A stretch of 64,000 nt of DNA, taken from Acutalibacter sp. 1XD8-33. GTDB lineage: Bacteria; Bacillota; Clostridia; Oscillospirales; Acutalibacteraceae. The notes below the pieces were generated by a model, which saw nothing but the letters and a program-made list of their open reading frames with translations, searched no databases and had not been told where the DNA came from. Both the position numbers and the translations under genes were made by a program. The stretch is from positions 1-64,000 of the forward strand of contig NZ_RAZF01000005.1 in NCBI RefSeq assembly GCF_003612555.1, given 5' to 3'. How positions within the stretch are numbered: position 1 is the stretch's first letter; each line of letters begins with the position of its first letter. Below, in pieces: positions 1-64,000 of this stretch.

Positions 1-52
1 TTCGCTTTGAGCAGTGATTTTTCACTTAGCCTCTTGGCATACTCATCCCTCG

Positions 53-465
53 TTATCGCGTAGGCCCATAGTAGCTCAGATTGACTTGCTCGTTCCATTC
101 TTCATCGTCCTCCACATTCCGATTGGGATTTCTACACCGACTTGATTTCATTTCCTCCACAGCAAAGTATGTGGCGTGGTCAATAATGCCAAACGTGTAC
201 TTATAGTTGTTTAACAGCTTATTCAGCACATCACGGCTCCACACAGTCCTCCCGGATGGAGAAGGAATCCCTTGCTTGCGCAAGTGCTCTTGAAATTTTC
301 TCCAAACTGTTTCCTGACAGGCAAAGGGCAAATATCTCACGCACAATTTCGGCCTCCGGCTGAACTGTTTCTACTCTCTTGTTCTTGTCGCGTCAAAAGC
401 CATAGCACACCTTGCCAAAGATTTTTGATTCCAACGGGGATAGCTTCACGGTTATCTTCCTTTCC
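53..465 (-). pseudogene. Serine site-specific recombinase remnant (internal segment, frameshifted)
   Basis: Conceptual translation on the minus strand gives the middle of a large serine recombinase: a recombinase-domain stretch (VETVQPEAEIVREIF, then LCLSGNSLEKIS), followed in another frame by GIPSPSGRTVWSRDVLNKLL and NNYKYTFG. Both match the family's usual order. The reading frame is broken by an in-frame TGA near position 393 and by a frameshift near 270-282, and neither the catalytic N-terminus nor the C-terminus is present. It is therefore a dead fragment. Base composition is more AT-rich than the rest of the window, fitting an old mobile-element scar. A second recombinase scrap lies at 51.5 kb. 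Confidence 0.8.
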
Positions 466-652
466 TACATTATAATGGGTCGCTCAAGCATTTTCAAGTA
501 GAACCTACAAATTAGTGGAATTGATTTCGCTTTTTCTTCTGTTGAACATGATTAGTGGATTATTCGGTGTTTCTTGTATATAAGAACAAAAAAGTGTTGA
601 TTGCGATGTTATTCTACGCTTTTTGTTTCATCAACAGAATTTTGGAGTATAA

Positions 653-693
653 AAAAGGAGACAAAAGCCTCTAAAATGCTTTTGTCTCCTTTT
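653..693. terminator. Strong inverted repeat, terminator-like
   Basis: A perfect 15-bp stem (AAAAGGAGACAAAAG / CTTTTGTCTCCTTTT) encloses an 11-nt loop. Flanking A and T runs would allow termination in either direction. It lies between the recombinase remnant and the AT-rich orphan ORF at 769-1095, which points leftward toward it. Confidence 0.6.
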
Positions 694-768
694 GTGAACC
701 CACGACCAAAAAGATATTTTTACAAAATTGATGGGTGTATCTGAACTCTCAAACTGCACACAATCCGC

Positions 769-1095
769 TTAACAAAAGTAATGTGTCAAGATATATTGTA
801 GCTGCTCTCTATCGCGTGCCTCTACCTGAATCTCATTCAATGTTTCCGTAATTGATAAACGGATTCTTTCTTTTACTATTGTATCTTTTGCAATTTCTTC
901 TAGAACATGTCGACGCAGATTTAACAGCCAGGCTGATTGAAACTTATGAAAGTTAAACTCTCGATAGAGGTAATAAAAATCAAAGGAGTCCACATACCCC
1001 AGAAATTCAGAAATTTTTTCTGGAAGAACCTTTATGAAACACCAATATCCAACTTGGTTCAGTTCATCAAAAGGATCTCTTTGGGGATACATCAC
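769..1095 (-). CDS. Hypothetical protein, probably a truncated or frameshifted gene
   Basis: I do not recognise this 108-residue protein. It is hydrophilic and rich in aromatic and charged residues, has no signal peptide or membrane segment, and ends in a helical, charged segment. The frame stays open upstream of the ATG (protein-like KNLKEVEDLGFV) until a TAG near 1133. A second protein-like stretch (SSNTIQLLKEYLAATLDKE) occupies another frame at about 1128-1215. That pattern suggests one longer gene broken by a single-base indel. AT-rich composition matches the neighbouring recombinase remnant and differs from the genes to the right. No ribosome site is obvious at the ATG. Confidence 0.4.
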   Translation of the reverse strand: MMYPQRDPFDELNQVGYWCFIKVLPEKISEFLGYVDSFDFYYLYREFNFHKFQSAWLLNLRRHVLEEIAKDTIVKERIRLSITETLNEIQVEARDREQLQYILTHYFC

Positions 1096-1300
1096 AAAGC
1101 CTAAATCTTCTACCTCTTTCAGATTCTTTATCTAAAGTTGCTGCCAGATACTCTTTTAACAACTGAATAGTATTTGAACTTATCTTTGCTTGTTTTCCTA
1201 ATATAATATATAACGCCCATCAGCTGAACACGCCTTAACGCGGAGAAAAGTTAATCAGAAAAAAACTTCCCGCAATAGACGCTGCCAAAACATCAGCATC

Positions 1301-1329
1301 TTGAAAACCATCCCCAAAAATGTTATAAT
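1301..1329 (+). promoter_or_regulatory. Sigma-A promoter for the solute-binding protein gene
   Basis: TTGAAA at 1301-1306, a 17-nt spacer and TATAAT at 1324-1329. It lies 35 nt upstream of the lipoprotein start codon. Confidence 0.75.
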
Positions 1330-1364
1330 TCATTCCAGCAGAAATAATAGGGGGACCGTCCTAT

Positions 1365-2600
1365 ATGAAAAAGAAACTCGCCTTTTGGGCGCTGTGCGCC
1401 TGGGCTCTGGCCATGCTGGCCGCCTGCACTGGCCAGCAGACACCTTCTTCCAGCAGTCAACCAGCAAAGGAGACCATAGAGCTGACCGTATGGGGAGCGG
1501 AAGAGGACGAGGAACTGCTTCAGGGTATCCTGGATTCTTTTCAAAGCCATTATGCCGGAGAAGCGGACTTCCTCATCACCTATCAGCCCCAAAGCGAATC
1601 CCACTGTAAGGACGCGCTTCTAGGAGATCTGGAAAACGGCGCCGACGTGTTCACCTTCGCGGACGACCAGGTGGCCGCCCTGGCCGCCGCCGGGGGCCTG
1701 GATCCTCTCGCAGATGAGAGCGTGGTCCGCAGCTCTTCTCTGCCGGCCGCTGTAGAAGCAGCCAGTGTGGGAGACACCCTCTATGCCTATCCGTTAACAG
1801 CGGACAATGGGTATTTTCTCTATTATAACAAGGCCTATTTTTCCGAGGAGGACGTCCAGCAGCTGGACAGGATACTGGAGGTTGCCGCTCAGGCCGGACG
1901 GCTGATGGCCATGGACTGGTCCTCTGCCTGGTATGTTTACGCCTTCTTTGGAAATACCGGGCTAGAGGTTGGACTGAATGCGGACGGCCTGACCAACTAT
2001 TGTACCTGGAACAGCGCCGAAGGGCCTATTCAAGGAGTGGATGTGGCTGAGGCTATGCTGTCCATTGCGGCCAGCCCAGGCTTTGCCAGCTGCACGGACG
2101 AAGAATTTTTGCTGGGCGTTCAGGACGGTTCCATCATCGCCGGAGTCAGCGGTGTCTGGAATGATGTGGCTATCCAAGAGGCCTGGGGAGAAAACACCGG
2201 CGCGGCCAAACTGCCTACATACACCTGCGCGGGACAGCAGCTGCAAATGGCCTCTTTCTCCGGCTGCAAGCTCATCGGCGTGAATGCCTATTCCCAACAC
2301 CCGGAATGGGCGGCGCGCCTGGCGGAATGGATCACAAGCGAGCCCAACCAACGGCTGCGCTTTCAGATGAGAGGCCAAGGGCCCGCCAATGCCAATGCCG
2401 CCAGCTCTTCCGAGGTTCAGTCCTCGCCCGCCATCGCGGCTCTGCTGGCCCAGTCGAATTTTTCCCAGCTCCAGCGGGTAGGCGGCAAATTCTGGGACCC
2501 TGTCGCTGAATTTGCCGGTAATATGGCCCAGGGAAACCCTGCGGACGACCCCCTTCAGGCCCAGCTAGACCGGTTGGTGGAAGGCGTCACAGCACGGTAA
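1365..2600 (+). CDS. Extracellular solute-binding lipoprotein (family 1, ABC-type)
   Basis: Predicted substrate-capturing lipoprotein of 411 residues. A basic start, a hydrophobic core and the lipobox LAAC (lipidated Cys21) form the signal peptide, followed by a Ser/Gln-rich tether. The mature part resembles family-1 binding proteins: TVWGAEEDEELLQ near the N-terminus, an early VFTFADDQVAAL segment and a hinge-region FLYYNKAYF motif typical of carbohydrate-binding members. No permease or ATPase genes are adjacent. Instead a chemoreceptor-like gene follows 43 nt downstream on the same strand, so the pair may work in sensing as well as uptake. The ligand cannot be read from the sequence. Confidence 0.85.
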   Translation: MKKKLAFWALCAWALAMLAACTGQQTPSSSSQPAKETIELTVWGAEEDEELLQGILDSFQSHYAGEADFLITYQPQSESHCKDALLGDLENGADVFTFADDQVAALAAAGGLDPLADESVVRSSSLPAAVEAASVGDTLYAYPLTADNGYFLYYNKAYFSEEDVQQLDRILEVAAQAGRLMAMDWSSAWYVYAFFGNTGLEVGLNADGLTNYCTWNSAEGPIQGVDVAEAMLSIAASPGFASCTDEEFLLGVQDGSIIAGVSGVWNDVAIQEAWGENTGAAKLPTYTCAGQQLQMASFSGCKLIGVNAYSQHPEWAARLAEWITSEPNQRLRFQMRGQGPANANAASSSEVQSSPAIAALLAQSNFSQLQRVGGKFWDPVAEFAGNMAQGNPADDPLQAQLDRLVEGVTAR

Positions 2601-2643
2601 AGTAGGAAAACGATACTATTTCCAATTCAGAAGGAGCTGGCAT

Positions 2644-4230
2644 ATGAAAGGCAATCTGACATTACAGCAGCGCTTGATTCTGCCCATCGTTTTGCTGGGG
2701 ATGGTGACGCTGCTGTCAAATATTCTTGCGGTTTTCAGCATTAACAACGTCCACGGCAACGCCGGAACCATTGTAGACGAGTATATGGCCTGCGAAGAGG
2801 ATCTGGAGGACATCCGGCGTTCCCTGATGGACATCCACCGGCTGGCCCTGTCCCATATCGTGGCGGCGGACCACCTCACCATGATCCAGTTGGTTCAGGA
2901 AATCAAGGAAGAGGAGGCTGTCCTGGACGAAAAACTGAATTCCTACGAGGCCTCTGTTCCTGACAGCGATAAGGAAACCTACCGTTCCCTGCTAAGCAAT
3001 TACGCCGCCTTTAAACAGGCTCTGGTCCATTTGGTCTGCGCCAGCGCGGACAGCAAAACCCAGGAAGCCTATGCCATGGCGAACGACGACGTGGCTCTTT
3101 GGAGCGGGGCGGCGGAGGAGAATATTGACGCCCTTTCCTCCTCTGTCGGCGCCCTGGCGGATAAGGCCCGAGACCGCCTTTCCGTGGTTTATCTCATCTC
3201 CCTGGTCACCAGCACGATCACTCTGGCCATTGGCATCCTGCTGGTAGCCGCCGCGTTCCGGATTGTCCGAAAGCACGTTATCGCCCCCATCCGGGACGCG
3301 ATGGGGATGCTGCAGAACAGCTCTGAACGCATCACCGAAGTGGTGGGCGAGGTCCGCCGCCGGGTGGGAACCTCCAGCGGCAATGTCCGCAGCCTTTCCG
3401 CCCTCACCGAGCGCCTCTCCGCCGCCTTGGAGGGCACTGCGGGAAGCTCCGCCGCCATTACCGTCAGCGCCTCCGATATGCGGGGCGACGCCAAAAACAT
3501 GGCGGAGGAATGCGCTGCCATCACGGCCTATTCGGCAGAAATGCGGGGCCGCGCCGAGGAGATGGAACGGTCCGCCCGCAATGAGATGGAAACGGTTCGG
3601 GCAAAAACGGCGGAGATCATGTCAACGCTGGATCAGGCCATTGAGAAGAGCCGCAGCGTCAGCCAGATCGGCATTCTGACAAAGGACATCCTCTCCATCT
3701 CCTCTTCCACCGATCTGATCGCCGTCAACGCCTCCATCGAAGCCTCCCGGGCCGGAGAGGCCGGAAAGGGCTTTGCCATTGTCGCCCGGGAAGTCCGTCA
3801 GCTGGCCGACTCCTGCGCGGAAACCGCAAACCATATCCAAGAGGTCAGTATGGTGGTGACGAGCGCTGTGGACTACCTTTCCAGCAGCGCCCAGGAGCTG
3901 GCCGGTTATCTTGGAAAAACGCTTCTCTCCCAGCTGGAGCTGTCTGTCCATGCCGGGCAGCAGTACCGGGTGGATTCAGACTATATCAAGCAGGCTATGG
4001 AGGCCTTCCATGACCGGACAGTCCGGCTGAGAACCGCCATGGATGAAATTGCCAGCTCCATTTCCGAGATTTCGGGCGCTATTGACGACGCGGTTTCAGG
4101 CGTCAACGGCGCCGCCGGTAGCACCCGCGGCCTGGTAGACGACATGGCCGGCATTACAGACCGTATGGACGCAAATCAGGCCATTGTAGGCGAGCTGAAA
4201 CGGCAGATGGATGTATTCGCTAATCTATGA
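2644..4230 (+). CDS. Methyl-accepting chemotaxis protein
   Basis: Membrane chemoreceptor of 528 residues. A first membrane helix at about residues 13-33 and a second at about 182-205 enclose a roughly 150-residue, mostly helical sensor domain (four-helix-bundle type). The cytoplasmic part is a long coiled coil containing the conserved hairpin-tip region (TDLIAVNASIEASRAGEAGK, then FAIVAREVRQLADS), which in the family contacts CheA/CheW. It sits directly behind the binding lipoprotein, suggesting that loaded lipoprotein could be its ligand. No other chemotaxis gene is visible in the window. The start at 2644 is preceded by a purine-rich GAAGGAG site. Confidence 0.9.
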   Translation: MKGNLTLQQRLILPIVLLGMVTLLSNILAVFSINNVHGNAGTIVDEYMACEEDLEDIRRSLMDIHRLALSHIVAADHLTMIQLVQEIKEEEAVLDEKLNSYEASVPDSDKETYRSLLSNYAAFKQALVHLVCASADSKTQEAYAMANDDVALWSGAAEENIDALSSSVGALADKARDRLSVVYLISLVTSTITLAIGILLVAAAFRIVRKHVIAPIRDAMGMLQNSSERITEVVGEVRRRVGTSSGNVRSLSALTERLSAALEGTAGSSAAITVSASDMRGDAKNMAEECAAITAYSAEMRGRAEEMERSARNEMETVRAKTAEIMSTLDQAIEKSRSVSQIGILTKDILSISSSTDLIAVNASIEASRAGEAGKGFAIVAREVRQLADSCAETANHIQEVSMVVTSAVDYLSSSAQELAGYLGKTLLSQLELSVHAGQQYRVDSDYIKQAMEAFHDRTVRLRTAMDEIASSISEISGAIDDAVSGVNGAAGSTRGLVDDMAGITDRMDANQAIVGELKRQMDVFANL

Positions 4231-4269
4231 CTCCCGTCTGTCCGGCGTATCATCCAGGCGGGATTTGGG

Positions 4270-4298
4270 TTGATTTTTCCGCCTGGCAGTAGTATAAT
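4270..4298 (+). promoter_or_regulatory. Sigma-A promoter for the PduL-like gene
   Basis: TTGATT at 4270-4275, a 17-nt spacer and TATAAT at 4293-4298, with AGGAGG following at about 4323. It separates this unit from the chemoreceptor gene. Confidence 0.7.
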
Positions 4299-4336
4299 GA
4301 AAATACAAAATTTCCATTTTTTAGGAGGATATCCCA

Positions 4337-4903
4337 ATGAAAGTCATGGTTGAAACTTCCGCTCACCACGTTCATGTGTCCCAGGCGGATCTGGCCACCC
4401 TGTTCGGCCCCGAAGCCGTCCTTACCAACAAAAAGGACCTGTCCCAGCCCGGCCAGTTTGCCTGTGCTGAGAAGGTGGAGGTCATTGGCCCCAAGGGCTC
4501 CATGTCCATGTCCATTCTGGGTCCCACCCGTCCCGAAACCCAGGTGGAAGTCTCCCTCACCGATGCCAGAAAGCTGGGCGTCACTGCCCCCATCCGGGAG
4601 TCCGGAGACTTAGAGGGGACCCCTGGCTGCACCCTGAAGGGGCCCGCCGGAGAGGTTGTCATTGAGAAGGGCGTGATTGCCGCGAAACGCCATATTCACT
4701 TTAACCCCGACGAGGCTAAGGAGGCCGGCGTAGAGGATAAGCAGATCGTATCTGTAAAAGTCGACTATAATGGCCGTGCCCTGGTTTTTGGAGACGTGGT
4801 CTGCCGGGTGAGCCCCAAATACGCTTTGGCCATGCATGTAGACACTGACGAATCCAACGCCGCCGCCCTGCCGGGCACTGTCGACGGCGAGATCATCCTG
4901 TAA
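4337..4903 (+). CDS. pduL: Phosphate propanoyltransferase / phosphotransacylase, PduL family
   Basis: PduL-type phosphotransacylases interconvert acyl-CoA and acyl phosphate, giving ATP with acetate or propionate kinase. This 188-residue protein has both duplicated metal-binding halves, recognisable by HHVHVSQADLATLFG near the N-terminus and KRHIHFNPDEA about residue 118. The His-x-His motifs are the family's zinc ligands. The usual first motif is (S)xRHVHLS, so the Ala-His-His start is slightly divergent. No microcompartment-targeting extension and no shell genes are present, so this is probably a stand-alone housekeeping version. A good AGGAGG site precedes the ATG, and the next gene starts 3 nt after its stop. 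Confidence 0.88.
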   Translation: MKVMVETSAHHVHVSQADLATLFGPEAVLTNKKDLSQPGQFACAEKVEVIGPKGSMSMSILGPTRPETQVEVSLTDARKLGVTAPIRESGDLEGTPGCTLKGPAGEVVIEKGVIAAKRHIHFNPDEAKEAGVEDKQIVSVKVDYNGRALVFGDVVCRVSPKYALAMHVDTDESNAAALPGTVDGEIIL

Positions 4904-4906
4904 GCT

Positions 4907-5680
4907 ATGGCGGATATCCGCGTATTTACCTATAATCTGCGGGTGGACGTGCCCGGGGACGGAAAAAATTCCTTTACCAGCCGCCGCGCATATATTCGGG
5001 ATCGTTTTCCCGGCTTCCAGGCGGATATTGTGGGATTTCAGGAAACTATCCCCCATATGCGCCAGTGGCTGGCAGAGAATTTTCCGGAATACGAGGTCTG
5101 CGGGCTTGGGCGGGAGTCTGACCTGCAGGGAGAAAGCAATCCCATCCTGTTCCGCCGGGCCGCCTTTGATCTGGCAGAGCTGGATTGTTTCTGGCTCTCG
5201 GACACGCCCAGCTTGCCAGGTAGCCGGTTTGCCACAGATCAAAGCGGTTGTCCCCGAATCTGCACCTGCGCTACAGTCCGTCATCGGGACACCGGCCGGC
5301 TGCTGCGGTTTTACAACACCCACCTGGATCACGAGGGCCCCACCGCCCAGGCTCAGGGCCTGACCCTTATTCTCTCCCGCATGGCTGCGGACTATGCCAA
5401 GCGTCCCCTCCCGGTGGTCCTTACCGGGGACTTTAACGCTTTTCCGGACAGTTTGGTATATCAAAGCGCCAATGGCTTCAGCGGCTGCGGTGGGATTCTG
5501 GCGGACGCGACCCAAGCCCTGGGCGGGACTTACCACAATTTCGGCCGGCTGGACGAGCCTCAGAAAATCGATTACATTTTCACCACATTACCCTATAAAG
5601 ACGCTTTCCTGGTAAAAGACAGCCAGGACGGGATCTATCTATCAGATCATTATCCGGCCGGCGCGGTGGTTGCTCTATAG
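4907..5680 (+). CDS. Endonuclease/exonuclease/phosphatase (EEP) family hydrolase
   Basis: Metal-dependent phosphodiesterase/nuclease-fold protein of 257 residues. Visible EEP landmarks in order are an N-terminal FTYNLR, the metal-binding Glu in VGFQET, NTHLDHEG, TGDFNAFPDS, KIDYIF and the C-terminal SDHYP with the catalytic His. The substrate is unknown; this subgroup is often annotated as a secreted or cytosolic phosphohydrolase, but no signal peptide is present here. It is almost contiguous with the PduL-like gene (3-nt gap) and shares its promoter. A terminator follows at 5791. Confidence 0.87.
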   Translation: MADIRVFTYNLRVDVPGDGKNSFTSRRAYIRDRFPGFQADIVGFQETIPHMRQWLAENFPEYEVCGLGRESDLQGESNPILFRRAAFDLAELDCFWLSDTPSLPGSRFATDQSGCPRICTCATVRHRDTGRLLRFYNTHLDHEGPTAQAQGLTLILSRMAADYAKRPLPVVLTGDFNAFPDSLVYQSANGFSGCGGILADATQALGGTYHNFGRLDEPQKIDYIFTTLPYKDAFLVKDSQDGIYLSDHYPAGAVVAL

Positions 5681-5790
5681 CAAAGGGCGATAGGTCCAAG
5701 GTGTTTTCCGCCTCGAAGTACTCTAAGAAGCCTCTGGCGCCGCTTTTTTTCTCTATTCGGAACTTGTAAAGAATCAAAATAATTTTTAGA

Positions 5791-5830
5791 AAAAAGTAGT
5801 ATAGCCTTTTGAGACTATACTGCTTTTTTT
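5791..5830 (+). terminator. Rho-independent terminator after the PduL/EEP unit
   Basis: AAAAAGTAGTATAG pairs with CTATACTGCTTTTT (one G-U) around a 10-nt loop and is followed by a T run to 5830. Confidence 0.8.
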
Positions 5831-6030
5831 CTATCTATGTATAAAAATCCTCTCTCTTCCCCCGTACGGCCCGGCTATTCTTTCGGATCCGCTGTACAAC
5901 GGCCGCTTTCGCAAAAAAAATTTGTTTTCCGGCTGATACGCAGCGATACTGACATTTTTGGGAAAGTATCTTCCTGGTTCGGCAATTCATTTCCTCTTAT
6001 GCTATATGTGTATAGGAAGGGGGTGATTGC

Positions 6031-6270
6031 ATGGAAATCGAGAGCGTCAAATTGCTCAGCGCGCAAAAACTTCGTTCCCTTATCTGCTCCAGCGGGAAAA
6101 GTCAGGAGCAAATTGCGGCAGACTGTAAATGCTCTGACCGTCAGATCCGCAACTGGACTAAAAGGGATACTGATGTGCATGTGTCTCATCTCTTCGCTCT
6201 TGCGGACGAATTTGAAGTCGCTGTGGATGACCTGCTTATATCTCTGCCACTTCCAGACAAGCGAGAATAG
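6031..6270 (+). CDS. Small helix-turn-helix (XRE-like) DNA-binding protein
   Basis: A 79-residue protein that is almost entirely one XRE/Cro-type domain. The recognition region is SQEQIAADCKCSDRQIRNW, followed by the usual C-terminal helix (HLFALADEFEVAVDDLL). An excellent GGAAGGGGGTG ribosome site precedes the ATG. It is monocistronic, between two terminator-like hairpins. Target genes are not evident. A longer ORF in another frame (from 5837) overlaps it but lacks a ribosome site. Confidence 0.8.
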   Translation: MEIESVKLLSAQKLRSLICSSGKSQEQIAADCKCSDRQIRNWTKRDTDVHVSHLFALADEFEVAVDDLLISLPLPDKRE

Positions 6271-6301
6271 TCCCCCTGTTCCCCATCCACAGCAAAACCA
6301 T

Positions 6302-6340
6302 GCTGCCGCCGGTCGGGTCCACGACTCTGCCGGCGGCAGC
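6302..6340. terminator. GC-rich hairpin after the HTH gene
   Basis: Perfect 11-bp stem GCTGCCGCCGG / CCGGCGGCAGC with a 17-nt loop, 31 nt past the HTH stop codon. No T run follows, so it may stabilise the transcript end or act as a weak terminator. Confidence 0.45.
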
Positions 6341-6380
6341 GCTTGGCATTTCTGAACGATGAAAACTTTTCCCGTTCAGC

Positions 6381-6409
6381 TTGTGTGCGTTTGGAAGAAG
6401 TGATATACT
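6381..6409 (+). promoter_or_regulatory. Candidate sigma-A promoter for the UDG gene
   Basis: TTGTGT at 6381-6386, a 17-nt spacer and TATACT at 6404-6409, 59 nt before the start codon. Confidence 0.55.
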
Positions 6410-6467
6410 ATAAGAAGCCATACCAATTCTTTCGGTATAAATATCAGGAGCTGAAAGGGGCTGCATT

Positions 6468-7049
6468 ATGTATCAATCCTGGGAAGAGCTGGAATCCGCC
6501 TGCCGAAACTGCCAAAAATGCGGGCTCTGCCAAGACCGTCATCATGTGGTATTTGGTGTAGGAAATCGGAAAGCCAAAGTGATGTTCGTGGGCGAGGGCC
6601 CCGGAGAAAACGAGGACCTACAAGGAGAGCCTTTTGTGGGCCGGGGCGGGCAGCTGCTGGATAAGTTTTTGGCTGCCGTGGACTTAGACAGGAAAACCAA
6701 TGTCTATATTGCCAATATCGTAAAATGCCGTCCTCCTCAAAACCGCGATCCTTCACCTGACGAACAGGAGGCTTGCATTCCCTGGCTGCGCAATCAATTT
6801 GCCCTGATCCGGCCTAGAATTGTAGTATGCTTAGGACGGGTAGCCGCTATACGGATCATGAAACCGGATATCAAGATCACCAAGGAGCACGGGATTTTCT
6901 TGGAGAAAACCGGCACCCTGATGATGGCAACCCTCCACCCCGCCGCTCTGTTGCGCAATCCCGGCCAAAAGCCCGCTGCCTTTGAGGACTTCCTCCAGCT
7001 ACGGGAGAAGATTGACGAGCTGGGCTGTGATATCGCCCAAGAGAAATAG
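6468..7049 (+). CDS. Uracil-DNA glycosylase, family 4 (Fe-S type)
   Basis: Base-excision repair enzyme removing uracil from DNA. The 193 residues carry the family-4 signature: an N-terminal cysteine cluster ([10 protein letters not shown]), the uracil-binding [19 protein letters not shown], and a second Cys pair ([19 protein letters not shown]) that completes the 4Fe-4S site. The C-terminal [12 protein letters not shown] corresponds to the motif that inserts into DNA. Length is typical. A GGGG site lies just upstream of the ATG. It stands alone, with the opposite-strand membrane protein gene beginning 61 nt after its stop. Confidence 0.92.
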
Positions 7050-7110
7050 TCCACCTTCCACCACCCCAGGGAGGCATGGCATATCCATCCTATGCCGTTC
7101 CGTGTCACTC

Positions 7111-8178
7111 CTAGTTTCCCTGGGACAATTCCTCCTCAGAAGTCCCCGCTTTTTTCCGCCCATAGAGGAACTGGTCCACCACCACCAGGATAGCCCCGGC
7201 AATCACCACCAGGTAATAGGTGAAAAAGCGCCAGACCATTACCGCCGCATAGAGGTCGTTGTTCACAAAATAGGGGCGCAAAAAATTGGAGAAGCCGATT
7301 TCCTGGGCTCCCGAAGCCCCAGGCATTGGCATGAAGGATACCGAAACCTGCAGCAGACTCTGCATGGCAAAGATTTCGAAAAATCCGGCCTGATGATATC
7401 CAAAAGATCGGAACACAAAATAGAGCACGCTCATTTGAAGCACAAACTGGGGCACAGAGAGAAGTATCCCCCAAAGGACGCTTTTTTTCTTCTCCTTGAA
7501 ATCATCGGTGTAGCTGTCGAAATCCGCCTCAAACTTATCAACCGTTTCCCTCACATGGAACCGCTGGGAGAGCTTGGGAAACCGTCCGGCCAGCCACTTG
7601 GCAAAACGGCACACCGCCCCCAGCACCGGCCGGAAAAACATGGACCCGAAAAACAGAATGGAGGCTCCGTTGATGATCAGCCCTACCGCGATAAACGGCA
7701 GGATCCCCGGGTTTTCCCGGGCGATCTTTTCACGCATAAAAAGAATGGAAATCAGAGAGCAGAACACAAAGGCGCACTGAAAGCAGAAAAATTTCATAAT
7801 CAGCACCGCCGTGGAGAGCCCAACAGGGATCTTGTCCCGGCGGAGATAAGCTGCCTGCATGGGCTGGCCTCCGGTAGAGCTAGGGGTAATGTAGGAATAG
7901 TAGATGCCAATGAGGCCGATCTTCATGCTGGACCAGAGGCTCATGGCAATATTCTGACTATTCATCAGCAGGCGGATAATCCCCCCTTCAAAAAAGAAGT
8001 AAGCCACTGTAATCGCCACGGCTGCGGTCAGAAATCCAGGCGTCAAGTGCGTAATCGTGTAAAACACGTTGCCAAACTCCCGGTTGAACAGGCCAAACAG
8101 CAACACTGCAACGATAGTGGCCCCAATGTACAGCATTCCCCAGGGAATCTTTCGCTTCTTCCCCTCTGCTCTCTCCAT
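7111..8178 (-). CDS. Flippase-like / lysylphosphatidylglycerol synthase transmembrane-region family protein (UPF0104)
   Basis: Polytopic membrane protein of about 355 residues, resembling the membrane half of MprF and related UPF0104 proteins. At least eight hydrophobic segments are visible, the first about 15-35. The family motifs SYITPSSTGGQPMQAAYL and PMPGASGAQEIGF are both present. No soluble aminoacyl-transfer domain is attached, so lipid flipping or an accessory role is likelier than lipid modification. The longest frame starts at 8190, but AGAAAGG directly abuts that ATG and is correctly spaced only for the second ATG at 8178, which I prefer. It lies downstream of the MreB-like gene. 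Confidence 0.85.
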   Translation of the reverse strand: MERAEGKKRKIPWGMLYIGATIVAVLLFGLFNREFGNVFYTITHLTPGFLTAAVAITVAYFFFEGGIIRLLMNSQNIAMSLWSSMKIGLIGIYYSYITPSSTGGQPMQAAYLRRDKIPVGLSTAVLIMKFFCFQCAFVFCSLISILFMREKIARENPGILPFIAVGLIINGASILFFGSMFFRPVLGAVCRFAKWLAGRFPKLSQRFHVRETVDKFEADFDSYTDDFKEKKKSVLWGILLSVPQFVLQMSVLYFVFRSFGYHQAGFFEIFAMQSLLQVSVSFMPMPGASGAQEIGFSNFLRPYFVNNDLYAAVMVWRFFTYYLVVIAGAILVVVDQFLYGRKKAGTSEEELSQGN

Positions 8179-8220
8179 ACAACACGCCATCCTTTCTCCG
8201 GCAGAAATTCCAAAGACCGA

Positions 8221-9243
8221 CTAATTATAGGGCATAAGGGGATTAATTTTCCCATGCTCTCCCCGATCCAATTTGTCTATGTACTTAATTGCTTTTCCAG
8301 CGCCGATCACCACGCAGTTCTCCGGGCAGTCGAAGGTCTGCACCGGAATCTTCGTCTTTTTATAGAGCAAGGTGGAGAGGCCATATAAGTTCGCCGACCC
8401 CCCTGTCAAGTAAATGCCGTCAGTGAAGATGTCCGCCAGAAGCTCCGGCGGGGTCTGCTCCAGGGTGGACTGCACGGTACGCACAATGGCAATCGCCGGC
8501 TCGATTAGCGCCTCGATCATGTCATCGGAAGTAATGACCGTGGTACGGGGCAGGCCGCTGCCCGCGTCCAAGCCTTTGAGGGTAAAGGAGATCAGCTTCC
8601 GGCGGGGATAGGCGCAGCCCACGGCGATCTTTGCCGCCTCCGCCATACGGTCGCCGATGATCAGATTAAACCGTCGCCGCACATACTTGACGATGGCCTC
8701 GTTGAAATCCATCCCAGCCACATGGGTGGAGTTGGCAATCGCGATACCGTTGAGAGAGATCACAGCCATATCCGTGGCCCCCTCCCCCACATCCACAATC
8801 ATACACCCGTGCGGCGCGGAAATATCCACGCCTGCTCCAATAGCGGCCGCCACAGGCTCTTCAATTAAGCAGACCTTTCGTACCCCCGCCGCGCCGATGG
8901 CGTCCACCACCGCCCTCTTCTCCACCTCTGTCACCCCACATGGAATACTCACCACAACCCGCGGGGCAAAAACCCGGCTGCGTCCCACCACGCGAAGGTA
9001 ATAGGCAATCAGGTGCTCTGCCAAAGACAGGTCCGAGATTACGCCGTTACTTAAGGGCCTTGCCACAGTAACCCGGTCAGAGGTGCGGCCCAACATGCCA
9101 TAAGCCTCTGTGCCGATGGCAATGATCTCGTCGGTCATATTATCCACAGCCACAATGGCGGGCTCGTTGAGCACAATGCCCTTGCCGTCCTGGTAGACTT
9201 TGAACCTGGCGGTGCCCAAGTCAATGGCGATATCATTTCCCAT
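8221..9243 (-). CDS. MreB/Mbl-family actin-like protein, divergent
   Basis: Bacterial actin homologue of 340 residues, expected to form membrane-associated filaments guiding cell-wall synthesis. The ATP-site loops are recognisable: phosphate 1 DLGTARFKVY, phosphate 2 VDVGEGATDMAV and adenosine LTGGSANLYGL. All three differ from the canonical MreB forms (for example VDIGGGTT and LTGGGALL), so this is a divergent paralogue. No mreC/mreD or minCD follows; the downstream neighbour is a flippase-like membrane protein. It could be Mbl-like or specialised, for example for sporulation or envelope shape. Its own promoter was not identified. Confidence 0.85.
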   Translation of the reverse strand: MGNDIAIDLGTARFKVYQDGKGIVLNEPAIVAVDNMTDEIIAIGTEAYGMLGRTSDRVTVARPLSNGVISDLSLAEHLIAYYLRVVGRSRVFAPRVVVSIPCGVTEVEKRAVVDAIGAAGVRKVCLIEEPVAAAIGAGVDISAPHGCMIVDVGEGATDMAVISLNGIAIANSTHVAGMDFNEAIVKYVRRRFNLIIGDRMAEAAKIAVGCAYPRRKLISFTLKGLDAGSGLPRTTVITSDDMIEALIEPAIAIVRTVQSTLEQTPPELLADIFTDGIYLTGGSANLYGLSTLLYKKTKIPVQTFDCPENCVVIGAGKAIKYIDKLDRGEHGKINPLMPYN

Positions 9244-9384
9244 GTCACAACCTCTTTTTCCGGGGATTCCAGCTATATCTATGGATAAATCTCATATTCT
9301 CTACAGTATAGCATATCCAAAGCTGTTTTTCAACTGGTAAACTTATAGAAGCGGCGTCTGCTTCCGATTCCTCTTCAAAACAAA

Positions 9385-9414
9385 AAGGCCCTCAGGCATT
9401 TCCCTGAGGACCTT
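9385..9414 (-). terminator. Minus-strand terminator ending the 10.04-kb transcript
   Basis: On the minus strand AAGGTCCTCAGG pairs with CCTGAGGGCCTT (one mismatch) and is followed by TTTTTGTTTT. It lies just upstream of the MreB-like gene, so it separates that gene from the promoter at 10048-10076. Confidence 0.75.
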
Positions 9415-9802
9415 CTATTATTCGATGAAGTTAGACCTTTCCGTGATTTTTTATAAAATCATTTTAAGAGCCCATGGGCGTAATTTCCTTTCTAGTACAT
9501 CCATACCGTCCTGCAAATCTCGCATCCAAACATCTGAATACGCTTTACCAAGCTACGCAAATTGCGATATCAGGACAGATCCGTACTCGCTGAGAAAGAT
9601 CCAATACGGTTTACAGAAACGCTAATTTCTTAAAACCCGCCCTTCTATGTTGATTTTCCTTCATCTATATTCAGCTGCGGACCTCGGGCCCGCCTGACTG
9701 TTGTTCTTCGATGATCGTGTCCATTGGACCCACCCGCCTTTCCGTCTCAGATTCAGCAACTCTGCATCGTCTGCCGCTTGGCTCCCGCCAGAAGTCCTTT
9801 TT

Positions 9803-9922
9803 CTTCGGATCAAGCTCCTCTTCCCTCCGGATCGCTTTGACTCAAGATTCTTTTCTCTCCGGATTTCTCTGGCTCAGGACCCTCTTCTGTCTGGATTGCT
9901 TCGACGCCTGTTTCAACGTCTG
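9803..9922. repeat. Imperfect 32-bp tandem repeats
   Basis: Successive units at about 9803, 9827, 9859 and 9891 begin with (C)CGGAT or CTGGAT and continue with a diverged CGCTTTGACTCAAGATTC-like body. The period is 32 bp, not a multiple of three, so each unit shifts the reading frame. That argues against a conserved coding repeat. Confidence 0.6.
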
Positions 9923-10047
9923 CGGCTCTGCCTCTCCCCACCGTTTTCGCTTGGAACGCCTCCGCGATCCTCCTACTTCCGGCCTCTGCAGTGTTTGCTT
10001 TGGACTGCTTTTCTTTTAGAATCCACTGTTTCGTTTCATCTGCCTAC

Positions 10048-10076
10048 ATTATAGCGGGTCCGTTCCCGTTTGTCAA
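10048..10076 (-). promoter_or_regulatory. Perfect consensus sigma-A promoter (minus strand)
   Basis: On the minus strand TTGACA (10071-10076), a 17-nt spacer and TATAAT (10048-10053). Transcription would start near 10041 and run toward the MreB-like gene, ending at the 9385 terminator. No gene with a start codon and ribosome site follows. Confidence 0.85.
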
Positions 10077-10218
10077 TAGCTTTTTTCAAATTTTTTAAAA
10101 AAATTTCGCAAATTTTTACAACGCTCCCCCGCCCCGCTGAAAAATCCTCTGTCAGGCCCATTTTGCCGGATTTTTGGGGCAGAGTAAGAATTGCGGAAAA
10201 ATTTCAATGATTTTCATC

Positions 10219-10247
10219 TTGACTTTGCCGCCGGTTTTCGGTACAAT
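10219..10247 (+). promoter_or_regulatory. Sigma-A promoter for the DUF1292 gene
   Basis: TTGACT at 10219-10224, a 17-nt spacer and TACAAT at 10242-10247, about 28 nt before the start codon. Confidence 0.8.
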
Positions 10248-10274
10248 AATCCTAACAGAAAGGAGCCGAGGACT

Positions 10275-10574
10275 ATGGATACCGGATTTGAGGCCGATCT
10301 GATCACTCTGATTGACGACGACGGCCAGGAGCACGAATTTGAGATCATCGACGAGCTGGAAAACGACGAGGGGCATTTCATGGCCCTGGTGCCCACCCAG
10401 CAGGATCCGGAGGATATGGCCTCCGACGCGGAGACCTACTATATCTTCGAGGTTGTCGAAGAGGATGGCGAGGAACAGCTTCAAGAGGTGGAGGACGACG
10501 CCCTGCTGGATAAGCTGGCTGATATCTTTGAAACCCGTTTCAACGAGGCCTATTACGACACGCCGGACGACTGA
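10275..10574 (+). CDS. DUF1292 domain-containing protein
   Basis: Small, very acidic protein of 99 residues. The DUF1292 pattern is clear: an ITLIDDDGQEHEFEIIDEL opening, then a YYIFEVVEEDGEE strand and a C-terminal helix. Members are widespread in Firmicutes, often near yrrK/mreB-type genes, with unknown function. The frame extends upstream to 10191, but the promoter -10 box and the AAAGGAGCCGAGG ribosome site place the start at the ATG at 10275. The next gene is almost 1 kb away. Confidence 0.88.
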   Translation: MDTGFEADLITLIDDDGQEHEFEIIDELENDEGHFMALVPTQQDPEDMASDAETYYIFEVVEEDGEEQLQEVEDDALLDKLADIFETRFNEAYYDTPDD

Positions 10575-10624
10575 TTCACCATGCTGTCTGCCCGATTCGC
10601 GGACTGCGCACATATAACCCTACA

Positions 10625-10829
10625 CTCAAATCATAGGGAGCCCCCCTCCGCCTGCGGATTGCAGACCTCCCGGCCCAGCTAGACTGTGGTTGGACGAAGG
10701 GAGCGTGAACCACGCGGGAGGGCACCCACCTGTTTCTCTTTGTAGGCAGGTTATTGAGATGCGCATTACGGTCGGGCGGGCTATCTTGCAGATTCGCCGC
10801 AGGGGATTTCCTCTGCGGCTTTTGTTTTT
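10625..10829 (+). ncRNA. Candidate 6S-like (SsrS) structured RNA
   Basis: A stand-alone transcript candidate of about 200 nt ending in a strong intrinsic terminator. CCTGCGG (10651-10657) can close with CCGCAGG (10798-10804). Inside, CCTCCCG pairs with CGGGAGG, GTGGTT with AACCAC, and the segment GCACCCACCTG...CAGGTTATTGAGATGC forms a further hairpin. Length, isolation, the long closing stem and the CACCCACCT element are reminiscent of 6S RNA, the RNA polymerase-sequestering regulator. I cannot run a covariance search, so the family is tentative; the presence of a structured RNA is more certain. A TATAAC at 10613 may be its -10 box. Confidence 0.45.
10796..10829 (+). terminator. Rho-independent terminator of the 6S-like RNA
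   Basis: GCCGCAGGGG pairs with CCTCTGCGGC (one G-U) around a 4-nt loop and is followed by TTTTGTTTTT. Confidence 0.85.
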
Positions 10830-10944
10830 GGAAAACGCGTCCGGGCCCGGAGCGGACTTCGGGCACGGCGCTCGCGGTCCATGGCAGAGCCGTGGGCATC
10901 CGCGCGTTCAGATGATCACGCACTCAGCTGACCTCCACGCACTC

Positions 10945-11430
10945 AGCTAACCAGGGAAAAAGTTTTGCTCGAGCTTTTTCAAAAGCTCGCGGTGGTTTGG
11001 AGGCAGAGCCTCCAAGGTCTTGCCCTTGGCCTTAAAACGCCTGAGAAAACAACGCGGGAAGATAGGGAAACAGTCCGGTGGACTGTTTCCCGCAAGAAAC
11101 CCACGTATGGGGGCGCTGGTCTCCACCGGAGACCAGCGCCGACCGAGCCGGCAGGCGAGACCCCCTATTTCGCTTTGCATTTGCAAAGCGAACGAAAGGC
11201 CTGCCCACTTCACCAAGCTGACTTTCTCCGCATCCGCCCCCCGCTCGCATTTTGCGGCTCGCCGCAAAATGGCCGTAGGCAAACGGGCTTTGCCCGTTTG
11301 TCCGGCGGTTCGTCCGAAGGACGAACCCGAGCGGGGCGGGGCCAGCTCCGCGGGCAGAGAGCCCGCCCAACGCACCGTGCCCGGTGCGCGCCAATTCACC
11401 ACCAAAAAGCTGCCAAGTTTTAACCAGCTG
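10945..11430. repeat. Family-B intergenic hairpin array, copy B1
   Basis: About 480 bp built almost entirely of short perfect hairpins in tandem. Examples are GAGCTTTTtcAAAAGCTC, TTGGAGGcagaGCCTCCAA, GCGCTGGTCTCcacc with its complement, TCGCTTTGCatttGCAAAGCGA, CATTTTGCGGctcgCCGCAAAATG and GTTCGTCCgaaGGACGAAC. The linkers AAGGTCTTGCC (near 11013) and CGACCGAGCCGGCAGG (11139-11154) recur in other copies. No coding potential beyond shadow ORFs. It fills the gap between the 6S-like RNA and the tldD promoter. Confidence 0.75.
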
Positions 11431-11496
11431 GACCGGTCACTGTTGTTGCCATAAAATTTTTCGGATTTCGTGCTCTAAAGCCTTGGAAAGATTTTC

Positions 11497-11525
11497 TTGA
11501 CAAACCTCACCTGACGAGGTACAAT
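11497..11525 (+). promoter_or_regulatory. Sigma-A promoter for the tldD-tldE operon
   Basis: TTGACA at 11497-11502, a 17-nt spacer and TACAAT at 11520-11525, 40 nt before the GTG start. Confidence 0.85.
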
Positions 11526-11564
11526 GGGTTTGGTTCTATATTCTGCACGCGAGGAGGTACTGTT

Positions 11565-12977
11565 GTGTTTTCTTCTTTCGATTCCATCAAACCCGCTTTG
11601 AAAAAGCTGGTTTCCGCCCTCTCGGAGGAGTATCCCTACGCCTCTCTGCTGGCTGTGGAGGACGACTGGCGGCGCTGGGGCGTCACCCAGGGCGGCGTGG
11701 TCCTAAACGCCTCCGGCTTCGGCGGCGGCACCGGCTTTGTGGTCCGGGTCTTTGATTCCACCGGCTGCGCCGAATACTCCTTCAACCAGTTCTCCGAGGA
11801 GCAAATCCCCGAGATCCGCGCCCTGCTGGCCCGCCGGCTGGCAGAGCAGAATCAGGCCCTGGGGGGATTTCAACCCCTGCCCACCCCCATCCCTGCCGAT
11901 GATCCCGCTCAGCTGAAGAAAGGGGCGCGGTTCCAGGTTGACCCCCGGGCGATGGGCGACGAGGCCATTCTCTCCAAGCTGAAAGCCATCCGGGAAAAGG
12001 CCCTAAAAACCGATGAACGCATTCTGGACGCCAGCCTGGGCATGGCTTACCGCTGCTGCCGCAAGCTGTTCCTCAGCAAGAACCGGGACCTGGACCAGAC
12101 CCTCATGTGGACCACCTGCGGCCTCTCCATGCTGGCCGCCCGGGGCCAGGAGCTGAAAAACAGCTACAAGGGCTTCTCCAACCTGGGTGGCGTGGAGGTT
12201 CTGGATCAGGTGGAAAGCGCCGTGGAGCAGGTCTCCCGGGAGACCATCGAGATGCTGGACTCAGAGCCTATCCCGCCCGGAGAGTACGACTGCGTCTGCG
12301 ACCCGGACACCACCGGCATGATCGTCCACGAGGCTTTTGGCCATGGCGTGGAGATGGATATGTTTGTGAAGGACCGGGCCCTGGGCAAAAATTACATCAA
12401 TGAATATGTTGCCAGCAAGCTGGTCACCATGCACGACGGCAGCACCGTGGACGAGGCGGCCACCATGTATTTTGACGATGAAGGCACCCTCACTGGAGAC
12501 ACGATGGTGATCGACAAGGGCGTGCTGAAAACCGGTATGTGCGACGCCCTCAGCGCGGCCCGGCTAGGGGTGAAGCCCACGGGCAACGGCCGCCGGGAGA
12601 GCTACGAGCGCAAGGCCTATACCCGCATGACCAACACCTATTTCGAGGCGGGGTCCCATACCCCCCAGGAAATGATTGCCTCCATCGACTACGGCTTTTT
12701 GCTGGAGCGGCCCAGCTCTGGCATGGAGGACCCGAAAAACTGGGGCATCCAGTGCATGGTCAGCGTAGCCCGGGAGATCAAGGACGGCAAACTCACCGGG
12801 AAAATCTTCTCCCCCATCGTTCTCACAGGCTATGTGCCCGACCTGCTGAAATCCGTCACCATGATGGGCTCCGATCTGGAGCTGGCCGGCGGTGGCTTCT
12901 GCGGCAAGGGCTATAAGGAGTGGGTCAAGGTCTCCGACGGCGGCCCCTATATGAAAGCCAGAATCCGACTGGGTTAA
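11565..12977 (+). CDS. tldD: TldD-family metalloprotease subunit
   Basis: TldD and its partner TldE/PmbA form a heterodimeric zinc protease that degrades unfolded peptides and matures modified peptides such as microcins. This 470-residue member has the zinc-binding motif HEAFGHGVE at about residues 255-263, the mark of the catalytic TldD subunit, and the usual C-terminal GGFCGKGYKEWV segment. Translation starts at GTG 11565, chosen because GAGGAGG lies at the right distance and no ATG is available. It is followed after 12 nt by the second subunit. No ribosomally made peptide precursor is evident nearby, so a general proteolytic role is the safer reading. Confidence 0.9.
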   Translation: MFSSFDSIKPALKKLVSALSEEYPYASLLAVEDDWRRWGVTQGGVVLNASGFGGGTGFVVRVFDSTGCAEYSFNQFSEEQIPEIRALLARRLAEQNQALGGFQPLPTPIPADDPAQLKKGARFQVDPRAMGDEAILSKLKAIREKALKTDERILDASLGMAYRCCRKLFLSKNRDLDQTLMWTTCGLSMLAARGQELKNSYKGFSNLGGVEVLDQVESAVEQVSRETIEMLDSEPIPPGEYDCVCDPDTTGMIVHEAFGHGVEMDMFVKDRALGKNYINEYVASKLVTMHDGSTVDEAATMYFDDEGTLTGDTMVIDKGVLKTGMCDALSAARLGVKPTGNGRRESYERKAYTRMTNTYFEAGSHTPQEMIASIDYGFLLERPSSGMEDPKNWGIQCMVSVAREIKDGKLTGKIFSPIVLTGYVPDLLKSVTMMGSDLELAGGGFCGKGYKEWVKVSDGGPYMKARIRLG

Positions 12978-12989
12978 GGAGGTAACAAG

Positions 12990-14282
12990 ATGATTGAGAG
13001 AATCAAGCAAGCGCTGAAGGACTGCGGCGTGTCCCTGTGGATTCTGGAGGACTTCACCGAGGAGACCGCCGAGCTCTTTTTCGTGAAGAAGCAGCTGGAC
13101 ACCCGGCGCTTCAAGGACGTGCGCAAGTTCAAAATCACGGTGTTCCGGGACGTGGAGGGCCAGGAGGACAAGCCCGCCCGTGGCTCCACCCAGATCACCC
13201 TGCTGGAGTCCATGAGCGACGGGCAGCTGCGCCAGGAGCTGGAATCCGCCTACTACGCCGCCCAGTTCGCCGCCAACCCCTATTTCGACCTGCCAGACCC
13301 CGTAGAGGCCCCCATCATGGAAAAGACCGGGGAGCTCGCGGAGGCCCTCCTGGCGGAGAGCGCCGGAAAGGCCGCCCGGGCCATCTTCACCCCGGACGTG
13401 CACGAGGACGCCTTCGTCAACTCCGCCGAAATCTTCGTCTCCCGCAGCCGCCGCCACATCCTCTCCTCCCAGGGCACGGACGCCGCCTACACCGACGCCC
13501 GGCTCAACGGGGAGTTCGTGGTCCAGTGCAGGGAGCCGGAGGACGTGGAGATCCACAATATCTACTCCTACGACGCCCTGAACACGGACGCCCTCTCCAA
13601 GAAGGTGGAGGAGGCCCTCACCTTTGTCCGGGACCGGGCCCGGGCCCAGCGGATCCTGAAGAGCGGCCAGTACGACGTGGTGCTCAGCGGCGAGAGCGTG
13701 CGCACGGTGCTCTCCTACTACGAGGACCGCGCCGCCGCCCACATGATCTACCCCGGCTACTCCACCTGGAAGCTGGGGGAGCACGTGCAGGGGGAGGAGA
13801 TCTCCGGCGCGAAACTGGACATCGACCTGTGCGCCACCCAGCCCTACAGCGAGGAGGGCATCCCCATGGAGGACCTGCCCCTTGTGCGGGGCGGGGAGCT
13901 GAAGTCCATCTACGGCGCGAACCGCTTCTGCCGCTACCTGGGGGTCAATCCCACCGGCGTGTATCGGAAGCTCCGCTGCCTGAACACCGGCGTGCCCTTT
14001 GAGGAGCTGAAGGCCGGGCCCTGCCTGTGGGCGGTCACCTTCTCCGACTTCCAGATGGACTCCATGAGCGGGCATTTCGGCGGGGAAATCCGTTTGGCCT
14101 ATCTAATCGAAAATGGCAAGGTTACTCCGGTGACCGGAGGCTCTATCAATGGCAGTCTGTTTGAGTGCCAGGGCGAAATGGCCTTCTCCAGCGATCGTTA
14201 TGAATCCGCTGGCTACTCCGGACCCTATGGCCTAAGGCTCAAAAACATTAACGTGGCGGGAGCCGGCGGGGAATATAATTAA
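12990..14282 (+). CDS. TldE/PmbA-family partner subunit
   Basis: Second gene of the pair, 430 residues. It follows the TldD/PmbA fold pattern (N-terminal IERIKQALKDCG, central nucleotide-like and C-terminal barrel regions) but lacks the HExxxH zinc motif, as expected for the non-catalytic TldE/PmbA subunit. A strong AAGGAGG site precedes the ATG and the gap to tldD is 12 nt, implying co-translation of a heterodimer. The last codons and the TAA stop fall inside the left terminal repeat of a family-A element beginning at 14275. A long opposite-strand ORF overlaps it but is a GC-driven shadow. Confidence 0.85.
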   Translation: MIERIKQALKDCGVSLWILEDFTEETAELFFVKKQLDTRRFKDVRKFKITVFRDVEGQEDKPARGSTQITLLESMSDGQLRQELESAYYAAQFAANPYFDLPDPVEAPIMEKTGELAEALLAESAGKAARAIFTPDVHEDAFVNSAEIFVSRSRRHILSSQGTDAAYTDARLNGEFVVQCREPEDVEIHNIYSYDALNTDALSKKVEEALTFVRDRARAQRILKSGQYDVVLSGESVRTVLSYYEDRAAAHMIYPGYSTWKLGEHVQGEEISGAKLDIDLCATQPYSEEGIPMEDLPLVRGGELKSIYGANRFCRYLGVNPTGVYRKLRCLNTGVPFEELKAGPCLWAVTFSDFQMDSMSGHFGGEIRLAYLIENGKVTPVTGGSINGSLFECQGEMAFSSDRYESAGYSGPYGLRLKNINVAGAGGEYN

Positions 14283-14394
14283 CGCAGTTCACACGAGGTA
14301 GAATCACCTCTTGTGAACCAGGCGGGGAGGTCACAACTTCCTGAGCCGCCCAGCTTGAAAATCGTATTTACCGAGTTTCAAGTGCGTTTACTAT
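14275..14394 (+). repeat. Family-A palindromic repeat, copy A1
   Basis: A 120-bp element with terminal inverted repeats ATAATTAACGCA (left) and TGCGTTTACTAT (right). Between them lie a GTTCACACGAGGT/ACCTCTTGTGAAC hairpin, a GGGGAGGT-rich centre and a decayed TTGAAAATCG hairpin. The left end overlaps the tldE stop codon. Confidence 0.75.
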
Positions 14395-14477
14395 AGGCCC
14401 TCTTCCCGGGAGCCAGAGACGCTTATAGGCCGAAGGAAGATTGCGCCTCTCTGGAACGAGCTTTGAAAAAGAATAGA

Positions 14478-14521
14478 GAAAAGCCGGGCCAGTTTACTAT
14501 AAAACTGGTCCGGCCTTTTTA
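14478..14521 (+). terminator. Rho-independent terminator of the tldD-tldE operon
   Basis: GCCGGGCCAGTTT pairs with AAACTGGTCCGGC (one G-U), followed by TTTTTA. Confidence 0.85.
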
Positions 14522-14609
14522 GGTATCCCGGGAAACCCCCTCTTTGCTCCGGGCCTCGTTCAAATCAGGCAGGGGGGCTAAGAAGCTGTACCAAGAGAAC
14601 ATTTGTCAA

Positions 14610-14640
14610 GGGGGATTTCACCCAAAAGATGAAATCCCCC
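14610..14640. terminator. Perfect 11-bp hairpin downstream of the VanZ-like gene
   Basis: GGGGGATTTCA / TGAAATCCCCC with a 9-nt loop, 32 nt past the end of the leftward vanZ-like gene. No clear T tract follows on the minus strand, so termination is only likely. Confidence 0.5.
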
Positions 14641-14672
14641 TCATAAATGGAAATTTACTAAAAAACAATCCG

Positions 14673-15197
14673 TTATCTTGCTTTCAAGCGTTCCAAAACC
14701 CAGAAAGTGATCGGCTTAAAAATAACATAAAGGCCATAGCCAAGCACTCCGCCGATCACATTCGTAATCAGATCCGTGATGTCCGAGGAGCGATCGAAGA
14801 ACGGCTGTAAGAGCTCGATACCCAAGCTCATCAAGAAGCAGAAAAACACTGTCGCGCCAAATTTGGCTTTTTTGTCCCGAGTCAGAGGAAATAGAAAGCC
14901 GAAGGGGAGTGTCATGATAACGTTCAAGACTACTTGCCTGAAAAAATCCCCTCTCCCCAAAAAAACGTCAATAAACGGCGCCAGATTCATGGGCTTATAG
15001 GGATGATCCAGTATAGATGGGATGGATGCGATCACCGGCATCATGGTAAACAAGAGCACGAACGAGAGATAGGCGTACATGAGCGTGTTGACAAGCAGGA
15101 TATCTTTGCCCTGGAGCCTCCACTTCCTAAAAAAGACGAAAGCATACAGGAACACCAACACTGTAAAATCTATGCTATATTTTATCAAGTATTTCAT
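14673..15197 (-). CDS. VanZ-like family membrane protein
   Basis: Integral membrane protein of 174 residues with four or five hydrophobic segments. The VanZ signature is visible: TLPFGFLFPL after a membrane helix, then a conserved Glu in GIELLQ and RSSDITDLITNVIGGVLG. VanZ proteins give low-level teicoplanin resistance in some enterococcal clusters, but most chromosomal members such as this have no defined role. The frame opens with a GTG at 15215, but GGAAAGAAG is spaced for the ATG at 15197. Its coding composition is more AT-rich than its neighbours. Possible horizontal origin; flanked by family-A repeat sequences on both sides. Confidence 0.8.
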   Translation of the reverse strand: MKYLIKYSIDFTVLVFLYAFVFFRKWRLQGKDILLVNTLMYAYLSFVLLFTMMPVIASIPSILDHPYKPMNLAPFIDVFLGRGDFFRQVVLNVIMTLPFGFLFPLTRDKKAKFGATVFFCFLMSLGIELLQPFFDRSSDITDLITNVIGGVLGYGLYVIFKPITFWVLERLKAR

Positions 15198-15345
15198 TGC
15201 GGCACTTCTTTCCACTTATAGCCCTATCCGAATTTTCATTTGTCGAATTGGCATGAGCAAAGTATACCATTGCAGACAGCTTTCAACCCTCTTTTATAGG
15301 CGTTTGTATTCCCCTTTCCGGCATATCCTATCGGTACAGTTTCTA

Positions 15346-15390
15346 AGAAAAATCGGTATCTACTGATTTTCAAGCGCGTTTACGATAGGT
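15346..15390 (+). repeat. Half copy of family-A repeat overlapping the esterase 3' end
   Basis: The right half of the element (AAAATCGGTATCTACTGATT then TTCAAGCGCGTTTACGATAG) matches the third hairpin plus right terminal repeat of the full copies. It encodes the last residues and stop codon of the esterase gene at 15360-16217. Confidence 0.7.
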
Positions 15391-16217
15391 GTAATCCCGA
15401 AGTAGTCCAGCGCCCGCTGAATGGTCAGGTCCCAATACCTCCATTCATGGGTATAGCCAGGATCCCGGTCAAACCGGGCGGGCAGGCCGATTTCTTCCGC
15501 GTAGGCCTGGAACTTCTGGAATTTTTCCCAGATCAGGGGATCCTCCTCCCCGCAACAGAAGTAGAGCTTGGGCAGAGTTCCCGCCTTCATCAGCTCCGGC
15601 AGTTTGTCCCATACGTTTACAGGGGAATTCACATACCCTTCCAGCCCGCCGAAATTATCGATCACATTCTGCACCCGGCGGTTAAAGGCAGCCAAATCCC
15701 CACCCTGGGCATTCCCCTCATATTTGGGTTCCTTGATCTCCCGCAGATTGCTGGGGGCGTTGGATAGACTGGCGGCTCCGGCAAAGAGCTCCGGATGGCC
15801 GGCGGCGTACTGCATGGCCCCGTTTCCGCCCATGGAGAGCCCGGCGATAAAATTGTCCTCCCGCTTTTTGGAGGCGGGGAACCAGTTCTGCACTAGGGGC
15901 ATCAGCTCTTCGGTGAGGTAATCCCAGGCGTGATATCCGGTGGCAAAGCCCGGCCAGTTTACATAATTCGCATTGGCGGCGCTGGGCATCACAACGATCA
16001 GATTTCGCTGGCTGGCATACGGTTCGATGTTAGATTTGCGGATCCAGTCGGTGTAGTCGCCGAAGGTGCCGTGGAGCAGCCAGAGCACCTTGTACGTTTC
16101 CCCGCTGCCAAAGAATTCCTTGGCCGGTATGTCCTTGGGCCGGTCCGGCAGGATGATGTTCACATCGGTATTGTTGCCCAGATAGGCGCTTTCAAAATTC
16201 AAATGGACTAGAGACAT
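15360..16217 (-). CDS. Esterase D/tributyrin-esterase-like alpha/beta hydrolase (paralogue 1)
   Basis: Predicted cytosolic serine esterase of 285 residues. After an N-terminal strand region comes the oxyanion LLHGTFGDYTDW, the nucleophile elbow GLSMGG (catalytic Ser), the acid region CCGEEDPLIW and the catalytic His in GYTHEWRYWD. It resembles EstA-type tributyrin and acetyl esterases; the natural ester is unknown. It begins 15 nt after metY on the same strand, so both are probably cotranscribed. Its C-terminal residues IVNALENQ and the stop codon are encoded by half of a family-A repeat, implying the original end was replaced. A paralogue lies at 18376-19206. Confidence 0.85.
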   Translation of the reverse strand: MSLVHLNFESAYLGNNTDVNIILPDRPKDIPAKEFFGSGETYKVLWLLHGTFGDYTDWIRKSNIEPYASQRNLIVVMPSAANANYVNWPGFATGYHAWDYLTEELMPLVQNWFPASKKREDNFIAGLSMGGNGAMQYAAGHPELFAGAASLSNAPSNLREIKEPKYEGNAQGGDLAAFNRRVQNVIDNFGGLEGYVNSPVNVWDKLPELMKAGTLPKLYFCCGEEDPLIWEKFQKFQAYAEEIGLPARFDRDPGYTHEWRYWDLTIQRALDYFGITPIVNALENQ

Positions 16218-16232
16218 GGTTTTCCTCCCTTT

Positions 16233-17495
16233 TCAGATAGAGGCAAGAGCCTCCTCCAGATCTTCCAAAATATCCTCTATATTTTCCAGGCCCACAGAGA
16301 ACCGGATCATTCCGCCGTCAATACCGGCGGCGGCCAGCTGCTCGTCTGTCAGCTGCCGGTGGGTTTCGCTGGCTGGGTGCAAGACGCAGGTGCGAATATC
16401 GGCTACATGCACCTCGTTGGAGGCCAGGCGCAGGGCGTCCATGAACCTGGCAGCGGCGGGCCGTCCGCCTTTTATAATGAAGGAGACCACCCCGCTGCAT
16501 CCCTTGAGATATTTCTGGGCCAGGGCGTAGTCCGGGCTGAAGGGCAGGCCGGGATAGTTCACGCTCTCTACCGCCGGAGACCTCTCCAGATACTCCGCCA
16601 CAGCCAAGGCATTCTCACAATACTGCTTCATCCGCACAGACAGCGTTTCCAGGCCTAGGTTCAAGAGGAAAGCCGAATGGGCCGCAGGATACACGCCGAA
16701 ATCCCGCATCAGCTGCATCCGGGCCTTGATGATATAGGCCATCTTCCCATACTGCCGGGTGTAGGAGATGCCATGGTAGGACTCATCCGGCTCCGTGAGC
16801 TCCGGGAACTTGCCATTGGTCCAGTCAAAGTTTCCGCTGTCCACGATCACGCCACCCACCTGCACCGCGTGGCCGTCCATATATTTGGTAGTGGAGTGGA
16901 TGACGATGTCCGCGCCAAACTGGAACGGTTTACATAAAACAGGCGTGGCGAAAGTGTTGTCCACGATCATGGGCACGCCCATCTCGTGGGCGATGTTGGC
17001 AAAGCGGGCGATGTCCAGCACCTTCAGGGCCGGGTTGGCGATGGTCTCGCCGAAAACCAGCTTGGTGTTGGGCTGGAATGCCGCCTTGATCTCCTCGTCG
17101 GTGGAATCGCCGTCCACATAGATGCACTCGATCCCCAGCTTCTTCAGGGTGAAGCTGAACAGGTTGATGGTGCCCCCATATATGGTGGGCAGACTGACAA
17201 TGCTGTCCCCCGCCTGACAGATATTGAGGATGGAGAGGAGGGTCGCCGCCTGCCCGGAGGTGGTACACATAGCCCCCACGCCCCCCTCCAGCTGGGCAAT
17301 CTTCTCCTCCACCGCCATCACGGTGGGGTTGCCGAAGCGGGAGTAGCACAGGCCCTTGGTAGGGTCATCAAAAATGGCGGCTACCTCCGCGGCGGAATCA
17401 TATACATAAGTAGTGCTCTGCACGATGGGCAACACCCTGGGTTCGCCATTTTTCGGCGTATACCCGGCGTGCAGGCATTTTGTCTCGTCTCTCAT
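16233..17495 (-). CDS. metY: O-acetylhomoserine sulfhydrylase / aminocarboxypropyltransferase
   Basis: PLP enzyme making homocysteine (or methionine with methanethiol) from O-acetylhomoserine and sulfide; cytosolic, methionine biosynthesis. The 420-residue protein shows the Cys/Met-metabolism fold type I pattern: CYSRFGNPT for PLP phosphate contacts, TTSGQAA, IVDNTFATP with the ring-binding Asp, and the Schiff-base Lys in HSTTKYMDGH. Length and the ETKCLHAGY start match MetY rather than MetB. The divergence between this gene and the upstream GNAT gene holds 139 nt with potential stem-loops but no recognisable S-box. The esterase follows after 15 nt. Confidence 0.92.
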   Translation of the reverse strand: MRDETKCLHAGYTPKNGEPRVLPIVQSTTYVYDSAAEVAAIFDDPTKGLCYSRFGNPTVMAVEEKIAQLEGGVGAMCTTSGQAATLLSILNICQAGDSIVSLPTIYGGTINLFSFTLKKLGIECIYVDGDSTDEEIKAAFQPNTKLVFGETIANPALKVLDIARFANIAHEMGVPMIVDNTFATPVLCKPFQFGADIVIHSTTKYMDGHAVQVGGVIVDSGNFDWTNGKFPELTEPDESYHGISYTRQYGKMAYIIKARMQLMRDFGVYPAAHSAFLLNLGLETLSVRMKQYCENALAVAEYLERSPAVESVNYPGLPFSPDYALAQKYLKGCSGVVSFIIKGGRPAAARFMDALRLASNEVHVADIRTCVLHPASETHRQLTDEQLAAAGIDGGMIRFSVGLENIEDILEDLEEALASI

Positions 17496-17634
17496 GAAGC
17501 GGACCTCACTTTACATAATTTTTACTTTTTTGAACTCTTTGCCACCTTTCAGGCTCTCATGACCGTTGCTTCCCTGAAACCCTTTGGCCTGCCTGCAGCC
17601 ACACCTCGATCCCTCACAGAAACCGGTTTTGCTT

Positions 17635-18177
17635 TCAGATGCCGTCAAATTCATCCTCCAGTACCGCCATAAAAATTTTGTCCACATATCTGCCGTCTAC
17701 AAAAAGTGCCTCGGGCAATCTCCCAACCTCCCGAAATCCCACTTTTTTATAACAGGAAATGCCCGCAGGGTTGTTCGCGTTGACAGAAAGGTTTATGCTA
17801 TGGAGATTCATTGTGTGAAATCCATATTTGAGAATCAAGCGAATCGCTTCTGCGCCATACCCCTGTCCCCTGTACCCCTCTCCGCCGATAAAAATTCCTA
17901 TAAAAGCATTGCGGTTCAGGTGGTCGATATTGTGAAGGCTTATACTTCCTATCAAGCCATCGTTTTCAAGAAGCACAATCGCAAAACGATGCATGTCCTT
18001 TGGCGGTTCGTATAACCATCGCAAATCGTTTTTTGACGAAACCATCTGACTGAATTGATGAAAATTCACCGCGAGCGTCCGATCCTCATTCATCCATTTT
18101 AGATAGAGCTCTACCTCGTTGGGATCAACGGGTGAAAGATAGACTCGTTCCCCTACAATTTTTTTATAATAGCTCAT
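17635..18177 (-). CDS. GNAT family N-acetyltransferase (RimJ/RimL type)
   Basis: Acetyl-CoA-dependent acetyltransferase of 180 residues. The acetyl-CoA-binding motif A is clear: IGIFIGGEGYRGQGYGAEAI, followed by the Asn-rich LSVNANNPAGISCYKKVGF typical of RimL-like and antibiotic or spermidine acetylases. The substrate is unknown. The coding sequence is distinctly more AT-rich than metY beside it, which suggests acquisition from another source. It stands on the same strand as metY, 139 nt upstream. Confidence 0.85.
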   Translation of the reverse strand: MSYYKKIVGERVYLSPVDPNEVELYLKWMNEDRTLAVNFHQFSQMVSSKNDLRWLYEPPKDMHRFAIVLLENDGLIGSISLHNIDHLNRNAFIGIFIGGEGYRGQGYGAEAIRLILKYGFHTMNLHSINLSVNANNPAGISCYKKVGFREVGRLPEALFVDGRYVDKIFMAVLEDEFDGI

Positions 18178-18375
18178 CGGTTCTTACCTCAAAAAAGCAT
18201 ATGTATCAATTGGAGGTTCCAGCAGTACAAATTCTCCTCCATTGTCCCACTACTCTGTCCGTGGCGGCAGACCGTGGTGGAGGGACTTCGCCCGCTCCGT
18301 TTTGAGCCCCCTGCAGAAAAGTCCATATTTGCGAAGGGGTTCAAACGGCCCCTGGGATTTCATAGCTTCCGGAAT

Positions 18376-19206
18376 TTACTCAGTCACATGGCCGGAGCTC
18401 ACTCCCTGGGAGACGCCCTCCAGAGGAAGCCACTCCATCACCTTGAGGATATAGGTGTCCCAGAACTGCCAGTCGTGGCCGCCGGGGCCCTCCTGCCAGG
18501 TCACGTCATAGCCCAGCTCCTGGAGCTTGTCCCGGAAAACATAGTTGGGCGCGATGAGCCCATCCTCGGTGCCGCAGGCCAGATAGATCCTGGGCCTGTC
18601 CTCCCGGCCGGCCTGCTTCTCCGCCAGAGCGGTGTAATCGTTCTCGCCGCCCAGCACCTTCGTGAGGTCGCCGAACACAGACTCGTAATAGCCCCGATTG
18701 GTCATGAGGAAATCCGTGTACTCCGAGTTCAGATTCTGCTCGTTGAGCACCAGCGCGGCGGAAAGTCCGCAGATGGCGCCGAAGGTCTCCGGGTGCTGGA
18801 GGCCGTTGACAATGGCCCCGAAGCCGCCCATAGAGAGCCCGCCGATGAAGGTATCCTCCCGCTTGCGGGACAGGGGGAAGCTCTTGCGGGTGAACTCCAC
18901 CAGATCCTTGCTGATAAAGGAGCCGTAGAGGGCGCTGGTTTTCCGGTTGTCCACATAGAAGCTGTTGTCGCCGCTGGGCATCACCACGCAGAGGTTCCGG
19001 TCCTGGGCCCAGGCCTGCACCCGGGTGCCGGAGACCCAGTCGGTGTAGTTGCCGAAGATGCCGTGGAGCAGATAGAGGGTCTTGAAGGGCTTCTCCTCGG
19101 GCTCGGGCTGGCCGGGGAACACCATTTTGTCCGTGGGTAGAACCACCTGGATGGGCACCGTGCGCATCAGGGACTTGGAAAAGAAATTGCATTGAATGAG
19201 AGCCAT
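18376..19206 (-). CDS. Esterase D/tributyrin-esterase-like alpha/beta hydrolase (paralogue 2)
   Basis: A 276-residue serine hydrolase, related over its whole length to the protein at 15360-16217. It has LLHGIFGNYTDW, the nucleophile elbow GLSMGG, the acid-bearing ACGTEDGLI and the catalytic His in GGHDWQFWD. The frame stays open upstream to 19428, but AAGGAGGAAAAATC immediately precedes the ATG at 19206 and the extra 74 residues are not protein-like, so 19206 is the start. Much higher GC than the adjacent GNAT gene. Monocistronic as far as can be seen. Confidence 0.87.
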   Translation of the reverse strand: MALIQCNFFSKSLMRTVPIQVVLPTDKMVFPGQPEPEEKPFKTLYLLHGIFGNYTDWVSGTRVQAWAQDRNLCVVMPSGDNSFYVDNRKTSALYGSFISKDLVEFTRKSFPLSRKREDTFIGGLSMGGFGAIVNGLQHPETFGAICGLSAALVLNEQNLNSEYTDFLMTNRGYYESVFGDLTKVLGGENDYTALAEKQAGREDRPRIYLACGTEDGLIAPNYVFRDKLQELGYDVTWQEGPGGHDWQFWDTYILKVMEWLPLEGVSQGVSSGHVTE

Positions 19207-19369
19207 GATTTTTCCTCCTTGGATGTTTTTTGAGTATATTGGGGAATTGTAAGAGTTTGTTTTTTTATGGGCGCGTGAGTGTGCGCGCTGGCTGATTGCG
19301 GGGCACAGGGCCAGCGCGGGCGAATTGGCTATGTGCCTCCGCCCGGCGATGGCATTCTCCGGAACTAGG

Positions 19370-19700
19370 AAACTTTTTTCTCTTGCAAAAAGTTTCCTCT
19401 TGGCGCTTTGCGCCAATTCACCCCGCAAAAATTGCGCTTCTCAGGTGTTAAGGTCAAGGGCAAGACCTTGAGGGCGTTGCCCTCAAACTCCCACGAGCTT
19501 TTGAAAAAGCTCGAGCAAAACTTTTACGTTGGTTAGTTGAGTGCGATAAAACTAACCAGGGAAAAAGTTTCGTCCACCTTTTCAAAGGTGGTGGGGTTCT
19601 TAGGGGCAGAGTTCGTAAGACGAAGTCTAACGAACTTTTAGGCCCAAGAGTTGACCAAATCTTTGATTTGGATCAACTCTAAGCTGCCAGAGGCCATCAT
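19370..19700. repeat. Family-B intergenic hairpin array, copy B2
   Basis: About 330 bp of joined hairpins: GGCGCtttGCGCC, GAGGGCgttGCCCTC, GAGCTTTTgaAAAAGCTC, CCACCTTTtcAAAGGTGG and an AGAGTTGA/TCAACTCT stem containing a CCAAATC/GATTTGG inner stem. The linkers AATTCACC, TTCTCAGGTGTTAAGG and GGCAAGACCTTGAG are shared with copy B5. It ends about 20 nt from the valS stop codon. Confidence 0.75.
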
Positions 19701-19719
19701 CACTTTCAAAAGCCATAGT

Positions 19720-22338
19720 TTACAACGCGGCCAGGGCCTCCTGGATCCGCCGGACCTGCTCCTCCAGCTTCTCGCCGTTCTGGCGCACGCCCGCGATCAC
19801 CTTTTCCGGGGCCTTGCTCATGAAGGTCTCGTTGCCCAGCTTGGACTTCACCGTATCCAGCTGCTTCTGGGCGGAGGCCAGCTCCTTTTCCAGCCGGGCC
19901 CGCTCCGCCGCCCGGTCGATAAGGTCGTCCATGGGCAGATAGGCGCGGCAGCCGGAGGTCACCACCGTCACGGCGCCGGGCAGGTCGAAGCTCTCCCCCA
20001 CCTCCACGCCGGCACAGTAGGCCAGCCGGGCAATGGCGCCGGCCTCCTCCAGGAAGGCCTTGGGCGCGCCGGTCTCCACGTACAGATGGGCCTTCCGGGC
20101 GGGGGGCACGTTCATCTCGGCGCGCCGGGTGCGCACGGCGGTGATCAGCTCCATGACCTTCTCCAGCTCCGCCTCCTCCATGGGGAAGTCCAGGGCCGGG
20201 TCGAACTCCGGCCAGGGCGCGATCATCAGGGCCTCGCCCTCGTGGGGCAGGCTCTGCCAGATCTCCTCGGTGATGAAGGGCATGAAGGGGTGCAGCAGCT
20301 TCAGGGTGCTGCTCATCACCCACACCAGCACCTGCCGGACCCCCTGGGCGGAGGCCTCGTCCCCGCCGGTCAGGCGCAGCTTCGCCAGCTCGATGTACCA
20401 GTCGCAGAAATCCCCCCAGAGGAAGTCGTACACCTTCTGCACCGCCACGCCCAGCTCGAATTTCTCCAGGTTCTCCGTCATGTCCCGGGCCACCCGGTTA
20501 AACTTGCTGACGATCCATTTGTCCTCCAGGGTCAGGGTCTTCGGCAGGCGGCAGGGCACGTCCTTGCCGTCAATGTTCATATGGAGGAAGCGGGCCGCGT
20601 TCCAGATCTTGTTGGCGAAGTTCCGGCTGGCCGCCACCTTTTCATCGGAGTACCGGGTGTCGTTGCCCGGGCTGGTGCCGGTGATGATGGTCAGGCGCAG
20701 GGCGTCGGCACCATACTTGTCGATCACCTCCACCGGGTCCACGCCGTTGCCCAGGGACTTACTCATCTTCCGGCCCTGGGCGTCCCGGACCAGGCCGTGG
20801 AACAGCACCGTGTCAAAGGGGATCTCCCCCATCTGCTCGATGCCGGAGAAAATCATCCGGGCCACCCAGAAGAAGATGATGTCGTAGGCGGTGACCAGAG
20901 TGTTGGTGGGGTAGAAATACCGCAGGTCCTCGGTGTCCTCCGGCCAGCCCAGGGTGGAGAAGGGCCACAGCGCGGAGCTGAACCAGGTGTCCAGGGTGTC
21001 CTCGTCCCGGCGCAGGGGCTTGCCGCACTTGGGACAGACGGTCAGGTCCTCCTCTGAGACGAAGGTCTCCCCGCAGCCGTCGCAGTACCACGCGGGGATC
21101 TGATGCCCCCACCAGATCTGCCGGGAGATACACCAGTCCTTGATGTTCTCCATCCAGTTATAGTAGACCTTTTCCATGCGCTCGGGGATGATCCTGATCT
21201 TCTTCTCCCGCACCGCCGCGATGGCGGGCTTTGCCATGGACTCCATCTTCACGAACCACTGAGTGGAAACCCGGGGCTCCACCACGGTATGGCAGCGCTG
21301 GCAGGCTCCCACGTTGTGCTTGATCTGCTCCACCTTGATGAGCAGTCCGGCCTCGTCCAGGTCCTGAACAATCTGCCTGCGGGCCTCCAGGCCGGGCATC
21401 CCGGCGTATTTGCCGCCGTTCTCGTTGATCACGCCCCCCTCGTCCATGACGGTGATCACGGGCAGATTGTGGCGCTGGCCCACCAGGAAGTCGTTGGGGT
21501 CGTGGGCGGGAGTGATCTTCACCACGCCGGTGCCGAAGTCCATCTCCACGTACTCATCGGCCACGATGGGGATTTCCCGGTTCACCAGGGGCAGGATCAC
21601 GTTCTTGCCCACCAGATGCCGGTAGCGCTCGTCCTCCGGGTGCACGGCCACGGCGGTGTCGCCCAGCATAGTCTCCGGGCGGGTGGTGGCCAGCTCGATA
21701 TAGCCGGAGCCATCCGCCAGAGGATAGCGCAGATGCCAGAAGGAGCCCTCCTTCTCCTCAAACTCCACCTCCGCGTCGGAGAGGGCGGTCCGGCAGTGGG
21801 GACACCAGTTGATCATCCGCTCTCCCCGATAGATCAGGCCCTTTTCATAGAGCTTTACAAAGACATGACGCACGGCCCGGGAGCAGCCATCGTCCAGGGT
21901 AAAGCGCTGGCGCTCCCAGTCGGCGGAGGAGCCCAGGAGCTTCAGCTGCTCGGTGATGCGCCCGCCGTATTTCTCGTTCCACTGCCAGGCGCGCTCCATA
22001 TATTTTTCCCGGCCCATGCCCTCCTTGGTGAGGCCCTCTTTCCGCAGGGCCTCCACGATCTTCACCTCGGTAGCCAAGGCGGCGTGGTCCGTGCCGGGAA
22101 GCCACAGGGCGGAGTAGCCCTGCATCCGCTTCCAGCGGATGAGCACATCCTGGGTGGTCATGTTCATGGCGTGGCCCACATGGAGCTGGTCGGTGACGTT
22201 GGGCGGCGGCATCATAATGGTATAGGGCGTTTTCTTGGGATCCACCTGTGCGTGGAAGTACCTGCCCTTCAGCCAGAAATCGTAGATCCGGCCCTCCACC
22301 TCTTGGGGCTCGTAGGCCTTGGCTAAGTCTGTATTCAT
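19720..22338 (-). CDS. valS: Valyl-tRNA synthetase
   Basis: Class I aminoacyl-tRNA synthetase charging tRNA-Val with editing of threonine; 872 residues, normal for the family. The HIGH element appears in PPPNVTDQLHVGHAMNM (TDQ where most have TGQ), the KMSKS loop in GRKMSKSLGNGVDP, and the C-terminal coiled-coil arm in LIDRAAERARLEKELASA. The frame begins at 22374, but AAAGGAC is placed for the ATG at 22338. No T-box leader was found upstream; the 5' flank is a family-B repeat. Its 3' flank is another family-B repeat. Confidence 0.95.
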   Translation of the reverse strand: MNTDLAKAYEPQEVEGRIYDFWLKGRYFHAQVDPKKTPYTIMMPPPNVTDQLHVGHAMNMTTQDVLIRWKRMQGYSALWLPGTDHAALATEVKIVEALRKEGLTKEGMGREKYMERAWQWNEKYGGRITEQLKLLGSSADWERQRFTLDDGCSRAVRHVFVKLYEKGLIYRGERMINWCPHCRTALSDAEVEFEEKEGSFWHLRYPLADGSGYIELATTRPETMLGDTAVAVHPEDERYRHLVGKNVILPLVNREIPIVADEYVEMDFGTGVVKITPAHDPNDFLVGQRHNLPVITVMDEGGVINENGGKYAGMPGLEARRQIVQDLDEAGLLIKVEQIKHNVGACQRCHTVVEPRVSTQWFVKMESMAKPAIAAVREKKIRIIPERMEKVYYNWMENIKDWCISRQIWWGHQIPAWYCDGCGETFVSEEDLTVCPKCGKPLRRDEDTLDTWFSSALWPFSTLGWPEDTEDLRYFYPTNTLVTAYDIIFFWVARMIFSGIEQMGEIPFDTVLFHGLVRDAQGRKMSKSLGNGVDPVEVIDKYGADALRLTIITGTSPGNDTRYSDEKVAASRNFANKIWNAARFLHMNIDGKDVPCRLPKTLTLEDKWIVSKFNRVARDMTENLEKFELGVAVQKVYDFLWGDFCDWYIELAKLRLTGGDEASAQGVRQVLVWVMSSTLKLLHPFMPFITEEIWQSLPHEGEALMIAPWPEFDPALDFPMEEAELEKVMELITAVRTRRAEMNVPPARKAHLYVETGAPKAFLEEAGAIARLAYCAGVEVGESFDLPGAVTVVTSGCRAYLPMDDLIDRAAERARLEKELASAQKQLDTVKSKLGNETFMSKAPEKVIAGVRQNGEKLEEQVRRIQEALAAL

Positions 22339-22374
22339 TGTTATCAGTCCTTTGGTTTCTTGAGTATTTGACAA

Positions 22375-22615
22375 GGTCGTGGGGTTTCACCCCACACCCC
22401 ACAAACTTTTTGAAAAAAGTTTGATCAAAAACTTTTGCCCACTCCTCGCTTTGCTCGTCGTGAACGATTTATATGTTTTAGCTCAGCCACAACACATTGC
22501 GCGGTCAAGGGGCGTTAGGCCCCTTGTGGGGTTTGGGGCAACGCCCCAAGGTCTTGCCGTAGGCGGCGTTGCTGTGCCGCCGAAGGCCCCCTACTACTTC
22601 CAAAAAGCACGCGAT
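22375..22615. repeat. Family-B intergenic hairpin array, copy B3
   Basis: Between valS and the SLH gene: GTGGGGTttcACCCCAC, AAACTTttt..AAAAGTTT, AAGGGGCgttaGGCCCCTT, TTGGGGCaacGCCCCAA directly followed by the conserved linker GGTCTTGCC, then GGCGGCgttgctgtGCCGCC. The TTGGGGC/GCCCCAA stem occupies the same place as TTGGAGG/CCTCCAA in copy B1 with paired changes. Confidence 0.7.
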
Positions 22616-22629
22616 CAGTCACCCTATAT

Positions 22630-24324
22630 TTATTCTTCCGGCCTTTCCAGAGAGTCCGCGTAGCGCTGGAGCATGGTTGCGGCCTCGCTGCGCTTGGCGA
22701 AGTTTCTGGGGTTGAAGCGGCCGTTGGGGTCGCCCTTCACCAGTCCGGCCTCATAGCAGGCGTATACCTGGGGGCGAGCCCACTCCGCAATAGAAGCGCT
22801 GTCCGCAAAGCTGGGCGTCTCCTGGGCCTCTCCCAGCTCCAGGGCGTTCACCAGCACCCGGCACATCTCCTGGCGGGTGATATTGTCCTTGGGGCGGAAC
22901 TTGCCCCCGCTGCCCTCCATGATCCCGTTCTCCTTGGCCCAGACGGCCACCGAAGCGTACCATGCGTCCGCCGGCACGTCCGGAAAACTGTCACCCCCTT
23001 GATATTGGGTCAGGTCCGCGTTTAGGACATTCGCCATCACCTTGGCAAACTCAGCCCGGGTAATATTTTTGTTAGGGTTGAAGCGTCCGGCGCTGTCCCC
23101 GTTGAAATATCCCAGCTCCGAAACCCGGTTCACGCTGTCGAAGAACCAGTCGTCCCGGCCTACGTCCGGATAGCGCAGGGGTTCGTAATCTTGGCCCAAA
23201 TACACATAGGCGCTGGGGCATTTCGTGGGATACTTCTGCCCGCTTACCGTTACCTTATTATCTGTAAAGGGGTCCAGCTCAATATGGGAGGGCTGGTTCT
23301 GAAACGCCGCCCCTCCTACCACCGACTGAGAGCCCACCAGAAAATAGGTGGTGTCCCCGGCGCCCCGGCCGTCATCCCAGGTCAGGTCCACGTTGTACCA
23401 GCGGCCGTCATCCATCTTCACGTTGTTCCACATGTGGTCCTTGCTGCTTACCAGAATACAGGGCACCCGCAGCATATCGCAGACCAGCTTGAAAGCCTTG
23501 GAGTAGCCGTCGCAGACCGGCTCGTATTGATCTCCGGCGATGAGGGCACTGTACGCGCTGTGGGTGAGCTTCTTTGCAATTTCCGTTTCCGGCGTATAAT
23601 TGTAGCGGGCCTGCGCCGCGATCAGGTTGTGGGCGGCCAGCACCTTGGAATAGGTATCCGGCTCCCGGCCCGCCTGGGCGGCAAGATCCTGGGCAGCCTC
23701 CATCATCTGGGTGCGCATGGATTTCTCCGCGCCATTATAGGGCAGGTTAAAGCGAAATCCCGCCCGGCTCACTGTGCCATAGGCGCTGCCCTGGGAGGTG
23801 GTAAACAGGAACACCGGACCCACGCCTCCCTCCAGCCACAGCATGTCCGGCCGGTCATAGCGCAGGGCAACCAGGCCCGCCAGCATATCATTCTGCAGGG
23901 CCTTATACTCCTTTTGTGTGGCGCTGTCCGCAGCCGGTCTGAAGGCTCCGCCGGAGGCCTGTCCTTTCAGCTTTGCGCCGGTAACCCCCTCGATCTCCAT
24001 AATAACCCGGTGATCGGAAGAGGAAAGAATCCTGTCGATGCTGATACTTTCCAAAGCCCTGTAGCAGGCCTTCTGCCGGGTGTTCAGCCGGCTATAGAAA
24101 GAGCCGTCCAGCAGGGCGTTTTCCGGCGACCGGAAAACAGAGCCGGAATCCAGCCCCTCCTCCAAAACCTCTCCTTCGAGAATCGATTCCGTCTCTAAAA
24201 TAAAAGCCTTGTCCCTGGCCTGCTCTCCAGCGGAAGCCGCTGTATATACCGGCTGAGCCAGCAGTAATGCTGCGGCAAGCAGGGCCGCCCAAAGCCGCCG
24301 GGCCAGGCTCTTACAGTTTTTCAT
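22630..24324 (-). CDS. S-layer-homology surface protein with transglutaminase-like domain
   Basis: Exported protein of 564 residues. A signal peptide (about 1-31) ends at TAASA. A transglutaminase-like cysteine-protease domain spans about 215-345, with the catalytic Cys in EPVCDGYSKAF, His in KDHMWN and Asp in YNVDLTWDDG. Three C-terminal SLH repeats (about 400-560; each with an F/YxDV..W opening and GRFNP..ITRAE-type end) should anchor it to secondary cell-wall polymer. Likely a cell-surface peptidase or cross-linking enzyme. It is divergent from another SLH protein, with 319 nt between the starts. A pyridine-nucleotide or metal site is not evident. Confidence 0.9.
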   Translation of the reverse strand: MKNCKSLARRLWAALLAAALLLAQPVYTAASAGEQARDKAFILETESILEGEVLEEGLDSGSVFRSPENALLDGSFYSRLNTRQKACYRALESISIDRILSSSDHRVIMEIEGVTGAKLKGQASGGAFRPAADSATQKEYKALQNDMLAGLVALRYDRPDMLWLEGGVGPVFLFTTSQGSAYGTVSRAGFRFNLPYNGAEKSMRTQMMEAAQDLAAQAGREPDTYSKVLAAHNLIAAQARYNYTPETEIAKKLTHSAYSALIAGDQYEPVCDGYSKAFKLVCDMLRVPCILVSSKDHMWNNVKMDDGRWYNVDLTWDDGRGAGDTTYFLVGSQSVVGGAAFQNQPSHIELDPFTDNKVTVSGQKYPTKCPSAYVYLGQDYEPLRYPDVGRDDWFFDSVNRVSELGYFNGDSAGRFNPNKNITRAEFAKVMANVLNADLTQYQGGDSFPDVPADAWYASVAVWAKENGIMEGSGGKFRPKDNITRQEMCRVLVNALELGEAQETPSFADSASIAEWARPQVYACYEAGLVKGDPNGRFNPRNFAKRSEAATMLQRYADSLERPEE

Positions 24325-24643
24325 ATAACCATTCCTTTCTCTGGCGGTTATCCGCGTATATTGATATACATTTTATTATCCCCCAATTTCCTGTGCTTGT
24401 CAATGGCTATGGTAAAATTTCTTTACATCGGTCCCCAGTTCCCTGGCAATTCCCTTAGCACAAAAACTGTGAACGAATCGTTAATAAGATGTGAATTCCC
24501 AGGAAGAAGGGTTGCAAATTCCCCTAAACTGTGTTAAAATGTTACCGTTTTGTAACCATTCCCCCTTTTTACCAGACCAGTTTTCCTTTTGGGATGCAAA
24601 ACCGTTTTATAGGAATTTTTCCGAGATTGAGAGGTATCCCCTT
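24325..24643. other. Divergent intergenic region between two SLH genes
   Basis: About 320 bp, more AT-rich than the genes. It must hold two divergent promoters, but no full consensus was found; TTAAAATG and TAAAAT motifs are the best -10-like boxes. A long transcript leader is possible for either gene. I looked for a c-di-AMP or other riboswitch core and saw none that I could support. Confidence 0.4.
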
Positions 24644-26485
24644 ATGACACATTACAAACATTTGAAAAAGCCCAGCCGCCGGCCGGGAATCCGCGGCCTC
24701 TGCCTGCTGCTGGCCGCGCTGACTCTTTGCGTCGGCCTGCCGGTATGGCAGCTGGGGGCGAAAGCCGCCTCCACCCCTACGAACCTGGGTCTGGCCCAGC
24801 ATGGCATCAACGCCTATAACGAGGGCTGGCAGTATTCTTATGGCGGCAAGGGCGAAACCGTGAACGGCGTGCGGGTTTCTGACTGCGCCGGCCTGATCTA
24901 TGCCTATTTCTCTGACCTGGGCGTGGGCGGGTGCATGGGCGGCGCTACAGCCCAGGCCACCCAAAACTGTATTTTCTCCGGAAATTTAGAGGACGGCATC
25001 CCCCGGATCCACGGCCTGGCCCTCACCATTTTTGAAACCGGCGATCCTGCCGACGGCTACAGCCATATCGGCATCTACATAGGCAACAATGAGTCCTGCG
25101 AAAACTCTGACTACGGTACCAATATGGTCCGGGGCAGCATCTACAACCGCAGCTGGAACTCCTGGCATCTGTTTGACAACGGCGTACTGTATCCCCGGGA
25201 GGGCTGGTATGAGTTTGACGGTAAAATGGTCCATTACAGCAATTACGAATATGACGTGAACACGGTTGTGGACGGCTATATGATCGGTCCCGACGGCTTT
25301 GCCCAGCTGGACGACGGCACGCCTGCCCCGGTGGATCCCTTCCTTCTCAGCGACAGCTATGTCTCCGCAGAGGAAGTTCGCACCTGGCTCTCCACCAATG
25401 GCTGGAGCGGCACCGACGACCCCAATCAGACCAATTTTGACTATAACGCCACTGTCTCCCACTCCTCTGTGAACCTGCGCAGCCAACCCACCACCCAGTC
25501 CTCTGTGGTGTCCCTCCTCTCCAAGGGTGCCCGGCTGAAGCTAGGGGCGGCAATTCAGGGCAGCGCGGTTTCCATAGACGGCAGGACCTCGGACATCTGG
25601 TATCCCGCCACAACTTCCCGGGGCCAAGAGGGGTATATCTCCGCCCTGCTGGTGGAGCTGAGCGTAACGGCCCCCATCATCACCAGTGACGGGGAAAGCG
25701 TTGCCATGATGGCCGGCGATGGTTTCGATATCTATTATACCACCGATGGTACAGAGCCCACGCAGGACAGCACTCCCTATGTTTCCCCTGTGTATCAGCT
25801 GCGCTGTACATATAAGGCCATTGCTGTTCGGGACGGCGTTGCCGGTCCTGTTTCCACCGCCACCGTTATGGGCAACGGTGCTGTTTTCAACGACTTCGCC
25901 TATGACCAATGGTATGCGGAGGCCGTGGATCAGGCCGTGTGCCTAGGGCTGTTCGGCGGTACCGGAGGCGGAAAATTTTCTCCCAAGACTAAGCTCTCCC
26001 GGGCGCAATTTGTGAAGGTTTTGGCCAACCTTTCCGGAGAGGATGTAAGCGGCTATGAGTTTGCGGACAAGCTCTCCGCCTTTGAGGACGTGCCCGCCAA
26101 CGCCTACTATTATCACCAGCTGGCCTGGGCTGTCAGCATCGGCGTGGTGAGCCCGAGCAAGACCTTCAATCCCAACGGAGAAATCTCCCGGGAACAGGTC
26201 TGCGCCATGCTAGACCGCTATCTGGCCTACACAGGGATCGACACCACGGATATAGGTAGTAATTTCGGGGAGCCTTTCAGCGATGACCAGGAGATCAGCT
26301 CCTGGGCCAAGGATGCCGTCTACCGGATGCGCAGCTTGGGCGTTGTCAACGGCGTGGGTGAAAACCGGTTTAATCCTAAGGGCAGCTCCGACCGGTCGGT
26401 AGCCTGCACTATGATGGTGAACTTCCGCAAATATGTGCTCTCTCTGGACAGCAGTGCCGGAGATAATCTTCCCGCCGAAAAGTAA
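24644..26485 (+). CDS. NlpC/P60-like SLH surface protein with SH3 and chitobiase-C domains
   Basis: Exported 613-residue protein. Signal peptide about 1-43 (cut near AKAAS). An NlpC/P60-type peptidase domain follows, with Cys81 in RVSDCAGLIYAYF and His141 in YSHIGIYIGNN; an SH3b-like segment (SSVNLRSQPTTQSS, about 270-345); a chitobiase/CHB_HEX-like strand domain (YYTTDGTEPTQDS, about 355-405); and three C-terminal SLH repeats (about 420-605). It would be a wall-anchored peptidoglycan hydrolase. The frame opens at 24491, but the ATG at 24644 with a GAGAGG site yields the signal peptide. A terminator follows at 26524. Confidence 0.88.
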   Translation: MTHYKHLKKPSRRPGIRGLCLLLAALTLCVGLPVWQLGAKAASTPTNLGLAQHGINAYNEGWQYSYGGKGETVNGVRVSDCAGLIYAYFSDLGVGGCMGGATAQATQNCIFSGNLEDGIPRIHGLALTIFETGDPADGYSHIGIYIGNNESCENSDYGTNMVRGSIYNRSWNSWHLFDNGVLYPREGWYEFDGKMVHYSNYEYDVNTVVDGYMIGPDGFAQLDDGTPAPVDPFLLSDSYVSAEEVRTWLSTNGWSGTDDPNQTNFDYNATVSHSSVNLRSQPTTQSSVVSLLSKGARLKLGAAIQGSAVSIDGRTSDIWYPATTSRGQEGYISALLVELSVTAPIITSDGESVAMMAGDGFDIYYTTDGTEPTQDSTPYVSPVYQLRCTYKAIAVRDGVAGPVSTATVMGNGAVFNDFAYDQWYAEAVDQAVCLGLFGGTGGGKFSPKTKLSRAQFVKVLANLSGEDVSGYEFADKLSAFEDVPANAYYYHQLAWAVSIGVVSPSKTFNPNGEISREQVCAMLDRYLAYTGIDTTDIGSNFGEPFSDDQEISSWAKDAVYRMRSLGVVNGVGENRFNPKGSSDRSVACTMMVNFRKYVLSLDSSAGDNLPAEK

Positions 26486-26523
26486 TTCTTTTGATAATAT
26501 GAGCCTATAGATTCCCCCTAGAG

Positions 26524-26566
26524 AAACCCGCCGCACAGTATTTTCGTCTGCACGGCGGGTTTTCTT
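26524..26566 (+). terminator. Rho-independent terminator after the NlpC/P60 SLH gene
   Basis: AAACCCGCCG pairs with CGGCGGGTTT around a 19-nt loop, then TTTCTTCT. Confidence 0.85.
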
Positions 26567-26587
26567 CTGTTCATTCAGACCCTGCAT

Positions 26588-26686
26588 TATAAGTAAACGC
26601 ACTTCAAGCTGGGTGGCTGAGGCGGTTGTGGCCTCCCCGCCTGGTTCAAAAGAGGTATTCTACCCCTTTTGAACTGCGTTAACTAT
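26588..26686 (-). repeat. Family-A palindromic repeat, copy A2 (inverted)
   Basis: About 99 bp, opposite in orientation to A1 and A3. It starts TATAAGTAAACGCA and ends TGCGTTAACTAT. The GGTTCAAAAGAGGT/CCCCTTTTGAAC hairpin is intact, while the third hairpin is shortened. Its end overlaps the stop codon of the AraC-type gene at 26683. Confidence 0.75.
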
Positions 26687-27570
26687 ATTTGCTCTTTTCG
26701 TTCCACCGGAACCCACACCTCATAATAGCGCTTTTTCTTCCGCTGCTCTTTGTCCGTCCACAGATGATAAACCTCTATGACCAGATCCCCTTTCTGCCGG
26801 TAGTCTGAAGCCGGAAACCAGGCCTGGAAAATCTCCTCAAAAGCCCTGGGAATCTCCTCCCAAGCCAATCCCCCGGGCTTTGTGCGGAAAGCCGCGTATG
26901 TCCCCGCCGGAATGGTCTGAATCTCCAGCATGTCAGGCGCCTTTACCCAAGACTTTTCCCGGGCAATCAGATAGCGCCCCTTCTGCCATAAGCCATACCA
27001 CACGCCATCCATCGCCTGACTACCCGGCTGATTCCACTGAGCCTGGCTGATCTTCCCCGGTACGTCCTCCTCCAGCTCCGACCACATCTTATTCCGCAGC
27101 TCCTCCCGGCTCCGATATCCCCTTCCCTCAAAGGCCCGGCTGATCCCGTAAATCTTCAATTCAGGCAGTTCCGTCATCCGCATGTCCATCTCATCCGCTC
27201 CTATAATTTTTATTTGGAAGGAAGCCGGAAAACACGTTTTCAGCCAGCCGTCTCCTTTCCGGTAGGCAGTTGGCGTGAGTCCGTGCTGTCTGGCAAAGGC
27301 CCGAGAAAATGCGTCTACGCTGTCATAGCCATACTTTAGGGCTATATCAATTACCCGGGCCTCTGTCTCCCCCAGATCCATAGCAGCCAGGGTCAGCCTG
27401 CGGCAGCGGATATATTCCTTCACCGTCATGCCGGTCATATAGCTGAAAAAACGGGCAAACCCATCTGCCGAAACGCAGGCCAGCCGCGCAGCCTCTTCCA
27501 GATCCACATCGCCGGTCAGGCTGCTTTCGATATAGGCCATCGCCCTGTTAAGCCCTTTCAGCATATTCAT
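26683..27570 (-). CDS. AraC-family regulator with GyrI-like effector domain
   Basis: Rob/TipA-style transcription factor of 295 residues. The N-terminal AraC double helix-turn-helix (about 1-110) includes DLEEAARLACVSADGFARFF and the second helix pair ending DAFSRAFARQHGLTPTAYR. The C-terminal half (about 135-290) looks like a GyrI/BacR small-molecule-binding domain (IPAGTYAAFRTKPGG). GGAGGTGAAACG fixes the start at the ATG at 27570. The frame remains open upstream with protein-like sequence (FDYDKYWEGIAEVFPDG) as far as repeat A3. The gene is bracketed by inverted family-A copies, and its TAG stop lies in A2. No effector gene is adjacent. Confidence 0.85.
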   Translation of the reverse strand: MNMLKGLNRAMAYIESSLTGDVDLEEAARLACVSADGFARFFSYMTGMTVKEYIRCRRLTLAAMDLGETEARVIDIALKYGYDSVDAFSRAFARQHGLTPTAYRKGDGWLKTCFPASFQIKIIGADEMDMRMTELPELKIYGISRAFEGRGYRSREELRNKMWSELEEDVPGKISQAQWNQPGSQAMDGVWYGLWQKGRYLIAREKSWVKAPDMLEIQTIPAGTYAAFRTKPGGLAWEEIPRAFEEIFQAWFPASDYRQKGDLVIEVYHLWTDKEQRKKKRYYEVWVPVERKEQI

Positions 27571-27682
27571 TCGTTTCACCTCCATCTCCCGTAAACGCAT
27601 TGGAAACCCTTCGGGCCTCAAGGGGGCGGCCCCGTCCGGAAAGACTTCCGCGATTCCTTCCCAGTATTTGTCATAGTCAAAT

Positions 27683-27805
27683 ATAGTTAACGCAGTTCAA
27701 AAGAGGTATCCTATCTCTTTTGAACCAGGTGGGGAGGTCACGACCTCCTCAGCCGCCCAGCTTGAAAATCGGTATATACCGATTTTCAAGTGCGTTTACT
27801 TATAG
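27683..27805 (+). repeat. Family-A palindromic repeat, copy A3 (best-preserved)
   Basis: About 123 bp. Left terminal repeat ATAGTTAACGCA, right TGCGTTTACTTATAG. Three stem-loops: GTTCAAAAGAG / CTCTTTTGAAC, GGAGGTCacGACCTCC, and the perfect 30-nt palindrome CTTGAAAATCGGTAT with its complement. It lies upstream of the AraC-type gene. Confidence 0.8.
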
Positions 27806-27909
27806 CCTCTGAAAAGGCTCTTTTCGAGTTAATTGACTATAACAATACTCATTTTATCAAGAAACTTTTCTCTCTGCCCGACTTTTTCCCGGCGGAATCC
27901 GCAATTTCA

Positions 27910-27948
27910 AGGAAAAGCGCCGTCAAGGATTTCCTCCCCTGACGGCGC
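27910..27948 (-). terminator. Rho-independent terminator of the opp operon
   Basis: On the minus strand GCGCCGTCA pairs with TGACGGCGC around a 14-nt loop, followed by TTTTCC. It lies just past the last gene of the operon. Confidence 0.8.
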
Positions 27949-27961
27949 GTCCGCGTCCAAA

Positions 27962-29239
27962 TTATTCTTCCTTCCAGGCTTCCTCCCGGTACAGAGCCTT
28001 CTCCCCTTCACCGGTATAAAGTTCGTTCAGGGACAAATCCGGCTGGCTATGGAACACAACCCGGTCCTCAATGGTCACCACTTCCCGGTCCTCCCGGCGG
28101 AGTTTCCTCAGGAGATCCCGACTCAGAGTATCGCCAATGAATACCGGCGCGGCCTCCAGGGCCATTTCCGCACAGCTGTCCTCAGGTGAATAAACCAACA
28201 GGGTATCTACCGCGGCACGACAAAAGCCATCGGCGCCGTCAAGATAAGTATGGCGCAAAGTGCCATCCTTCAGCACGTAGCTCCGGTTTCCATCCTCTTC
28301 CTTAATGGGAAAGGTCCGGAAATTCACGAGATTCACCGGTTCGTCAAAGACAATCTGGGCCGCTGTTATCACCCCGCCATCATACCAGTCAAAAAGGCGG
28401 TATCCGAAATTCCCCACGGCCCCGCCTAAGCTCCGGGTGTACCCGTCATAGCTGGTGAGGATGCCGGAAGTAAATCCCTGCTCCATCAAGGTATCCGCCA
28501 GAAAATCTGCCACAAAGGCATTGCGCAGCCAACCAAAATCCAGATAGCTCTCCCGGCCCGCCTCCTGGGCATAGCTGCGGTACTCCTCGGAGACGTTCAG
28601 CCGCAGCCGGTTCTCTCCCAGCAGTTCCACCTGCACATGGGCGGGATCCGCCGCAAAAGCGGCCAGCTCCCGGTAAAACGCCGCTGTTTCCGGATTTTGG
28701 TAGGGATCGAAATCATAGGTTTCCCAATCCTCTTGGCAGAAAAACAGATCTTGATAGAGCGAAAAGAGCGGGCCCATATATACCACCCGGCTGTCCTGAT
28801 CCCCCATAGATTGAAAGGCCTGATACAGCACCGGGTCCACCTCAATCTCTTCATTGGGATGCTGGTTGATATAGTACAGGTTCCGCAAATCCTCAAAAGA
28901 TTCCGTGGTGGTGAACAGCTGGTAGGCTTTCACTGCCGCATCGCTATATGCGAACCGCACCTTTCGAAGCTCATCAGAACCTGCCATACCGCCTTTTTCC
29001 AGCAGATATTCAAAGGTAAACTCGCTGCCGCAATGAATCTGGTCGGAGACGGCCTCTACCGTCATCCATCCCGCATCTGTGCTGAGAAGAGAATAAACGC
29101 CATAGCTCAACCCGCTTACCCCTACCACCAGGCAAAGAAGGAATAGGACCATGCGCCGGCCAAAATTCTTCTCTGAAATCTGGATTCGTTCCACTGGCCT
29201 TGGTTCTGGAGGCCGCCTGTCCCTTGCCGCACGTCTCAT
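27962..29239 (-). CDS. Membrane-anchored protein with degenerate ApbE-like fold, end of opp operon
   Basis: A 425-residue protein with a short basic cytoplasmic N-terminus, one membrane helix (about 30-52) and a large outside domain. I do not recognise it fully. The stretch YLDFGWLRNAFVADFLADTL then GFTSGILTSYDGYTRSLGG follows the pattern of ApbE flavin transferases (LDLGGIAKGYAVD...GG.I..LG), but the glycines and Lys that bind FAD are replaced, so flavinylation activity is doubtful. The ATG follows the oppF stop with no gap, which implies translational coupling and a role tied to the transporter, perhaps as a scaffold or substrate-handling subunit. ApbE relationship is inference. Confidence 0.5.
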   Translation of the reverse strand: MRRAARDRRPPEPRPVERIQISEKNFGRRMVLFLLCLVVGVSGLSYGVYSLLSTDAGWMTVEAVSDQIHCGSEFTFEYLLEKGGMAGSDELRKVRFAYSDAAVKAYQLFTTTESFEDLRNLYYINQHPNEEIEVDPVLYQAFQSMGDQDSRVVYMGPLFSLYQDLFFCQEDWETYDFDPYQNPETAAFYRELAAFAADPAHVQVELLGENRLRLNVSEEYRSYAQEAGRESYLDFGWLRNAFVADFLADTLMEQGFTSGILTSYDGYTRSLGGAVGNFGYRLFDWYDGGVITAAQIVFDEPVNLVNFRTFPIKEEDGNRSYVLKDGTLRHTYLDGADGFCRAAVDTLLVYSPEDSCAEMALEAAPVFIGDTLSRDLLRKLRREDREVVTIEDRVVFHSQPDLSLNELYTGEGEKALYREEAWKEE

Positions 29240-30547
29240 TTATAGGAGGACGGCTGCCAGCAGAGCCAGCAAGAACACGAGAACGGCCACCCCAAGAATG
29301 CAGAAGCCAATCTTCGCCCCCTGCTTACAGGCTTTGTAGTTCTTCATGTAGTTATGCCTGCGGAAGAGCACCGCTCCGATAGCGCCAAATACCGGTAAAA
29401 GCAGGGAAAGGACCAAATACCAGATATTTCCCGTATCATGCAAGGGGGCGCTGAGAATTTTGCTGGTGTCCACAACATCCTCCGGATTTTCTTCCGGAAC
29501 GGCTTCCCCGGGCTTGCGGATGGTAATGCTCTTCATCGGCACTCCCCGCTCACGAACCGCGCGGTATTCTTCCAGTTCCTTCTCGTTTCCATAGACATAG
29601 TGGTTGTGGCCAATATCTGTGAGCACCGGCTTGTTAACCGAATAGTCGTGAATCGATGGGTCATAGGTAAAGAGCACCTTGTTCTTTTCCAGCTGGGGAT
29701 CGGGAATGGGAATGGCGGAAATCAAGGAGCGGGTATAGGGGTGCAGGGGGAAGTCAAACAGCTCTTCCGCATCCGCGACCTCTACAATATTTCCCTTATA
29801 AATAACGCCAATTCTGTCTGAAATGAACCGCACGATCGACAGGTCGTGGGCAATAAACAGATATGTTACATCCCGTTCCTGCTGGAACTTTTTCAACAGG
29901 TTAAGAACCTGGGCGCGGATGGACACATCCAGAGCGGAAATGGGCTCGTCTGCCACAACCAGCTCGGGTTCCATCACCATGGCCCGGGCCAGACCAATGC
30001 GCTGGCGTTGGCCGCCGGAAAACTCGTGGGGATAGCGGGTCAAATGCTCGGGCAGCAGGCCTACCTCGGTAATCATGTTACGCACCTTTGCCACACGGTC
30101 CGCCTCGTTTTCAAAGAGGTGGAAATTGTAAAGGCCCTCGGATACAATATAGTCCACGGTAGCGCGTTCATTCAAGGAAGCCGCAGGGTCCTGGAACACC
30201 ATCTGAATATTCCGGATTACGTCCCTGTCCAGAGAATGGGGAATTTTTCCCGAAATAGGCACGCCCTTGTAAAGGATCTGGCCCGCGGCACAGGGATTTA
30301 CCCGGATTACCGCCCGGCCAATGGTGGTCTTGCCTGAACCGGACTCGCCCACCAGGGAAAAGGTCTCCCCTTTATAAATATCAAAAGAAGCATCCTTAAC
30401 GGCCCGAACCGCAGAGTCGCCTTTCCCAAAAGTAATGTCCACATTCTGAACAGAAAGTAGGATTTCACGGCCTGTTTTGGGGTCAATCGGCCCATGCTCG
30501 GGCAAATGGCGCACTTTTGTATCGGATGCAGCAGTAGTCGTTAGCAT
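29240..30547 (-). CDS. oppF: Oligopeptide ABC transporter ATPase (OppF-like) with C-terminal membrane tail
   Basis: Second ATPase of the peptide importer, 435 residues against about 320 usually. Walker A is GESGSGKTT (about 67-75), Q-loop VFQDP (117-121), signature FSGGQRQR (176-183), Walker B LVVADEP (196-202) and switch His in IAHD. After the normal OppF end comes an acidic linker ([10 protein letters not shown]) and two predicted membrane helices at about 375-395 and 412-433. A membrane-inserted nucleotide-binding subunit is unusual for this family. It lies 12 nt after oppD. Confidence 0.9.
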
Positions 30548-30559
30548 AAGCGGGCCCTC

Positions 30560-32296
30560 CTATATATTGAAAGCTCGCATGAGCTTCTCGTGGATATCTT
30601 GAATCATCTCAGGCTTTTCGATCTTGGGCGCACGGGGGTCCAGCAGCCAAGTTTTGGCAAAGTGAGTCTCCGTCACCGGGAACATAGGAGGCTCCATCAA
30701 AGTATCCAGCTTCAGGCAATAGGGATTCCGAGGGGCAAAGGGATCGCCAATAATCTGATTATACAGTGAGGGGGGCGTACCCGTGATGGAATAGAGTTTC
30801 GTATTTCTCTGGGCCAGCTGAGGCAGGCTGGAGAGCAGCGCCCAGGTATAAGGATGCCTGGGGTCATAGAAAACCTCGTCCACCTTGCCCAGCTCTACAA
30901 TCTGGCCGGCATAGAGCACCGCTACCCGGTCCGCTACGTTGGCCACCACACCCAGGTCGTGGGTAATAAACACGATGGTATAGTTGAACTCCTTTTGCAG
31001 ATCCTTCAAGAGCTTGATGATCTGGGCCTGGATGGTCACGTCCAGGGCCGTTGTTGGCTCGTCGCAAATGAGGATTTTAGGCTGGCATGAGAGGGCGATG
31101 GCGATGACGATGCGCTGGCGCATACCGCCGGAATATTGGAAGGGGTAGTCGTCAAAGCGGGCCTCCGGGTTGGGGATCCCCACCTTGTGCATCAACTCAA
31201 TGGCCCGGGCCCGAGCCTCCACCTCAGAGCAATTCTGGTGCTTTAAGATAATCGAGGTAATCTGCTTGCCAATGGTGATGATGGGATTCAGAGAGGTCAT
31301 GGGGTCCTGGAACACCGTGGCGATCCGCCGGCCCCGGATCTGTCCCCAGTCGCCGGCATACTTCACGTTGGCCAGGTTCAGGGTGCAGGTCCCGTGAAGG
31401 GTATCCGATGTCTCGTCCAAATAGCGCACTCGGAAAACCACCCGGTCGAAGATGGCGTCGTCCTGGGGATTCACCCCCAGTTCCATGGCTTTTTTCATCT
31501 CTTTCAGCAGCTTCTGAATCAGGCTCACCCGCTTATGGAAGGGATACCGGCCCACAGAAAGATAAATTTCCTTTGCCAGAATTTCGTTGCGCTTTTTTGC
31601 CTCTGAAGAGACGACCCCAGCGGTTTCCTTGGCATATTGGGCTTTGAGCTCCTCCATGCGCTTATTGTAGCCGGCATTATAACTGGCATCTGTTTTAACC
31701 GCAGCGGAATTTGCCTTTATCTTGCCGTCAAACTCCCCTTTGATCCGCTTGATCTCATTATCCAGGCCTGTGATTTCCCGTCCCAGCTCCTTAATACGGG
31801 CTTTGTCGGTCCGGGCATCCAGAGTCTGCTTCAGGTTGAAAGCCTCCGCTCGCTTGAACTCCAAATCCTTCACTTTTTCCTCGAACGCATTCCGGTCCTC
31901 ATTGCTTACGGACATTTTCCGCCTGCGCTCGCTTTCCAGCTCCTTCATCTTCTTGAAGGTTTCCGCGCCAAGTTCCAGCTTGGCGTATTCGTCCAGCTTT
32001 TTCTCAATATTCCGAACGGTGTTCCGGGCCGTCCCTCTCAGCTTCACATGGGTATCGGCCAATTCGTCGTCATTGAAAATAATGCTGCCTTTGTCGATAA
32101 AGCCGTTGGAATCCAGCATTCCGGCAAATGTCTTGGTGAAAACCGACTTGCCGGAGCCCGATTCTCCCACAATGGCGATGGACTCATTTTCATAAATGTC
32201 CAGGGAAATTCCTCGGATCGCGGTAAGAATGCGGCCGCGCACCCGGAATTTCACTTCCAAATCTTTCACAGAAAGCAGGACCTTCTTGTCTTCCAT
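30560..32296 (-). CDS. oppD: Oligopeptide ABC transporter ATPase (OppD-like) with large coiled-coil insertion
   Basis: First ATPase of the peptide importer, 578 residues against about 330-350 for typical OppD. Walker A GESGSGKS is at 44-51, but the Q-loop VFQDP only at 328-332. Between them an insert of about 240 residues (roughly 80-318) is rich in Lys/Glu, with helical heptad-like stretches (KKLDEYAKLELG, RIKELGREITGLDNEIKRIK). Signature SGGMRQR (389-395), Walker B ILICDEP (408-414) and the TPPSL C-terminal motif are normal. The frame is uninterrupted and the catalytic motifs are intact, so the insert is tolerated. It may reach a cytosolic partner. Confidence 0.9.
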   Translation of the reverse strand: MEDKKVLLSVKDLEVKFRVRGRILTAIRGISLDIYENESIAIVGESGSGKSVFTKTFAGMLDSNGFIDKGSIIFNDDELADTHVKLRGTARNTVRNIEKKLDEYAKLELGAETFKKMKELESERRRKMSVSNEDRNAFEEKVKDLEFKRAEAFNLKQTLDARTDKARIKELGREITGLDNEIKRIKGEFDGKIKANSAAVKTDASYNAGYNKRMEELKAQYAKETAGVVSSEAKKRNEILAKEIYLSVGRYPFHKRVSLIQKLLKEMKKAMELGVNPQDDAIFDRVVFRVRYLDETSDTLHGTCTLNLANVKYAGDWGQIRGRRIATVFQDPMTSLNPIITIGKQITSIILKHQNCSEVEARARAIELMHKVGIPNPEARFDDYPFQYSGGMRQRIVIAIALSCQPKILICDEPTTALDVTIQAQIIKLLKDLQKEFNYTIVFITHDLGVVANVADRVAVLYAGQIVELGKVDEVFYDPRHPYTWALLSSLPQLAQRNTKLYSITGTPPSLYNQIIGDPFAPRNPYCLKLDTLMEPPMFPVTETHFAKTWLLDPRAPKIEKPEMIQDIHEKLMRAFNI

Positions 32297-32308
32297 GCGT
32301 AGCCCTCC

Positions 32309-33286
32309 TTACATATGGGTCCTGGGGTCAGACGCATCGCCCAGGTTCTGGCCTGCTACATACAATACGACGGTGATAATGGAGGCCACCACAACTGGGC
32401 TCCAAAACTCAAACTGCCAGCCATTGGTAAGCATGGCGGGCTCCGCCTCATAAATCAGCTTGCCCAGGGACATATCCGAAAGGCCAATGCCGATATAGCT
32501 GAGGAACACCTCATAGGAGATATAAGAGGGGATTTCCGCCGCGGCCAAGGTCACGATGAAGGAGGTCAGGAAGGGCAGAATATTCCGCAGGGCAATCCGC
32601 GTAATGGGAGTTCCCAGGCACTTTGAAGCCAGATTATACTCCCGGTCCCGGATGATGATAACCTGGACGCGGATGGAATAGGCGATTCCCAGCCAGCCTG
32701 TCACCGTCAGGGCAAAAACCATGGTCCAGAAACTGGCTGAAAGCACCAGCACCAGCACGGAAATCAGCAGAATATAGGGCACATTGGCGACGATATTGTA
32801 GATCTCCATCATAATGGCGTCCATCTTCTTGGAGAAGCCCCAGACCGCTCCCAACAGAATGCCGATGGTCATATTGATCAGCGCGCAGATCAAGGCCAGG
32901 GAAATGGAGATTCGGGAGCCAACCCAGATGGTGTCAAAGGTGGGGTCGCCAGCGGCGCCGGCACCCAGAATCCAATGGAGGTTAAACCCAAATTTCTGCA
33001 TGGCGTCCAAAGGCATCAGATGCTTCGACTGGGCGTCCGCCAGATTGGCGTAACGGTCGTAGCTAATCAGAGAGGGGTACACGTAGGCGAAAAGAATAAT
33101 CACTGCCAGAAGTCCCAGAATGATAATATTGATCTTTTTCTTGAAGAACACCCGGAATACGGACTGCCAGTAGGAATAGCGGGGAGCCGTAATTTTTTCA
33201 CTTTCCTCGTCGCTGTGGGTGACCAGAGAGAAGAGCTCCTGCTCTGGCACGCCCAGCGAGCTTACATTTGTCAATTCGGATTTCAT
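32309..33286 (-). CDS. oppC: Oligopeptide ABC transporter permease (OppC-like)
   Basis: Membrane permease of 325 residues. A cytosolic N-terminal tail precedes helix 1 (about 53-72); five further helices follow. The EAA-type loop that docks to the ATPases is visible around EYNLASKCLGTPITRIALRN. The frame starts with TTG at 33301, but GGGAGGT is placed for the ATG at 33286, which is the better start. Spacing to oppB and oppD is 12-15 nt, typical of one operon. Confidence 0.9.
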   Translation of the reverse strand: MKSELTNVSSLGVPEQELFSLVTHSDEESEKITAPRYSYWQSVFRVFFKKKINIIILGLLAVIILFAYVYPSLISYDRYANLADAQSKHLMPLDAMQKFGFNLHWILGAGAAGDPTFDTIWVGSRISISLALICALINMTIGILLGAVWGFSKKMDAIMMEIYNIVANVPYILLISVLVLVLSASFWTMVFALTVTGWLGIAYSIRVQVIIIRDREYNLASKCLGTPITRIALRNILPFLTSFIVTLAAAEIPSYISYEVFLSYIGIGLSDMSLGKLIYEAEPAMLTNGWQFEFWSPVVVASIITVVLYVAGQNLGDASDPRTHM

Positions 33287-33301
33287 TATTCTACCTCCCA
33301 A

Positions 33302-34876
33302 TTAGCGGTTCTCATCGGTAAACGAGATCCGGGGATCGACGATTGCCATCAGAATGTCGCCCAGAATGATCGCCACCACGGAGAGAAGGGCATACCACAT
33401 GGTCAGGCCGACAATCACGCCGTTATCGTTGGCGTTGATAGCACGGGTCAGGAAATCACCAGTGCCGGGCACCACGTACACCCGCTCAGTAATGATCGCC
33501 CCGGTCAAAGCGCCCAGGAGTGCGCCAGGAATCCCGTGGACAATGGGAATGGCGGCGTTTTTGAAAATATGCTTGAAGAAAATCTCGTTTTCAGAAAGGC
33601 CTCCGGACCGGGCGAACTTCACATAGTCCGAATTCATCTGGTCGATCATGTACCGGCGCAGCCATTTCATCAGATTGGCTGCGGAAGGCAGTGCCAAAGA
33701 GATAATGGGCAGCAAATACATAAGCCTGCTGGTAGAGTTCATGTCAAAGGTGGTGGGTAGGCCAATAGAACCGCCAATCGCCTTAAACAGGAAGATATAC
33801 GCCAGAGAGGGCACCGCCATAATAAATACAATATAGACCGTGCCAATCTTGTCCACCAGCCCCTCCTTGTGCCGGGCCATAAAGATGCCTATGGGAACCC
33901 CCAGCAGATAGGCAAGGCAGGTAGCCAGAATGCCAATGCTGAAGGAGTAGCCGATCTTGGACATTCCGTTCTTCCTTGTGGTCACATTGGTATAATCATC
34001 TTCAAAACGGTCCATCAAAACCTGGGAAACCTCCCGGGAGCCCTCCGTATAAGTAGCGGTGTGGAGATCGTCGGCGCTGTCCTCTTTCAGCCCGGTGGGG
34101 AAGGTTATGGGCCTGGTAACATAGGATCCCTGGGAATTCAGCATGGTTTCCAGAACGTCCACGCCGTTATTCAGAGAATAGGATTTGCCCAGGCTAATGG
34201 TAATCAGGTTTTGGTGGAAGAAGGGGAATTGATTGTCAAAGTACATCAGATACTTATGCCGGGTGCCGTTGCCAATAATGGCCGGCGCGAACTTCTTCCC
34301 GCCGTAAAGGGGGTCATGGGTGGTAAAGGTGAGCCCCCTCTCCCCTATGTCAGTACCCTCATCCACATAGTGGATGGTGTCGATAGTTACGATGCTGGAA
34401 AAATAGGTAATCAAACGCTGAATCAGAGGCCGGTCCCTGTGGGCGAACAAAATCTGCTGCCCGCCGCTGGCCAGCTTCTTTCGGGAGGTAACAGCGTTAT
34501 ACCGCTCTACCGTAAACCCCTTGCTCTCATACTCCTTTGTGAATTTCTCCACATATTCCGCCGTGATCTCGCTGTCGTTTTCCGGCTTCCGGCCAATGGA
34601 AATCGCCTCGTCCCGGGTTTCCGCATCAAGCTCGCCTTTGCGCACCAGGCCGTTCATATAGTCGGCGAAGGTGACATAATCCAGATAGCCGTACTCCTGC
34701 CATTTCCGGAAGGAATAGGAAATCTTCGCGTTATTCTGCTGCTTCTGATAGGTCATGTCATTGGAAAAAATCAGCGCGCGGTTCAAAAGAGAGTAGATCA
34801 GCACCATGACTATCGCCACCACGATGACGATGGAAACAAGTCCGTGCAAAAGCCGCTTTAATAAATATTTAGTCAT
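33302..34876 (-). CDS. oppB: Oligopeptide ABC transporter permease (OppB/AmiC-like, long external loop)
   Basis: Permease of 524 residues. Helix 1 (about 11-33) is followed by roughly 280 mostly hydrophilic residues before helix 2 (about 317-337), then four further helices and an EAA-like loop (YVKFARSGGLSENEIFFKH). Classical OppB is about 310 residues; streptococcal AmiC also has about 500 because of an extracellular domain, and this one follows that plan. The domain probably contacts the OppA lipoprotein or cell wall. The gene is separated from oppA by a 740-nt gap filled with a family-B repeat, so expression relative to oppA may be lowered there. Confidence 0.88.
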   Translation of the reverse strand: MTKYLLKRLLHGLVSIVIVVAIVMVLIYSLLNRALIFSNDMTYQKQQNNAKISYSFRKWQEYGYLDYVTFADYMNGLVRKGELDAETRDEAISIGRKPENDSEITAEYVEKFTKEYESKGFTVERYNAVTSRKKLASGGQQILFAHRDRPLIQRLITYFSSIVTIDTIHYVDEGTDIGERGLTFTTHDPLYGGKKFAPAIIGNGTRHKYLMYFDNQFPFFHQNLITISLGKSYSLNNGVDVLETMLNSQGSYVTRPITFPTGLKEDSADDLHTATYTEGSREVSQVLMDRFEDDYTNVTTRKNGMSKIGYSFSIGILATCLAYLLGVPIGIFMARHKEGLVDKIGTVYIVFIMAVPSLAYIFLFKAIGGSIGLPTTFDMNSTSRLMYLLPIISLALPSAANLMKWLRRYMIDQMNSDYVKFARSGGLSENEIFFKHIFKNAAIPIVHGIPGALLGALTGAIITERVYVVPGTGDFLTRAINANDNGVIVGLTMWYALLSVVAIILGDILMAIVDPRISFTDENR

Positions 34877-34964
34877 ATTATCATCTACTTTTTCATAGTG
34901 TCATCTGCGATTTTTCTTTCTGTGGATTTTGAATAGTTGAAGAGTGAAGAGGGCCTCCGGCATA

Positions 34965-35350
34965 CCGCTCCAAACGAGGCGAAATAAGCAGACTGGGTTT
35001 CGCGGTGGTGTCAAAAAGATAGACGCTCGCGCGGCTCGGTCTATCTTTCCGTTTCCGCCCCAGCCGTGAGACGGCTGTCTTTTGCTACGCAAAAGTGCGG
35101 CGAAAACTCTGCCAAGCTAGGTGCGAAGCGCCCCCAGCTAGCCAGGGTAAAAGTTTTGTAGACTTCGTTTTACGAAGTCTTACCTTTCTCAAAGGTGGTG
35201 GAGGTTTTTGGAGGGCGACAATTGCCAGTGGCGATTTCCCATCGCCGACCGAAACTGCAGCTGAGACTCAACGCCTCCAAGGTCTTGCCGGAATGCGCGG
35301 CAGACTTGGCTTTGCCAAGTGTTGTGCGCATGGAGGCCACACAGTATCAC
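34965..35350. repeat. Family-B intergenic hairpin array, copy B4
   Basis: Located within the opp operon between oppA and oppB. Modules in order: AAGATAGAC/GTCTATCTT stem, AGACTTCGttttaCGAAGTCT, ACCTTTctcAAAGGT, GGCGAcaattgccagt..ATCGCC, linker GCCGACCGAAACTGCAG, GCCTCC plus AAGGTCTTGCC, and ACTTGGctttgCCAAGT. It matches copy B5 module by module. The rest of the gap (35351-35616) holds nothing I can identify. Confidence 0.75.
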
Positions 35351-35616
35351 TCTTAAAAAGTATAGATATAGAGATTGGGGATGAGGCCTTATGGCCCCAT
35401 CGCCCATTCTCCATCAGCGGCTTTTTAGGGAATCTCCCCAGTATCCGCTATGCTCGGCCAGGCAAACCCGGCGTCTTTACAGTGTGGATTGGGCCGCGTC
35501 AGCAAAACCCAATTATGAAACACGGTGTGTTTCATATGGCATGTTTTCTACCTAGAAAACAACCATCGGTTTCAAACCTGCCCAGTCAGGGGTCAGCGTT
35601 CTTCTAATCTTCGAAA

Positions 35617-37902
35617 TTAGTATACGCCGCAGCACTTGGTCATATAGCCGTTGTAGTCAGGCAGGAAGGTGTCGATATAGGAGCAGGGATCCATAAAGTC
35701 GGGGGACCAACCGGACAGGTCGAACATCTCATAGTTGGCCTCGTAGCCGCGCTCGGTATAGTAGCCGGTATAGTACCAGATCTCGTTGCTCTCGCACTCC
35801 ACCAGGTTGATCTGAACCTTGTGGTCCAGAGTCTCCTCCATGCTCTGCTTCATCACCTGGGCCTGGTTGGTCCGGGTGGTGCTGGTGGCGGGATAGGGGA
35901 AGTCCAGCTGGATGGGATTACTTTCGTCCACGCTGACGCCGGCGGATTCCAGCTCGGCAATGGCCAGCTCCAGCTCCTTCTTGGCGTACTCGGGATTATA
36001 CCAGCCGTCGAAACCGTCACCGGAGCCCTTGCCGTTCTCCGCGTTGGGATCCTTCTTGTACACAGTGACATCAAATCCGTCCGCGTCGATCTGGGCCTGC
36101 ATGATCTCGCCGTAGTCAGTGCCGGCGGGGAAGGTCACGCTCTCGCCGTTGATCTCCACAGTCACGTCGTTCTGCATGGAGACGAAGGTGCCGGGAGTGT
36201 AAGTGTTGCGCAGGCACAGCTCAGCGACGTCCTCGCCCACGGTCTGTTCATTCCAGGTCTTGCGGTCCAGAGAGGTGACCACAGCCCGGCGGAAGTGCAG
36301 GTTGTTCATTGCCACATGGGTACGGGCGGCATCTTCCTCGCTCTGAGGAGAAACAGCCTCGTTCTCCGCACGGGAGTTGTTCCAAATAGCGCGATTGAAG
36401 TTCATAAAGGAGGAGTAAGAGGCGGCGCTGGAAGAAGTAACGTAAGCATACTCCTCCATGATGGTCTTGTCAGAGCCCTCCATCTTCTCTTCCTTGGCCA
36501 GCTCAATGGTAGAGGTGTTCAGGCCGCTCTGATCAATCACGCCGGCTTTCAGGTCCTGATAGGCCTTGGTGCTGTCGCTGCCGTCATTGAAGGTACGAGA
36601 CAGCTCCTTCAGGGTAACGTTCGCAGCGTCCCAATACAGGGGGTTGGCCTTGTAGTTGATGGAGTTGTTCTCGGTGAAGTTGGTGATCAGGAAGGGACCG
36701 CTATAGGCGATGTGGTCGGGGTCGATGCCATACTGATAGCTCTCGTCCTCGGTATTGTAGTCCTCACCGAACTTGCCTCCCTGAGAGGTGTAGTAGCTGC
36801 GGCACAGAGGCAGGGAGATACCATAGTGGAGCATGGAGGTGAAGTAGTGGACCTTCTTCTCCAAGGTGTACTCCAGGGTGTAGTCGTCCACAGCCTTGAT
36901 GCCTACCTTGGAGAAGTCGGTGTCCTCACCCTCCAGATAGGGCTGAATGTTGGCAATAACGCCGATGAACAGCTCACCCAGGCCGGAGCCGGAGTCGCAC
37001 ACATGCTGCAGGCCGGCCACCCAGTCGTCGGCCACGATGTCGGCGATCTCACGGCCCTGAGAGTCCGCCCACTTCATGCCCTTGCGAATGTGGAAGGTGT
37101 AGGTCAGGCCGTCCTTGGACACGTCGTAGCTCTCGGCCAGGCAGGGAACTTCGGTGTTTTCTCCGTCATAGAACAGCAGGCTGTCGATGCAGTTGATGAC
37201 CGGGTCCACATCGCCCGCGCGGCTGGAAGCCATGGCGTCCCAGGTGGTGGGGTTGGTGTCAAAGGTGATGTTGTAGCTGTCCTTAAAGGTATAGCCCTTT
37301 TCAGTGAGGAACTTCTTGGCCTCTTCGTGATAAGTGCCGGTGCCGCGCAGCTCGTTGAGCATTTTCTTCAGCTCGTCCCGGTCGGCGGTCTTGATGACCT
37401 CGTTGGTGACGATGGCGTACTTGTAGCGGCCGTCGTCGGCGCCCCAGCCGTTGGTGGTGGTGGAGCCGGGAGCGATGCGGCCGAAAACGTAGCGGTTGCC
37501 GTCGTTGTAGGTGGGGAACATGACGGCGGACTCCAGCAGCTTGGCCTCGCTGAGAGCCTCCAGAGCATAGCGCTTGTCAACGTCGTCCACCTCCTGGGTG
37601 GCATCCTTGTAGAAGTCATAGAACTCGCCCAGGTTGAAGTCATAGTAATAATCGGAAAGCTCGTCGTAGTCATCGCTCTCAATGGAGGGCGCCTCCCAGG
37701 CTCCGGTTTCAGTGGGCTCCTGCCCCTCCTCCTGAGAGCTCTCTTCGGACTCGCTGCTGGACTCGCTGGAGCTGCTCTCTTCACTACTGGAGCTGCTCTC
37801 GCTGGAGCTGCCGGTATTATTGTCGCCGCAGGCGGCAAACACGGAAACCATCAGCACCAGAGCCAGCATCAGCGCCAAAACGCGCTTTACTGTCTTGTTC
37901 AT
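35617..37902 (-). CDS. oppA: Oligopeptide-binding lipoprotein (SBP family 5, OppA-like)
   Basis: Substrate-capturing lipoprotein of the peptide importer, 761 residues. Signal peptide with lipobox VFAAC (lipidated Cys25), then a Ser/Glu-only tether of about 45 residues, then a family-5 binding fold. Visible landmarks are the TFHIRKGMKWADSQGREI stretch and AYSGPFLITNFTENNSINYK, both typical of OppA/DppA. The frame begins at 37983, but GAAAGGACG and the signal peptide place the start at 37902. It is the first gene of the minus-strand operon behind a perfect promoter. Being larger than usual OppA (about 540), it may bind longer peptides. Confidence 0.92.
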   Translation of the reverse strand: MNKTVKRVLALMLALVLMVSVFAACGDNNTGSSSESSSSSEESSSSESSSESEESSQEEGQEPTETGAWEAPSIESDDYDELSDYYYDFNLGEFYDFYKDATQEVDDVDKRYALEALSEAKLLESAVMFPTYNDGNRYVFGRIAPGSTTTNGWGADDGRYKYAIVTNEVIKTADRDELKKMLNELRGTGTYHEEAKKFLTEKGYTFKDSYNITFDTNPTTWDAMASSRAGDVDPVINCIDSLLFYDGENTEVPCLAESYDVSKDGLTYTFHIRKGMKWADSQGREIADIVADDWVAGLQHVCDSGSGLGELFIGVIANIQPYLEGEDTDFSKVGIKAVDDYTLEYTLEKKVHYFTSMLHYGISLPLCRSYYTSQGGKFGEDYNTEDESYQYGIDPDHIAYSGPFLITNFTENNSINYKANPLYWDAANVTLKELSRTFNDGSDSTKAYQDLKAGVIDQSGLNTSTIELAKEEKMEGSDKTIMEEYAYVTSSSAASYSSFMNFNRAIWNNSRAENEAVSPQSEEDAARTHVAMNNLHFRRAVVTSLDRKTWNEQTVGEDVAELCLRNTYTPGTFVSMQNDVTVEINGESVTFPAGTDYGEIMQAQIDADGFDVTVYKKDPNAENGKGSGDGFDGWYNPEYAKKELELAIAELESAGVSVDESNPIQLDFPYPATSTTRTNQAQVMKQSMEETLDHKVQINLVECESNEIWYYTGYYTERGYEANYEMFDLSGWSPDFMDPCSYIDTFLPDYNGYMTKCCGVY

Positions 37903-38080
37903 GTGAATCGTCGTCCTTTCTACATAAAATATATGTTGCAAAGCGGAGGCCAAAGCCTCTCCGCGAACAACCCAGTTCCGCATATTGATCCCTATATTCC
38001 TGCATTATGAAGCGATTATGAAAAAAACATGACGAAACTGCATTTTTCTCATAGGGAACATGCACTAAATGTTGTATTTA

Positions 38081-38109
38081 ATTATACCCTTCATCATACT
38101 CCCTGTCAA
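38081..38109 (-). promoter_or_regulatory. Perfect consensus sigma-A promoter of the opp operon
   Basis: On the minus strand TTGACA (38104-38109), a 17-nt spacer and TATAAT (38081-38086). The leader to oppA is about 170 nt, long enough for post-transcriptional control, but I see no known riboswitch in it. Confidence 0.88.
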
Positions 38110-38264
38110 GCCCCTTCCTGGCAAATCGCCCTTTTTGAGAGATAATTCCGCAAAAAGCAGGGTCTCTCCCACAATTTTGTGCAATTTCCCGGCAATGCAG
38201 GAAGGCAAGCTCCGTCTTGCATCGCTTCAGAAAAGAATTCTTAATCTGCCGGAAGGATAGGGGA

Positions 38265-38293
38265 TTGTAATTATCTGCCGCCAGTAGTATAAT
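38265..38293 (+). promoter_or_regulatory. Sigma-A promoter of the kinase-HD-ThrE operon
   Basis: TTGTAA at 38265-38270, a 17-nt spacer and TATAAT at 38288-38293, about 43 nt before the chosen start codon. It is divergent from the opp promoter. Confidence 0.7.
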
Positions 38294-38335
38294 GGATTGG
38301 TATAGAATTGGTCTTTTGAAAGGATGCCTATAGCT

Positions 38336-40213
38336 ATGGACAAACGCCAGCTGGAGATTGCCTGGGGCGAGACAAGCGTTCCTGTGATCGCTTTTGAAAC
38401 GCCTTCGCTCCGCCCAGTCTATGAAAATTCCCCTGCCAGCCAGCTGATCCGGGGAAATTTGCCGGCCGCTCTGCCCGCCCAGGATGCCGGCACCCTTGCG
38501 ATGGCTTTAAAAGGCCAGGAGGAGGCGCCAGTCTTTCTTCATCTGGGCAGCCGCGTCTATTCCGCCGCCATTGTGCCCCAAGGGGAGCATCTCCTCTGTA
38601 TCTTAAGCGACGCCACATCCTATTATAACCGCACCCAGAGCGCTTTAGACGAAGCCATTCTGGCCAGCAAAGCCAAGACCTCCTTCCTTTCGGAAATGTC
38701 CCACGACATCCGCACCCCCATGGGCGCCATCGTGGGCCTTACGGAAATTGCCCTGAGCCAGCCCGATCCCCCTCAAAAAATCAAAGAATGTCTGGAAAAA
38801 ATCCAGGTAGCTTCCGGGCATATGATGTCCCTTTTAAACGAAGTGCTGGACATGTCCCGCATTGAAAGCGGCCGAGTACAGATCCAGGTGGAACAAGCCA
38901 ATATCGCTGACCTGCTCCACGAGCTGCTCATCGTCGCCAAACCCCAGGCGGATTCCAAACATCTGGATTTCCAGCTGGAAATGGGTTCGATGGTCTGCGA
39001 AAACCTCGTTCTGGACCCGGTGCGCGTAAAGCAGATCTGTCTGAATCTACTTTCCAACGCCATCAAATACACTCCTCAGGGAGGCTGGGTGGAGTTCTAT
39101 TTTGCCATCTCCGCCCATGAGGATCCAGAGAAGGCTCGCATGGACCTGCGGGTAAAGGACAACGGCATCGGCATGAGCAGGGAGTTCCTTCTGAAGCTCT
39201 TCTCGCCCTTTGAGCGGGAGGAGAAGGCTTCTGTGAACAAGATTCAGGGCACCGGCCTGGGCATGGCCATCACCAAAAGCCTGATCGATTTAATGGGCGG
39301 CAAGATTGCCGTGGAGAGCGAGCCCGACAAGGGGAGCTGCTTTACGGTTAGCATCCCTTTCCCCCGGGCCGAGTGCCCCGAGGACTTTTCAAAGGATCTG
39401 GCCGGGCAAAAAATCCTTCTCCTGGACAGCGATGAAAAACAGGCGGAGCTTACCGTGCAAATGCTGAAAGACCTGGGCCTGGAGGCCGACTGGGCCCAGG
39501 ACGCGGATTCCGCCGTGATGTACCTCAACGACGCGGAGCTCTCGGGAGAGGCGTATTACGCCTTTCTCACAGTGGAAAAGCTGCCGGACGCGGAGGTTAC
39601 CCTTCTGCTGCCGGAGATCCGCCACCGGATGGGCAGCCGCTTGCCCATTCTGCTGCTTACCGCCAACGACTGGAGCCAGATCGAATATGTCTTCACCCGT
39701 TCCGGCGTGGACGGATTCATCCCCCTGCCCATGTTCCGAAGCCGCCTGGCCGCCGGGCTCTCCGCCTATGCCCAGGGGCCGGTCCCTCAGCAACCGGAGC
39801 CAGAGGTCCGGTGCGACCTCACCGGACGCAGGTTGCTTCTGGCCGAGGACAATGAGCTGAACCGGGAAATCGCCCAGGAGCTGATTGGAGAGGCGGGGGC
39901 GGAAATCGACTGCGCTGAGGACGGGAAACAGGCGGTAGAGGCCTTTCAGGCCTCCGCTCCCGGCTGGTATGACGCCATTCTCATGGATATCCAGATGCCG
40001 GTGATGAACGGTCTGGACGCCGCCAGGGAGATCCGGCGGCTGGACCGTCCCGATGCCCGAAGCGTTCCCATTATTGCCATGACAGCCAACGCCTTTGTGG
40101 AGGATGTCAAGAATTCCCTGGAAGCGGGCATGAACGCCCATATTTCCAAGCCTCTGGATATGGACCGGGTTTTCTCCACCATAGAAGGCCTGCTGAGGGG
40201 GCGGCAGCCATGA
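38336..40213 (+). CDS. Hybrid sensor histidine kinase with two receiver domains
   Basis: Cytosolic hybrid kinase of about 625 residues with no membrane segment. A short PAS-like N-terminal part (1-100) is followed by HisKA with the phospho-His in EMSHDIRTPM (about 123), then the ATPase domain: N-box LLSNAIKYTPQGG, G1 VKDNGIGMS, G2 GTGLGMAI. The first receiver (about 350-465) has a DSDEK opening but no recognisable phospho-acceptor Asp. The second receiver is canonical: LLLAEDNELNREI, acceptor Asp in AILMDIQMPVMNG, and K in ISKPLDMD. GAAAGG favours the ATG at 38336 over 38324. Its last 4 nt overlap the next gene. Confidence 0.9.
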   Translation: MDKRQLEIAWGETSVPVIAFETPSLRPVYENSPASQLIRGNLPAALPAQDAGTLAMALKGQEEAPVFLHLGSRVYSAAIVPQGEHLLCILSDATSYYNRTQSALDEAILASKAKTSFLSEMSHDIRTPMGAIVGLTEIALSQPDPPQKIKECLEKIQVASGHMMSLLNEVLDMSRIESGRVQIQVEQANIADLLHELLIVAKPQADSKHLDFQLEMGSMVCENLVLDPVRVKQICLNLLSNAIKYTPQGGWVEFYFAISAHEDPEKARMDLRVKDNGIGMSREFLLKLFSPFEREEKASVNKIQGTGLGMAITKSLIDLMGGKIAVESEPDKGSCFTVSIPFPRAECPEDFSKDLAGQKILLLDSDEKQAELTVQMLKDLGLEADWAQDADSAVMYLNDAELSGEAYYAFLTVEKLPDAEVTLLLPEIRHRMGSRLPILLLTANDWSQIEYVFTRSGVDGFIPLPMFRSRLAAGLSAYAQGPVPQQPEPEVRCDLTGRRLLLAEDNELNREIAQELIGEAGAEIDCAEDGKQAVEAFQASAPGWYDAILMDIQMPVMNGLDAAREIRRLDRPDARSVPIIAMTANAFVEDVKNSLEAGMNAHISKPLDMDRVFSTIEGLLRGRQP

Positions 40214-42093
40214 GGGAGTATCAGGAAAAGTACATCGAAAACCTGCGGCGGGTCCTGCTGCTGAACGCCCCGCCGGGGGAGATTCCGGCGGACCCCGCCG
40301 CCTATGTGAAACAGCGGGATGAAAACGTGGCGGAGATCCGAAGAATCTCAGAGGAGAACACCGCCATGCTCCGGCAGGAGCTCTTCCCTCTGCTGGACAA
40401 TATCGTCTCCGCCGGAGAAGAGGATATCTCTAACCTGGAGGATTTCGCCGCCCAGCTTCTCCAGCGGGGGACATACCTGGATCTGGTGCTGTGCTACTCC
40501 CTGCACAACGCCCTGATTACCTATGCCCGGCACTGGGAATACCAGGACCTGCTGATCCGGGAGCTCTACCACTGCGCCATGGCCCTCTTCTATATGCAAG
40601 AGATCGTCCGCCGGGCCGGTCAAAGCCCCTATCGCTGGAAGATGAGCATGATGTTTGGGGAGGCCGCCTCCTATATTAAGCAGTACGACGACATTTACGA
40701 TGAGGAAACGCGGGGATACATCCACCGGGCCATGGGTAATCTGGCCCTGGTCTACTCCGAGCTCAACGCCCAGGACGGCCGCCGGAAAATGAACGCTATC
40801 CGCCGCTCTCTGCAAATCCTGGAGGACCCCGTCTATCATGAAAAATCCCCTGGCCTCCCCTGGGATCTGTATCTCTACAAGTCCCATCAAGAGCGCACCA
40901 CCGGCCTGGGCCTGCTGCGGGCGGGGATTGTGGACCCCCAGGTTCAGCGGGAAGTGATGGAATCCGCCGAGTATGTATTCGACCGACTGATGGAGAGCTG
41001 TCAGACCCAAAGCGCCAAGCCCGCCATGCGCTGGCGCTATGCCTACGAGGCCGCCCACTATCACTGCGGCGTCCGCCCTCTCTCCTATTTTTTAGGCTGG
41101 ATGGAACAGGAATATATGGAACGGGACGAGCAGGACTACAGCTCTGAAGGAATTTACTGCAACATGTTCCTGCCGGCTCTGTATGCCGCCTACATCGAGG
41201 ACCACGGGGAATACCGCCACAAGAAAAAGGAGGTCCTCAGCCTGATGTATCGGAGGCTGGCTGTATACGTGCGGAAAATGCCCGACAACCAGATCAGCGA
41301 AACCACCATCAACCACCTGCTGGCCTGCCTGCAGACCTTTGTGGAATATCCTGACGGCATCCAGGAGAAGGACTTCATCATCAATCTGGTGGTCTGCCGC
41401 AATCCCGACGCCTTCGTCACATCCCGCATGTCGGCGGAGGTGGCCCGGATGCTGGTGGACCGGGCCGTAGACTCGCGCCCGGAGGCTCTGGCCGGCGCCC
41501 TGGGCTGCGCCTCTCCCGAAGAGGTCTCCGCCCACAGGGAGGAATTCCGGCGCTTCGCCTATGAAGGATGTCTGCTGCACAACGTGGGCCTGCTGGCCTT
41601 CACAAATTTTGTGCGCCGCATCGGCCGCAGCTGGCTGGAAGAAGAGGAATCCATGTACCGCTGCCATGTGGAGGCCACGGCTTCCCTTCTGGAGCGCAGC
41701 GAGTCCACCCGGCCCTATGTCCAGGCGGCCCTGGGCCATCACCGGTATTATAACGGTCAGGGGGGATATCCCCAGCGGTATAGCCGGGAAGAGGACCCCA
41801 ACGCCTCCATGACCGACCTGGTCAGCGCCGCTATTCATCTTGTCCGCCTGATTGACAATCCGGTATTCCTCTCCTCTCCCCCTATGACGCTGGACCAGGC
41901 CATGGTACAGATTGAAAAAGACGCGGGCGTCCGCCTCTCGCCGGTGTGGGCCCATATGCTGATTGCGCTGGAACCGGAAATCCGGAAATACCTGAAAGAG
42001 GGCCGGGTAAATGCATATGAAGAGGCCTTCGAACTCCTGCGGGGAGATATTCACAACCCGCAACCACCATCTGAGGGGAAAATTCGGTTATGA
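40210..42093 (+). CDS. HD-GYP-like signalling protein, degenerate
   Basis: A 627-residue cytosolic protein with a helical N-terminal two-thirds that I do not recognise. The C-terminal region (about 450-620) looks like HD-GYP: the first position reads LLHNVG instead of an HD pair, a later HVEATASLLER gives a His, and LGHHRYYNGQGGYP retains the HHE..DGxGYP-like motif. Loss of the HD aspartate suggests it may not hydrolyse c-di-GMP and could be a binding or output module. It overlaps the hybrid kinase upstream and ThrE downstream by 4 nt each, so the three are translationally coupled. It is a likely kinase partner. Confidence 0.7.
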   Translation: MREYQEKYIENLRRVLLLNAPPGEIPADPAAYVKQRDENVAEIRRISEENTAMLRQELFPLLDNIVSAGEEDISNLEDFAAQLLQRGTYLDLVLCYSLHNALITYARHWEYQDLLIRELYHCAMALFYMQEIVRRAGQSPYRWKMSMMFGEAASYIKQYDDIYDEETRGYIHRAMGNLALVYSELNAQDGRRKMNAIRRSLQILEDPVYHEKSPGLPWDLYLYKSHQERTTGLGLLRAGIVDPQVQREVMESAEYVFDRLMESCQTQSAKPAMRWRYAYEAAHYHCGVRPLSYFLGWMEQEYMERDEQDYSSEGIYCNMFLPALYAAYIEDHGEYRHKKKEVLSLMYRRLAVYVRKMPDNQISETTINHLLACLQTFVEYPDGIQEKDFIINLVVCRNPDAFVTSRMSAEVARMLVDRAVDSRPEALAGALGCASPEEVSAHREEFRRFAYEGCLLHNVGLLAFTNFVRRIGRSWLEEEESMYRCHVEATASLLERSESTRPYVQAALGHHRYYNGQGGYPQRYSREEDPNASMTDLVSAAIHLVRLIDNPVFLSSPPMTLDQAMVQIEKDAGVRLSPVWAHMLIALEPEIRKYLKEGRVNAYEEAFELLRGDIHNPQPPSEGKIRL

Positions 42094-42893
42094 ATACAGG
42101 CTCTAACGGAAAGGATTGTGACACTATGCCAACCATCCTGAATTTATCCTTTCAGATGGGAGAAGTCCTTTTGGAAAACGGAGCGGAAATCTCCCGCGTA
42201 CAGGAGACCATGGAGCGGGTTGCCTGTGCCTATCGAATTGACAGCTTCCAGGTGTATGTGCTTACCAACGCCATCTTTGCCACCGGCGTGGAACAGGGGG
42301 TGGAGCGCACCGCCATGCTCAAGCATATCCCCAGCACCGCCACCCATCTGGGCCGGATCTGCGCCGTGAACCAGCTTTCCCGGGAAATCGTCCAGGGCGC
42401 CCACACGGTGGAAGAGGCCTCCGCCCGGCTGGAGGAGATCCGCGCTCTGCCCTACTCTCCCCTGCCCCTGGCTGTACTGGCCTGCGCCGTGGGCAGCGCC
42501 TCTTTCAGCTATCTTTTCGGAGGAAGCTGGCGGGACGCCGCCGTGGCTTTCGTCTGCGGTGTGGCCCTGGAGCTGTTTCTCAGCTTTGTAGGCCGGAAAG
42601 GGATGTCCAAATTTCTCACCAACCTTTCCGCCAGCGCGTTGGTCACCTTGTGCGGTGGGGTGTTTTTTCTGCTGGGACTGGGAGACAACATGGATAAGAT
42701 CATCATCGGATCCATTATCCGCCTGGTTCCCGGCGTGGCCCTCACCAATTCCATCCGGGATTTCTTTCACGGGGACTACCTGAGCGGGGCCATCCGGATG
42801 CTGGACGCCTTCCTCATCGGCGGCTGTATCGCCGTGGGCGTGGGCTTTGTCGTGCGGGGCCTTTCTATGCTGACAGGAGGTGCTTTGCTGTGA
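42090..42893 (+). CDS. Threonine/serine exporter, large subunit (ThrE N-terminal part)
   Basis: A 267-residue membrane protein of the ThrE family, first half of a split exporter. The N-terminal cytosolic domain has MGEVLLENGAEISRVQETM and MLKHIPSTATHL-type motifs of DUF1212; about five membrane helices follow (from about residue 125). Two starts are possible: ATG 42090, coupled to the previous stop by ATGA, or ATG 42126 with GGAAAGGA. The next gene, overlapping it by one to four nucleotides, encodes the other half. The family exports threonine and serine in corynebacteria; substrate here is inferred. Confidence 0.85.
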   Translation: MNTGSNGKDCDTMPTILNLSFQMGEVLLENGAEISRVQETMERVACAYRIDSFQVYVLTNAIFATGVEQGVERTAMLKHIPSTATHLGRICAVNQLSREIVQGAHTVEEASARLEEIRALPYSPLPLAVLACAVGSASFSYLFGGSWRDAAVAFVCGVALELFLSFVGRKGMSKFLTNLSASALVTLCGGVFFLLGLGDNMDKIIIGSIIRLVPGVALTNSIRDFFHGDYLSGAIRMLDAFLIGGCIAVGVGFVVRGLSMLTGGALL

Positions 42894-43351
42894 TGAATTT
42901 TCTCACCCTAGGAAGCTGGGCTCTCCAGACCGCCGTGGCCTTCGCGGCTACCATCGCCTTTGCGATCATCTTCCACGCTCCCCGCAGGGAGCTGTTGTAC
43001 ACCGGTTTTACCGGCGGCGCGGGCTGGCTGGTCTATGTAATCGCTACTGCGTCCGGCAGCGGAGTGGTGGCCGCTTCCTTCCTGGCCACCCTGGCTCTGG
43101 CCTGGCTCTCCCGGGTGTTTTCCTTTGCCCGCAAAGCCCCGGTGACGGTGTTTCTGATCTGCGGGATCTTCCCCTTGGTGCCTGGCGCGGGGATCTACTA
43201 TACCGGCTACCATTTCTTCATGGGGCAGGATGCTCTGGCTTTAGACAAGGGGCTGGAAACCATCAAAATTGCCATTGCCATTGCCCTGGGCACCGGCATT
43301 GTGCTGTCTCTGCCTTCGTTTCTGTTCACAGCCCGGCGCAAAGCCAAATAG
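42893..43351 (+). CDS. Threonine/serine exporter, small subunit (ThrE C-terminal part)
   Basis: A 152-residue membrane protein matching the DUF3815 half of ThrE, with five hydrophobic helices and the GIFPLVPGAGIYY motif. A GTG at 42890 directly precedes the ATG at 42893; CAGGAGG is compatible with either, and the choice changes only one residue. It completes the exporter begun by the preceding gene and closes the kinase operon, followed by a terminator at 43393. Confidence 0.87.
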   Translation: MNFLTLGSWALQTAVAFAATIAFAIIFHAPRRELLYTGFTGGAGWLVYVIATASGSGVVAASFLATLALAWLSRVFSFARKAPVTVFLICGIFPLVPGAGIYYTGYHFFMGQDALALDKGLETIKIAIAIALGTGIVLSLPSFLFTARRKAK

Positions 43352-43392
43352 AAGCCAGGACCGCTTGACAAAAATCCCACAAGAAAAAACGG

Positions 43393-43428
43393 AGAGTTCA
43401 TCTCGAGAGGCGAGATGAACTCTCTTTT
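43393..43428 (+). terminator. Rho-independent terminator after the ThrE genes
   Basis: Perfect 13-bp stem AGAGTTCATCTCG / CGAGATGAACTCT with a 5-nt loop, followed by CTTTT. Confidence 0.87.
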
Positions 43429-43459
43429 GGAATTGAAAAAAGGTTTCCTAGTCTTGGTG

Positions 43460-43579
43460 TATCGTAAACACACATAAAGCCGGCAGATACCGCTTTTTAA
43501 GCTGGGCGGCTGAGGAGGTCGCGACCTCCCCGCCGGGTTCCAAAAAGGCGCTCTACCTCTTTGGAGCTGTGTGAACTAT
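43460..43579 (-). repeat. Family-A palindromic repeat, copy A4 (degenerate, inverted)
   Basis: About 120 bp. Starts ATCGTAAACACA, contains AGCTGGGCGGCTGAGGAGGT and GGAGGTCgcGACCTCC, and ends GTGTGAACTAT. The outer hairpins are damaged but the central one is perfect. It lies between the convergent ThrE operon and prfC. Confidence 0.65.
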
Positions 43580-43690
43580 TGAAAAACGCATCGGACTTAG
43601 CGACACGCTGGTCTCCGCGCGAACGGAACCCGCCCTCCAAACGGTTTGCCCAATTTGCACGCACCGCTCCCGGCTCCTGGGAATAAGGGC

Positions 43691-45295
43691 TCAGCTCTCG
43701 CTAAACTCTGAGAGCATCAGCCCCTCGTTGCGCTCCAGGGCCCAGTTGATGCTCCACTGGTTGGAAAAGAGCAGCAGATAGCGGCCCTTCAGGTCCTGGA
43801 CCTTTTTGGTGTCCGAGGTGAGGTTCAGCTTCTTTAGGGCGGCCTCGTCCATGTCCTCATTGTCGATCCAGCGGATGAAGGAGTAGGGCAAAGTCTGCAT
43901 GTGGACCTCTACATTATACTCGTTCTCCATGCGGTACTGGAACACATCGAATTGTAGGCTACCCACCACTCCTACAATAACCTCCTCCATGCCGGAGTTG
44001 ATCTCCTGGAAGATCTGGATAGCGCCCTCCTGGGCGATCTGGTTGGCCCCTTTCACAAACTGCTTGCGCTTCATGGTGTCCTTCTGGCGCACCAGGCTGA
44101 ACAGCTCCGGGGCGAAGGTGGGGATGCCCTGAAACCGGATTTTCTTTCCCGGGGCACAGAGGGTGTCCCCGATGGAGAAGATTCCCGGGTCGAACACGCC
44201 GATGATATCCCCGGCGTAGGCCTCCTCGATGATCTCCCGGCTCTGGGCCATGAGCTGCTGGGGCTGGCTGAGCTTGATCCGCCGCTTGCCCTGGACATGG
44301 TCCACCTCCATGCCCTTCTCAAATTTCCCGCTGCAAATGCGGATGAAAGCAATCCGGTCCCGGTGGGCCTTGTTCATGTTGGCCTGGATCTTGAACACAA
44401 AGGCGGAGAAATCCGGGTCAAAGGGATCTACCTGGCTCTCCGAGGCGGACCGGGGCAGTGGCGGGGGCGTGAGGCGCAGAAAGTCCTCCAGGAAGGGCTC
44501 CACGCCGAAATTGGTGAGGGCCGAGCCGAAGAACACCGGGGACAGCTTGCCGTGGCGAACCTTGTCGATGTCGAACTCGTAGCCCGCGCCGTCCAGAAGC
44601 TCCACGTCGTCTCTCAAAGTATCATATAAATATTCGCCGATGGTCTCCCGGAGGGCCGGGTCGTCCAGGGAGAAGGTCTGCTCCTCCACCTCCCGGCGGC
44701 CCGCGCCGCTCTCCTCCGGCACAAAGCGGAGCACCTGGTTTTTCTCCCGGTGGTACACACCCTTAAAGTCCACGCCGGAGCCGATAGGCCAGTTCATAGG
44801 GTAGGTGCCGATGCCCAGCTCCTTCTCGATCTCGTCCAACAGGTCATAGGGACTGCGGGAATCCCGATCCATTTTATTGATGAAGGTGAAGATGGGGATG
44901 TCCCGCATGACGCACACCTTGAAGAGTTTGCGGGTCTGGGCCTCCACGCCCTTGGAGGCGTCGATAACCATGACGGCGGAATCCGCCGCCATCAGGGTGC
45001 GGTAGGTGTCCTCGGAGAAGTCCTGGTGGCCGGGGGTGTCCAGAATATTGATGCAAAAATCATTGTACTGGAACTGCATGACAGAGGAGGTGACGGAGAT
45101 GCCCCGCTGCTTTTCGATTTCCATCCAGTCAGAGACAGCATGACGGGAGTTCCGTTTGCCCTTCACCATCCCCGCCAGGGCAATGGCCCCGCCGTAGAGG
45201 AGAAATTTTTCCGTAAGGGTGGTCTTGCCCGCGTCCGGGTGGGAGATGATGGCAAAGGTCCGGCGGCGGGTAATTTCGGTTTTTAAATCAGGCAT
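43691..45295 (-). CDS. prfC: Peptide chain release factor 3
   Basis: GTPase recycling RF1/RF2 from the ribosome after peptide release; 534 residues, close to the E. coli length of 529. G1 is SHPDAGKTTLTEK, G2 RGISVTSS, G3 LDTPGHQDF and G4 INKMDRD, all canonical for RF3, with the family-specific C-terminal FDVFQYRMENEYNVEV. Two upstream in-frame ATGs exist; GAAAGG is spaced for 45295. It is convergent with the ThrE operon and followed by no obvious terminator. Confidence 0.93.
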   Translation of the reverse strand: MPDLKTEITRRRTFAIISHPDAGKTTLTEKFLLYGGAIALAGMVKGKRNSRHAVSDWMEIEKQRGISVTSSVMQFQYNDFCINILDTPGHQDFSEDTYRTLMAADSAVMVIDASKGVEAQTRKLFKVCVMRDIPIFTFINKMDRDSRSPYDLLDEIEKELGIGTYPMNWPIGSGVDFKGVYHREKNQVLRFVPEESGAGRREVEEQTFSLDDPALRETIGEYLYDTLRDDVELLDGAGYEFDIDKVRHGKLSPVFFGSALTNFGVEPFLEDFLRLTPPPLPRSASESQVDPFDPDFSAFVFKIQANMNKAHRDRIAFIRICSGKFEKGMEVDHVQGKRRIKLSQPQQLMAQSREIIEEAYAGDIIGVFDPGIFSIGDTLCAPGKKIRFQGIPTFAPELFSLVRQKDTMKRKQFVKGANQIAQEGAIQIFQEINSGMEEVIVGVVGSLQFDVFQYRMENEYNVEVHMQTLPYSFIRWIDNEDMDEAALKKLNLTSDTKKVQDLKGRYLLLFSNQWSINWALERNEGLMLSEFSES

Positions 45296-45401
45296 AAGAG
45301 CCATCCTTTCATATTGGAGTAACATGAGGCAGACGGGCAATCGCTACATGGGAGACACCCTTTCTCGTGGCGCGCTATCTATGTTTTTTCAAAACTACCC
45401 T

Positions 45402-45887
45402 TTACAACGGCTTCAAGCCATCGTAGAGTTCATTAAATGACTTCATCCCGTGGCAGCGGCCATAGGAGAGCTCCTTGTTGTCTCCAAAGGCCTCCAGCCA
45501 GCATTTTGCCAGCTCTTCCACGGTAATCTCCAAATTCACCATGAACTGGGTATACATGGCGCTATATTCCGGCGAGCCCTCGGAATAGTGGGCGTCAATG
45601 AGCCCTTCGGTAAGCTGGTCCAGAGGATAGAGCTTTAGATGAAGCAGCTCGTGGCAGATGACCTCCTCCAGGTTCCCCCCTTTGGGATTGCGCCGGTTCA
45701 GCAGCAAAACCGCCTTTCGGTCCGTGGGATCTATCTTGAAATCCCCAGTCTTGGTGAAGCCCTCGTCGTCCACCATCTCCAGGCGCACGTCCCAACTTTC
45801 CTTCAACCGCAGCAGCCCCCGCCACTTCTCAAAGACGGGCAGCAGCGCCTCCTGGGTGCAGGGTTCCGAAACAGAATGCATATCCAT
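45402..45887 (-). CDS. Small HExxH-motif protein, function unknown
   Basis: A 161-residue cytosolic protein. I do not recognise the family with certainty. EEVICHELLHLKLYPLDQ gives an HExxH zinc-binding motif of minimal zinc peptidases (SprT, ImmA and similar), preceded by the strand AVLLLNRRNPKGG, which fits their arrangement. GAAAGGATGAGACG precedes the ATG at 45887; the longer frame to 45998 is repeat sequence. It is followed on the same strand by prfC with a 106-nt gap. Upstream lies the family-B repeat B5. Confidence 0.65.
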   Translation of the reverse strand: MDMHSVSEPCTQEALLPVFEKWRGLLRLKESWDVRLEMVDDEGFTKTGDFKIDPTDRKAVLLLNRRNPKGGNLEEVICHELLHLKLYPLDQLTEGLIDAHYSEGSPEYSAMYTQFMVNLEITVEELAKCWLEAFGDNKELSYGRCHGMKSFNELYDGLKPL

Positions 45888-45939
45888 CGTCTCATCCTTT
45901 CTATATTTTTGAGCGTTTTTATGGGGGAAACGGCACACC

Positions 45940-46494
45940 GCACCAAGCAAAGCGAAATGCGTGGCTGGGCTTCGCCGTCGTGACAAAAAGATAAACACTC
46001 GCGCAGCTCGGTTTATCTTTCCGTTTTCCTACGGAAAACTCTGCCAAGTTGAGTGCTGGATGCCCAGAGCTGGCTGGTTCCGGAGCCCAGGGGATGCTTC
46101 TTTTCTTGCAAAAAAGAGCCTCTTAAGAGTTTTGCTTCGCAAAACTCGGATAGTTAACCGAGCACAGCGAGTGTTAACTATGATTCACCACTTCAAAAAA
46201 TGCGCTTCTCAGGTGTTAAGATCAAGGGCAAGACCGTGGGACTCCGTCCCACACCCTGCGAGCTTTTGAAAAAGCTCGACCAAAACTTTTAACCTGGTTA
46301 GCTGAGTGCGCAAAAGTCAACCAGCGTAAAATGTTTCGTAGACTTCGTTTCACGAAGTCTTGCCTTTCTCAAAGGCTGCGGGGTTTTTTAGGGGGCGACA
46401 ATCGCCAGTGGCGATTTCCCGTCGCCGACCGAACCGGCAGGTGAGAAGAACCCCTAAACCGCCGGAGGCCTGCGCAGCGAAGCGAGCACCACTC
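45940..46494. repeat. Family-B intergenic hairpin array, copy B5 (longest)
   Basis: About 555 bp. Contains AAGATAAAC/GTTTATCTT, GTTTTGCttcGCAAAAC, ATAGTTAAC..GTTAACTAT, TTCTCAGGTGTTAAG, GGCAAGACC, GTGGGActccGTCCCAC, GAGCTTTTgaAAAAGCTC, AGACTTCGtttcaCGAAGTCT, GGCGACaatc..GTCGCC and GACCGAACCGGCAGG. It combines the modules of B4 and B2. Its right edge adjoins the stop codon of the pyridoxal-kinase-like gene. Confidence 0.75.
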
Positions 46495-47361
46495 TCAAAA
46501 ACTATGGTTTTCCCTTCGGAAGTTCTCCACCCGGGCGGCCAGCTCCGGCAGATGGACCTCGAACTTGGGCCCGAAGCGGATGTCTTTGCTCTTTTCCCGA
46601 GTGGTCACGATTACCTGATGGGTGAACTCCGTAGCCAGACGGCAGGCCTTTCCCAGGGTCATGCCATTGAGCAGCCCGCCCACCAAAGTAGACGCGAACA
46701 GATCCCCGGTGCCATGATAAGAGCCAGGGATCTCCTCCAGCAGGCACATCTCCATTTTGCCGGCGGCATCCATAGAGGCCGAACCCAGCTTTCCTCCGCA
46801 ACGCACGCCTGTAAGCACGGCCAGCTTGGGGCCTCGGGCCCGAAGGGCCCCCAAAAGAGCCCCCACTTCTTCCGGCGTCATCTCTCCCTCCTGATAAGGA
46901 GTTCCCAGCAAGTAGGATGTCTCGGTCAAGTTGGGAATCACCAGATCGGCCTTTTGGCAGAGCTCCGCCATGCCTGCAGCCAGCTCTTCGGTAATGGTGG
47001 CATATAGCCGCCCGCCGTCTCCCAGCACCGGGTCCACCACCAGCAGAGAGCCCTCCCCCAGCATCCGGAAAATCTCCGCCACAGTCTTAGTCTGCCCGGC
47101 GGAGCCCAGAAACCCACTGTACAGGGCGGAAAACCGGCACCCCACCTGCTTCCAGTGAGCGGCGATGGGCAGCAGATCTTCCGACAGATCCCGGAAGGTA
47201 TAGCCGGTGAATCCACCTGTGTGGGTGGACAGCACCGCCGTGGGCAGAACGGCAGTCTCCACCCCGCAGGCAGAGAGCACCGGCAGGGCCACGGTCAGAG
47301 AGCATTTTCCCACCCCGGACAGGTCGTGGATGGCCGCGCAGGACACATCTTTATATATCAA
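46495..47361 (-). CDS. Pyridoxal/pyridoxamine kinase (PdxY/PdxK-like)
   Basis: Vitamin B6 salvage kinase of the ribokinase superfamily, 288 residues. Landmarks are HDLSGVGKCSLT near the start, VVDPVLGDGGRLY, a substrate-loop PNLTETSYLLG and the anion-hole PGSYHGTGDLFASTL with the catalytic Asp. Translation starts at TTG 47361, since GAGGTG is well placed and no ATG is nearby. A promoter with two consensus hexamers precedes it. The C-terminus HSF and stop codon are at the edge of repeat B5. Confidence 0.88.
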   Translation of the reverse strand: MIYKDVSCAAIHDLSGVGKCSLTVALPVLSACGVETAVLPTAVLSTHTGGFTGYTFRDLSEDLLPIAAHWKQVGCRFSALYSGFLGSAGQTKTVAEIFRMLGEGSLLVVDPVLGDGGRLYATITEELAAGMAELCQKADLVIPNLTETSYLLGTPYQEGEMTPEEVGALLGALRARGPKLAVLTGVRCGGKLGSASMDAAGKMEMCLLEEIPGSYHGTGDLFASTLVGGLLNGMTLGKACRLATEFTHQVIVTTREKSKDIRFGPKFEVHLPELAARVENFRRENHSF

Positions 47362-47393
47362 AAGGAAACACCTCGCAAATAAAAGATTTTTTT

Positions 47394-47422
47394 ATTATAG
47401 CTCCCGTCCGGAGATTTGTCAA
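47394..47422 (-). promoter_or_regulatory. Perfect consensus sigma-A promoter of the pyridoxal-kinase-like gene
   Basis: On the minus strand TTGACA (47417-47422), a 17-nt spacer and TATAAT (47394-47399), 32 nt before the TTG start. Confidence 0.87.
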
Positions 47423-47496
47423 TCATGGCGGGACTTAGAAGGGCACTCGTTTTCCCGGTTAGGATGACAATGCCCCGCCTCTGAAGCAAAGCTCAC

Positions 47497-49032
47497 TCAC
47501 ACCCTCCGCAGCCCTTCCCGGGTCATCTCATAGATACTATCTCCCACTTGACCGATATATTTTCTGTCGTGGGAAACGCTGATGATGCAGCCGCCAAAGC
47601 CCTGGAGTATTTCCCGGATTACCGGCCCGGAAAGGGGGCTGAAATTCCGGGTGGGCTCGTCCAGAATCAGCACATTGCTGCCGGAGAGGATCATCTTCAG
47701 CAGGAAGAGCTTGGCCTTCTGCCCGCCGGAGAGCTGGGCGATGCTGTGTCCGCATTCCTCCGGGGTGTATTTCATACTGCCCAAAAACGTCTTGGCCTGG
47801 GTGAGCTTCCCCTTCTCCCCGCTGCCGCCGGTGAGAAATTCCACAGGCGTCTGGCTCTGGTCCACGGCCTCCCCGTAGTCCTGGGGCATATAAGCCGCGC
47901 GCAGGTCCTGGCGACCCAGAAGTTCTCCTGCAATTTTTCGCAGCAGAGTGGTTTTTCCCACGCCGTTTTTGCCGGTAATGCAGATATGTTCCGGCCCACG
48001 GATGCAGAGCTCCAGGTTTTCCGCCAGCAAGGTTCCATCCCCGGCGGTAAGGGCGGGAAGCCGCAGGTCCAGCACCGGTTTCCCCGCGGGCAAAACGATG
48101 TCCTCCTGGAATCCTGCCAGAATGGCCTCCTCTGTGTCCGGAAACTCCGTCATATCCTCCCGCTCCCGGTCAAACCGGTGCTCCATGGATTTCACAGACT
48201 TCATTTTCTTCTTCAACAGGCGGCCTCCACCGGGGTTGGCCCGGGAGATGGTATCCAGTTCGTGCTGCACCCGCTGTTCTATTCTCCGGAGCTTCTCCTG
48301 GCGCTTACGGTCCTCATCCCGCTCCTTTTTTGCCAGCTGCTCCTGTTTTTGAAACCGGTTTAGCCGCTCCTCCACATACTGGCGGTAGCTCATGCGGGCA
48401 AAAGTCCAGCGGGGCAGGGTTTTCCGGCGGAGTTGTTCCAGATGCAGAATACAGTTGGCGGTGTTTTCCAGAAGCGTCTCATCGTGGGAGATGTATAGCA
48501 CCGGCCTACCGCAACCGTTGATGAATTTTTCCAGCCATTCCAGCGTCTCTACGTCCAAGTCGTTGCTGGGTTCGTCCAGCAGATAGACATCCGGACGACC
48601 CAGGGTGAGCAGCGCCATGCGCAGCTTGACCTTTTCCCCACCGGAAAGAGTTCCCAGCCTCCGGTCCGTATAGAAAAGCTCCACAGGAAACCGCAGGCTG
48701 GCCGCAGCAGCAGCCAATTCTCCGGGGCCACTCTCTAAAAAGGCAGGGTTTTCACAGCAAAATTCATATCCGGTGAGCGCCGCCTCCCTGGGCCCCACCT
48801 CTTGGGAAAGGTATCCCAGCAGCATCCCATCCCGCTGGACCATGCCCTGCCATTCGGCATATTCCTCCACCAGCGCCTCGTTATAAAGAAGTTTGAGCAG
48901 GGTGGACTTACCATCGCCCTCCTCCCCGATGAGGGCGATTTTGTCTCCAGGATTCAGAGAGAAAGAAAAGTTCTGAAGCAGGGTCCGCAGGTCCTTCTTC
49001 ATGGTAATTGTAAGCTCTTTTATTTGTAGCAA
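47497..49032 (-). CDS. ABC-F family ATPase, probable ribosomal protection / translation factor
   Basis: Soluble tandem ATPase of 511 residues without membrane segments. First domain: Walker A GEEGDGKST, signature TLSGGEKVKL, Walker B VYLLDEPSNDLD. A basic coiled-coil linker (about 240-300) follows, then the second domain: GKNGVGKTT, QLSGGQKAK, VLILDEPTRNFSP. This is ABC-F architecture, related to antibiotic-resistance ABC-F proteins (Lsa/Vga/Msr type), and the linker is the ribosome-entering arm. Start: TTG 49032 with GGGAGG spaced 8 nt, giving MLQIKELTI; the ATG upstream at 49036 is in another frame. The gene is preceded by an overlapping leader peptide and a long leader, which suggests antibiotic-inducible control. 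Confidence 0.85.
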   Translation of the reverse strand: MLQIKELTITMKKDLRTLLQNFSFSLNPGDKIALIGEEGDGKSTLLKLLYNEALVEEYAEWQGMVQRDGMLLGYLSQEVGPREAALTGYEFCCENPAFLESGPGELAAAAASLRFPVELFYTDRRLGTLSGGEKVKLRMALLTLGRPDVYLLDEPSNDLDVETLEWLEKFINGCGRPVLYISHDETLLENTANCILHLEQLRRKTLPRWTFARMSYRQYVEERLNRFQKQEQLAKKERDEDRKRQEKLRRIEQRVQHELDTISRANPGGGRLLKKKMKSVKSMEHRFDREREDMTEFPDTEEAILAGFQEDIVLPAGKPVLDLRLPALTAGDGTLLAENLELCIRGPEHICITGKNGVGKTTLLRKIAGELLGRQDLRAAYMPQDYGEAVDQSQTPVEFLTGGSGEKGKLTQAKTFLGSMKYTPEECGHSIAQLSGGQKAKLFLLKMILSGSNVLILDEPTRNFSPLSGPVIREILQGFGGCIISVSHDRKYIGQVGDSIYEMTREGLRRV

Positions 49033-49118
49033 TGCGCATACCTCCCATCCTTGGCCGGGCGGGGATATGCGCACAGAAAGGCCCCATATTTATGGGGAAA
49101 AGCAAAAGAAAAAGACAT
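49020..49118 (-). CDS. Leader peptide overlapping the ABC-F start
   Basis: A 32-codon ORF starting ATG 49118 (peptide begins MSFSFAFPHKYGAFLC and ends in HCYK). It runs across the ABC-F ribosome site and past its TTG start, ending 13 nt inside the gene. A short stem CCCCATaaATATGGGG lies within it. Leaders of this kind control inducible ribosome-protection genes through stalling. No clear ribosome site was seen for the leader itself. Confidence 0.55.
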   Translation of the reverse strand: MSFSFAFPHKYGAFLCAYPRPAKDGRYAHCYK

Positions 49119-49244
49119 GCGCAAAAGCCCAAAACCCGACACACAACAAGCCCTGAGGAAACTCCCCAGAAGCAACCCTATGCCTGATTTTTCATGAGCT
49201 TATGCGAACATCTTTTCACTCCGTTTCGTCTATATGATAGAAGT

Positions 49245-49273
49245 ATCATAGCACGAAGCCGAGAGAAAGTCAA
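49245..49273 (-). promoter_or_regulatory. Sigma-A promoter of the ABC-F gene
   Basis: On the minus strand TTGACT (49268-49273), a 17-nt spacer and TATGAT (49245-49250). It leaves a leader of about 205 nt before the ABC-F start codon. Confidence 0.75.
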
Positions 49274-49404
49274 GAAAAAATCTGTGACTTGAAAAGCAGG
49301 CCAGACCGCAAGTTTATTTTACACCAAAAGGAGTTTTCCTTTCTACATCATCGCCATAAGCCTTCTTTTGAACCACTCGCCCAGCGAGTGGTTTTCGATA
49401 GACA

Positions 49405-49552
49405 AGGAAAGGGAACAGGCATTCACCTGTTCCCTTGTTAGGATGGGCTTTGGCGGGCGTCGCATCTCCCGCATCTCTCAGGGTTCCCCCTTGTCATACC
49501 ATCGGCGCGTGGTCGCAACGAAGTTTACCACCTCAAAGCCCAACCTTACCCT
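49405..49552 (-). ncRNA. Candidate short structured RNA or tiny overlapping ORFs
   Basis: Downstream of a minus-strand promoter (49559-49587), GGTTGGGCTTTG (49534-49545) can close with CAAAGCCCATCC (49441-49452), followed by the hairpin GGGAACAGG/CCTGTTCCC (49411-49434). The same strand also has two short protein-like frames, one ending RRWYDKGEP and one beginning MREMRRPPKPILTREQ. I cannot decide between a small RNA and a decayed gene. A further hairpin CCACTCGC/GCGAGTGG lies at 49374-49393. Confidence 0.35.
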
Positions 49553-49558
49553 ATGATA

Positions 49559-49587
49559 ATTATAGCAAATTTATTCCCGTTTGTAAA
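49559..49587 (-). promoter_or_regulatory. Candidate sigma-A promoter (minus strand)
   Basis: On the minus strand TTTACA (49582-49587), a 17-nt spacer and TATAAT (49559-49564). It would drive the structured stretch at 49405-49552. Confidence 0.65.
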
Positions 49588-49629
49588 ACACTTTTTTGTT
49601 GCGAACCAAACGGCAAATCAAGGACAATA

Positions 49630-49672
49630 GCGTTCGGGAACCGAACGCATAGCCAGCCCCGGCACCGGGGCT
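49630..49672. repeat. Two adjacent perfect hairpins resembling family-B modules
   Basis: GCGTTCGggaaCCGAACGC-type stem (49630-49648) and AGCCCCggcaccGGGGCT (49655-49672), then AAGGGGTTTGGGG. They resemble isolated family-B modules without the conserved linkers. Confidence 0.45.
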
Positions 49673-49780
49673 GTTCAAGGGGTTTGGGGTAGCACCCCCG
49701 TAAAATCTCCTCCCGTTACATCTTCGTCTCTGTCCTTGTGAGCGGCGGTATGCCGAGCGAGACGAGGAATCGGTTCACGG

Positions 49781-49939
49781 ATGGATACTACGATTGACCA
49801 TGTGACGGACTTCACGCAAATCGCCGCCTACGGGGTCATGACTACTCCGGTGCTGGTGGTAGATAGGAAAGTGGTGTCGTATGGCAAGATGTTGAAGAAG
49901 GAAGAAGCCAAAGCGTTGATTCAGAAAGTACGGACATAA
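49781..49939 (+). pseudogene. 5'-truncated thioredoxin-like protein (TM0996/MTH895 type)
   Basis: A 52-codon frame reading DTTIDHVTDFTQIAAYGVMT then TPVLVVDRKVVSYGKMLKKE. This is the C-terminal half of the small redox thioredoxin family (glutaredoxin-like, usually about 77 residues). The N-terminal CxxC half is absent, and the upstream bases do not encode it. Such genes often accompany metal or arsenic transporters, fitting the cation-efflux gene that follows. It is probably inactive. Confidence 0.75.
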
Positions 49940-49972
49940 TACCTGCTGGGAGGGTGCAGGGATAGCCGCAAA

Positions 49973-50012
49973 GCGCACGATACATGGTCGCAGACCATAT
50001 ATCGAAGTGCGC
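49973..50012 (+). terminator. Long hairpin with partial T tract
   Basis: GCGCAC/GTGCGC outer stem and ATGGTC/GACCAT inner stem with a short central loop, followed by CATTCGGATTTTT. It follows the truncated thioredoxin frame. Confidence 0.55.
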
Positions 50013-50047
50013 CATTCGGATTTTTGCCTCTTTTTTGTCACAGCATC

Positions 50048-50076
50048 TTGACAAGCTACATATACTGCGGTATAAT
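50048..50076 (+). promoter_or_regulatory. Perfect consensus sigma-A promoter for the cation-efflux gene
   Basis: TTGACA at 50048-50053, a 17-nt spacer and TATAAT at 50071-50076. The leader to the efflux gene is about 170 nt. Confidence 0.85.
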
Positions 50077-50252
50077 CTGATAACTCTTTGCACTGCATTA
50101 CATTCTGTGTGGAATGCGAGATCAACAGTACAAACTGAGCGGCCGGGTCGCTGAAAGGCGGCAGCAGATAGCGCATGATGCATCTGTGGGACAGTTGTAT
50201 GTTCCATGGGTGTGTTTTTTTACACTTTTTTGGATAGTTTTATCTCAAGCTG

Positions 50253-51236
50253 GTGCCAATGAGAGTAATCATCACTGCTGCCATCGCGGCAGAACAGGAG
50301 GATTATTTTAAGACAACCAACAAAGAGAATCGAACCGAAATCGTCCCGTCCAAAGTGGGCATCAATGAAAATGCCATTATACGGCGCATCTCACTGGTAG
50401 GGATTGTGGGAAATGTGGTTTTGTCCGCCTTCAAGCTGTTTGCCGGGATTGCTGGCAACTCCGGGGCTATGGTATCCGATGCAGTTCACTCCCTTTCTGA
50501 CGTTTTTGCAACATTTATTGCGTTCCTCGGCGTCCGATTGTCCAAAAAAGCGGCGGACAAAGAGCATCCTTATGGGCATGAGCGCTTTGAGTGCGTTGCT
50601 TCGCTGCTACTGGGCGTGATCCTTCTAATCACCGGGCTTGGAATTGGTAAGGCGGGACTTGAAAAAATTTTTGTGGGCAGCTACGGGGCCCTGGCCATTC
50701 CCAGCATGATTGCGCTGGTGGCTGCAATCGTTTCTATCGTATCGAAAGAGGCGATGTATTGGTACACCCGGCACTATGCCAAAGTATTAAACTCCCCGGC
50801 GTTTATGGTGGACGCATGGCATCATAGGTCGGACGCTTTTTCTTCCGTCGGTTCGCTGATCGGCATTGCAGGCGCTATGTTGGGATTCCCCGTTATGGAC
50901 AGCATTGTCAGTGTTGTGATTTGTCTGTTTATCTTGAAGGTTTCTTATGACATTTTGAAGGACGCCATTGTAAAAATGATGGATACCTCGTGCGGAGAAG
51001 ACTATGAAAAAAACTTGACAGCTTATATTGCCGCACAGGAAAATGTGGTACAGGTGGATTTGCTCCATTCCAGAATGTTTGGAAATAAAATATATATCGA
51101 GTTGGAGCTTCAGGTTGATGGCAATTTGCCGCTCCGGGAAGCGCACGCCATTGCGGAACGTATTCACGACAGCGTGGAAGCACATTTTTCCGACATCAAG
51201 CATATTACCATCCATCTAAATCCCGCAATGCTTTGA
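50253..51236 (+). CDS. Cation diffusion facilitator (CDF) metal efflux transporter
   Basis: Six-helix metal/proton antiporter of about 300-327 residues. The CDF metal site is visible in SDAVHSLSDVFATF and, in the fifth helix, VDAWHHRSDAFSS; HPYGHERFE is the family loop motif, and the C-terminal cytosolic domain has the IHD..H pattern. Likely exports Zn, Fe or Mn. The frame opens at GTG 50253 without a ribosome site; AGGAGG at about 50297 is followed by TTTAAG rather than ATG, so the original start may have mutated. It lies in a lower-GC, degraded mobile-element tract but the coding frame itself is intact. Confidence 0.85.
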   Translation: MPMRVIITAAIAAEQEDYFKTTNKENRTEIVPSKVGINENAIIRRISLVGIVGNVVLSAFKLFAGIAGNSGAMVSDAVHSLSDVFATFIAFLGVRLSKKAADKEHPYGHERFECVASLLLGVILLITGLGIGKAGLEKIFVGSYGALAIPSMIALVAAIVSIVSKEAMYWYTRHYAKVLNSPAFMVDAWHHRSDAFSSVGSLIGIAGAMLGFPVMDSIVSVVICLFILKVSYDILKDAIVKMMDTSCGEDYEKNLTAYIAAQENVVQVDLLHSRMFGNKIYIELELQVDGNLPLREAHAIAERIHDSVEAHFSDIKHITIHLNPAML

Positions 51237-51237
51237 A

Positions 51238-51402
51238 TCTGCAAATCGGAGATGTTAAGCAGCTCGGCAGGCTTCAGGCGGTCAGTCGAAGCCTGATTGA
51301 GCATGATGATAAACTCGGAGTTTGCAAGCACTGTCCTTGCGGTATGGCTCTGTAAAAGATCATCAAGGAACGCTCCGATGGATGGAGGCCGTCCCTCTAC
51401 GT
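51238..51402 (-). pseudogene. VirB4-like conjugation ATPase fragment
   Basis: The minus strand encodes about 55 codons resembling the C-terminal region of VirB4/TraE-type conjugation ATPases of integrative elements: IGAFLDDLLQSHTARTVLAN, then SEFIIMLNQASTDR and AELLNISDLQI. The full protein is about 800 residues, so this is a scrap. It marks the tract as a decayed conjugative element. The CDF stop codon lies immediately beside it. Confidence 0.7.
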
Positions 51403-51512
51403 GTGCGCCCGGCGCAGGCGGTTCAACGACTGCACCAACACAAGCGTCTCTGACAGGACACTTTGGCCCCTTTGCTCTGAACTTCGTCGCCAACCTCATC
51501 CAGGCCTCCAAC

Positions 51513-51862
51513 TCCTTCGGTAAAAGTACTTTCATCGAGACGCTGGAGAAAAATCTTCTGCGGGGAGATATGCTCTCTCAGGTGGACCACATCGAACGCC
51601 CCGGCCTCGAAGAGCTAGAAGCCGAGGTTGCCTCCTCCATCACCATGTCCGATGAGGAGTTCATAGCGAAGGCCAGCTACTTCATCCTGAGCCAACAGCT
51701 TCAGGACAAACGCTTCGTGGACTACGAGAAATTCATCCGCAAAATCGTCAAGGATTTCATGGGTTCCGTCGTCACAAACTTTTGTATAAAAATGGGCTTA
51801 CCACCTCGATTCTCTTCAAAAACGGCGTTGAGGTCCGATTTTCTTACAAGGCTCAGGAATAA
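51513..51862 (+). pseudogene. C-terminal remnant of a large serine recombinase, frameshifted
   Basis: A continuous frame reads MSDEEFIAKASYFILSQQLQ (from 51645) then KRFVDYEKFIRKIVKDFMG, the C-terminal pattern of large serine recombinases. A one-base frameshift near 51790 moves into another frame that restores the ending NGLTTSILFKNGVEVRFSY and stops at 51862. The catalytic N-terminal domain is missing. It is the second recombinase relic of the window (the first lies at 53-465). Confidence 0.75.
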
Positions 51863-51863
51863 G

Positions 51864-51902
51864 AAAAAAGCCCGGAAACCGCATGGCTTCTGGGCTTTTC
51901 AG
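51864..51902 (-). terminator. Rho-independent terminator of queA
   Basis: On the minus strand AAAAGCCCAGAAGCC pairs imperfectly with GGTTTCCGGGCTTTT and is followed by a T run. It begins right after the recombinase remnant. Confidence 0.8.
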
Positions 51903-51919
51903 CGTCTCACTGACAGTAT

Positions 51920-52969
51920 TCATTTCAGGTCTCCGATAAACATCGCATCCCCAAAGCTAAAAAAGCGATAACGCTCTTTCACAGCTTCCTGGTAGGCGCG
52001 CAGCACGTTCTCCCGCCCGGCCAGGGCGGAGACCAGCATAATCAGTGTGCTCTCCGGCAGGTGGAAGTTGGTGATGAGCCCGTCCACCCCCTGGAACGTG
52101 TAGCCGGGGTAGATGAAAATGTCCGTCCAGCCGGCGCATTCCCGGAATTTTCCCCCCGGGCAGGGGGCGGACTCGATGGTCCGGCAGCTGGTGGTCCCCA
52201 CCGCGATAACCCGCCCGCCTCTGGCCCTGGTGCGGTTGATGAGCTCCGCCGTCTCCGTCGGCATGTAGTAGTGCTCCGCGTGCATCTTGTGGTCGGCGAT
52301 TCTCTCGGCGCTCACCGGCCGGAAGGTGCCCAAGCCCACATGCAGGGTGACAAAGCCCGTCTCAATCCCCTTTTCCCTCAACCGGTCCAAGAGCTGAGGC
52401 GTAAAGTGAAGCCCCGCGGTAGGTGCGGCGGCGGAGCCCGTCTCCCGGGAATAGATCGTCTGATAGCGCTCCTTGTCCTCCAGCTTCGCCTTGATGTAGG
52501 GCGGCAGGGGCATCTGCCCGATCCGGTCCAGAAGGGAGAAGAACACCCCCTCGTACTGGAATCGCACCAGCCGGTTTCCGTCCTCTTTGACCCCGATGAT
52601 TTCTCCCTTCATCAGTCCTTCGCCAAAGTCAAACCTGGCCCCCTCCCTGGCCCGCTTGCCTGGCTTGCAGAGGGCCTCCCAGGTGTCGCCGCCCTTGTTC
52701 TCCAAAAGCAGAAACTCCACATGGGCGCCGGTGCCCTCCTTCACCCCGTAGATCCTGGCGGGCATGACCCGGGAGTCGTTGAGGATCAGGCAGTCCTCCG
52801 GACGGAGCAGGTCCACAATATCGGTAAAGCGCCGGTGGGAAATTCTGCCGCTGGACTTGTCCAGAACCATCAGCCGGGAAGCGTCTCTGGGCTCTATGGG
52901 CGTTTGGGCAATCAGTTCCTGGGGCAGGTCATAATAAAAATCGCTGGTTTTCATCGAAGTTGGCCCCAT
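51920..52969 (-). CDS. queA: S-adenosylmethionine:tRNA ribosyltransferase-isomerase
   Basis: Queuosine biosynthesis: transfers and isomerises the ribosyl part of AdoMet onto 7-aminomethyl-7-deazaguanine at the tRNA wobble base. The 349-residue protein shows [34 protein letters not shown], the [10 protein letters not shown] segment and [17 protein letters not shown], all typical. AGGAGAG supports the ATG at 52969; a later ATG at 52954 is possible. Its promoter overlaps that of the divergent asd operon. No other queuosine gene is in the window. Confidence 0.93.
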
Positions 52970-52998
52970 GAAATTCACTCTCCTTCTGAAAAAATCAT

Positions 52999-53026
52999 AG
53001 TATATGCAGGCCGAAAAAATTGACAA
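52999..53026 (-). promoter_or_regulatory. Sigma-A promoter of queA
   Basis: On the minus strand TTGTCA (53021-53026), a 16-nt spacer and TATACT (52999-53004). Its -35 box overlaps that of the divergent asd promoter. Confidence 0.65.
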
Positions 53027-53048
53027 GCGGCGTAGACTAGGGTATAAT
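53020..53048 (+). promoter_or_regulatory. Perfect consensus sigma-A promoter of the asd-dapA-dapB-ACT operon
   Basis: TTGACA at 53020-53025, a 17-nt spacer and TATAAT at 53043-53048, 93 nt before the asd start codon. The leader is too short for a lysine riboswitch, and none was seen. Confidence 0.88.
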
Positions 53049-53140
53049 AAACGAAATCAAACTGGTTCTTATTATAGTGGAAAACAAGACTGTTTTCAAC
53101 CGTTTTCTGCTGGAAGTCTCTTTTGGAAAGGATTTTGAAC

Positions 53141-54220
53141 ATGCAAAAATATCGTGTAGGGATTATCGGATGCACCGGCATGGTGGGCCAGCGTTTTGCC
53201 ACTTTGCTGGAGGAGCACCCTTGGTTCGAGGTCAAAGCCCTGGCTGCCAGCGCTAGGTCAGCGGGAAGGACTTATATAGAAGCCGTGGCGGGCCGCTGGG
53301 CCATGCCCACCCCCGTCCCGGCCAACATGGCGGAGCTCCCGGTTTATGACGCCCAAGCCGATATGGAAAAGATCGTCTCCCTGGTGGACTTTGTGTTCTG
53401 CGCCGTCAATATGAAGTCCGAGGAGATCACCGCCCTGGAGGAGGCCTACGCCAAGCGGGAGTGCCCCGTGATCTCCAACAACAAGCAGCACCGGGGGGAT
53501 CCCGACGTGCCCATGATCGTGCCGGAGCTGAACGCGGACCATCACCAGGTCATCGCCCACCAGCGGCAGCGCCTGGGCACCAAGAAAGGCTTTATCGCGG
53601 TAAAATCCAACTGCTCCTTACAGAGCTACGTGCCCGCCCTGCATCCCCTGCTGGACCTGGGCGTGACCAAGGTGCTGGCCTGCACCTATCAGGCCATTTC
53701 TGGCGCGAGCAAGACCTTCGAGACCATGCCGGAGATCGTGGACAATGTGATCCCCTACATCGGCGGCGAGGAGGAGAAGTCCGAGCAGGAGCCCATGAAG
53801 ATCTGGGGCCATGTGGAAAACGGCGTGATCGTCAACGCCACCGCCCCCTCCATCACCTCTCAGTGCCTGCGGGTGCCTGTTTCCGACGGCCATATGGCGG
53901 CGGTGTTCTTCTCTTTGGAAAACAAGGTGGGCGTGGAGGAGATCATCCGGCGCTGGAAAGAATTTAAGGGGCCTGCCCAAGATCTGGACCTGCCCAGCGC
54001 ACCCAAGCAGTTCATCCACTATTTCCAGGAGGATAACCGGCCCCAGCCCAAGCTGGACCGGGACCTGGAGGGCGGTATGGCTATTTCTGCGGGCAGGCTT
54101 CGTCCCGATACCCAGTATGACTATAAATTCGTGTGTCTGTCCCACAATACCCTGCGGGGCGCGGCCGGCGGCGGGGTTCTGATGGCGGAGCTTCTGTGCA
54201 AGCTTGGCTATTTTGACTGA
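53141..54220 (+). CDS. asd: Aspartate-semialdehyde dehydrogenase (archaeal/fungal-type)
   Basis: Second step of the aspartate pathway: reduces aspartyl phosphate to the semialdehyde with NADPH. 359 residues. N-terminal Rossmann motif GIIGCTGMVGQRF; catalytic Cys158 in AVKSNCSLQS; SDGHMAAVFF carries the active-site His; the family's longer NNKQHRGDPDVP segment marks the archaeal/fungal-type Asd. A TTG frame extension exists upstream (53123) but GGAAAGGATTTTG precedes the ATG at 53141. First gene of the DAP/lysine operon. Confidence 0.93.
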   Translation: MQKYRVGIIGCTGMVGQRFATLLEEHPWFEVKALAASARSAGRTYIEAVAGRWAMPTPVPANMAELPVYDAQADMEKIVSLVDFVFCAVNMKSEEITALEEAYAKRECPVISNNKQHRGDPDVPMIVPELNADHHQVIAHQRQRLGTKKGFIAVKSNCSLQSYVPALHPLLDLGVTKVLACTYQAISGASKTFETMPEIVDNVIPYIGGEEEKSEQEPMKIWGHVENGVIVNATAPSITSQCLRVPVSDGHMAAVFFSLENKVGVEEIIRRWKEFKGPAQDLDLPSAPKQFIHYFQEDNRPQPKLDRDLEGGMAISAGRLRPDTQYDYKFVCLSHNTLRGAAGGGVLMAELLCKLGYFD

Positions 54221-54264
54221 GGCCGGCCAAACTCTTTCACTCTGATTTCGGGAGGAATTTCTTG

Positions 54265-55164
54265 ATGAAGAATACCATTTTTACCGGCGTAGGCACCGCG
54301 CTTGCCACCCCTTTTGACCAGCGGGGCGAAATTGCCTGGGATGAACTGGAAAAGTTGGTCGAAATGCAGGTTTCCGGCGGCGCCGACGCGGTTATAGCCT
54401 GCGGCACCACCGGTGAGGCCGCCACCATGAGCAGCGAGGAGCATCTGAAAACCATCGCCTTTATTGTGGAAAAGGTCAAAGGCCGCATTCCTATTATTGC
54501 CGGAACCGGCAGCAACGACACCCGCTTCTGTGTGGACCTCTCTCTGGAAGCCAAGGCCTTGGGCGTGGAAGGGCTGCTCTTGGTGACGCCCTACTACAAC
54601 AAAACCTCCCAGAAAGGCCTGATCGAGAGCTTTGACTACATTGCAGACTGTGTAGAGATGCCCTGTATTCTCTATAACGTACCCAGCCGCACGGGCTGCA
54701 ATATTCTGCCGGCCACCTATCGGGAACTTGCCAAAAACCCCTATATCGTGGCGACCAAGGAGGCTAACGGAGACACTGCCTCTGTGGCCCGCACCATTGC
54801 CCTCTGCGGGGACGATCTGGCAGTATATTCCGGAGAGGATAATCAAGTGCTGCCAATCACCGCTCTGGGTGGCAAAGGCGTGATCTCCGTGTTCTCCAAC
54901 GTGCTGCCCAGTATCATGCACGATCTGGCGGTTTCCACCCTGGAAGGCCGTCTGGACGAGGCCCGGACTCTGAACAACCAGTATATCGACCTGATGGACG
55001 GCTTCTTCATGGACGTAAACCCCATCCCGGTAAAAGAGGCTCTATGGCAGATGGGCATTATCTCTACCAACCTGTGCCGGATGCCCCTGACCACCATGCC
55101 GGAGGAAAAGCGCGCCGCCATGACAGCTCTGTTGAAAAAGCACGAGCTGCTTGCGGAGAAATAG
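54265..55164 (+). CDS. dapA: 4-hydroxy-tetrahydrodipicolinate synthase
   Basis: Condenses pyruvate with aspartate semialdehyde to start the lysine branch. 299 residues forming a TIM barrel. Schiff-base Lys165 in IVATKEANGD, Tyr137 in LYNVPSRTG and the substrate loop CGTTGEAATM are all intact. GGGAGGAATTTC precedes the TTG/ATG pair; I use the ATG at 54265. It lies 44 nt after asd and ahead of dapB. Confidence 0.95.
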   Translation: MKNTIFTGVGTALATPFDQRGEIAWDELEKLVEMQVSGGADAVIACGTTGEAATMSSEEHLKTIAFIVEKVKGRIPIIAGTGSNDTRFCVDLSLEAKALGVEGLLLVTPYYNKTSQKGLIESFDYIADCVEMPCILYNVPSRTGCNILPATYRELAKNPYIVATKEANGDTASVARTIALCGDDLAVYSGEDNQVLPITALGGKGVISVFSNVLPSIMHDLAVSTLEGRLDEARTLNNQYIDLMDGFFMDVNPIPVKEALWQMGIISTNLCRMPLTTMPEEKRAAMTALLKKHELLAEK

Positions 55165-55218
55165 AAGCAGAGGATTCTCAATGTGTACCGATAGGATTTG
55201 ACCCAAGTTTTTCGGGGG

Positions 55219-55261
55219 AATTGGGCTGACGGCAAAATTTTATGACGCGGTCAGCCCAATT
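55219..55261. terminator. Hairpin between dapA and dapB
   Basis: Perfect 12-bp stem AATTGGGCTGAC / GTCAGCCCAATT with a 19-nt loop. No strong T run follows on the plus strand. It may attenuate or process the operon messenger RNA between dapA and dapB. Confidence 0.5.
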
Positions 55262-55330
55262 TGCCGATAATAGAGATGGGGCCGCCCTTGGTGCATGTTC
55301 TCAATCAAAGGAAAGCGTGAGGAATGTGAA

Positions 55331-56095
55331 ATGGTAAGACTGTTGCTCTGCGGCTGTGCCGGAAAAATGGGCGCGGCTGTCCGCAGCTTTGTGAATGAAC
55401 GGGAAGATTGCCAGATCACGGCCGGAGTTGATATCTTTGGCGGCGACCTGGAATTTCCTGTATACAAAAATATTGCCGAAGTGACGGAGTCCGTGGACGT
55501 TGTGGTGGATTTTTCCCACCCCAGCGCCCTCTTTCCCATTCTGGACTATTGCCGGGCCCATCCCGGCACCGCCGCCGTGCTGTGCACAACGGGATATACC
55601 CCTGAGCAAACCGAGGAAGTGAAATCCGCCGCCCAGGAATTGCCGGTGTTCTACTCCCGGAATATGTCTTTGGGAATCAATCTGCTGATGGAGCTGGCGA
55701 AAAAGGCGGAAGCCGTGCTGGGGGTGGATTTTGACGTGGAAATCGTTGAGGCCCACCACAACCAGAAAATCGACGCCCCCAGCGGCACTGCTCTCATGCT
55801 GGCCGACGCGGTCAATGAGGTTCGGGGCAACAATATGAAATATACCTATGACCGGCATTCTCAGCGAAAGAAACGAGAGCGCTCGCAGCTGGGAATCCAT
55901 TCCATACGGGGGGGAACCATCGTAGGGGAGCATCAGGTAATTTTTGCCGGCCGCCATGAGGTAATCAGCCTCTCCCACTCTGCCCAGTCCAAAGAACTGT
56001 TCGCCGCCGGAGCCGTGAACGCCGCTGTATTTATGGCCGGACGCAAGGCCGGCCTATACGATATGTCCCATCTGATTGAGGACAAAAAGGACTAG
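55331..56095 (+). CDS. dapB: 4-hydroxy-tetrahydrodipicolinate reductase
   Basis: NAD(P)H-dependent second step of the DAP pathway, 254 residues. Nucleotide-binding GCAGKMGAAV replaces the usual GxxGRMG; VVVDFSHPSA, catalytic His in EAHHNQKIDAPSGTA, and the C-terminal LSHSAQSKELFAAGAV are as expected. The frame opens at 55295, but GAGGAATGTGAA and homologous length support the ATG at 55331. It shares the operon with asd, dapA and the ACT protein. Confidence 0.94.
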   Translation: MVRLLLCGCAGKMGAAVRSFVNEREDCQITAGVDIFGGDLEFPVYKNIAEVTESVDVVVDFSHPSALFPILDYCRAHPGTAAVLCTTGYTPEQTEEVKSAAQELPVFYSRNMSLGINLLMELAKKAEAVLGVDFDVEIVEAHHNQKIDAPSGTALMLADAVNEVRGNNMKYTYDRHSQRKKRERSQLGIHSIRGGTIVGEHQVIFAGRHEVISLSHSAQSKELFAAGAVNAAVFMAGRKAGLYDMSHLIEDKKD

Positions 56096-56137
56096 CCGGA
56101 CGGGTTTGCTTATCTGAAAGAAAGGAAGGTGCCCGCA

Positions 56138-56599
56138 ATGAGCACAAGCACTGTCATCAGCACCGTGGACAATATCACCCTGGTAACCTTGGTTGGCTTT
56201 CCGGCCCAGGTAGATTCCATCGCGAAGATTTTCGATTCTATTGCTCAGTACCACATCAATATTGATATGATCTCCATGGCGCCCACCCATGGCGCGTTTA
56301 CCGGCCTGTCCTTTACCATCTCGGATAACGACCTGGTGGACGTATTGGCGTTTACCACCCAGTTAAAAAAGGAAACTGACGTAAACGTAATCGTCAGTTC
56401 CGTAAACCACAAAATCTCCATTTATGATCCGGCCATGAAGAACACGCCAGGGATTGCGGCAAAGGTTTTCAGCGCGATCGCCGGAACCAAAGCGGACCTG
56501 CGGCTGATCACTACCTCGGAGGTGGAAATTTCCCTGCTGGTAACCGAAGCGGATTTTGACACGGTGCTTTCCGCAATTGAACAGGCAATGGCCGGTTAG
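56138..56599 (+). CDS. ACT-domain protein, probably aspartate-kinase regulatory-like
   Basis: A 153-residue protein with two tandem ACT-like segments: NITLVTLVGFPAQVDSIAKI at the start and GIAAKVFSAIAGTKADLRLI at about 100-125. The layout resembles the regulatory C-terminus of aspartate kinase without the kinase domain. In the DAP operon it could bind lysine or threonine and modulate a pathway enzyme, an inference from context. GGAAGGTG precedes the ATG at 56138. No aspartate kinase gene lies in the window. Confidence 0.8.
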   Translation: MSTSTVISTVDNITLVTLVGFPAQVDSIAKIFDSIAQYHINIDMISMAPTHGAFTGLSFTISDNDLVDVLAFTTQLKKETDVNVIVSSVNHKISIYDPAMKNTPGIAAKVFSAIAGTKADLRLITTSEVEISLLVTEADFDTVLSAIEQAMAG

Positions 56600-56624
56600 C
56601 CAAAACACTTCCTAGAGAACAGGA

Positions 56625-56658
56625 TAAAAAAGAGGGCCGCCCCTGGGGGAGGCCCTCT
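56625..56658 (-). terminator. Terminator downstream of the MFS pseudogene
   Basis: AGAGGGCC/GGCCCTCT stem (56631-56638 and 56651-56658). On the minus strand the hairpin is followed by TTTTTT. On the plus strand it could also stop the dap operon. Confidence 0.8.
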
Positions 56659-56660
56659 GG

Positions 56661-57750
56661 CTATTTCTTCCCGCCGACGGTACGATTCAAAAGCTCTGTC
56701 ATCGCCAGCATCAGCCCGGCAAAAATCATCAAATAAAACGGGTACAGTCCCACGCTTATATGCTGGGCGATAACCCCAAACAATGGCGGCATCAGGGTCG
56801 TGCCCATGTAGGCGCTGGCCATCTGTATTCCCACCAGTGCCTGAGAATTTTCCTTGCCGAAATTGCTGGGAGTCGCGTAAATAATGCAGGGATATACCGG
56901 CGCGGCCCCCAGGCCCACCACTACCAGCCCCGCCAGAGCCACCGCGTTGATTGGCGCCAGCACCATCGCTATGCCCGCAAACATAAGGGCTATGCCAACG
57001 CGGATCATGTTCCTGTCCCCAAAGCGGTCGGCAATGAATCCATTTGCAACACGCCCCACTGTCTCGCCGATATAAAAGAGCGCGGTAAACTGAGCGGCAG
57101 TTTCAGCGTCTACCCAGCATCACAAAGGGCACGCCGGGAATTTTCACAGCCTTTGGCAGAGGTACGTCGGAGGCCTCTTCCCCGGAATCGTCGGCGGAGC
57201 GCTTCCAGAGGGGCAGTGCCGCAAACAGGATGACTGTCAGAACAACCTGCATGATGGACACGCTGCGGTACCCGGCCTGCCAGCCCAGCCCGCCGGTGAG
57301 ACAAGCGCTCATGATGTATGGACTGATGGTGACGCCCACGCCCCAAAAAGCGTGGAGCCAACTCATATGCCGGGAGGAATAATGGATGGCCACATAGTTA
57401 TTCAGAGCCGCGTCCACCGCCCCGGCCCCCAGGCCATAGGGCACAGCCCAGAAACAGAGCGGCACAAAGCTGTTTGACACGGAAAACCCAAAGAGTGCCG
57501 CCGCAGTCATCCCCACGCTGACTGCCGTGACCAGGCCGGGGCCGAGTCTATGGATCAGGCGGTTGGAGAGCAGGCTGGAAATAATGGTTCCAATTGCGAT
57601 AATCATGGAGATAATGCCTGCGTAAGAAATTGGCGCGCCCAACTCCAGGCGCATGACGGGCCATGCGGAGCCCAGCAGGGAATCGGGCAGGCCCAGGCTG
57701 ATGAAAGCCATGTAGATGATCGCCAATAAAAGGGAAACCATAGAACACAC
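56661..57750 (-). pseudogene. MFS transporter, inactivated by internal deletion and frameshift
   Basis: Two separate frames make one major facilitator. The N-terminal half (57103-57750) has six membrane helices and ends IPGVPFVMLG before a frame change; the C-terminal half (56661-57090) starts at VDAETAAQFTALFYIGETVG and continues with five helices. At the junction part of helix 7 (about 25-30 residues) is absent, so it is a deletion plus frame change rather than a simple error. It sits divergently beside an AraC-type gene that is also broken. Substrate unknown. Confidence 0.8.
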
Positions 57751-57790
57751 ACTCCTGTATTTTTAGAATTTTAGAGAGGGAGCAGTTCAT

Positions 57791-58628
57791 TTATAACTCC
57801 GCGAACTTTCCCGTTTATATTGGCAAAGGGAAAATCTCTGATTTCCCAAACTATGCCGCCCTATGCCATTGGCATGACGATCTGGAGTTCAGTGTTCTGC
57901 TTTCCGGAAACATGGAGTATAACGTCAATGGCGAGGTCGTAAAAATTCAGGAGGGAGAGGGCATATTTATCAATACCCGGCAGCTGCACTATAACTATTC
58001 TCAGAGCAAAAAGGACTGCCGGTATCTTTGTGTTCTTGTGCACCCCATGCTACTGTGCACATCGCCGCTGGTGGAACAGGATTATGTAGCCCCGCTTCTG
58101 ACAAACCACGCATACCCATATCAGGCGCTTCGATCAGACTCTGTTTGGGGGCAGAAAATATGCCGGAATCTCAAAAAGATAGATGAGTGCCGCGACAATC
58201 CTCTTCTGATTCAGGCGGCTTTCTTTTAAATATGGTCCCAACTATATCAAAATGCCCCACAACCCGCGAGTAAGCCAAAGCTGCGCAGCCGAAATCTGGG
58301 TATTCTTCAGGAAATGATCGTGTATGTCCAAAAGAACTACCAGCAGAAGCTGACTCTGGAGGATATCTCCCAGACAGGAAGCGTGAGCAAAACCACCTGC
58401 CACAATATTTTCTCCAAATATGTGAATCAGAGCCCAAACGCGTACCTTACCGAGTACCGCCTGCGCAACGGCATGGAGCTGCTGCGCACCACTGACATGA
58501 CGGTGACGGAAATCGCCTTCGAGGTCGGATTCAGCGGCCCCAGCTACTTTAGTGAAAGTTTCCGAAAAATATTTGGAATGAGCCCTTTAGAATACAGGCG
58601 GAGGAACAAGCGGGAAGGATTGCTATAG
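57791..58628 (+). pseudogene. AraC-family regulator split by an in-frame TAA
   Basis: A cupin-type N-terminus (NSANFPVYIGKGKISDFPNY, then HWHDDLEFSVLLSGNMEYNV) continues in the same frame into an AraC helix-turn-helix (LTLEDISQTGSVSKTTCHNI, later FEVGFSGPSYFSESFRKIFG). A single TAA at 58227-58229 interrupts it, with codons before and after fully in frame, so one base change would restore it. No start codon was found before the cupin region. It is probably the local regulator of the divergent MFS gene, which is also dead. Confidence 0.85.
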
Positions 58629-58751
58629 GCTCACAAATAATCTTGAATGCGCCCTTCACCTTTTAGCTATATACTGAGAACGGAAAAGGAGAAGGAAGCA
58701 CGGAGGGCGGGATTGTATGGAGTACTTTCGGAGCTTTCCCTCGTCATCGAT

Positions 58752-61328
58752 TCATAGGAGCCATAGCAGAACGGGCGCGATATACACCGCCAGTATCGCC
58801 CCAACAAACACGCTGGAAAGCAACGCCGGCGCTATCTTGTACCAGCGCCTTTTTATCCGTTCCAGGAACCGGAGTTTTCCCGCTTTTGGGAGGAGCAGCA
58901 GGCAAATTCCCGTAAGCGCCGCGGCGGCTGTGCCAGGAACGAGTCCCGCAGGTATATATCGTAGAATTATCTCGCTGGTTCCCGCCGGCAAAGGAATCTC
59001 CATGAAGCAGTCCAGCACGATGCGAGGCGTTACTCGCCGCCCGTTTACCCGCACCTCCATCCCCTGATACCAAGGGATGGACAAGAAGAGCGCCTGATTT
59101 TCTCCGGCCTGGGCATGCCCGATCAATTTCCCGCCATCCGCCCGCAGATCCGCGTTTGGCAGCGCGGCGGCCAGCTCATCCTGACGGGAATTCCTCATGC
59201 CCCACACGCCAAAGGAGCATAAATCCACCTTTTTTCTCACTGTGACTTCCACTCTGACAGTTTCATCCTGAAATTCGCCCAAACAGAAAATGCCGTTGCA
59301 TCCCTGGGTCGGATACCGTTCGGCCAGCGTCTGTCCGTTCACGCGGATCTGAAAGCAATCGTTGATCTTTTCCCGCAGCCGGGTGGAAACGCAGTCAAAG
59401 GCGTCAAAATAGAGAGTCTCCCGCTGAACCACCGGAATTTCATACCGCAGCATTCCCGACTCCAGAGAGAATTTTCCCGCTGTCTCTTGAAGCTCCCCTG
59501 AAACAGGCGCGTATGGGACAAAAGGTCCCTCTACCCCTAAAATCTCGCAGAGTTCATTTTGCAGCCGAAGCCTGTCTCCTACAGGGAGGGCTTCCGGAAA
59601 GCGGCCGGCAGGCACAAGGTATCCAAGATTTCCTCCAACGGGACCGGACCAGGCGGCGTTATCACACAGCACATATTTGTTGGAAAGAATGACATCGCTA
59701 ATTTTCGTGCCGCAGCACCCTGACGTTTCCATCCAATACGAGGAGTAGCCCAATTTTTTCACAGCCGCGAGAAAGCGCCGGTCTGTCAGCGAGGTGTAAT
59801 GATTTAAGGTGGGATATCCCGCCGCTCCCAGCAAATTCACATGGCAGAATTTTCTCTCCAGCTTCACCCGGTACAGTCCGTCGTCCTGGGGCGGCTCCAG
59901 CGCCAGCACCTCCTGGCTTTTCAGCGGCACATTCGCCGCCGATCCCAGAAACACCGCGCTTTGGACAGCAGACTGTACCAGACACACCCCCAGCAATGCC
60001 CACCCCATAAAAGCGTTCCTGCCCTTTCGAATCAGGCTGCGGCAGACGACGCTCCATGCAGCGGCGCAGAGCAGGCAGAAAGCCCCCAGGAAAAGAAACG
60101 CCGTAGAATTCACCCAAAGCGTATCCGTGTAGGAACTGACTTCCTCGAATCGGGCCGCCAATAGAAATATTCCTGCTCCCACCGGAAGCGCCAGAAGCCC
60201 GCAGACAGCCAGATAGGATTTTTTACTCTCCCTGTGGGGCTTGACGGAACAGGACTCTAACCCCTGCGCCAAAAACCAAAGCCCCAGAAATACCGGCCAA
60301 AAGCCATAGCGGGCAGGAAACGCCTGGTAGCTGCCCATATGCCACAGCTTGTTTACCGGCTCCAACAGCATGGGCAAAACCGTAAGCCCCCAGCAGACCC
60401 CAATGCCTTTGGACTTCGCGGTTTTGGGGAGGAAAATCGCCAGAACCGGCAGCGCCGCCGCACCCGCGCTGCAAAGGAGCACCGGCAGGGTGGTTGTGGT
60501 CTTGGCCCAAAACGAACCGGCCTGGACCGACTCTATGACCCCGCCTCCCGTCCGGGCGGAAGCAAGACATTGCAGCAGCGAGGGCAGCCAAACCGGCGCG
60601 GTAATCCCTAAGGCGCTTCCAGCGCTCATTCCCAGTTTCCCGGCCACAGGACCTCTCTCCTCTTTCGGCACACAGGTCCAGAGAAAAACCGTTCCCGTCA
60701 GAATCAGGCCCAGGAACACCATATAGCTCAGGTAATAGTTGACCGCTACCGTTGCCGTCAGAGACGCCGTCAGCAGCCAGGCTCGCTTTTCTTCCAGCAA
60801 CTTGACGAATCCCAGCATAACGACCGGAAAAAGATAGAGCATGTCCAGCCAGACCAGATTCTGGTAGTAAAGCATTCCATAACCACACAGTCCGTAGGAG
60901 ACAGACAGGGCCAAATGGACAGGTAGGGAGATCCTGGGAGCTTCCCGGCGGAAAAAAGCGGAGGCCGTGAGGGCGGCGAGGGAGAGCTTTATCAGCACCA
61001 GGAGATTTACCAAATGGTAAATCTCCTGTTTCTCCACAAATATGACCAAAAGATGCAGGGGGCTTGCCAGAAAGAAGAAGAACACGCCCCAAAAGCTCAT
61101 GCCCCCGGCATTCTGTAGGTTCAAAAACAGACTGCATTTTCCCGCCAAAATGTCTTTAAGCTCCATGAGCAGGGGCGCTACCTGCTGCGACATATCCCCC
61201 CATGCCAAAGTTTCGCCGCCAAAGGGGTAGAGCCCAAAGGCGGCGAATACGCAGCACAGAATCAGGGCCGTCAACCCAAAGGCGGCGGCAGCCGGCGCTA
61301 TTTTTCTCCATTGGCAAAATTCTCTCAT
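58752..61328 (-). CDS. YfhO-like multipass membrane protein
   Basis: A large envelope protein of 858 residues. It matches the YfhO (GT-C-fold) family: an N-terminal helix, GDMSQQVAPLLMELKDIL, then about a dozen helices to residue 490, an extracellular beta-rich part (about 490-800) and a terminal helix pair. YfhO proteins are linked to lipoteichoic-acid or glycolipid glycosylation. No partner glycosyltransferase is nearby. The ATG at 61328 opens the signal-anchor helix. It ends opposite the AraC pseudogene. Confidence 0.85.
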   Translation of the reverse strand: MREFCQWRKIAPAAAAFGLTALILCCVFAAFGLYPFGGETLAWGDMSQQVAPLLMELKDILAGKCSLFLNLQNAGGMSFWGVFFFFLASPLHLLVIFVEKQEIYHLVNLLVLIKLSLAALTASAFFRREAPRISLPVHLALSVSYGLCGYGMLYYQNLVWLDMLYLFPVVMLGFVKLLEEKRAWLLTASLTATVAVNYYLSYMVFLGLILTGTVFLWTCVPKEERGPVAGKLGMSAGSALGITAPVWLPSLLQCLASARTGGGVIESVQAGSFWAKTTTTLPVLLCSAGAAALPVLAIFLPKTAKSKGIGVCWGLTVLPMLLEPVNKLWHMGSYQAFPARYGFWPVFLGLWFLAQGLESCSVKPHRESKKSYLAVCGLLALPVGAGIFLLAARFEEVSSYTDTLWVNSTAFLFLGAFCLLCAAAWSVVCRSLIRKGRNAFMGWALLGVCLVQSAVQSAVFLGSAANVPLKSQEVLALEPPQDDGLYRVKLERKFCHVNLLGAAGYPTLNHYTSLTDRRFLAAVKKLGYSSYWMETSGCCGTKISDVILSNKYVLCDNAAWSGPVGGNLGYLVPAGRFPEALPVGDRLRLQNELCEILGVEGPFVPYAPVSGELQETAGKFSLESGMLRYEIPVVQRETLYFDAFDCVSTRLREKINDCFQIRVNGQTLAERYPTQGCNGIFCLGEFQDETVRVEVTVRKKVDLCSFGVWGMRNSRQDELAAALPNADLRADGGKLIGHAQAGENQALFLSIPWYQGMEVRVNGRRVTPRIVLDCFMEIPLPAGTSEIILRYIPAGLVPGTAAAALTGICLLLLPKAGKLRFLERIKRRWYKIAPALLSSVFVGAILAVYIAPVLLWLL

Positions 61329-61408
61329 GTAGAGAGTATGCCACTATTTTCTTTCGTTTATTCTCGCTAATTTCTTACAAAAAACTTACAGATCATTTCC
61401 GCCAAGAT

Positions 61409-61521
61409 ATAGTTAACGCAGTTCAAAAGAGGTATACCTCTTTTGAATCAGGCGGCGCAGCAACTGCTGTACCGCCCAGCTTGAAAATCGGTATATACCG
61501 ATTTTCAAGTCGGTTTACTAT
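61409..61521 (+). repeat. Family-A palindromic repeat, copy A5
   Basis: About 113 bp: left end ATAGTTAACGCA, GTTCAAAAGAGGTATACCTC palindrome, central CAGCAactGCTG hairpin that replaces the GGAGGTC..GACCTCC of other copies, then CTTGAAAATCGGTAT with its complement and the right end CGGTTTACTAT. It runs into the 3' end of the HD-domain gene. Confidence 0.8.
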
Positions 61522-61996
61522 ACATACTGTTCAAAAGCCTCGTCCCGTTCTGGGTTCTAAAGACATTGTCTCGAAAACTCCGCACAGCCTGGGGGCTCAG
61601 GTTCCCTTCGCCCGCGTTTACCAGATAATCCGCTTCCAGCAGAATCTGGCAGTCGGCGCCGTCCACTCCGGTATAGGTATGGTGCCGGCACACTAGCCGG
61701 ACCACCCGTTCCTCCATCCTGCTGTCCAGTTGGAATTCCCGTAGAAAAGGCCGCAGAAGCGCCTCACTCTCCTGTTCCTGGAGATTTCCTGCGGCGGAGC
61801 CGTACTTTTCCCGGCAGAGGGGGCAGGCGATATCGTGGACGATGGCGGCGATCTCCAGGGTTTCCTGGGTGGTTTCGTCTAGCCCCTCCAGCTTCCCCAC
61901 CGTGCGGGCATAGGCGTACACCTTGAGGAAATGGGCGATATCTTGCTGATTGCCCTGGCAGAAATCGATCATTTTTGCGATTATCTGTTCTGTCAT
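61505..61996 (-). CDS. HD-domain phosphohydrolase-like protein
   Basis: A 163-residue cytosolic HD-superfamily protein. Metal ligands appear in AAIVHDIACP (HD pair), the preceding HFLKVYAYA and the following VCRHHTYTG; the Asp in LLEADYLVN completes the usual set. Substrate unknown; small HD proteins act on nucleotides or RNA. The final residues YSKPT and stop codon are encoded by the family-A repeat A5. It follows tyrS on the same strand with a 9-nt gap, suggesting one transcript. Confidence 0.8.
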   Translation of the reverse strand: MTEQIIAKMIDFCQGNQQDIAHFLKVYAYARTVGKLEGLDETTQETLEIAAIVHDIACPLCREKYGSAAGNLQEQESEALLRPFLREFQLDSRMEERVVRLVCRHHTYTGVDGADCQILLEADYLVNAGEGNLSPQAVRSFRDNVFRTQNGTRLLNSMYSKPT

Positions 61997-62005
61997 GGAA
62001 TTACC

Positions 62006-63226
62006 TCACAGAGAAATTTTGTGGAACACCTTCTTGCCTTTCTTGACCACCAAACCCTCTTTCAGCTGGTCCTCTGTAAAGCTGGCGGCGATATCCCCCA
62101 CTTTTGCCTCATTGACGGATACGCCCCCCTGCTGCACCAGCCGACGGCCCTCGCCCTTGGAGGCGGCAAGACCCGCTTTTACCAGCAAATCCAGAATTCC
62201 GACCTGGCCGTCTGTGAGATCTCCGGCGGAGAGCACGGTGGTTGGCATATTAGCGGTGTCGCCCCCGGTGCGGAACAGCGCCCGGGCACCCTCCTGGGCC
62301 TTTTCGGCCTCCTCTTCCCCATGGACCAGACGGGTGAGCTCGTAGGCCAGAATCTCCTTGGCCCGGTTCAGCTGGCTGCCCTCCCAAGCCTCCATCTCGT
62401 CGATCTGTTCCAGGGGCAGGAAGGTAAGCATCCGCAGGCACTTGAGCACGCTGCCGTCGTCCACGTTCCGCCAGTACTGGTAGAAGTCGAAGGGGGAGGT
62501 CTTTTCCGGGTCCAGCCACACGGCGTTTCCGGCGGTCTTGCCCATCTTCTTGCCCTGGGAGTCGGTGAGCAGGGTGATGGTCATGGCGGGGGCGTCCTCC
62601 CCCAGTTTCCGACGGATCAGCTCCGTGCCACCCAGCATATTGCTCCACTGGTCGTCGCCGCCCACCTGCATGTTACAGCCATAGTGCTGGTACATATGGT
62701 AAAAATCATATGACTGCATAATCATGTAGTTGAACTCCAGGAAAGAGAGGCCCTTTTCCATACGCTGCTTGTAGCAGTCGGCCCGGAGCATGTTGTTCAC
62801 GGAGAAGCAGGCCCCCACCTCCTGGAGCAGCCCAATGTAATTCAGCTGGGTGAGCCAGTCGGCGTTGTTCAGCATAATAGCCCCGCCCTCTCCAAAATCG
62901 ATGAACTTCTCCATCTGACGCTTGAAGCAGGCGGCGTTGTGGTCGATGTCCTCCCGGGTGAGCATGGGGCGCATGTCCGTGCGGCCGGAAGGGTCGCCGA
63001 TCATGGTGGTGCCGCCGCCGATGAGGGCGATGGGCCGGTTCCCCGCCATCTGCAGCCGCTTCATCATGGTAAGGGCCACGAAATGCCCGGCGGTCAGGCT
63101 GTTTGCGGTGCAGTCGAAGCCGATGTAAAAGACCGCTTTCCCGGTGTTCACCATCTCCCGGACCCGTTCCTCGTCGGTGACCTGAGCGATCAAGCCCCTG
63201 GCCTTCAGTTCCTCATAGATCTGCAT
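62006..63226 (-). CDS. tyrS: Tyrosyl-tRNA synthetase
   Basis: Class I synthetase of 406 residues. The HIGH-like element is in DCTANSLTAGHFVAL, the KMSKS-like loop is KKMGKT (KFGKT in many TyrRS), and the tyrosine/ATP site includes LEFNYMIMQSYDFYHM and GGDDQWSN. A C-terminal S4 RNA-binding domain (about 340-400) with LAASKGEGRRLVQQGGV is complete. It starts 6 nt after the HAD gene. No T-box was seen upstream in the window. Confidence 0.94.
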   Translation of the reverse strand: MQIYEELKARGLIAQVTDEERVREMVNTGKAVFYIGFDCTANSLTAGHFVALTMMKRLQMAGNRPIALIGGGTTMIGDPSGRTDMRPMLTREDIDHNAACFKRQMEKFIDFGEGGAIMLNNADWLTQLNYIGLLQEVGACFSVNNMLRADCYKQRMEKGLSFLEFNYMIMQSYDFYHMYQHYGCNMQVGGDDQWSNMLGGTELIRRKLGEDAPAMTITLLTDSQGKKMGKTAGNAVWLDPEKTSPFDFYQYWRNVDDGSVLKCLRMLTFLPLEQIDEMEAWEGSQLNRAKEILAYELTRLVHGEEEAEKAQEGARALFRTGGDTANMPTTVLSAGDLTDGQVGILDLLVKAGLAASKGEGRRLVQQGGVSVNEAKVGDIAASFTEDQLKEGLVVKKGKKVFHKISL

Positions 63227-63232
63227 AAAAAT

Positions 63233-63955
63233 TCATCCTTTCTCGTTTTCATTCAAAATATACTCCATGGCATCCTGTAGGGAGGACGCGGTATACTCCG
63301 GGGCTCCGATAAACTCCGGGACCTCCATGAACCGGTTCACCGGCAGCCAGACCACGGGCATATGGGCGGCGTGGGCGCAGAGGATGTCAAAGGGGTGGTC
63401 GCCCACATAGAGGCAGTCCTCCGGGCTGGCCCCGGCGCGGGCACAGGCCAGCTCCAGAATGGCGGCGTCCGGCTTGCTAACCCCCACCTCCTCGGAGATC
63501 ACCACCGGGTGGAAATAACGCGCGATCCCCATCTCCTCCAGTACGGCGCGGATTCCGGTGTGGTGGTTGCTGACAATGCCCAGGACGATTCCCTGTTCCT
63601 TCAGCCGGTCCAGGACCTCCAGCGCCCCCGGCGCCAAGGAATACTCCTGCCTGTAGTCCCGGGAAAGGGTGTGCGCCACCGTCTGAAAGGCCCCGGCATC
63701 CAGGCCCAGGCTGTCCCGGTAGACCCCGGCCACATGGTCCACAAACTCCTCGTCCAGCATACGGACCCCGGTCCTGTTCTCCTCCATGACCTGATGCCCC
63801 TGCCAGAGCTCGCTCTGGGCATAGGCCTTTTCCACCGCCTCCAGGGGAATCCCCGGATCGAACCCGGCCAGCGTCTCGTGGACCTTCTCCGGAATGCTGG
63901 GCCTCTTCCACAAAAGCGTGTTGTCAATATCAAAAAAGACCGCCTGAATCTTCAT
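63233..63955 (-). CDS. HAD-superfamily hydrolase
   Basis: Cytosolic phosphatase-like protein of 240 residues. Motif I FFDIDNT, motif II IVSNHH, motif III Lys in GVSKPDAAI and motif IV VGDHPFDI are intact; a helical cap (about 15-100) separates motifs I and II. Substrate not predictable; phosphoglycolate-phosphatase-like enzymes share the plan. A GTG precedes the ATG; the GAGGGGG site suits the ATG at 63955. It is the first gene of the tyrS-HD cluster in this window; its own promoter would lie outside or in the last 45 nt. Confidence 0.85.
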   Translation of the reverse strand: MKIQAVFFDIDNTLLWKRPSIPEKVHETLAGFDPGIPLEAVEKAYAQSELWQGHQVMEENRTGVRMLDEEFVDHVAGVYRDSLGLDAGAFQTVAHTLSRDYRQEYSLAPGALEVLDRLKEQGIVLGIVSNHHTGIRAVLEEMGIARYFHPVVISEEVGVSKPDAAILELACARAGASPEDCLYVGDHPFDILCAHAAHMPVVWLPVNRFMEVPEFIGAPEYTASSLQDAMEYILNENEKG

Positions 63956-64000
63956 CACAATTCCCCCTCATCCGTTTCTCATAGCCAACCTCATCCATTC

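Follow-up and report, generated by a model that had tools for sequence, protein, structure and literature searches.

What keeps the stems of a repeated hairpin paired when their letters change from copy to copy? This question is raised by five clusters of hairpins in the first 64 000 nucleotides of contig NZ_RAZF01000005.1 of Acutalibacter sp. 1XD8-33, the stretch of DNA that we analysed and refer to as the window. A sequence-only reading had described these clusters as mosaics of short perfect hairpins joined by fixed linkers, with stems that differ yet pair at equivalent places, and had proposed selected structure, as RNA or as cruciform DNA.

Hairpin islands in the window

All five islands are present where that reading placed them, and their numbers of perfect hairpins (arm of at least 7, loop of 3–8) are far above those of shuffled sequence; in 200 dinucleotide shuffles of each island, the largest count in any shuffle was 3. 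Island 1 (10945–11430; the islands themselves carry no strand) has a 6S RNA terminator on one side and a promoter-like site on the other, and contains nine perfect hairpins (shuffle mean 0.40). Its − strand carries a Y-type hairpin, CGAGCTTT/AAAGCTCG (10970–10989), a slot hairpin, TTGGAGGC/GCCTCCAA (10997–11015), adjoining the linker GGCAAGACC (11016–11024, − strand), and an element that we call X (11112–11161; 58 bits, E = 2e-11 with covariance model R1), whose core is the previously noted linker CGACCGAGCCGGCAGG. Island 2 (19370–19700), 3′ of the − strand ORF 19720–22374, has six perfect hairpins (mean 0.27) and, on the + strand at 19438–19486, the linker TTCTCAGGTGTTAAGGTCAAGGGCAAGACC (19438–19467) with the slot hairpin TTGAGGGC/GCCCTCAA (19468–19486). 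Island 3 (22375–22615) is flanked by that ORF and by another on the − strand (22630–24324); it has four perfect hairpins (mean 0.10), and on its − strand (22533–22558) the slot hairpin TTGGGGC/GCCCCAA (22533–22549) is joined to GGCAAGACC (22550–22558).

Island 4 (34965–35350), with four perfect hairpins (mean 0.15), contains a long-loop stem, AAGATAGAC/GTCTATCTT, on the + strand (35016–35047, arms at 35016 and 35039) and a diverged X copy on the − strand (35214–35267; R1, 57.2 bits, E = 3.1e-11). Island 5 (45940–46494) has six (mean 0.22). Here the stem AAGATAAAC/GTTTATCTT (45988–46019, + strand, arms at 45988 and 46011) is the covarying counterpart of that at 35016–35047, a linker running from TTCTCAGGTGTTAAG to GGCAAGACC is followed by the slot hairpin GTGGGAC/GTCCCAC (46236–46252; together 46206–46252, + strand), and an X copy with the P3 stem AATCGCC/GGCGATT lies on the − strand (46394–46447; R1, 66.4 bits, E = 1.8e-13). 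Folded as single-stranded DNA, islands 1 and 5 gave z = −11.3 and −5.5, respectively. Whereas perfect hairpins number 29 over the five islands, sites that resemble an intrinsic terminator (a GC-rich hairpin followed by a T run) number two.

The named stems that differ yet pair are indeed found, both in the slots at 10997 (TTGGAGGC), 19468 (TTGAGGGC), 22533 (TTGGGGC) and 46236 (GTGGGAC), and in the two long-loop stems of islands 4 and 5. The AAGATA stems, however, have loops of 14 bases and so are not the short hairpins that they were taken for. Fixed linkers do join hairpins, but not every linker occurs in every island, with the B linker in two and X in three of the five, and the single ‘family B’ of the earlier description is too simple, as the islands mix several module families, X among them.

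A genome-wide system

The linkers recur above chance. Nine copies of GGCAAGACC lie in the window (0.81 expected; none of 100 shuffles reached nine), five of them inside islands and four outside. For TTCTCAGGTGTTAAG, with exact matches at 19438 and 46206, two matches were also reached by 39 of 100 shuffles of the window when three mismatches were allowed; genome-wide, with at most one mismatch, there are 80 matches and none for the reversed control. The linker CGACCGARCCGGCAGG occurs at 11140 and 46426.

The five islands are a sample of a system that extends over the genome. In 843 kb we called 144 islands; since 20 of these belong to a second, MITE-like family and 2 were unclassified, the count used is 122, or 3.9% of the sampled DNA. 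Only 8 of the 144 lie mostly inside predicted ORFs. Islands are rarer in divergent gene gaps (11 of 130, against 43 of 262 gaps), and 44 of 104 islands between tandem genes are nearer the upstream stop than the next start. In some of the larger islands, which have inverted Y units, the sequence is AAGACC...GGTCTT, and no target site duplication of the classical MITE kind could be defined.

The X element and its covariation

The linker CGACCGARCCGGCAGG proved to be the core of a definable element of about 54 bp, or 63–73 bp with an extra hairpin. Its formula is NTCTC-[RNC TGCC GN′Y]-TCGGTC-[P1 (optional P2) P3 with CC-ACY-GG tip], in which the 5′ end NTCTC is followed by a mini-hairpin of 3 bp around a TGCC loop, an unpaired TCGGTC and a closed domain of P1, optionally P2, and P3. 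Model R1 found 98 copies at E ≤ 0.01 in the 842 865-bp sample, and the exact 16-mer core has 178 copies in the genome, with none for reversed controls. The statement that no family of this design has been described agrees with our searches: Rfam 15 gave no family at the five islands at the gathering score and, at E ≤ 5, no match to X itself in seven loci that contain it, CCTGCCGGCTCGGTCGG was not found in the paper text of the open-licence PMC literature, and a search of that literature (leading titles where many matched) found no description of these repeats.

Stem covariation was examined in alignments A1 (15 sequences of exactly 54 bp) and A2 (11 of exactly 65 bp), each from about 10 genomes; 13 distinct 63-bp copies and other lengths were left out. 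In A1, 224 of 225 cells are paired, with 44 two-sided changes and 1 one-sided change; in A2, 230 of 231, with 22 and 1. Together, 454 of 456 cells pair, and 66 two-sided changes stand against 2 one-sided. The pairing and score were reached by none of 500 shuffles, while 31 and 22 of the 500, respectively, had as many pair types or more. Across genomes, the covariation is thus well above shuffled and slid controls, although helix 2 is no independent test since P1 was used to pick the copies. G.T was found in 2 and A.C in 1 of the 456 cells; these are in-register counts, some P3 cells of another count having been misregistered (19 of 366 and 5 of 108 ‘other’ mispairs). In four X subfamilies within the genome (103 copies), 43 two-sided stem changes, of which 40 still pair, occur with 27 one-sided changes, the T4 count taking one loop pair as a stem pair. 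One-sided changes per site are 0.014–0.022 in stems and 0.063–0.105 elsewhere. Subfamily T1 (42 copies), with eight one-sided and no two-sided changes, counts against the explanation that we favor below.

Insertion context and spread of X

The core search gave 108 foreign and 64 own matches, with P1 detected in 96 and 46; for loci L159–L238 the pattern fixed the mini-hairpin letters except for one R and one Y. When copies were filtered for a P1 of at least 5 bp and for length, flank and duplicates, there remained 56 or 57 foreign copies, a set that includes four loci (L189, L213, L227 and L234) of the congener G026, and 22 own copies, from which subfamilies T3 and T4 are mostly absent because their imperfect P1 fails the filter. 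X is directly followed by C in 49 of 56 foreign copies and in 21 of 22 own ones, and the second base after it is a pyrimidine in 52 of 56; the left side is weak, so that the flanking motif is one-sided, as for IS200/IS605-type elements. Of 57 foreign copies, 23 lie within a host stem of at least 5 bp (mean 10.2 and maximum 17 in 500 shuffles), as do 15 of 22 own copies (mean 9.2 and maximum 14); at locus L203, for example, X sits in the loop of GTGGGGCTTCG/CCCCAC. The remaining 34 of the 57 foreign copies lie outside any detectable host hairpin, which also counts against our preferred explanation.

Of 295 genomes sampled in the order, 38, this one among them, contain X, which occurs in many genera of Clostridia and is mixed with other modules in the islands. 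At least 115 stretches of named genomes contain a 23-mer of X. The carriers include many gut and rumen Clostridia, in which the repeats lengthen intergenic DNA, and among the matches listed, several draft genomes have the repeats close to the ends of contigs. Eubacterium coprostanoligenes ATCC 51222 (L187) is a carrier that has been cultured. Within the genus the distribution is patchy, as 28 congeners have 0 to 89 copies of the 16-mer core, compared with 178 here. The core lacks an X-like sequel in at least 2 of 12 genomes examined (G336 and G172). No plasmid record contains the 23-mer, whereas two phage records of Ruminococcus and five IMG/VR stretches do; the 16-mer core, which matched at least 120 stretches of the viral collection, is not long enough for a search there, and those loci were not used. 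An origin of X from tRNA was considered because two genomes hold X in tRNA-Pro-like repeats, and was rejected as not general.

Syntenic gaps that hold an island here have a median of 486.5 bp, compared with 251 bp in G026, and 7 of 22 are at least 300 bp here and at most 150 bp there. Island contents differ between orthologous sites; at C28:61799 the hairpins differ between species while neighboring ones are kept. The orthologous pairs compared differ by several modules at once, and no clean presence/absence pair for a single X was found among them.

Search for an enzyme

All-versus-all clusters of ORFs of at least 90 aa in 99 X loci, judged by eye, contained no recurrent transposase-like ORF near X. 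Y1_Tnp matches are present in 9 of the 29 genomes of the genus, this one included, and do not track X: the core occurs without Y1 in G023 (62 copies), G025 (42) and G005 (17), and Y1 without the core in G010. At the Y1 locus L152 of this genome, which has two weaker Y1 matches besides, the flanks shown contain hairpins of other kinds but not X. No Y1_Tnp, RVT_1 or IS110 match was found in G023 (86% complete), and neither RVT_1 nor IS110 in G026 (89 core copies, 86% complete). RVT_1, present in G000 and G001, is absent from G026, G023 and G025, which are 85–86% complete, and does not accompany X as it would a group II intron or other retroelement cargo. Across the genus, the presence of Y1, RVT_1 and IS110 (DEDD) does not track X, which speaks against each of them as its enzyme. 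The Y2_Tnp profile gave zero matches, but control genomes were silent too.

Origin of the paired stems

If the modules acted in transcripts, as terminators, mRNA 3′ stabilizers or host regulatory elements, the strong covariation would be expected, and the intergenic position of the islands, their rarity between divergent genes and the lean of the B linker, opposite to tandem genes in 15 of 20 cases (p = 0.04, uncorrected), would fit. X, however, has no preferred orientation with respect to flanking tandem genes (the same in 27 cases, opposite in 21), nor have the Y tail (19:19) and the GACC slot (32:31), and G.T and A.C are about equally rare. These results, together with the lack of X preference relative to GC skew (36:36; 40-kb windows, as a proxy for replication strand), weaken the case for a host RNA role. 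The scarcity of terminator-like sites, the count of 44 in 104 tandem islands that are nearer the upstream stop and the patchy copy number between congeners also speak against selection at the RNA level, which we regard as improbable. Of the proposal of selected structure, then, the covariation is borne out and maintenance as host RNA is not supported; cruciform or single-stranded DNA is the favored option.

Covariation could also arise without transposition, if shared linkers let recombination or gene conversion swap hairpin cassettes and the arms corrected each other by template switching in replication, changing together. Linker copies differ by 7.5% on average and the arms (outer 6 nt) by 26%, and 59 of 73 copy pairs with linkers differing at no more than 1 of 30 positions have differing arms. 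The kept neighbors at C28:61799, chimeric slots with arms of two types (GTAGAGG..CCTCCAA) and the near absence of one-sided intermediates between genomes point the same way. This process leaves unexplained the same X architecture in many genera of Clostridia, the C at the 3′ end of X and the excess of X inside host hairpins, and we consider it rather unlikely. The ends of IS200/IS605 elements combine a hairpin substrate, a one-sided flanking target and guide-like GG–CC pairing. The hairpin, target and GG–CC pairing of X resemble these, and Y1_Tnp is present in this genome; X and its kin might therefore be IS200/IS605-type (Y1 HUH) elements or REP elements mobilized by a RAYT. This is improbable given that Y1_Tnp does not track X, that the Y1 locus L152 lacks X in the flanks shown, that replication-strand bias is absent, and that the X consensus has no GTAG or CGTC tag as REP elements would.

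On balance, we lean toward the view that the islands consist of mobile DNA hairpins, nested and non-autonomous, and that their own mobility keeps them paired. Very short hairpin-forming mobile elements of several families, of which X is the best defined, would lodge between genes, in or beside each other's hairpins. The X unit would move as DNA, with its 3′ end next to a C-rich target, and the Cs of this target may pair with the GG at the opening of P1. An enzyme acting in trans would recognize the folded shape and a few fixed bases, and only well-paired copies would spread; the letters of X stems could then drift without loss of pairing, as selection for pairing would come from mobility and not from host function. 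Besides the points noted above, this view has against it that no clean presence/absence pair for a single X was found and no target site duplication could be defined, that none of the enzymes searched for tracks X, and that some shuffles matched the number of pair types. More tentatively, and less probably than not, X may be the founder of a class of mobile elements of minimal size (about 52–73 bp), recognized by shape rather than sequence. A putative Clostridia enzyme would bind the TCTC/TGCC/TCGGTC frame plus any paired stems and join X to the 5′ side of a C-rich site, the Cs of which would complete the closing stem of X itself. Repeated rounds by X and its kin could have given rise to the Russian-doll islands, about 4% of the sampled DNA.

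Relation to known repeats

The closest kinds to these islands, in the passages of the papers cited here, are REP/BIME repeats and nested organelle palindromes. REP/BIME repeats, which are considered non-autonomous mobile DNA, are short extragenic palindromes of high copy number that form mosaics (PMC2817692, PMC3733652), and in Stenotrophomonas the palindrome is kept despite substitutions (PMC2817692). The 122 islands share the high copy number, the extragenic position and the mosaic arrangement of palindromes. X differs in having no GTAG/CGTC tag and no X-flanked RAYT seen, in being a multi-helix domain with conserved unpaired blocks nested in loops, and in occurring in Clostridia; neither ‘Firmicutes’ nor ‘Clostridi’ appears in the main text of those two papers. 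Palindromes of about 50 nt in Volvox carteri organelles resemble the repeats here in being short, intergenic, in both orientations and often inserted in one another, and are thought selfish; these are organellar, with loops mostly TAAA/TTTA, and the passages cited describe no covarying multi-helix element common to distant genera (PMC2670323). Yeast mitochondrial GC clusters (GC42) are tiny palindromes constrained by secondary structure that proliferate, merge and shuffle; unlike X, they target AG, are mitochondrial and have stems with fewer substitutions rather than covarying ones (PMC4478555). Sponge mitochondria hold dispersed hairpin-forming repeats, with double and multiple hairpins, two types of which differ by complementary substitutions; these are organellar, with conserved stems and variable loops, the reverse of X (PMC2800124). 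Palindromes are also preferred landing sites for insertion sequences that target REP, which have transposases, whereas the guests here are hairpins of about 54 bp (PMC1525189).

What would mobility of X mean? To our knowledge, X would be among the smallest transposable units, and its enzyme would recognize DNA by folded shape, with stems free in sequence. These repeats are also a cautionary case, as textbook covariation, which is often taken for functional RNA, occurs here in repeats without strand preference, and their pairing may stem from mobility or from arm-to-arm copying.

Results

The sequence-only reading had described five islands of modular hairpins, at 10945-11430, 19370-19700, 22375-22615, 34965-35350 and 45940-46494 (islands 1-5), and with corrections these are confirmed: 29 perfect hairpins with arms of ≥7 lie in them, against shuffle means of 0.10-0.40 per island. 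Our sample of the genome, 842,865 bp or about 23% of 3.62 Mb, comprises the window, the rest of contig C61, 400 kb of C17 and 260 kb of C28. Repeated 12-mers mark 144 islands in it, 35.9 kb in total, with 405 perfect hairpins, compared with 11-22 in ten shuffles. The density of perfect hairpins is 11.3 per kb in islands, 1.7 in other intergenic DNA and 0.46 in coding DNA. A loose motif rule assigns 122 of these islands to the kind first described (32.6 kb, 3.9% of the sample, 367 hairpins) and 20 to a second, MITE-like family, leaving 2 unassigned. The proposed fixed linkers recur genome-wide: TTCTCAGGTGTTAAG has 80 matches at ≤1 mismatch, and a 20-mer from the place at 35230 has 64 at ≤2 mismatches, with zero for both reversed controls.

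The second family lies at 14279-14394, 26592-26687, 27682-27800, 61408-61510 and, in part, 43359-43566. Its hairpins, GTTCAAAAGAGG../..CCTCTTTTGAAC and CTTGAAAATCGGT-atat-ACCGATTTTCAAG, are separated by a GC-rich linker, and with ends like TAGTTAACGCA / TGCGTTTACTATA it resembles a classical MITE. A 6S RNA (10582-10786, plus strand) directly precedes island 1 and is followed by a good terminator-like site at 10796-10819. A skipping-rope RNA (49445-49541, minus strand) neighbours a NiCo riboswitch (50125-50196, plus strand).

The best-defined hairpin element, X, has as its core the reverse complement of the linker CGACCGARCCGGCAGG, and its anatomy is drawn from core matches, 108 of them foreign and 64 own. 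It begins with NTCTC, a mini-hairpin RNC-TGCC-GN'Y and an unpaired TCGGTC; then come stem P1, opening with GG, hairpin P2 (long form only), hairpin P3 with the tip CC-ACY-GG, and the P1 return arm, ending in CC. Short copies are mostly 54 bp and long copies 63-73 bp; the window holds three, in islands 1, 4 and 5. A second module, Y, consists of a slot hairpin after GACC, the linker ACCCNN, a second hairpin with a TGAA-like loop and the tail CRAAACTTT. Some larger islands read Y, centre, inverted Y, and in one of these the same slots at both ends hold different stems, each self-pairing. Further nested families, in which the outer stems are constant and the inner ones vary, occur in the islands (e.g. 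C61:75140-75785); examples are AGAGTTC..GAACTCT and, inside X, ATACTTGGC-nnn-GCCAAGTAT.

The covariation claimed for the stems is borne out across genomes. In an alignment of 15 short X copies from about ten genomes (a congener among them), 224 of 225 cells are paired, two-sided changes occur in 10 of the 15 pairs, and 44 cells are altered on both sides against 1 on one side. None of 500 shuffles matched the observed pairing or score, and 31 had at least as many pair types; when the partner was shifted by 1-3 columns, pairing fell to 27-50%. The 11 long copies have 230 of 231 cells paired, with 22 two-sided changes and 1 one-sided, their number of pair types being matched by 22 of 500 shuffles. 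Because P1 was used for picking rows, it is not an independent test of covariation; P3 is. Among the X subfamilies of the own genome there are 43 two-sided stem changes (40 paired) versus 27 one-sided, the latter some 3-6 times less frequent per site than non-stem changes; in T1, one of four subfamilies, with 42 copies, all 8 stem changes are one-sided. The slot after the linker accommodates about ten different stems in this genome, all able to pair, and divergence per site is 0.26 in the arms versus 0.075 in the linker (210 pairs of 21 copies). A perfect hairpin directly follows 21 of 39 linker copies; among the remaining 18 are nested inserts, chimeras, point changes and shifted starts. These X and slot counts show that the stems vary in letters yet stay paired.

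Of the X copies scored, 49 of 56 foreign ones and 21 of 22 own ones have a C directly 3' of the element, against a background of about 24%; foreign copies show little preference on the 5' side. X sits between the arms of another hairpin in 23 of 57 foreign cases (500 shuffles of the flanks: mean 10.2, maximum 17) and in 15 of 22 own cases (mean 9.2, maximum 14); a plain example, at locus L203, is GTGGGGCTTCG/CCCCAC. In Lachnospiraceae AC2029 and in genome G145, X lies inside tRNA-Pro-like repeats (L214:6200-6550, with the junction GGATTTGAACCTGCG-X-CTCTGCG, and L275:1460-1900), and G145 twice has two X in tandem adjoining an intact tRNA-Pro. In the congener G024, three loci (contigs C82, C85, C146) carry inverted X core pairs exactly 106 bases apart and C15 a pair 126 apart, which suggests a composite unit.

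Named genomes contain a 23-mer of X in no fewer than 115 stretches. The 80 matches listed include rumen Ruminococcus MAGs, Eubacterium coprostanoligenes ATCC 51222, Neglectibacter sp. X58, Lachnospiraceae AC2029, Candidatus Acutalibacter and Caccousia, D16-76 and others. One contig with X (L201) is from a MAG assigned to Alistipes; misbinning is the probable cause, since every other listed carrier whose title is informative belongs to Clostridia or Bacillota. Over the class, the exact 16-mer core is found in 12 of 291 genomes, own included, at least 2 of the 12 not being X by eye; over the order, the covariance model R1, with up to 19 candidates scored in each genome, matches 38 of 295 genomes and 27 of 148 genera, again counting the own one. 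In the genus itself, the core is carried by 21 of 29 genomes, in 1 to 178 copies. X is hardly present in phages and plasmids; X-like sequence (86%) occurs under a hypothetical protein in two Ruminococcus phage records (PV036433.1:38346-38410, PV036441.1:27766-27830). A Y search of 80 foreign loci gave 9 matches in 7 loci, 8 of the 9 judged relatives by eye, with none for reversed controls. The reach of module B (30-mer TTCTCAGG...GACC, ≤3 mismatches) is narrower: among 60 relatives it was found in the own genome, G024 and a second congener, G026.

G026 is 86% identical to the own genome over ORF 19720-22374, which we take to be valyl-tRNA synthetase. An island is present here in 22 of 62 syntenic gaps, whose median length is 486.5 bp here versus 251 bp in G026; the 40 gaps without an island are similar (203.5 and 230 bp). 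The X core count differs in 8 of the 62 gaps, all present here and absent in G026, by a core rule that misses diverged copies; by eye, one X-like copy in G026 has no counterpart here (C28:83351).

Discussion

We favour the explanation that the islands are mobile DNA hairpins, with a hypothetical enzyme acting in trans. The main rival is recombination through the linkers together with correction of one arm by the other, and this probably acts in part. No clean single insertion was caught among the orthologous pairs inspected, which differ in several modules at once. At C28:61799, two adjacent hairpins differ between the species while the left and right neighbours are kept, which argues for cassette exchange in addition to insertion; one of the two in the own genome has a G.T.

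A function as host RNA is less likely. RNA pairing should tolerate G.U on one strand, and G.T is hardly commoner than A.C here: the two X alignments have 2 G.T, 1 A.C and 1 other mispair in 456 cells, and a cruder count gives G.T and A.C as 9 and 6 of 366 (P3, foreign), 2 and 2 of 108 (P3, own) and 0 and 1 of 183 (mini-hairpin, foreign). The numbers are small, and they speak against a strand-specific RNA. X is oriented with tandem genes in 27 cases and against them in 21, and lies on the G-rich or C-rich strand 36:36. Islands show no bias towards gene ends (44 of 104 tandem islands nearer the upstream stop); the five islands contain two terminator-like sites. In favour of a host RNA, tandem genes run opposite to the B linker in 15 of 20 cases (p 0.04, with six motifs examined), and islands are less frequent in divergent gaps (11/130 vs 43/262). 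An origin from IS200/IS605 or RAYT is not supported, as Y1_Tnp, RVT_1 and IS110 do not track X over the genus and strand bias is absent.

The architecture resembles REP/BIME mosaics (PMC2817692, PMC3733652), but X fails both the REP tag and RAYT tests. In nesting, the islands resemble Volvox organelle palindromes (PMC2670323), the GC clusters that merge in yeast mitochondria (PMC4478555) and hairpins of sponge mitochondria (PMC2800124). Literature searches of open-licence PMC papers listed no earlier description of these repeats. A survey for candidate RNAs in human microbiomes (PMC8040213), which comprises 3161 models, describes 250 candidates as palindromic and some of these as possible REPs. 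Given the failed REP tests and the lack of a description in those papers, we call X a putative new family within a known kind of repeat. We propose that X-type hairpins would move as DNA through an enzyme supplied in trans. Such mobility would account for the spread, target and nesting of X, and selection for jumping would keep the stems paired while their letters drift.
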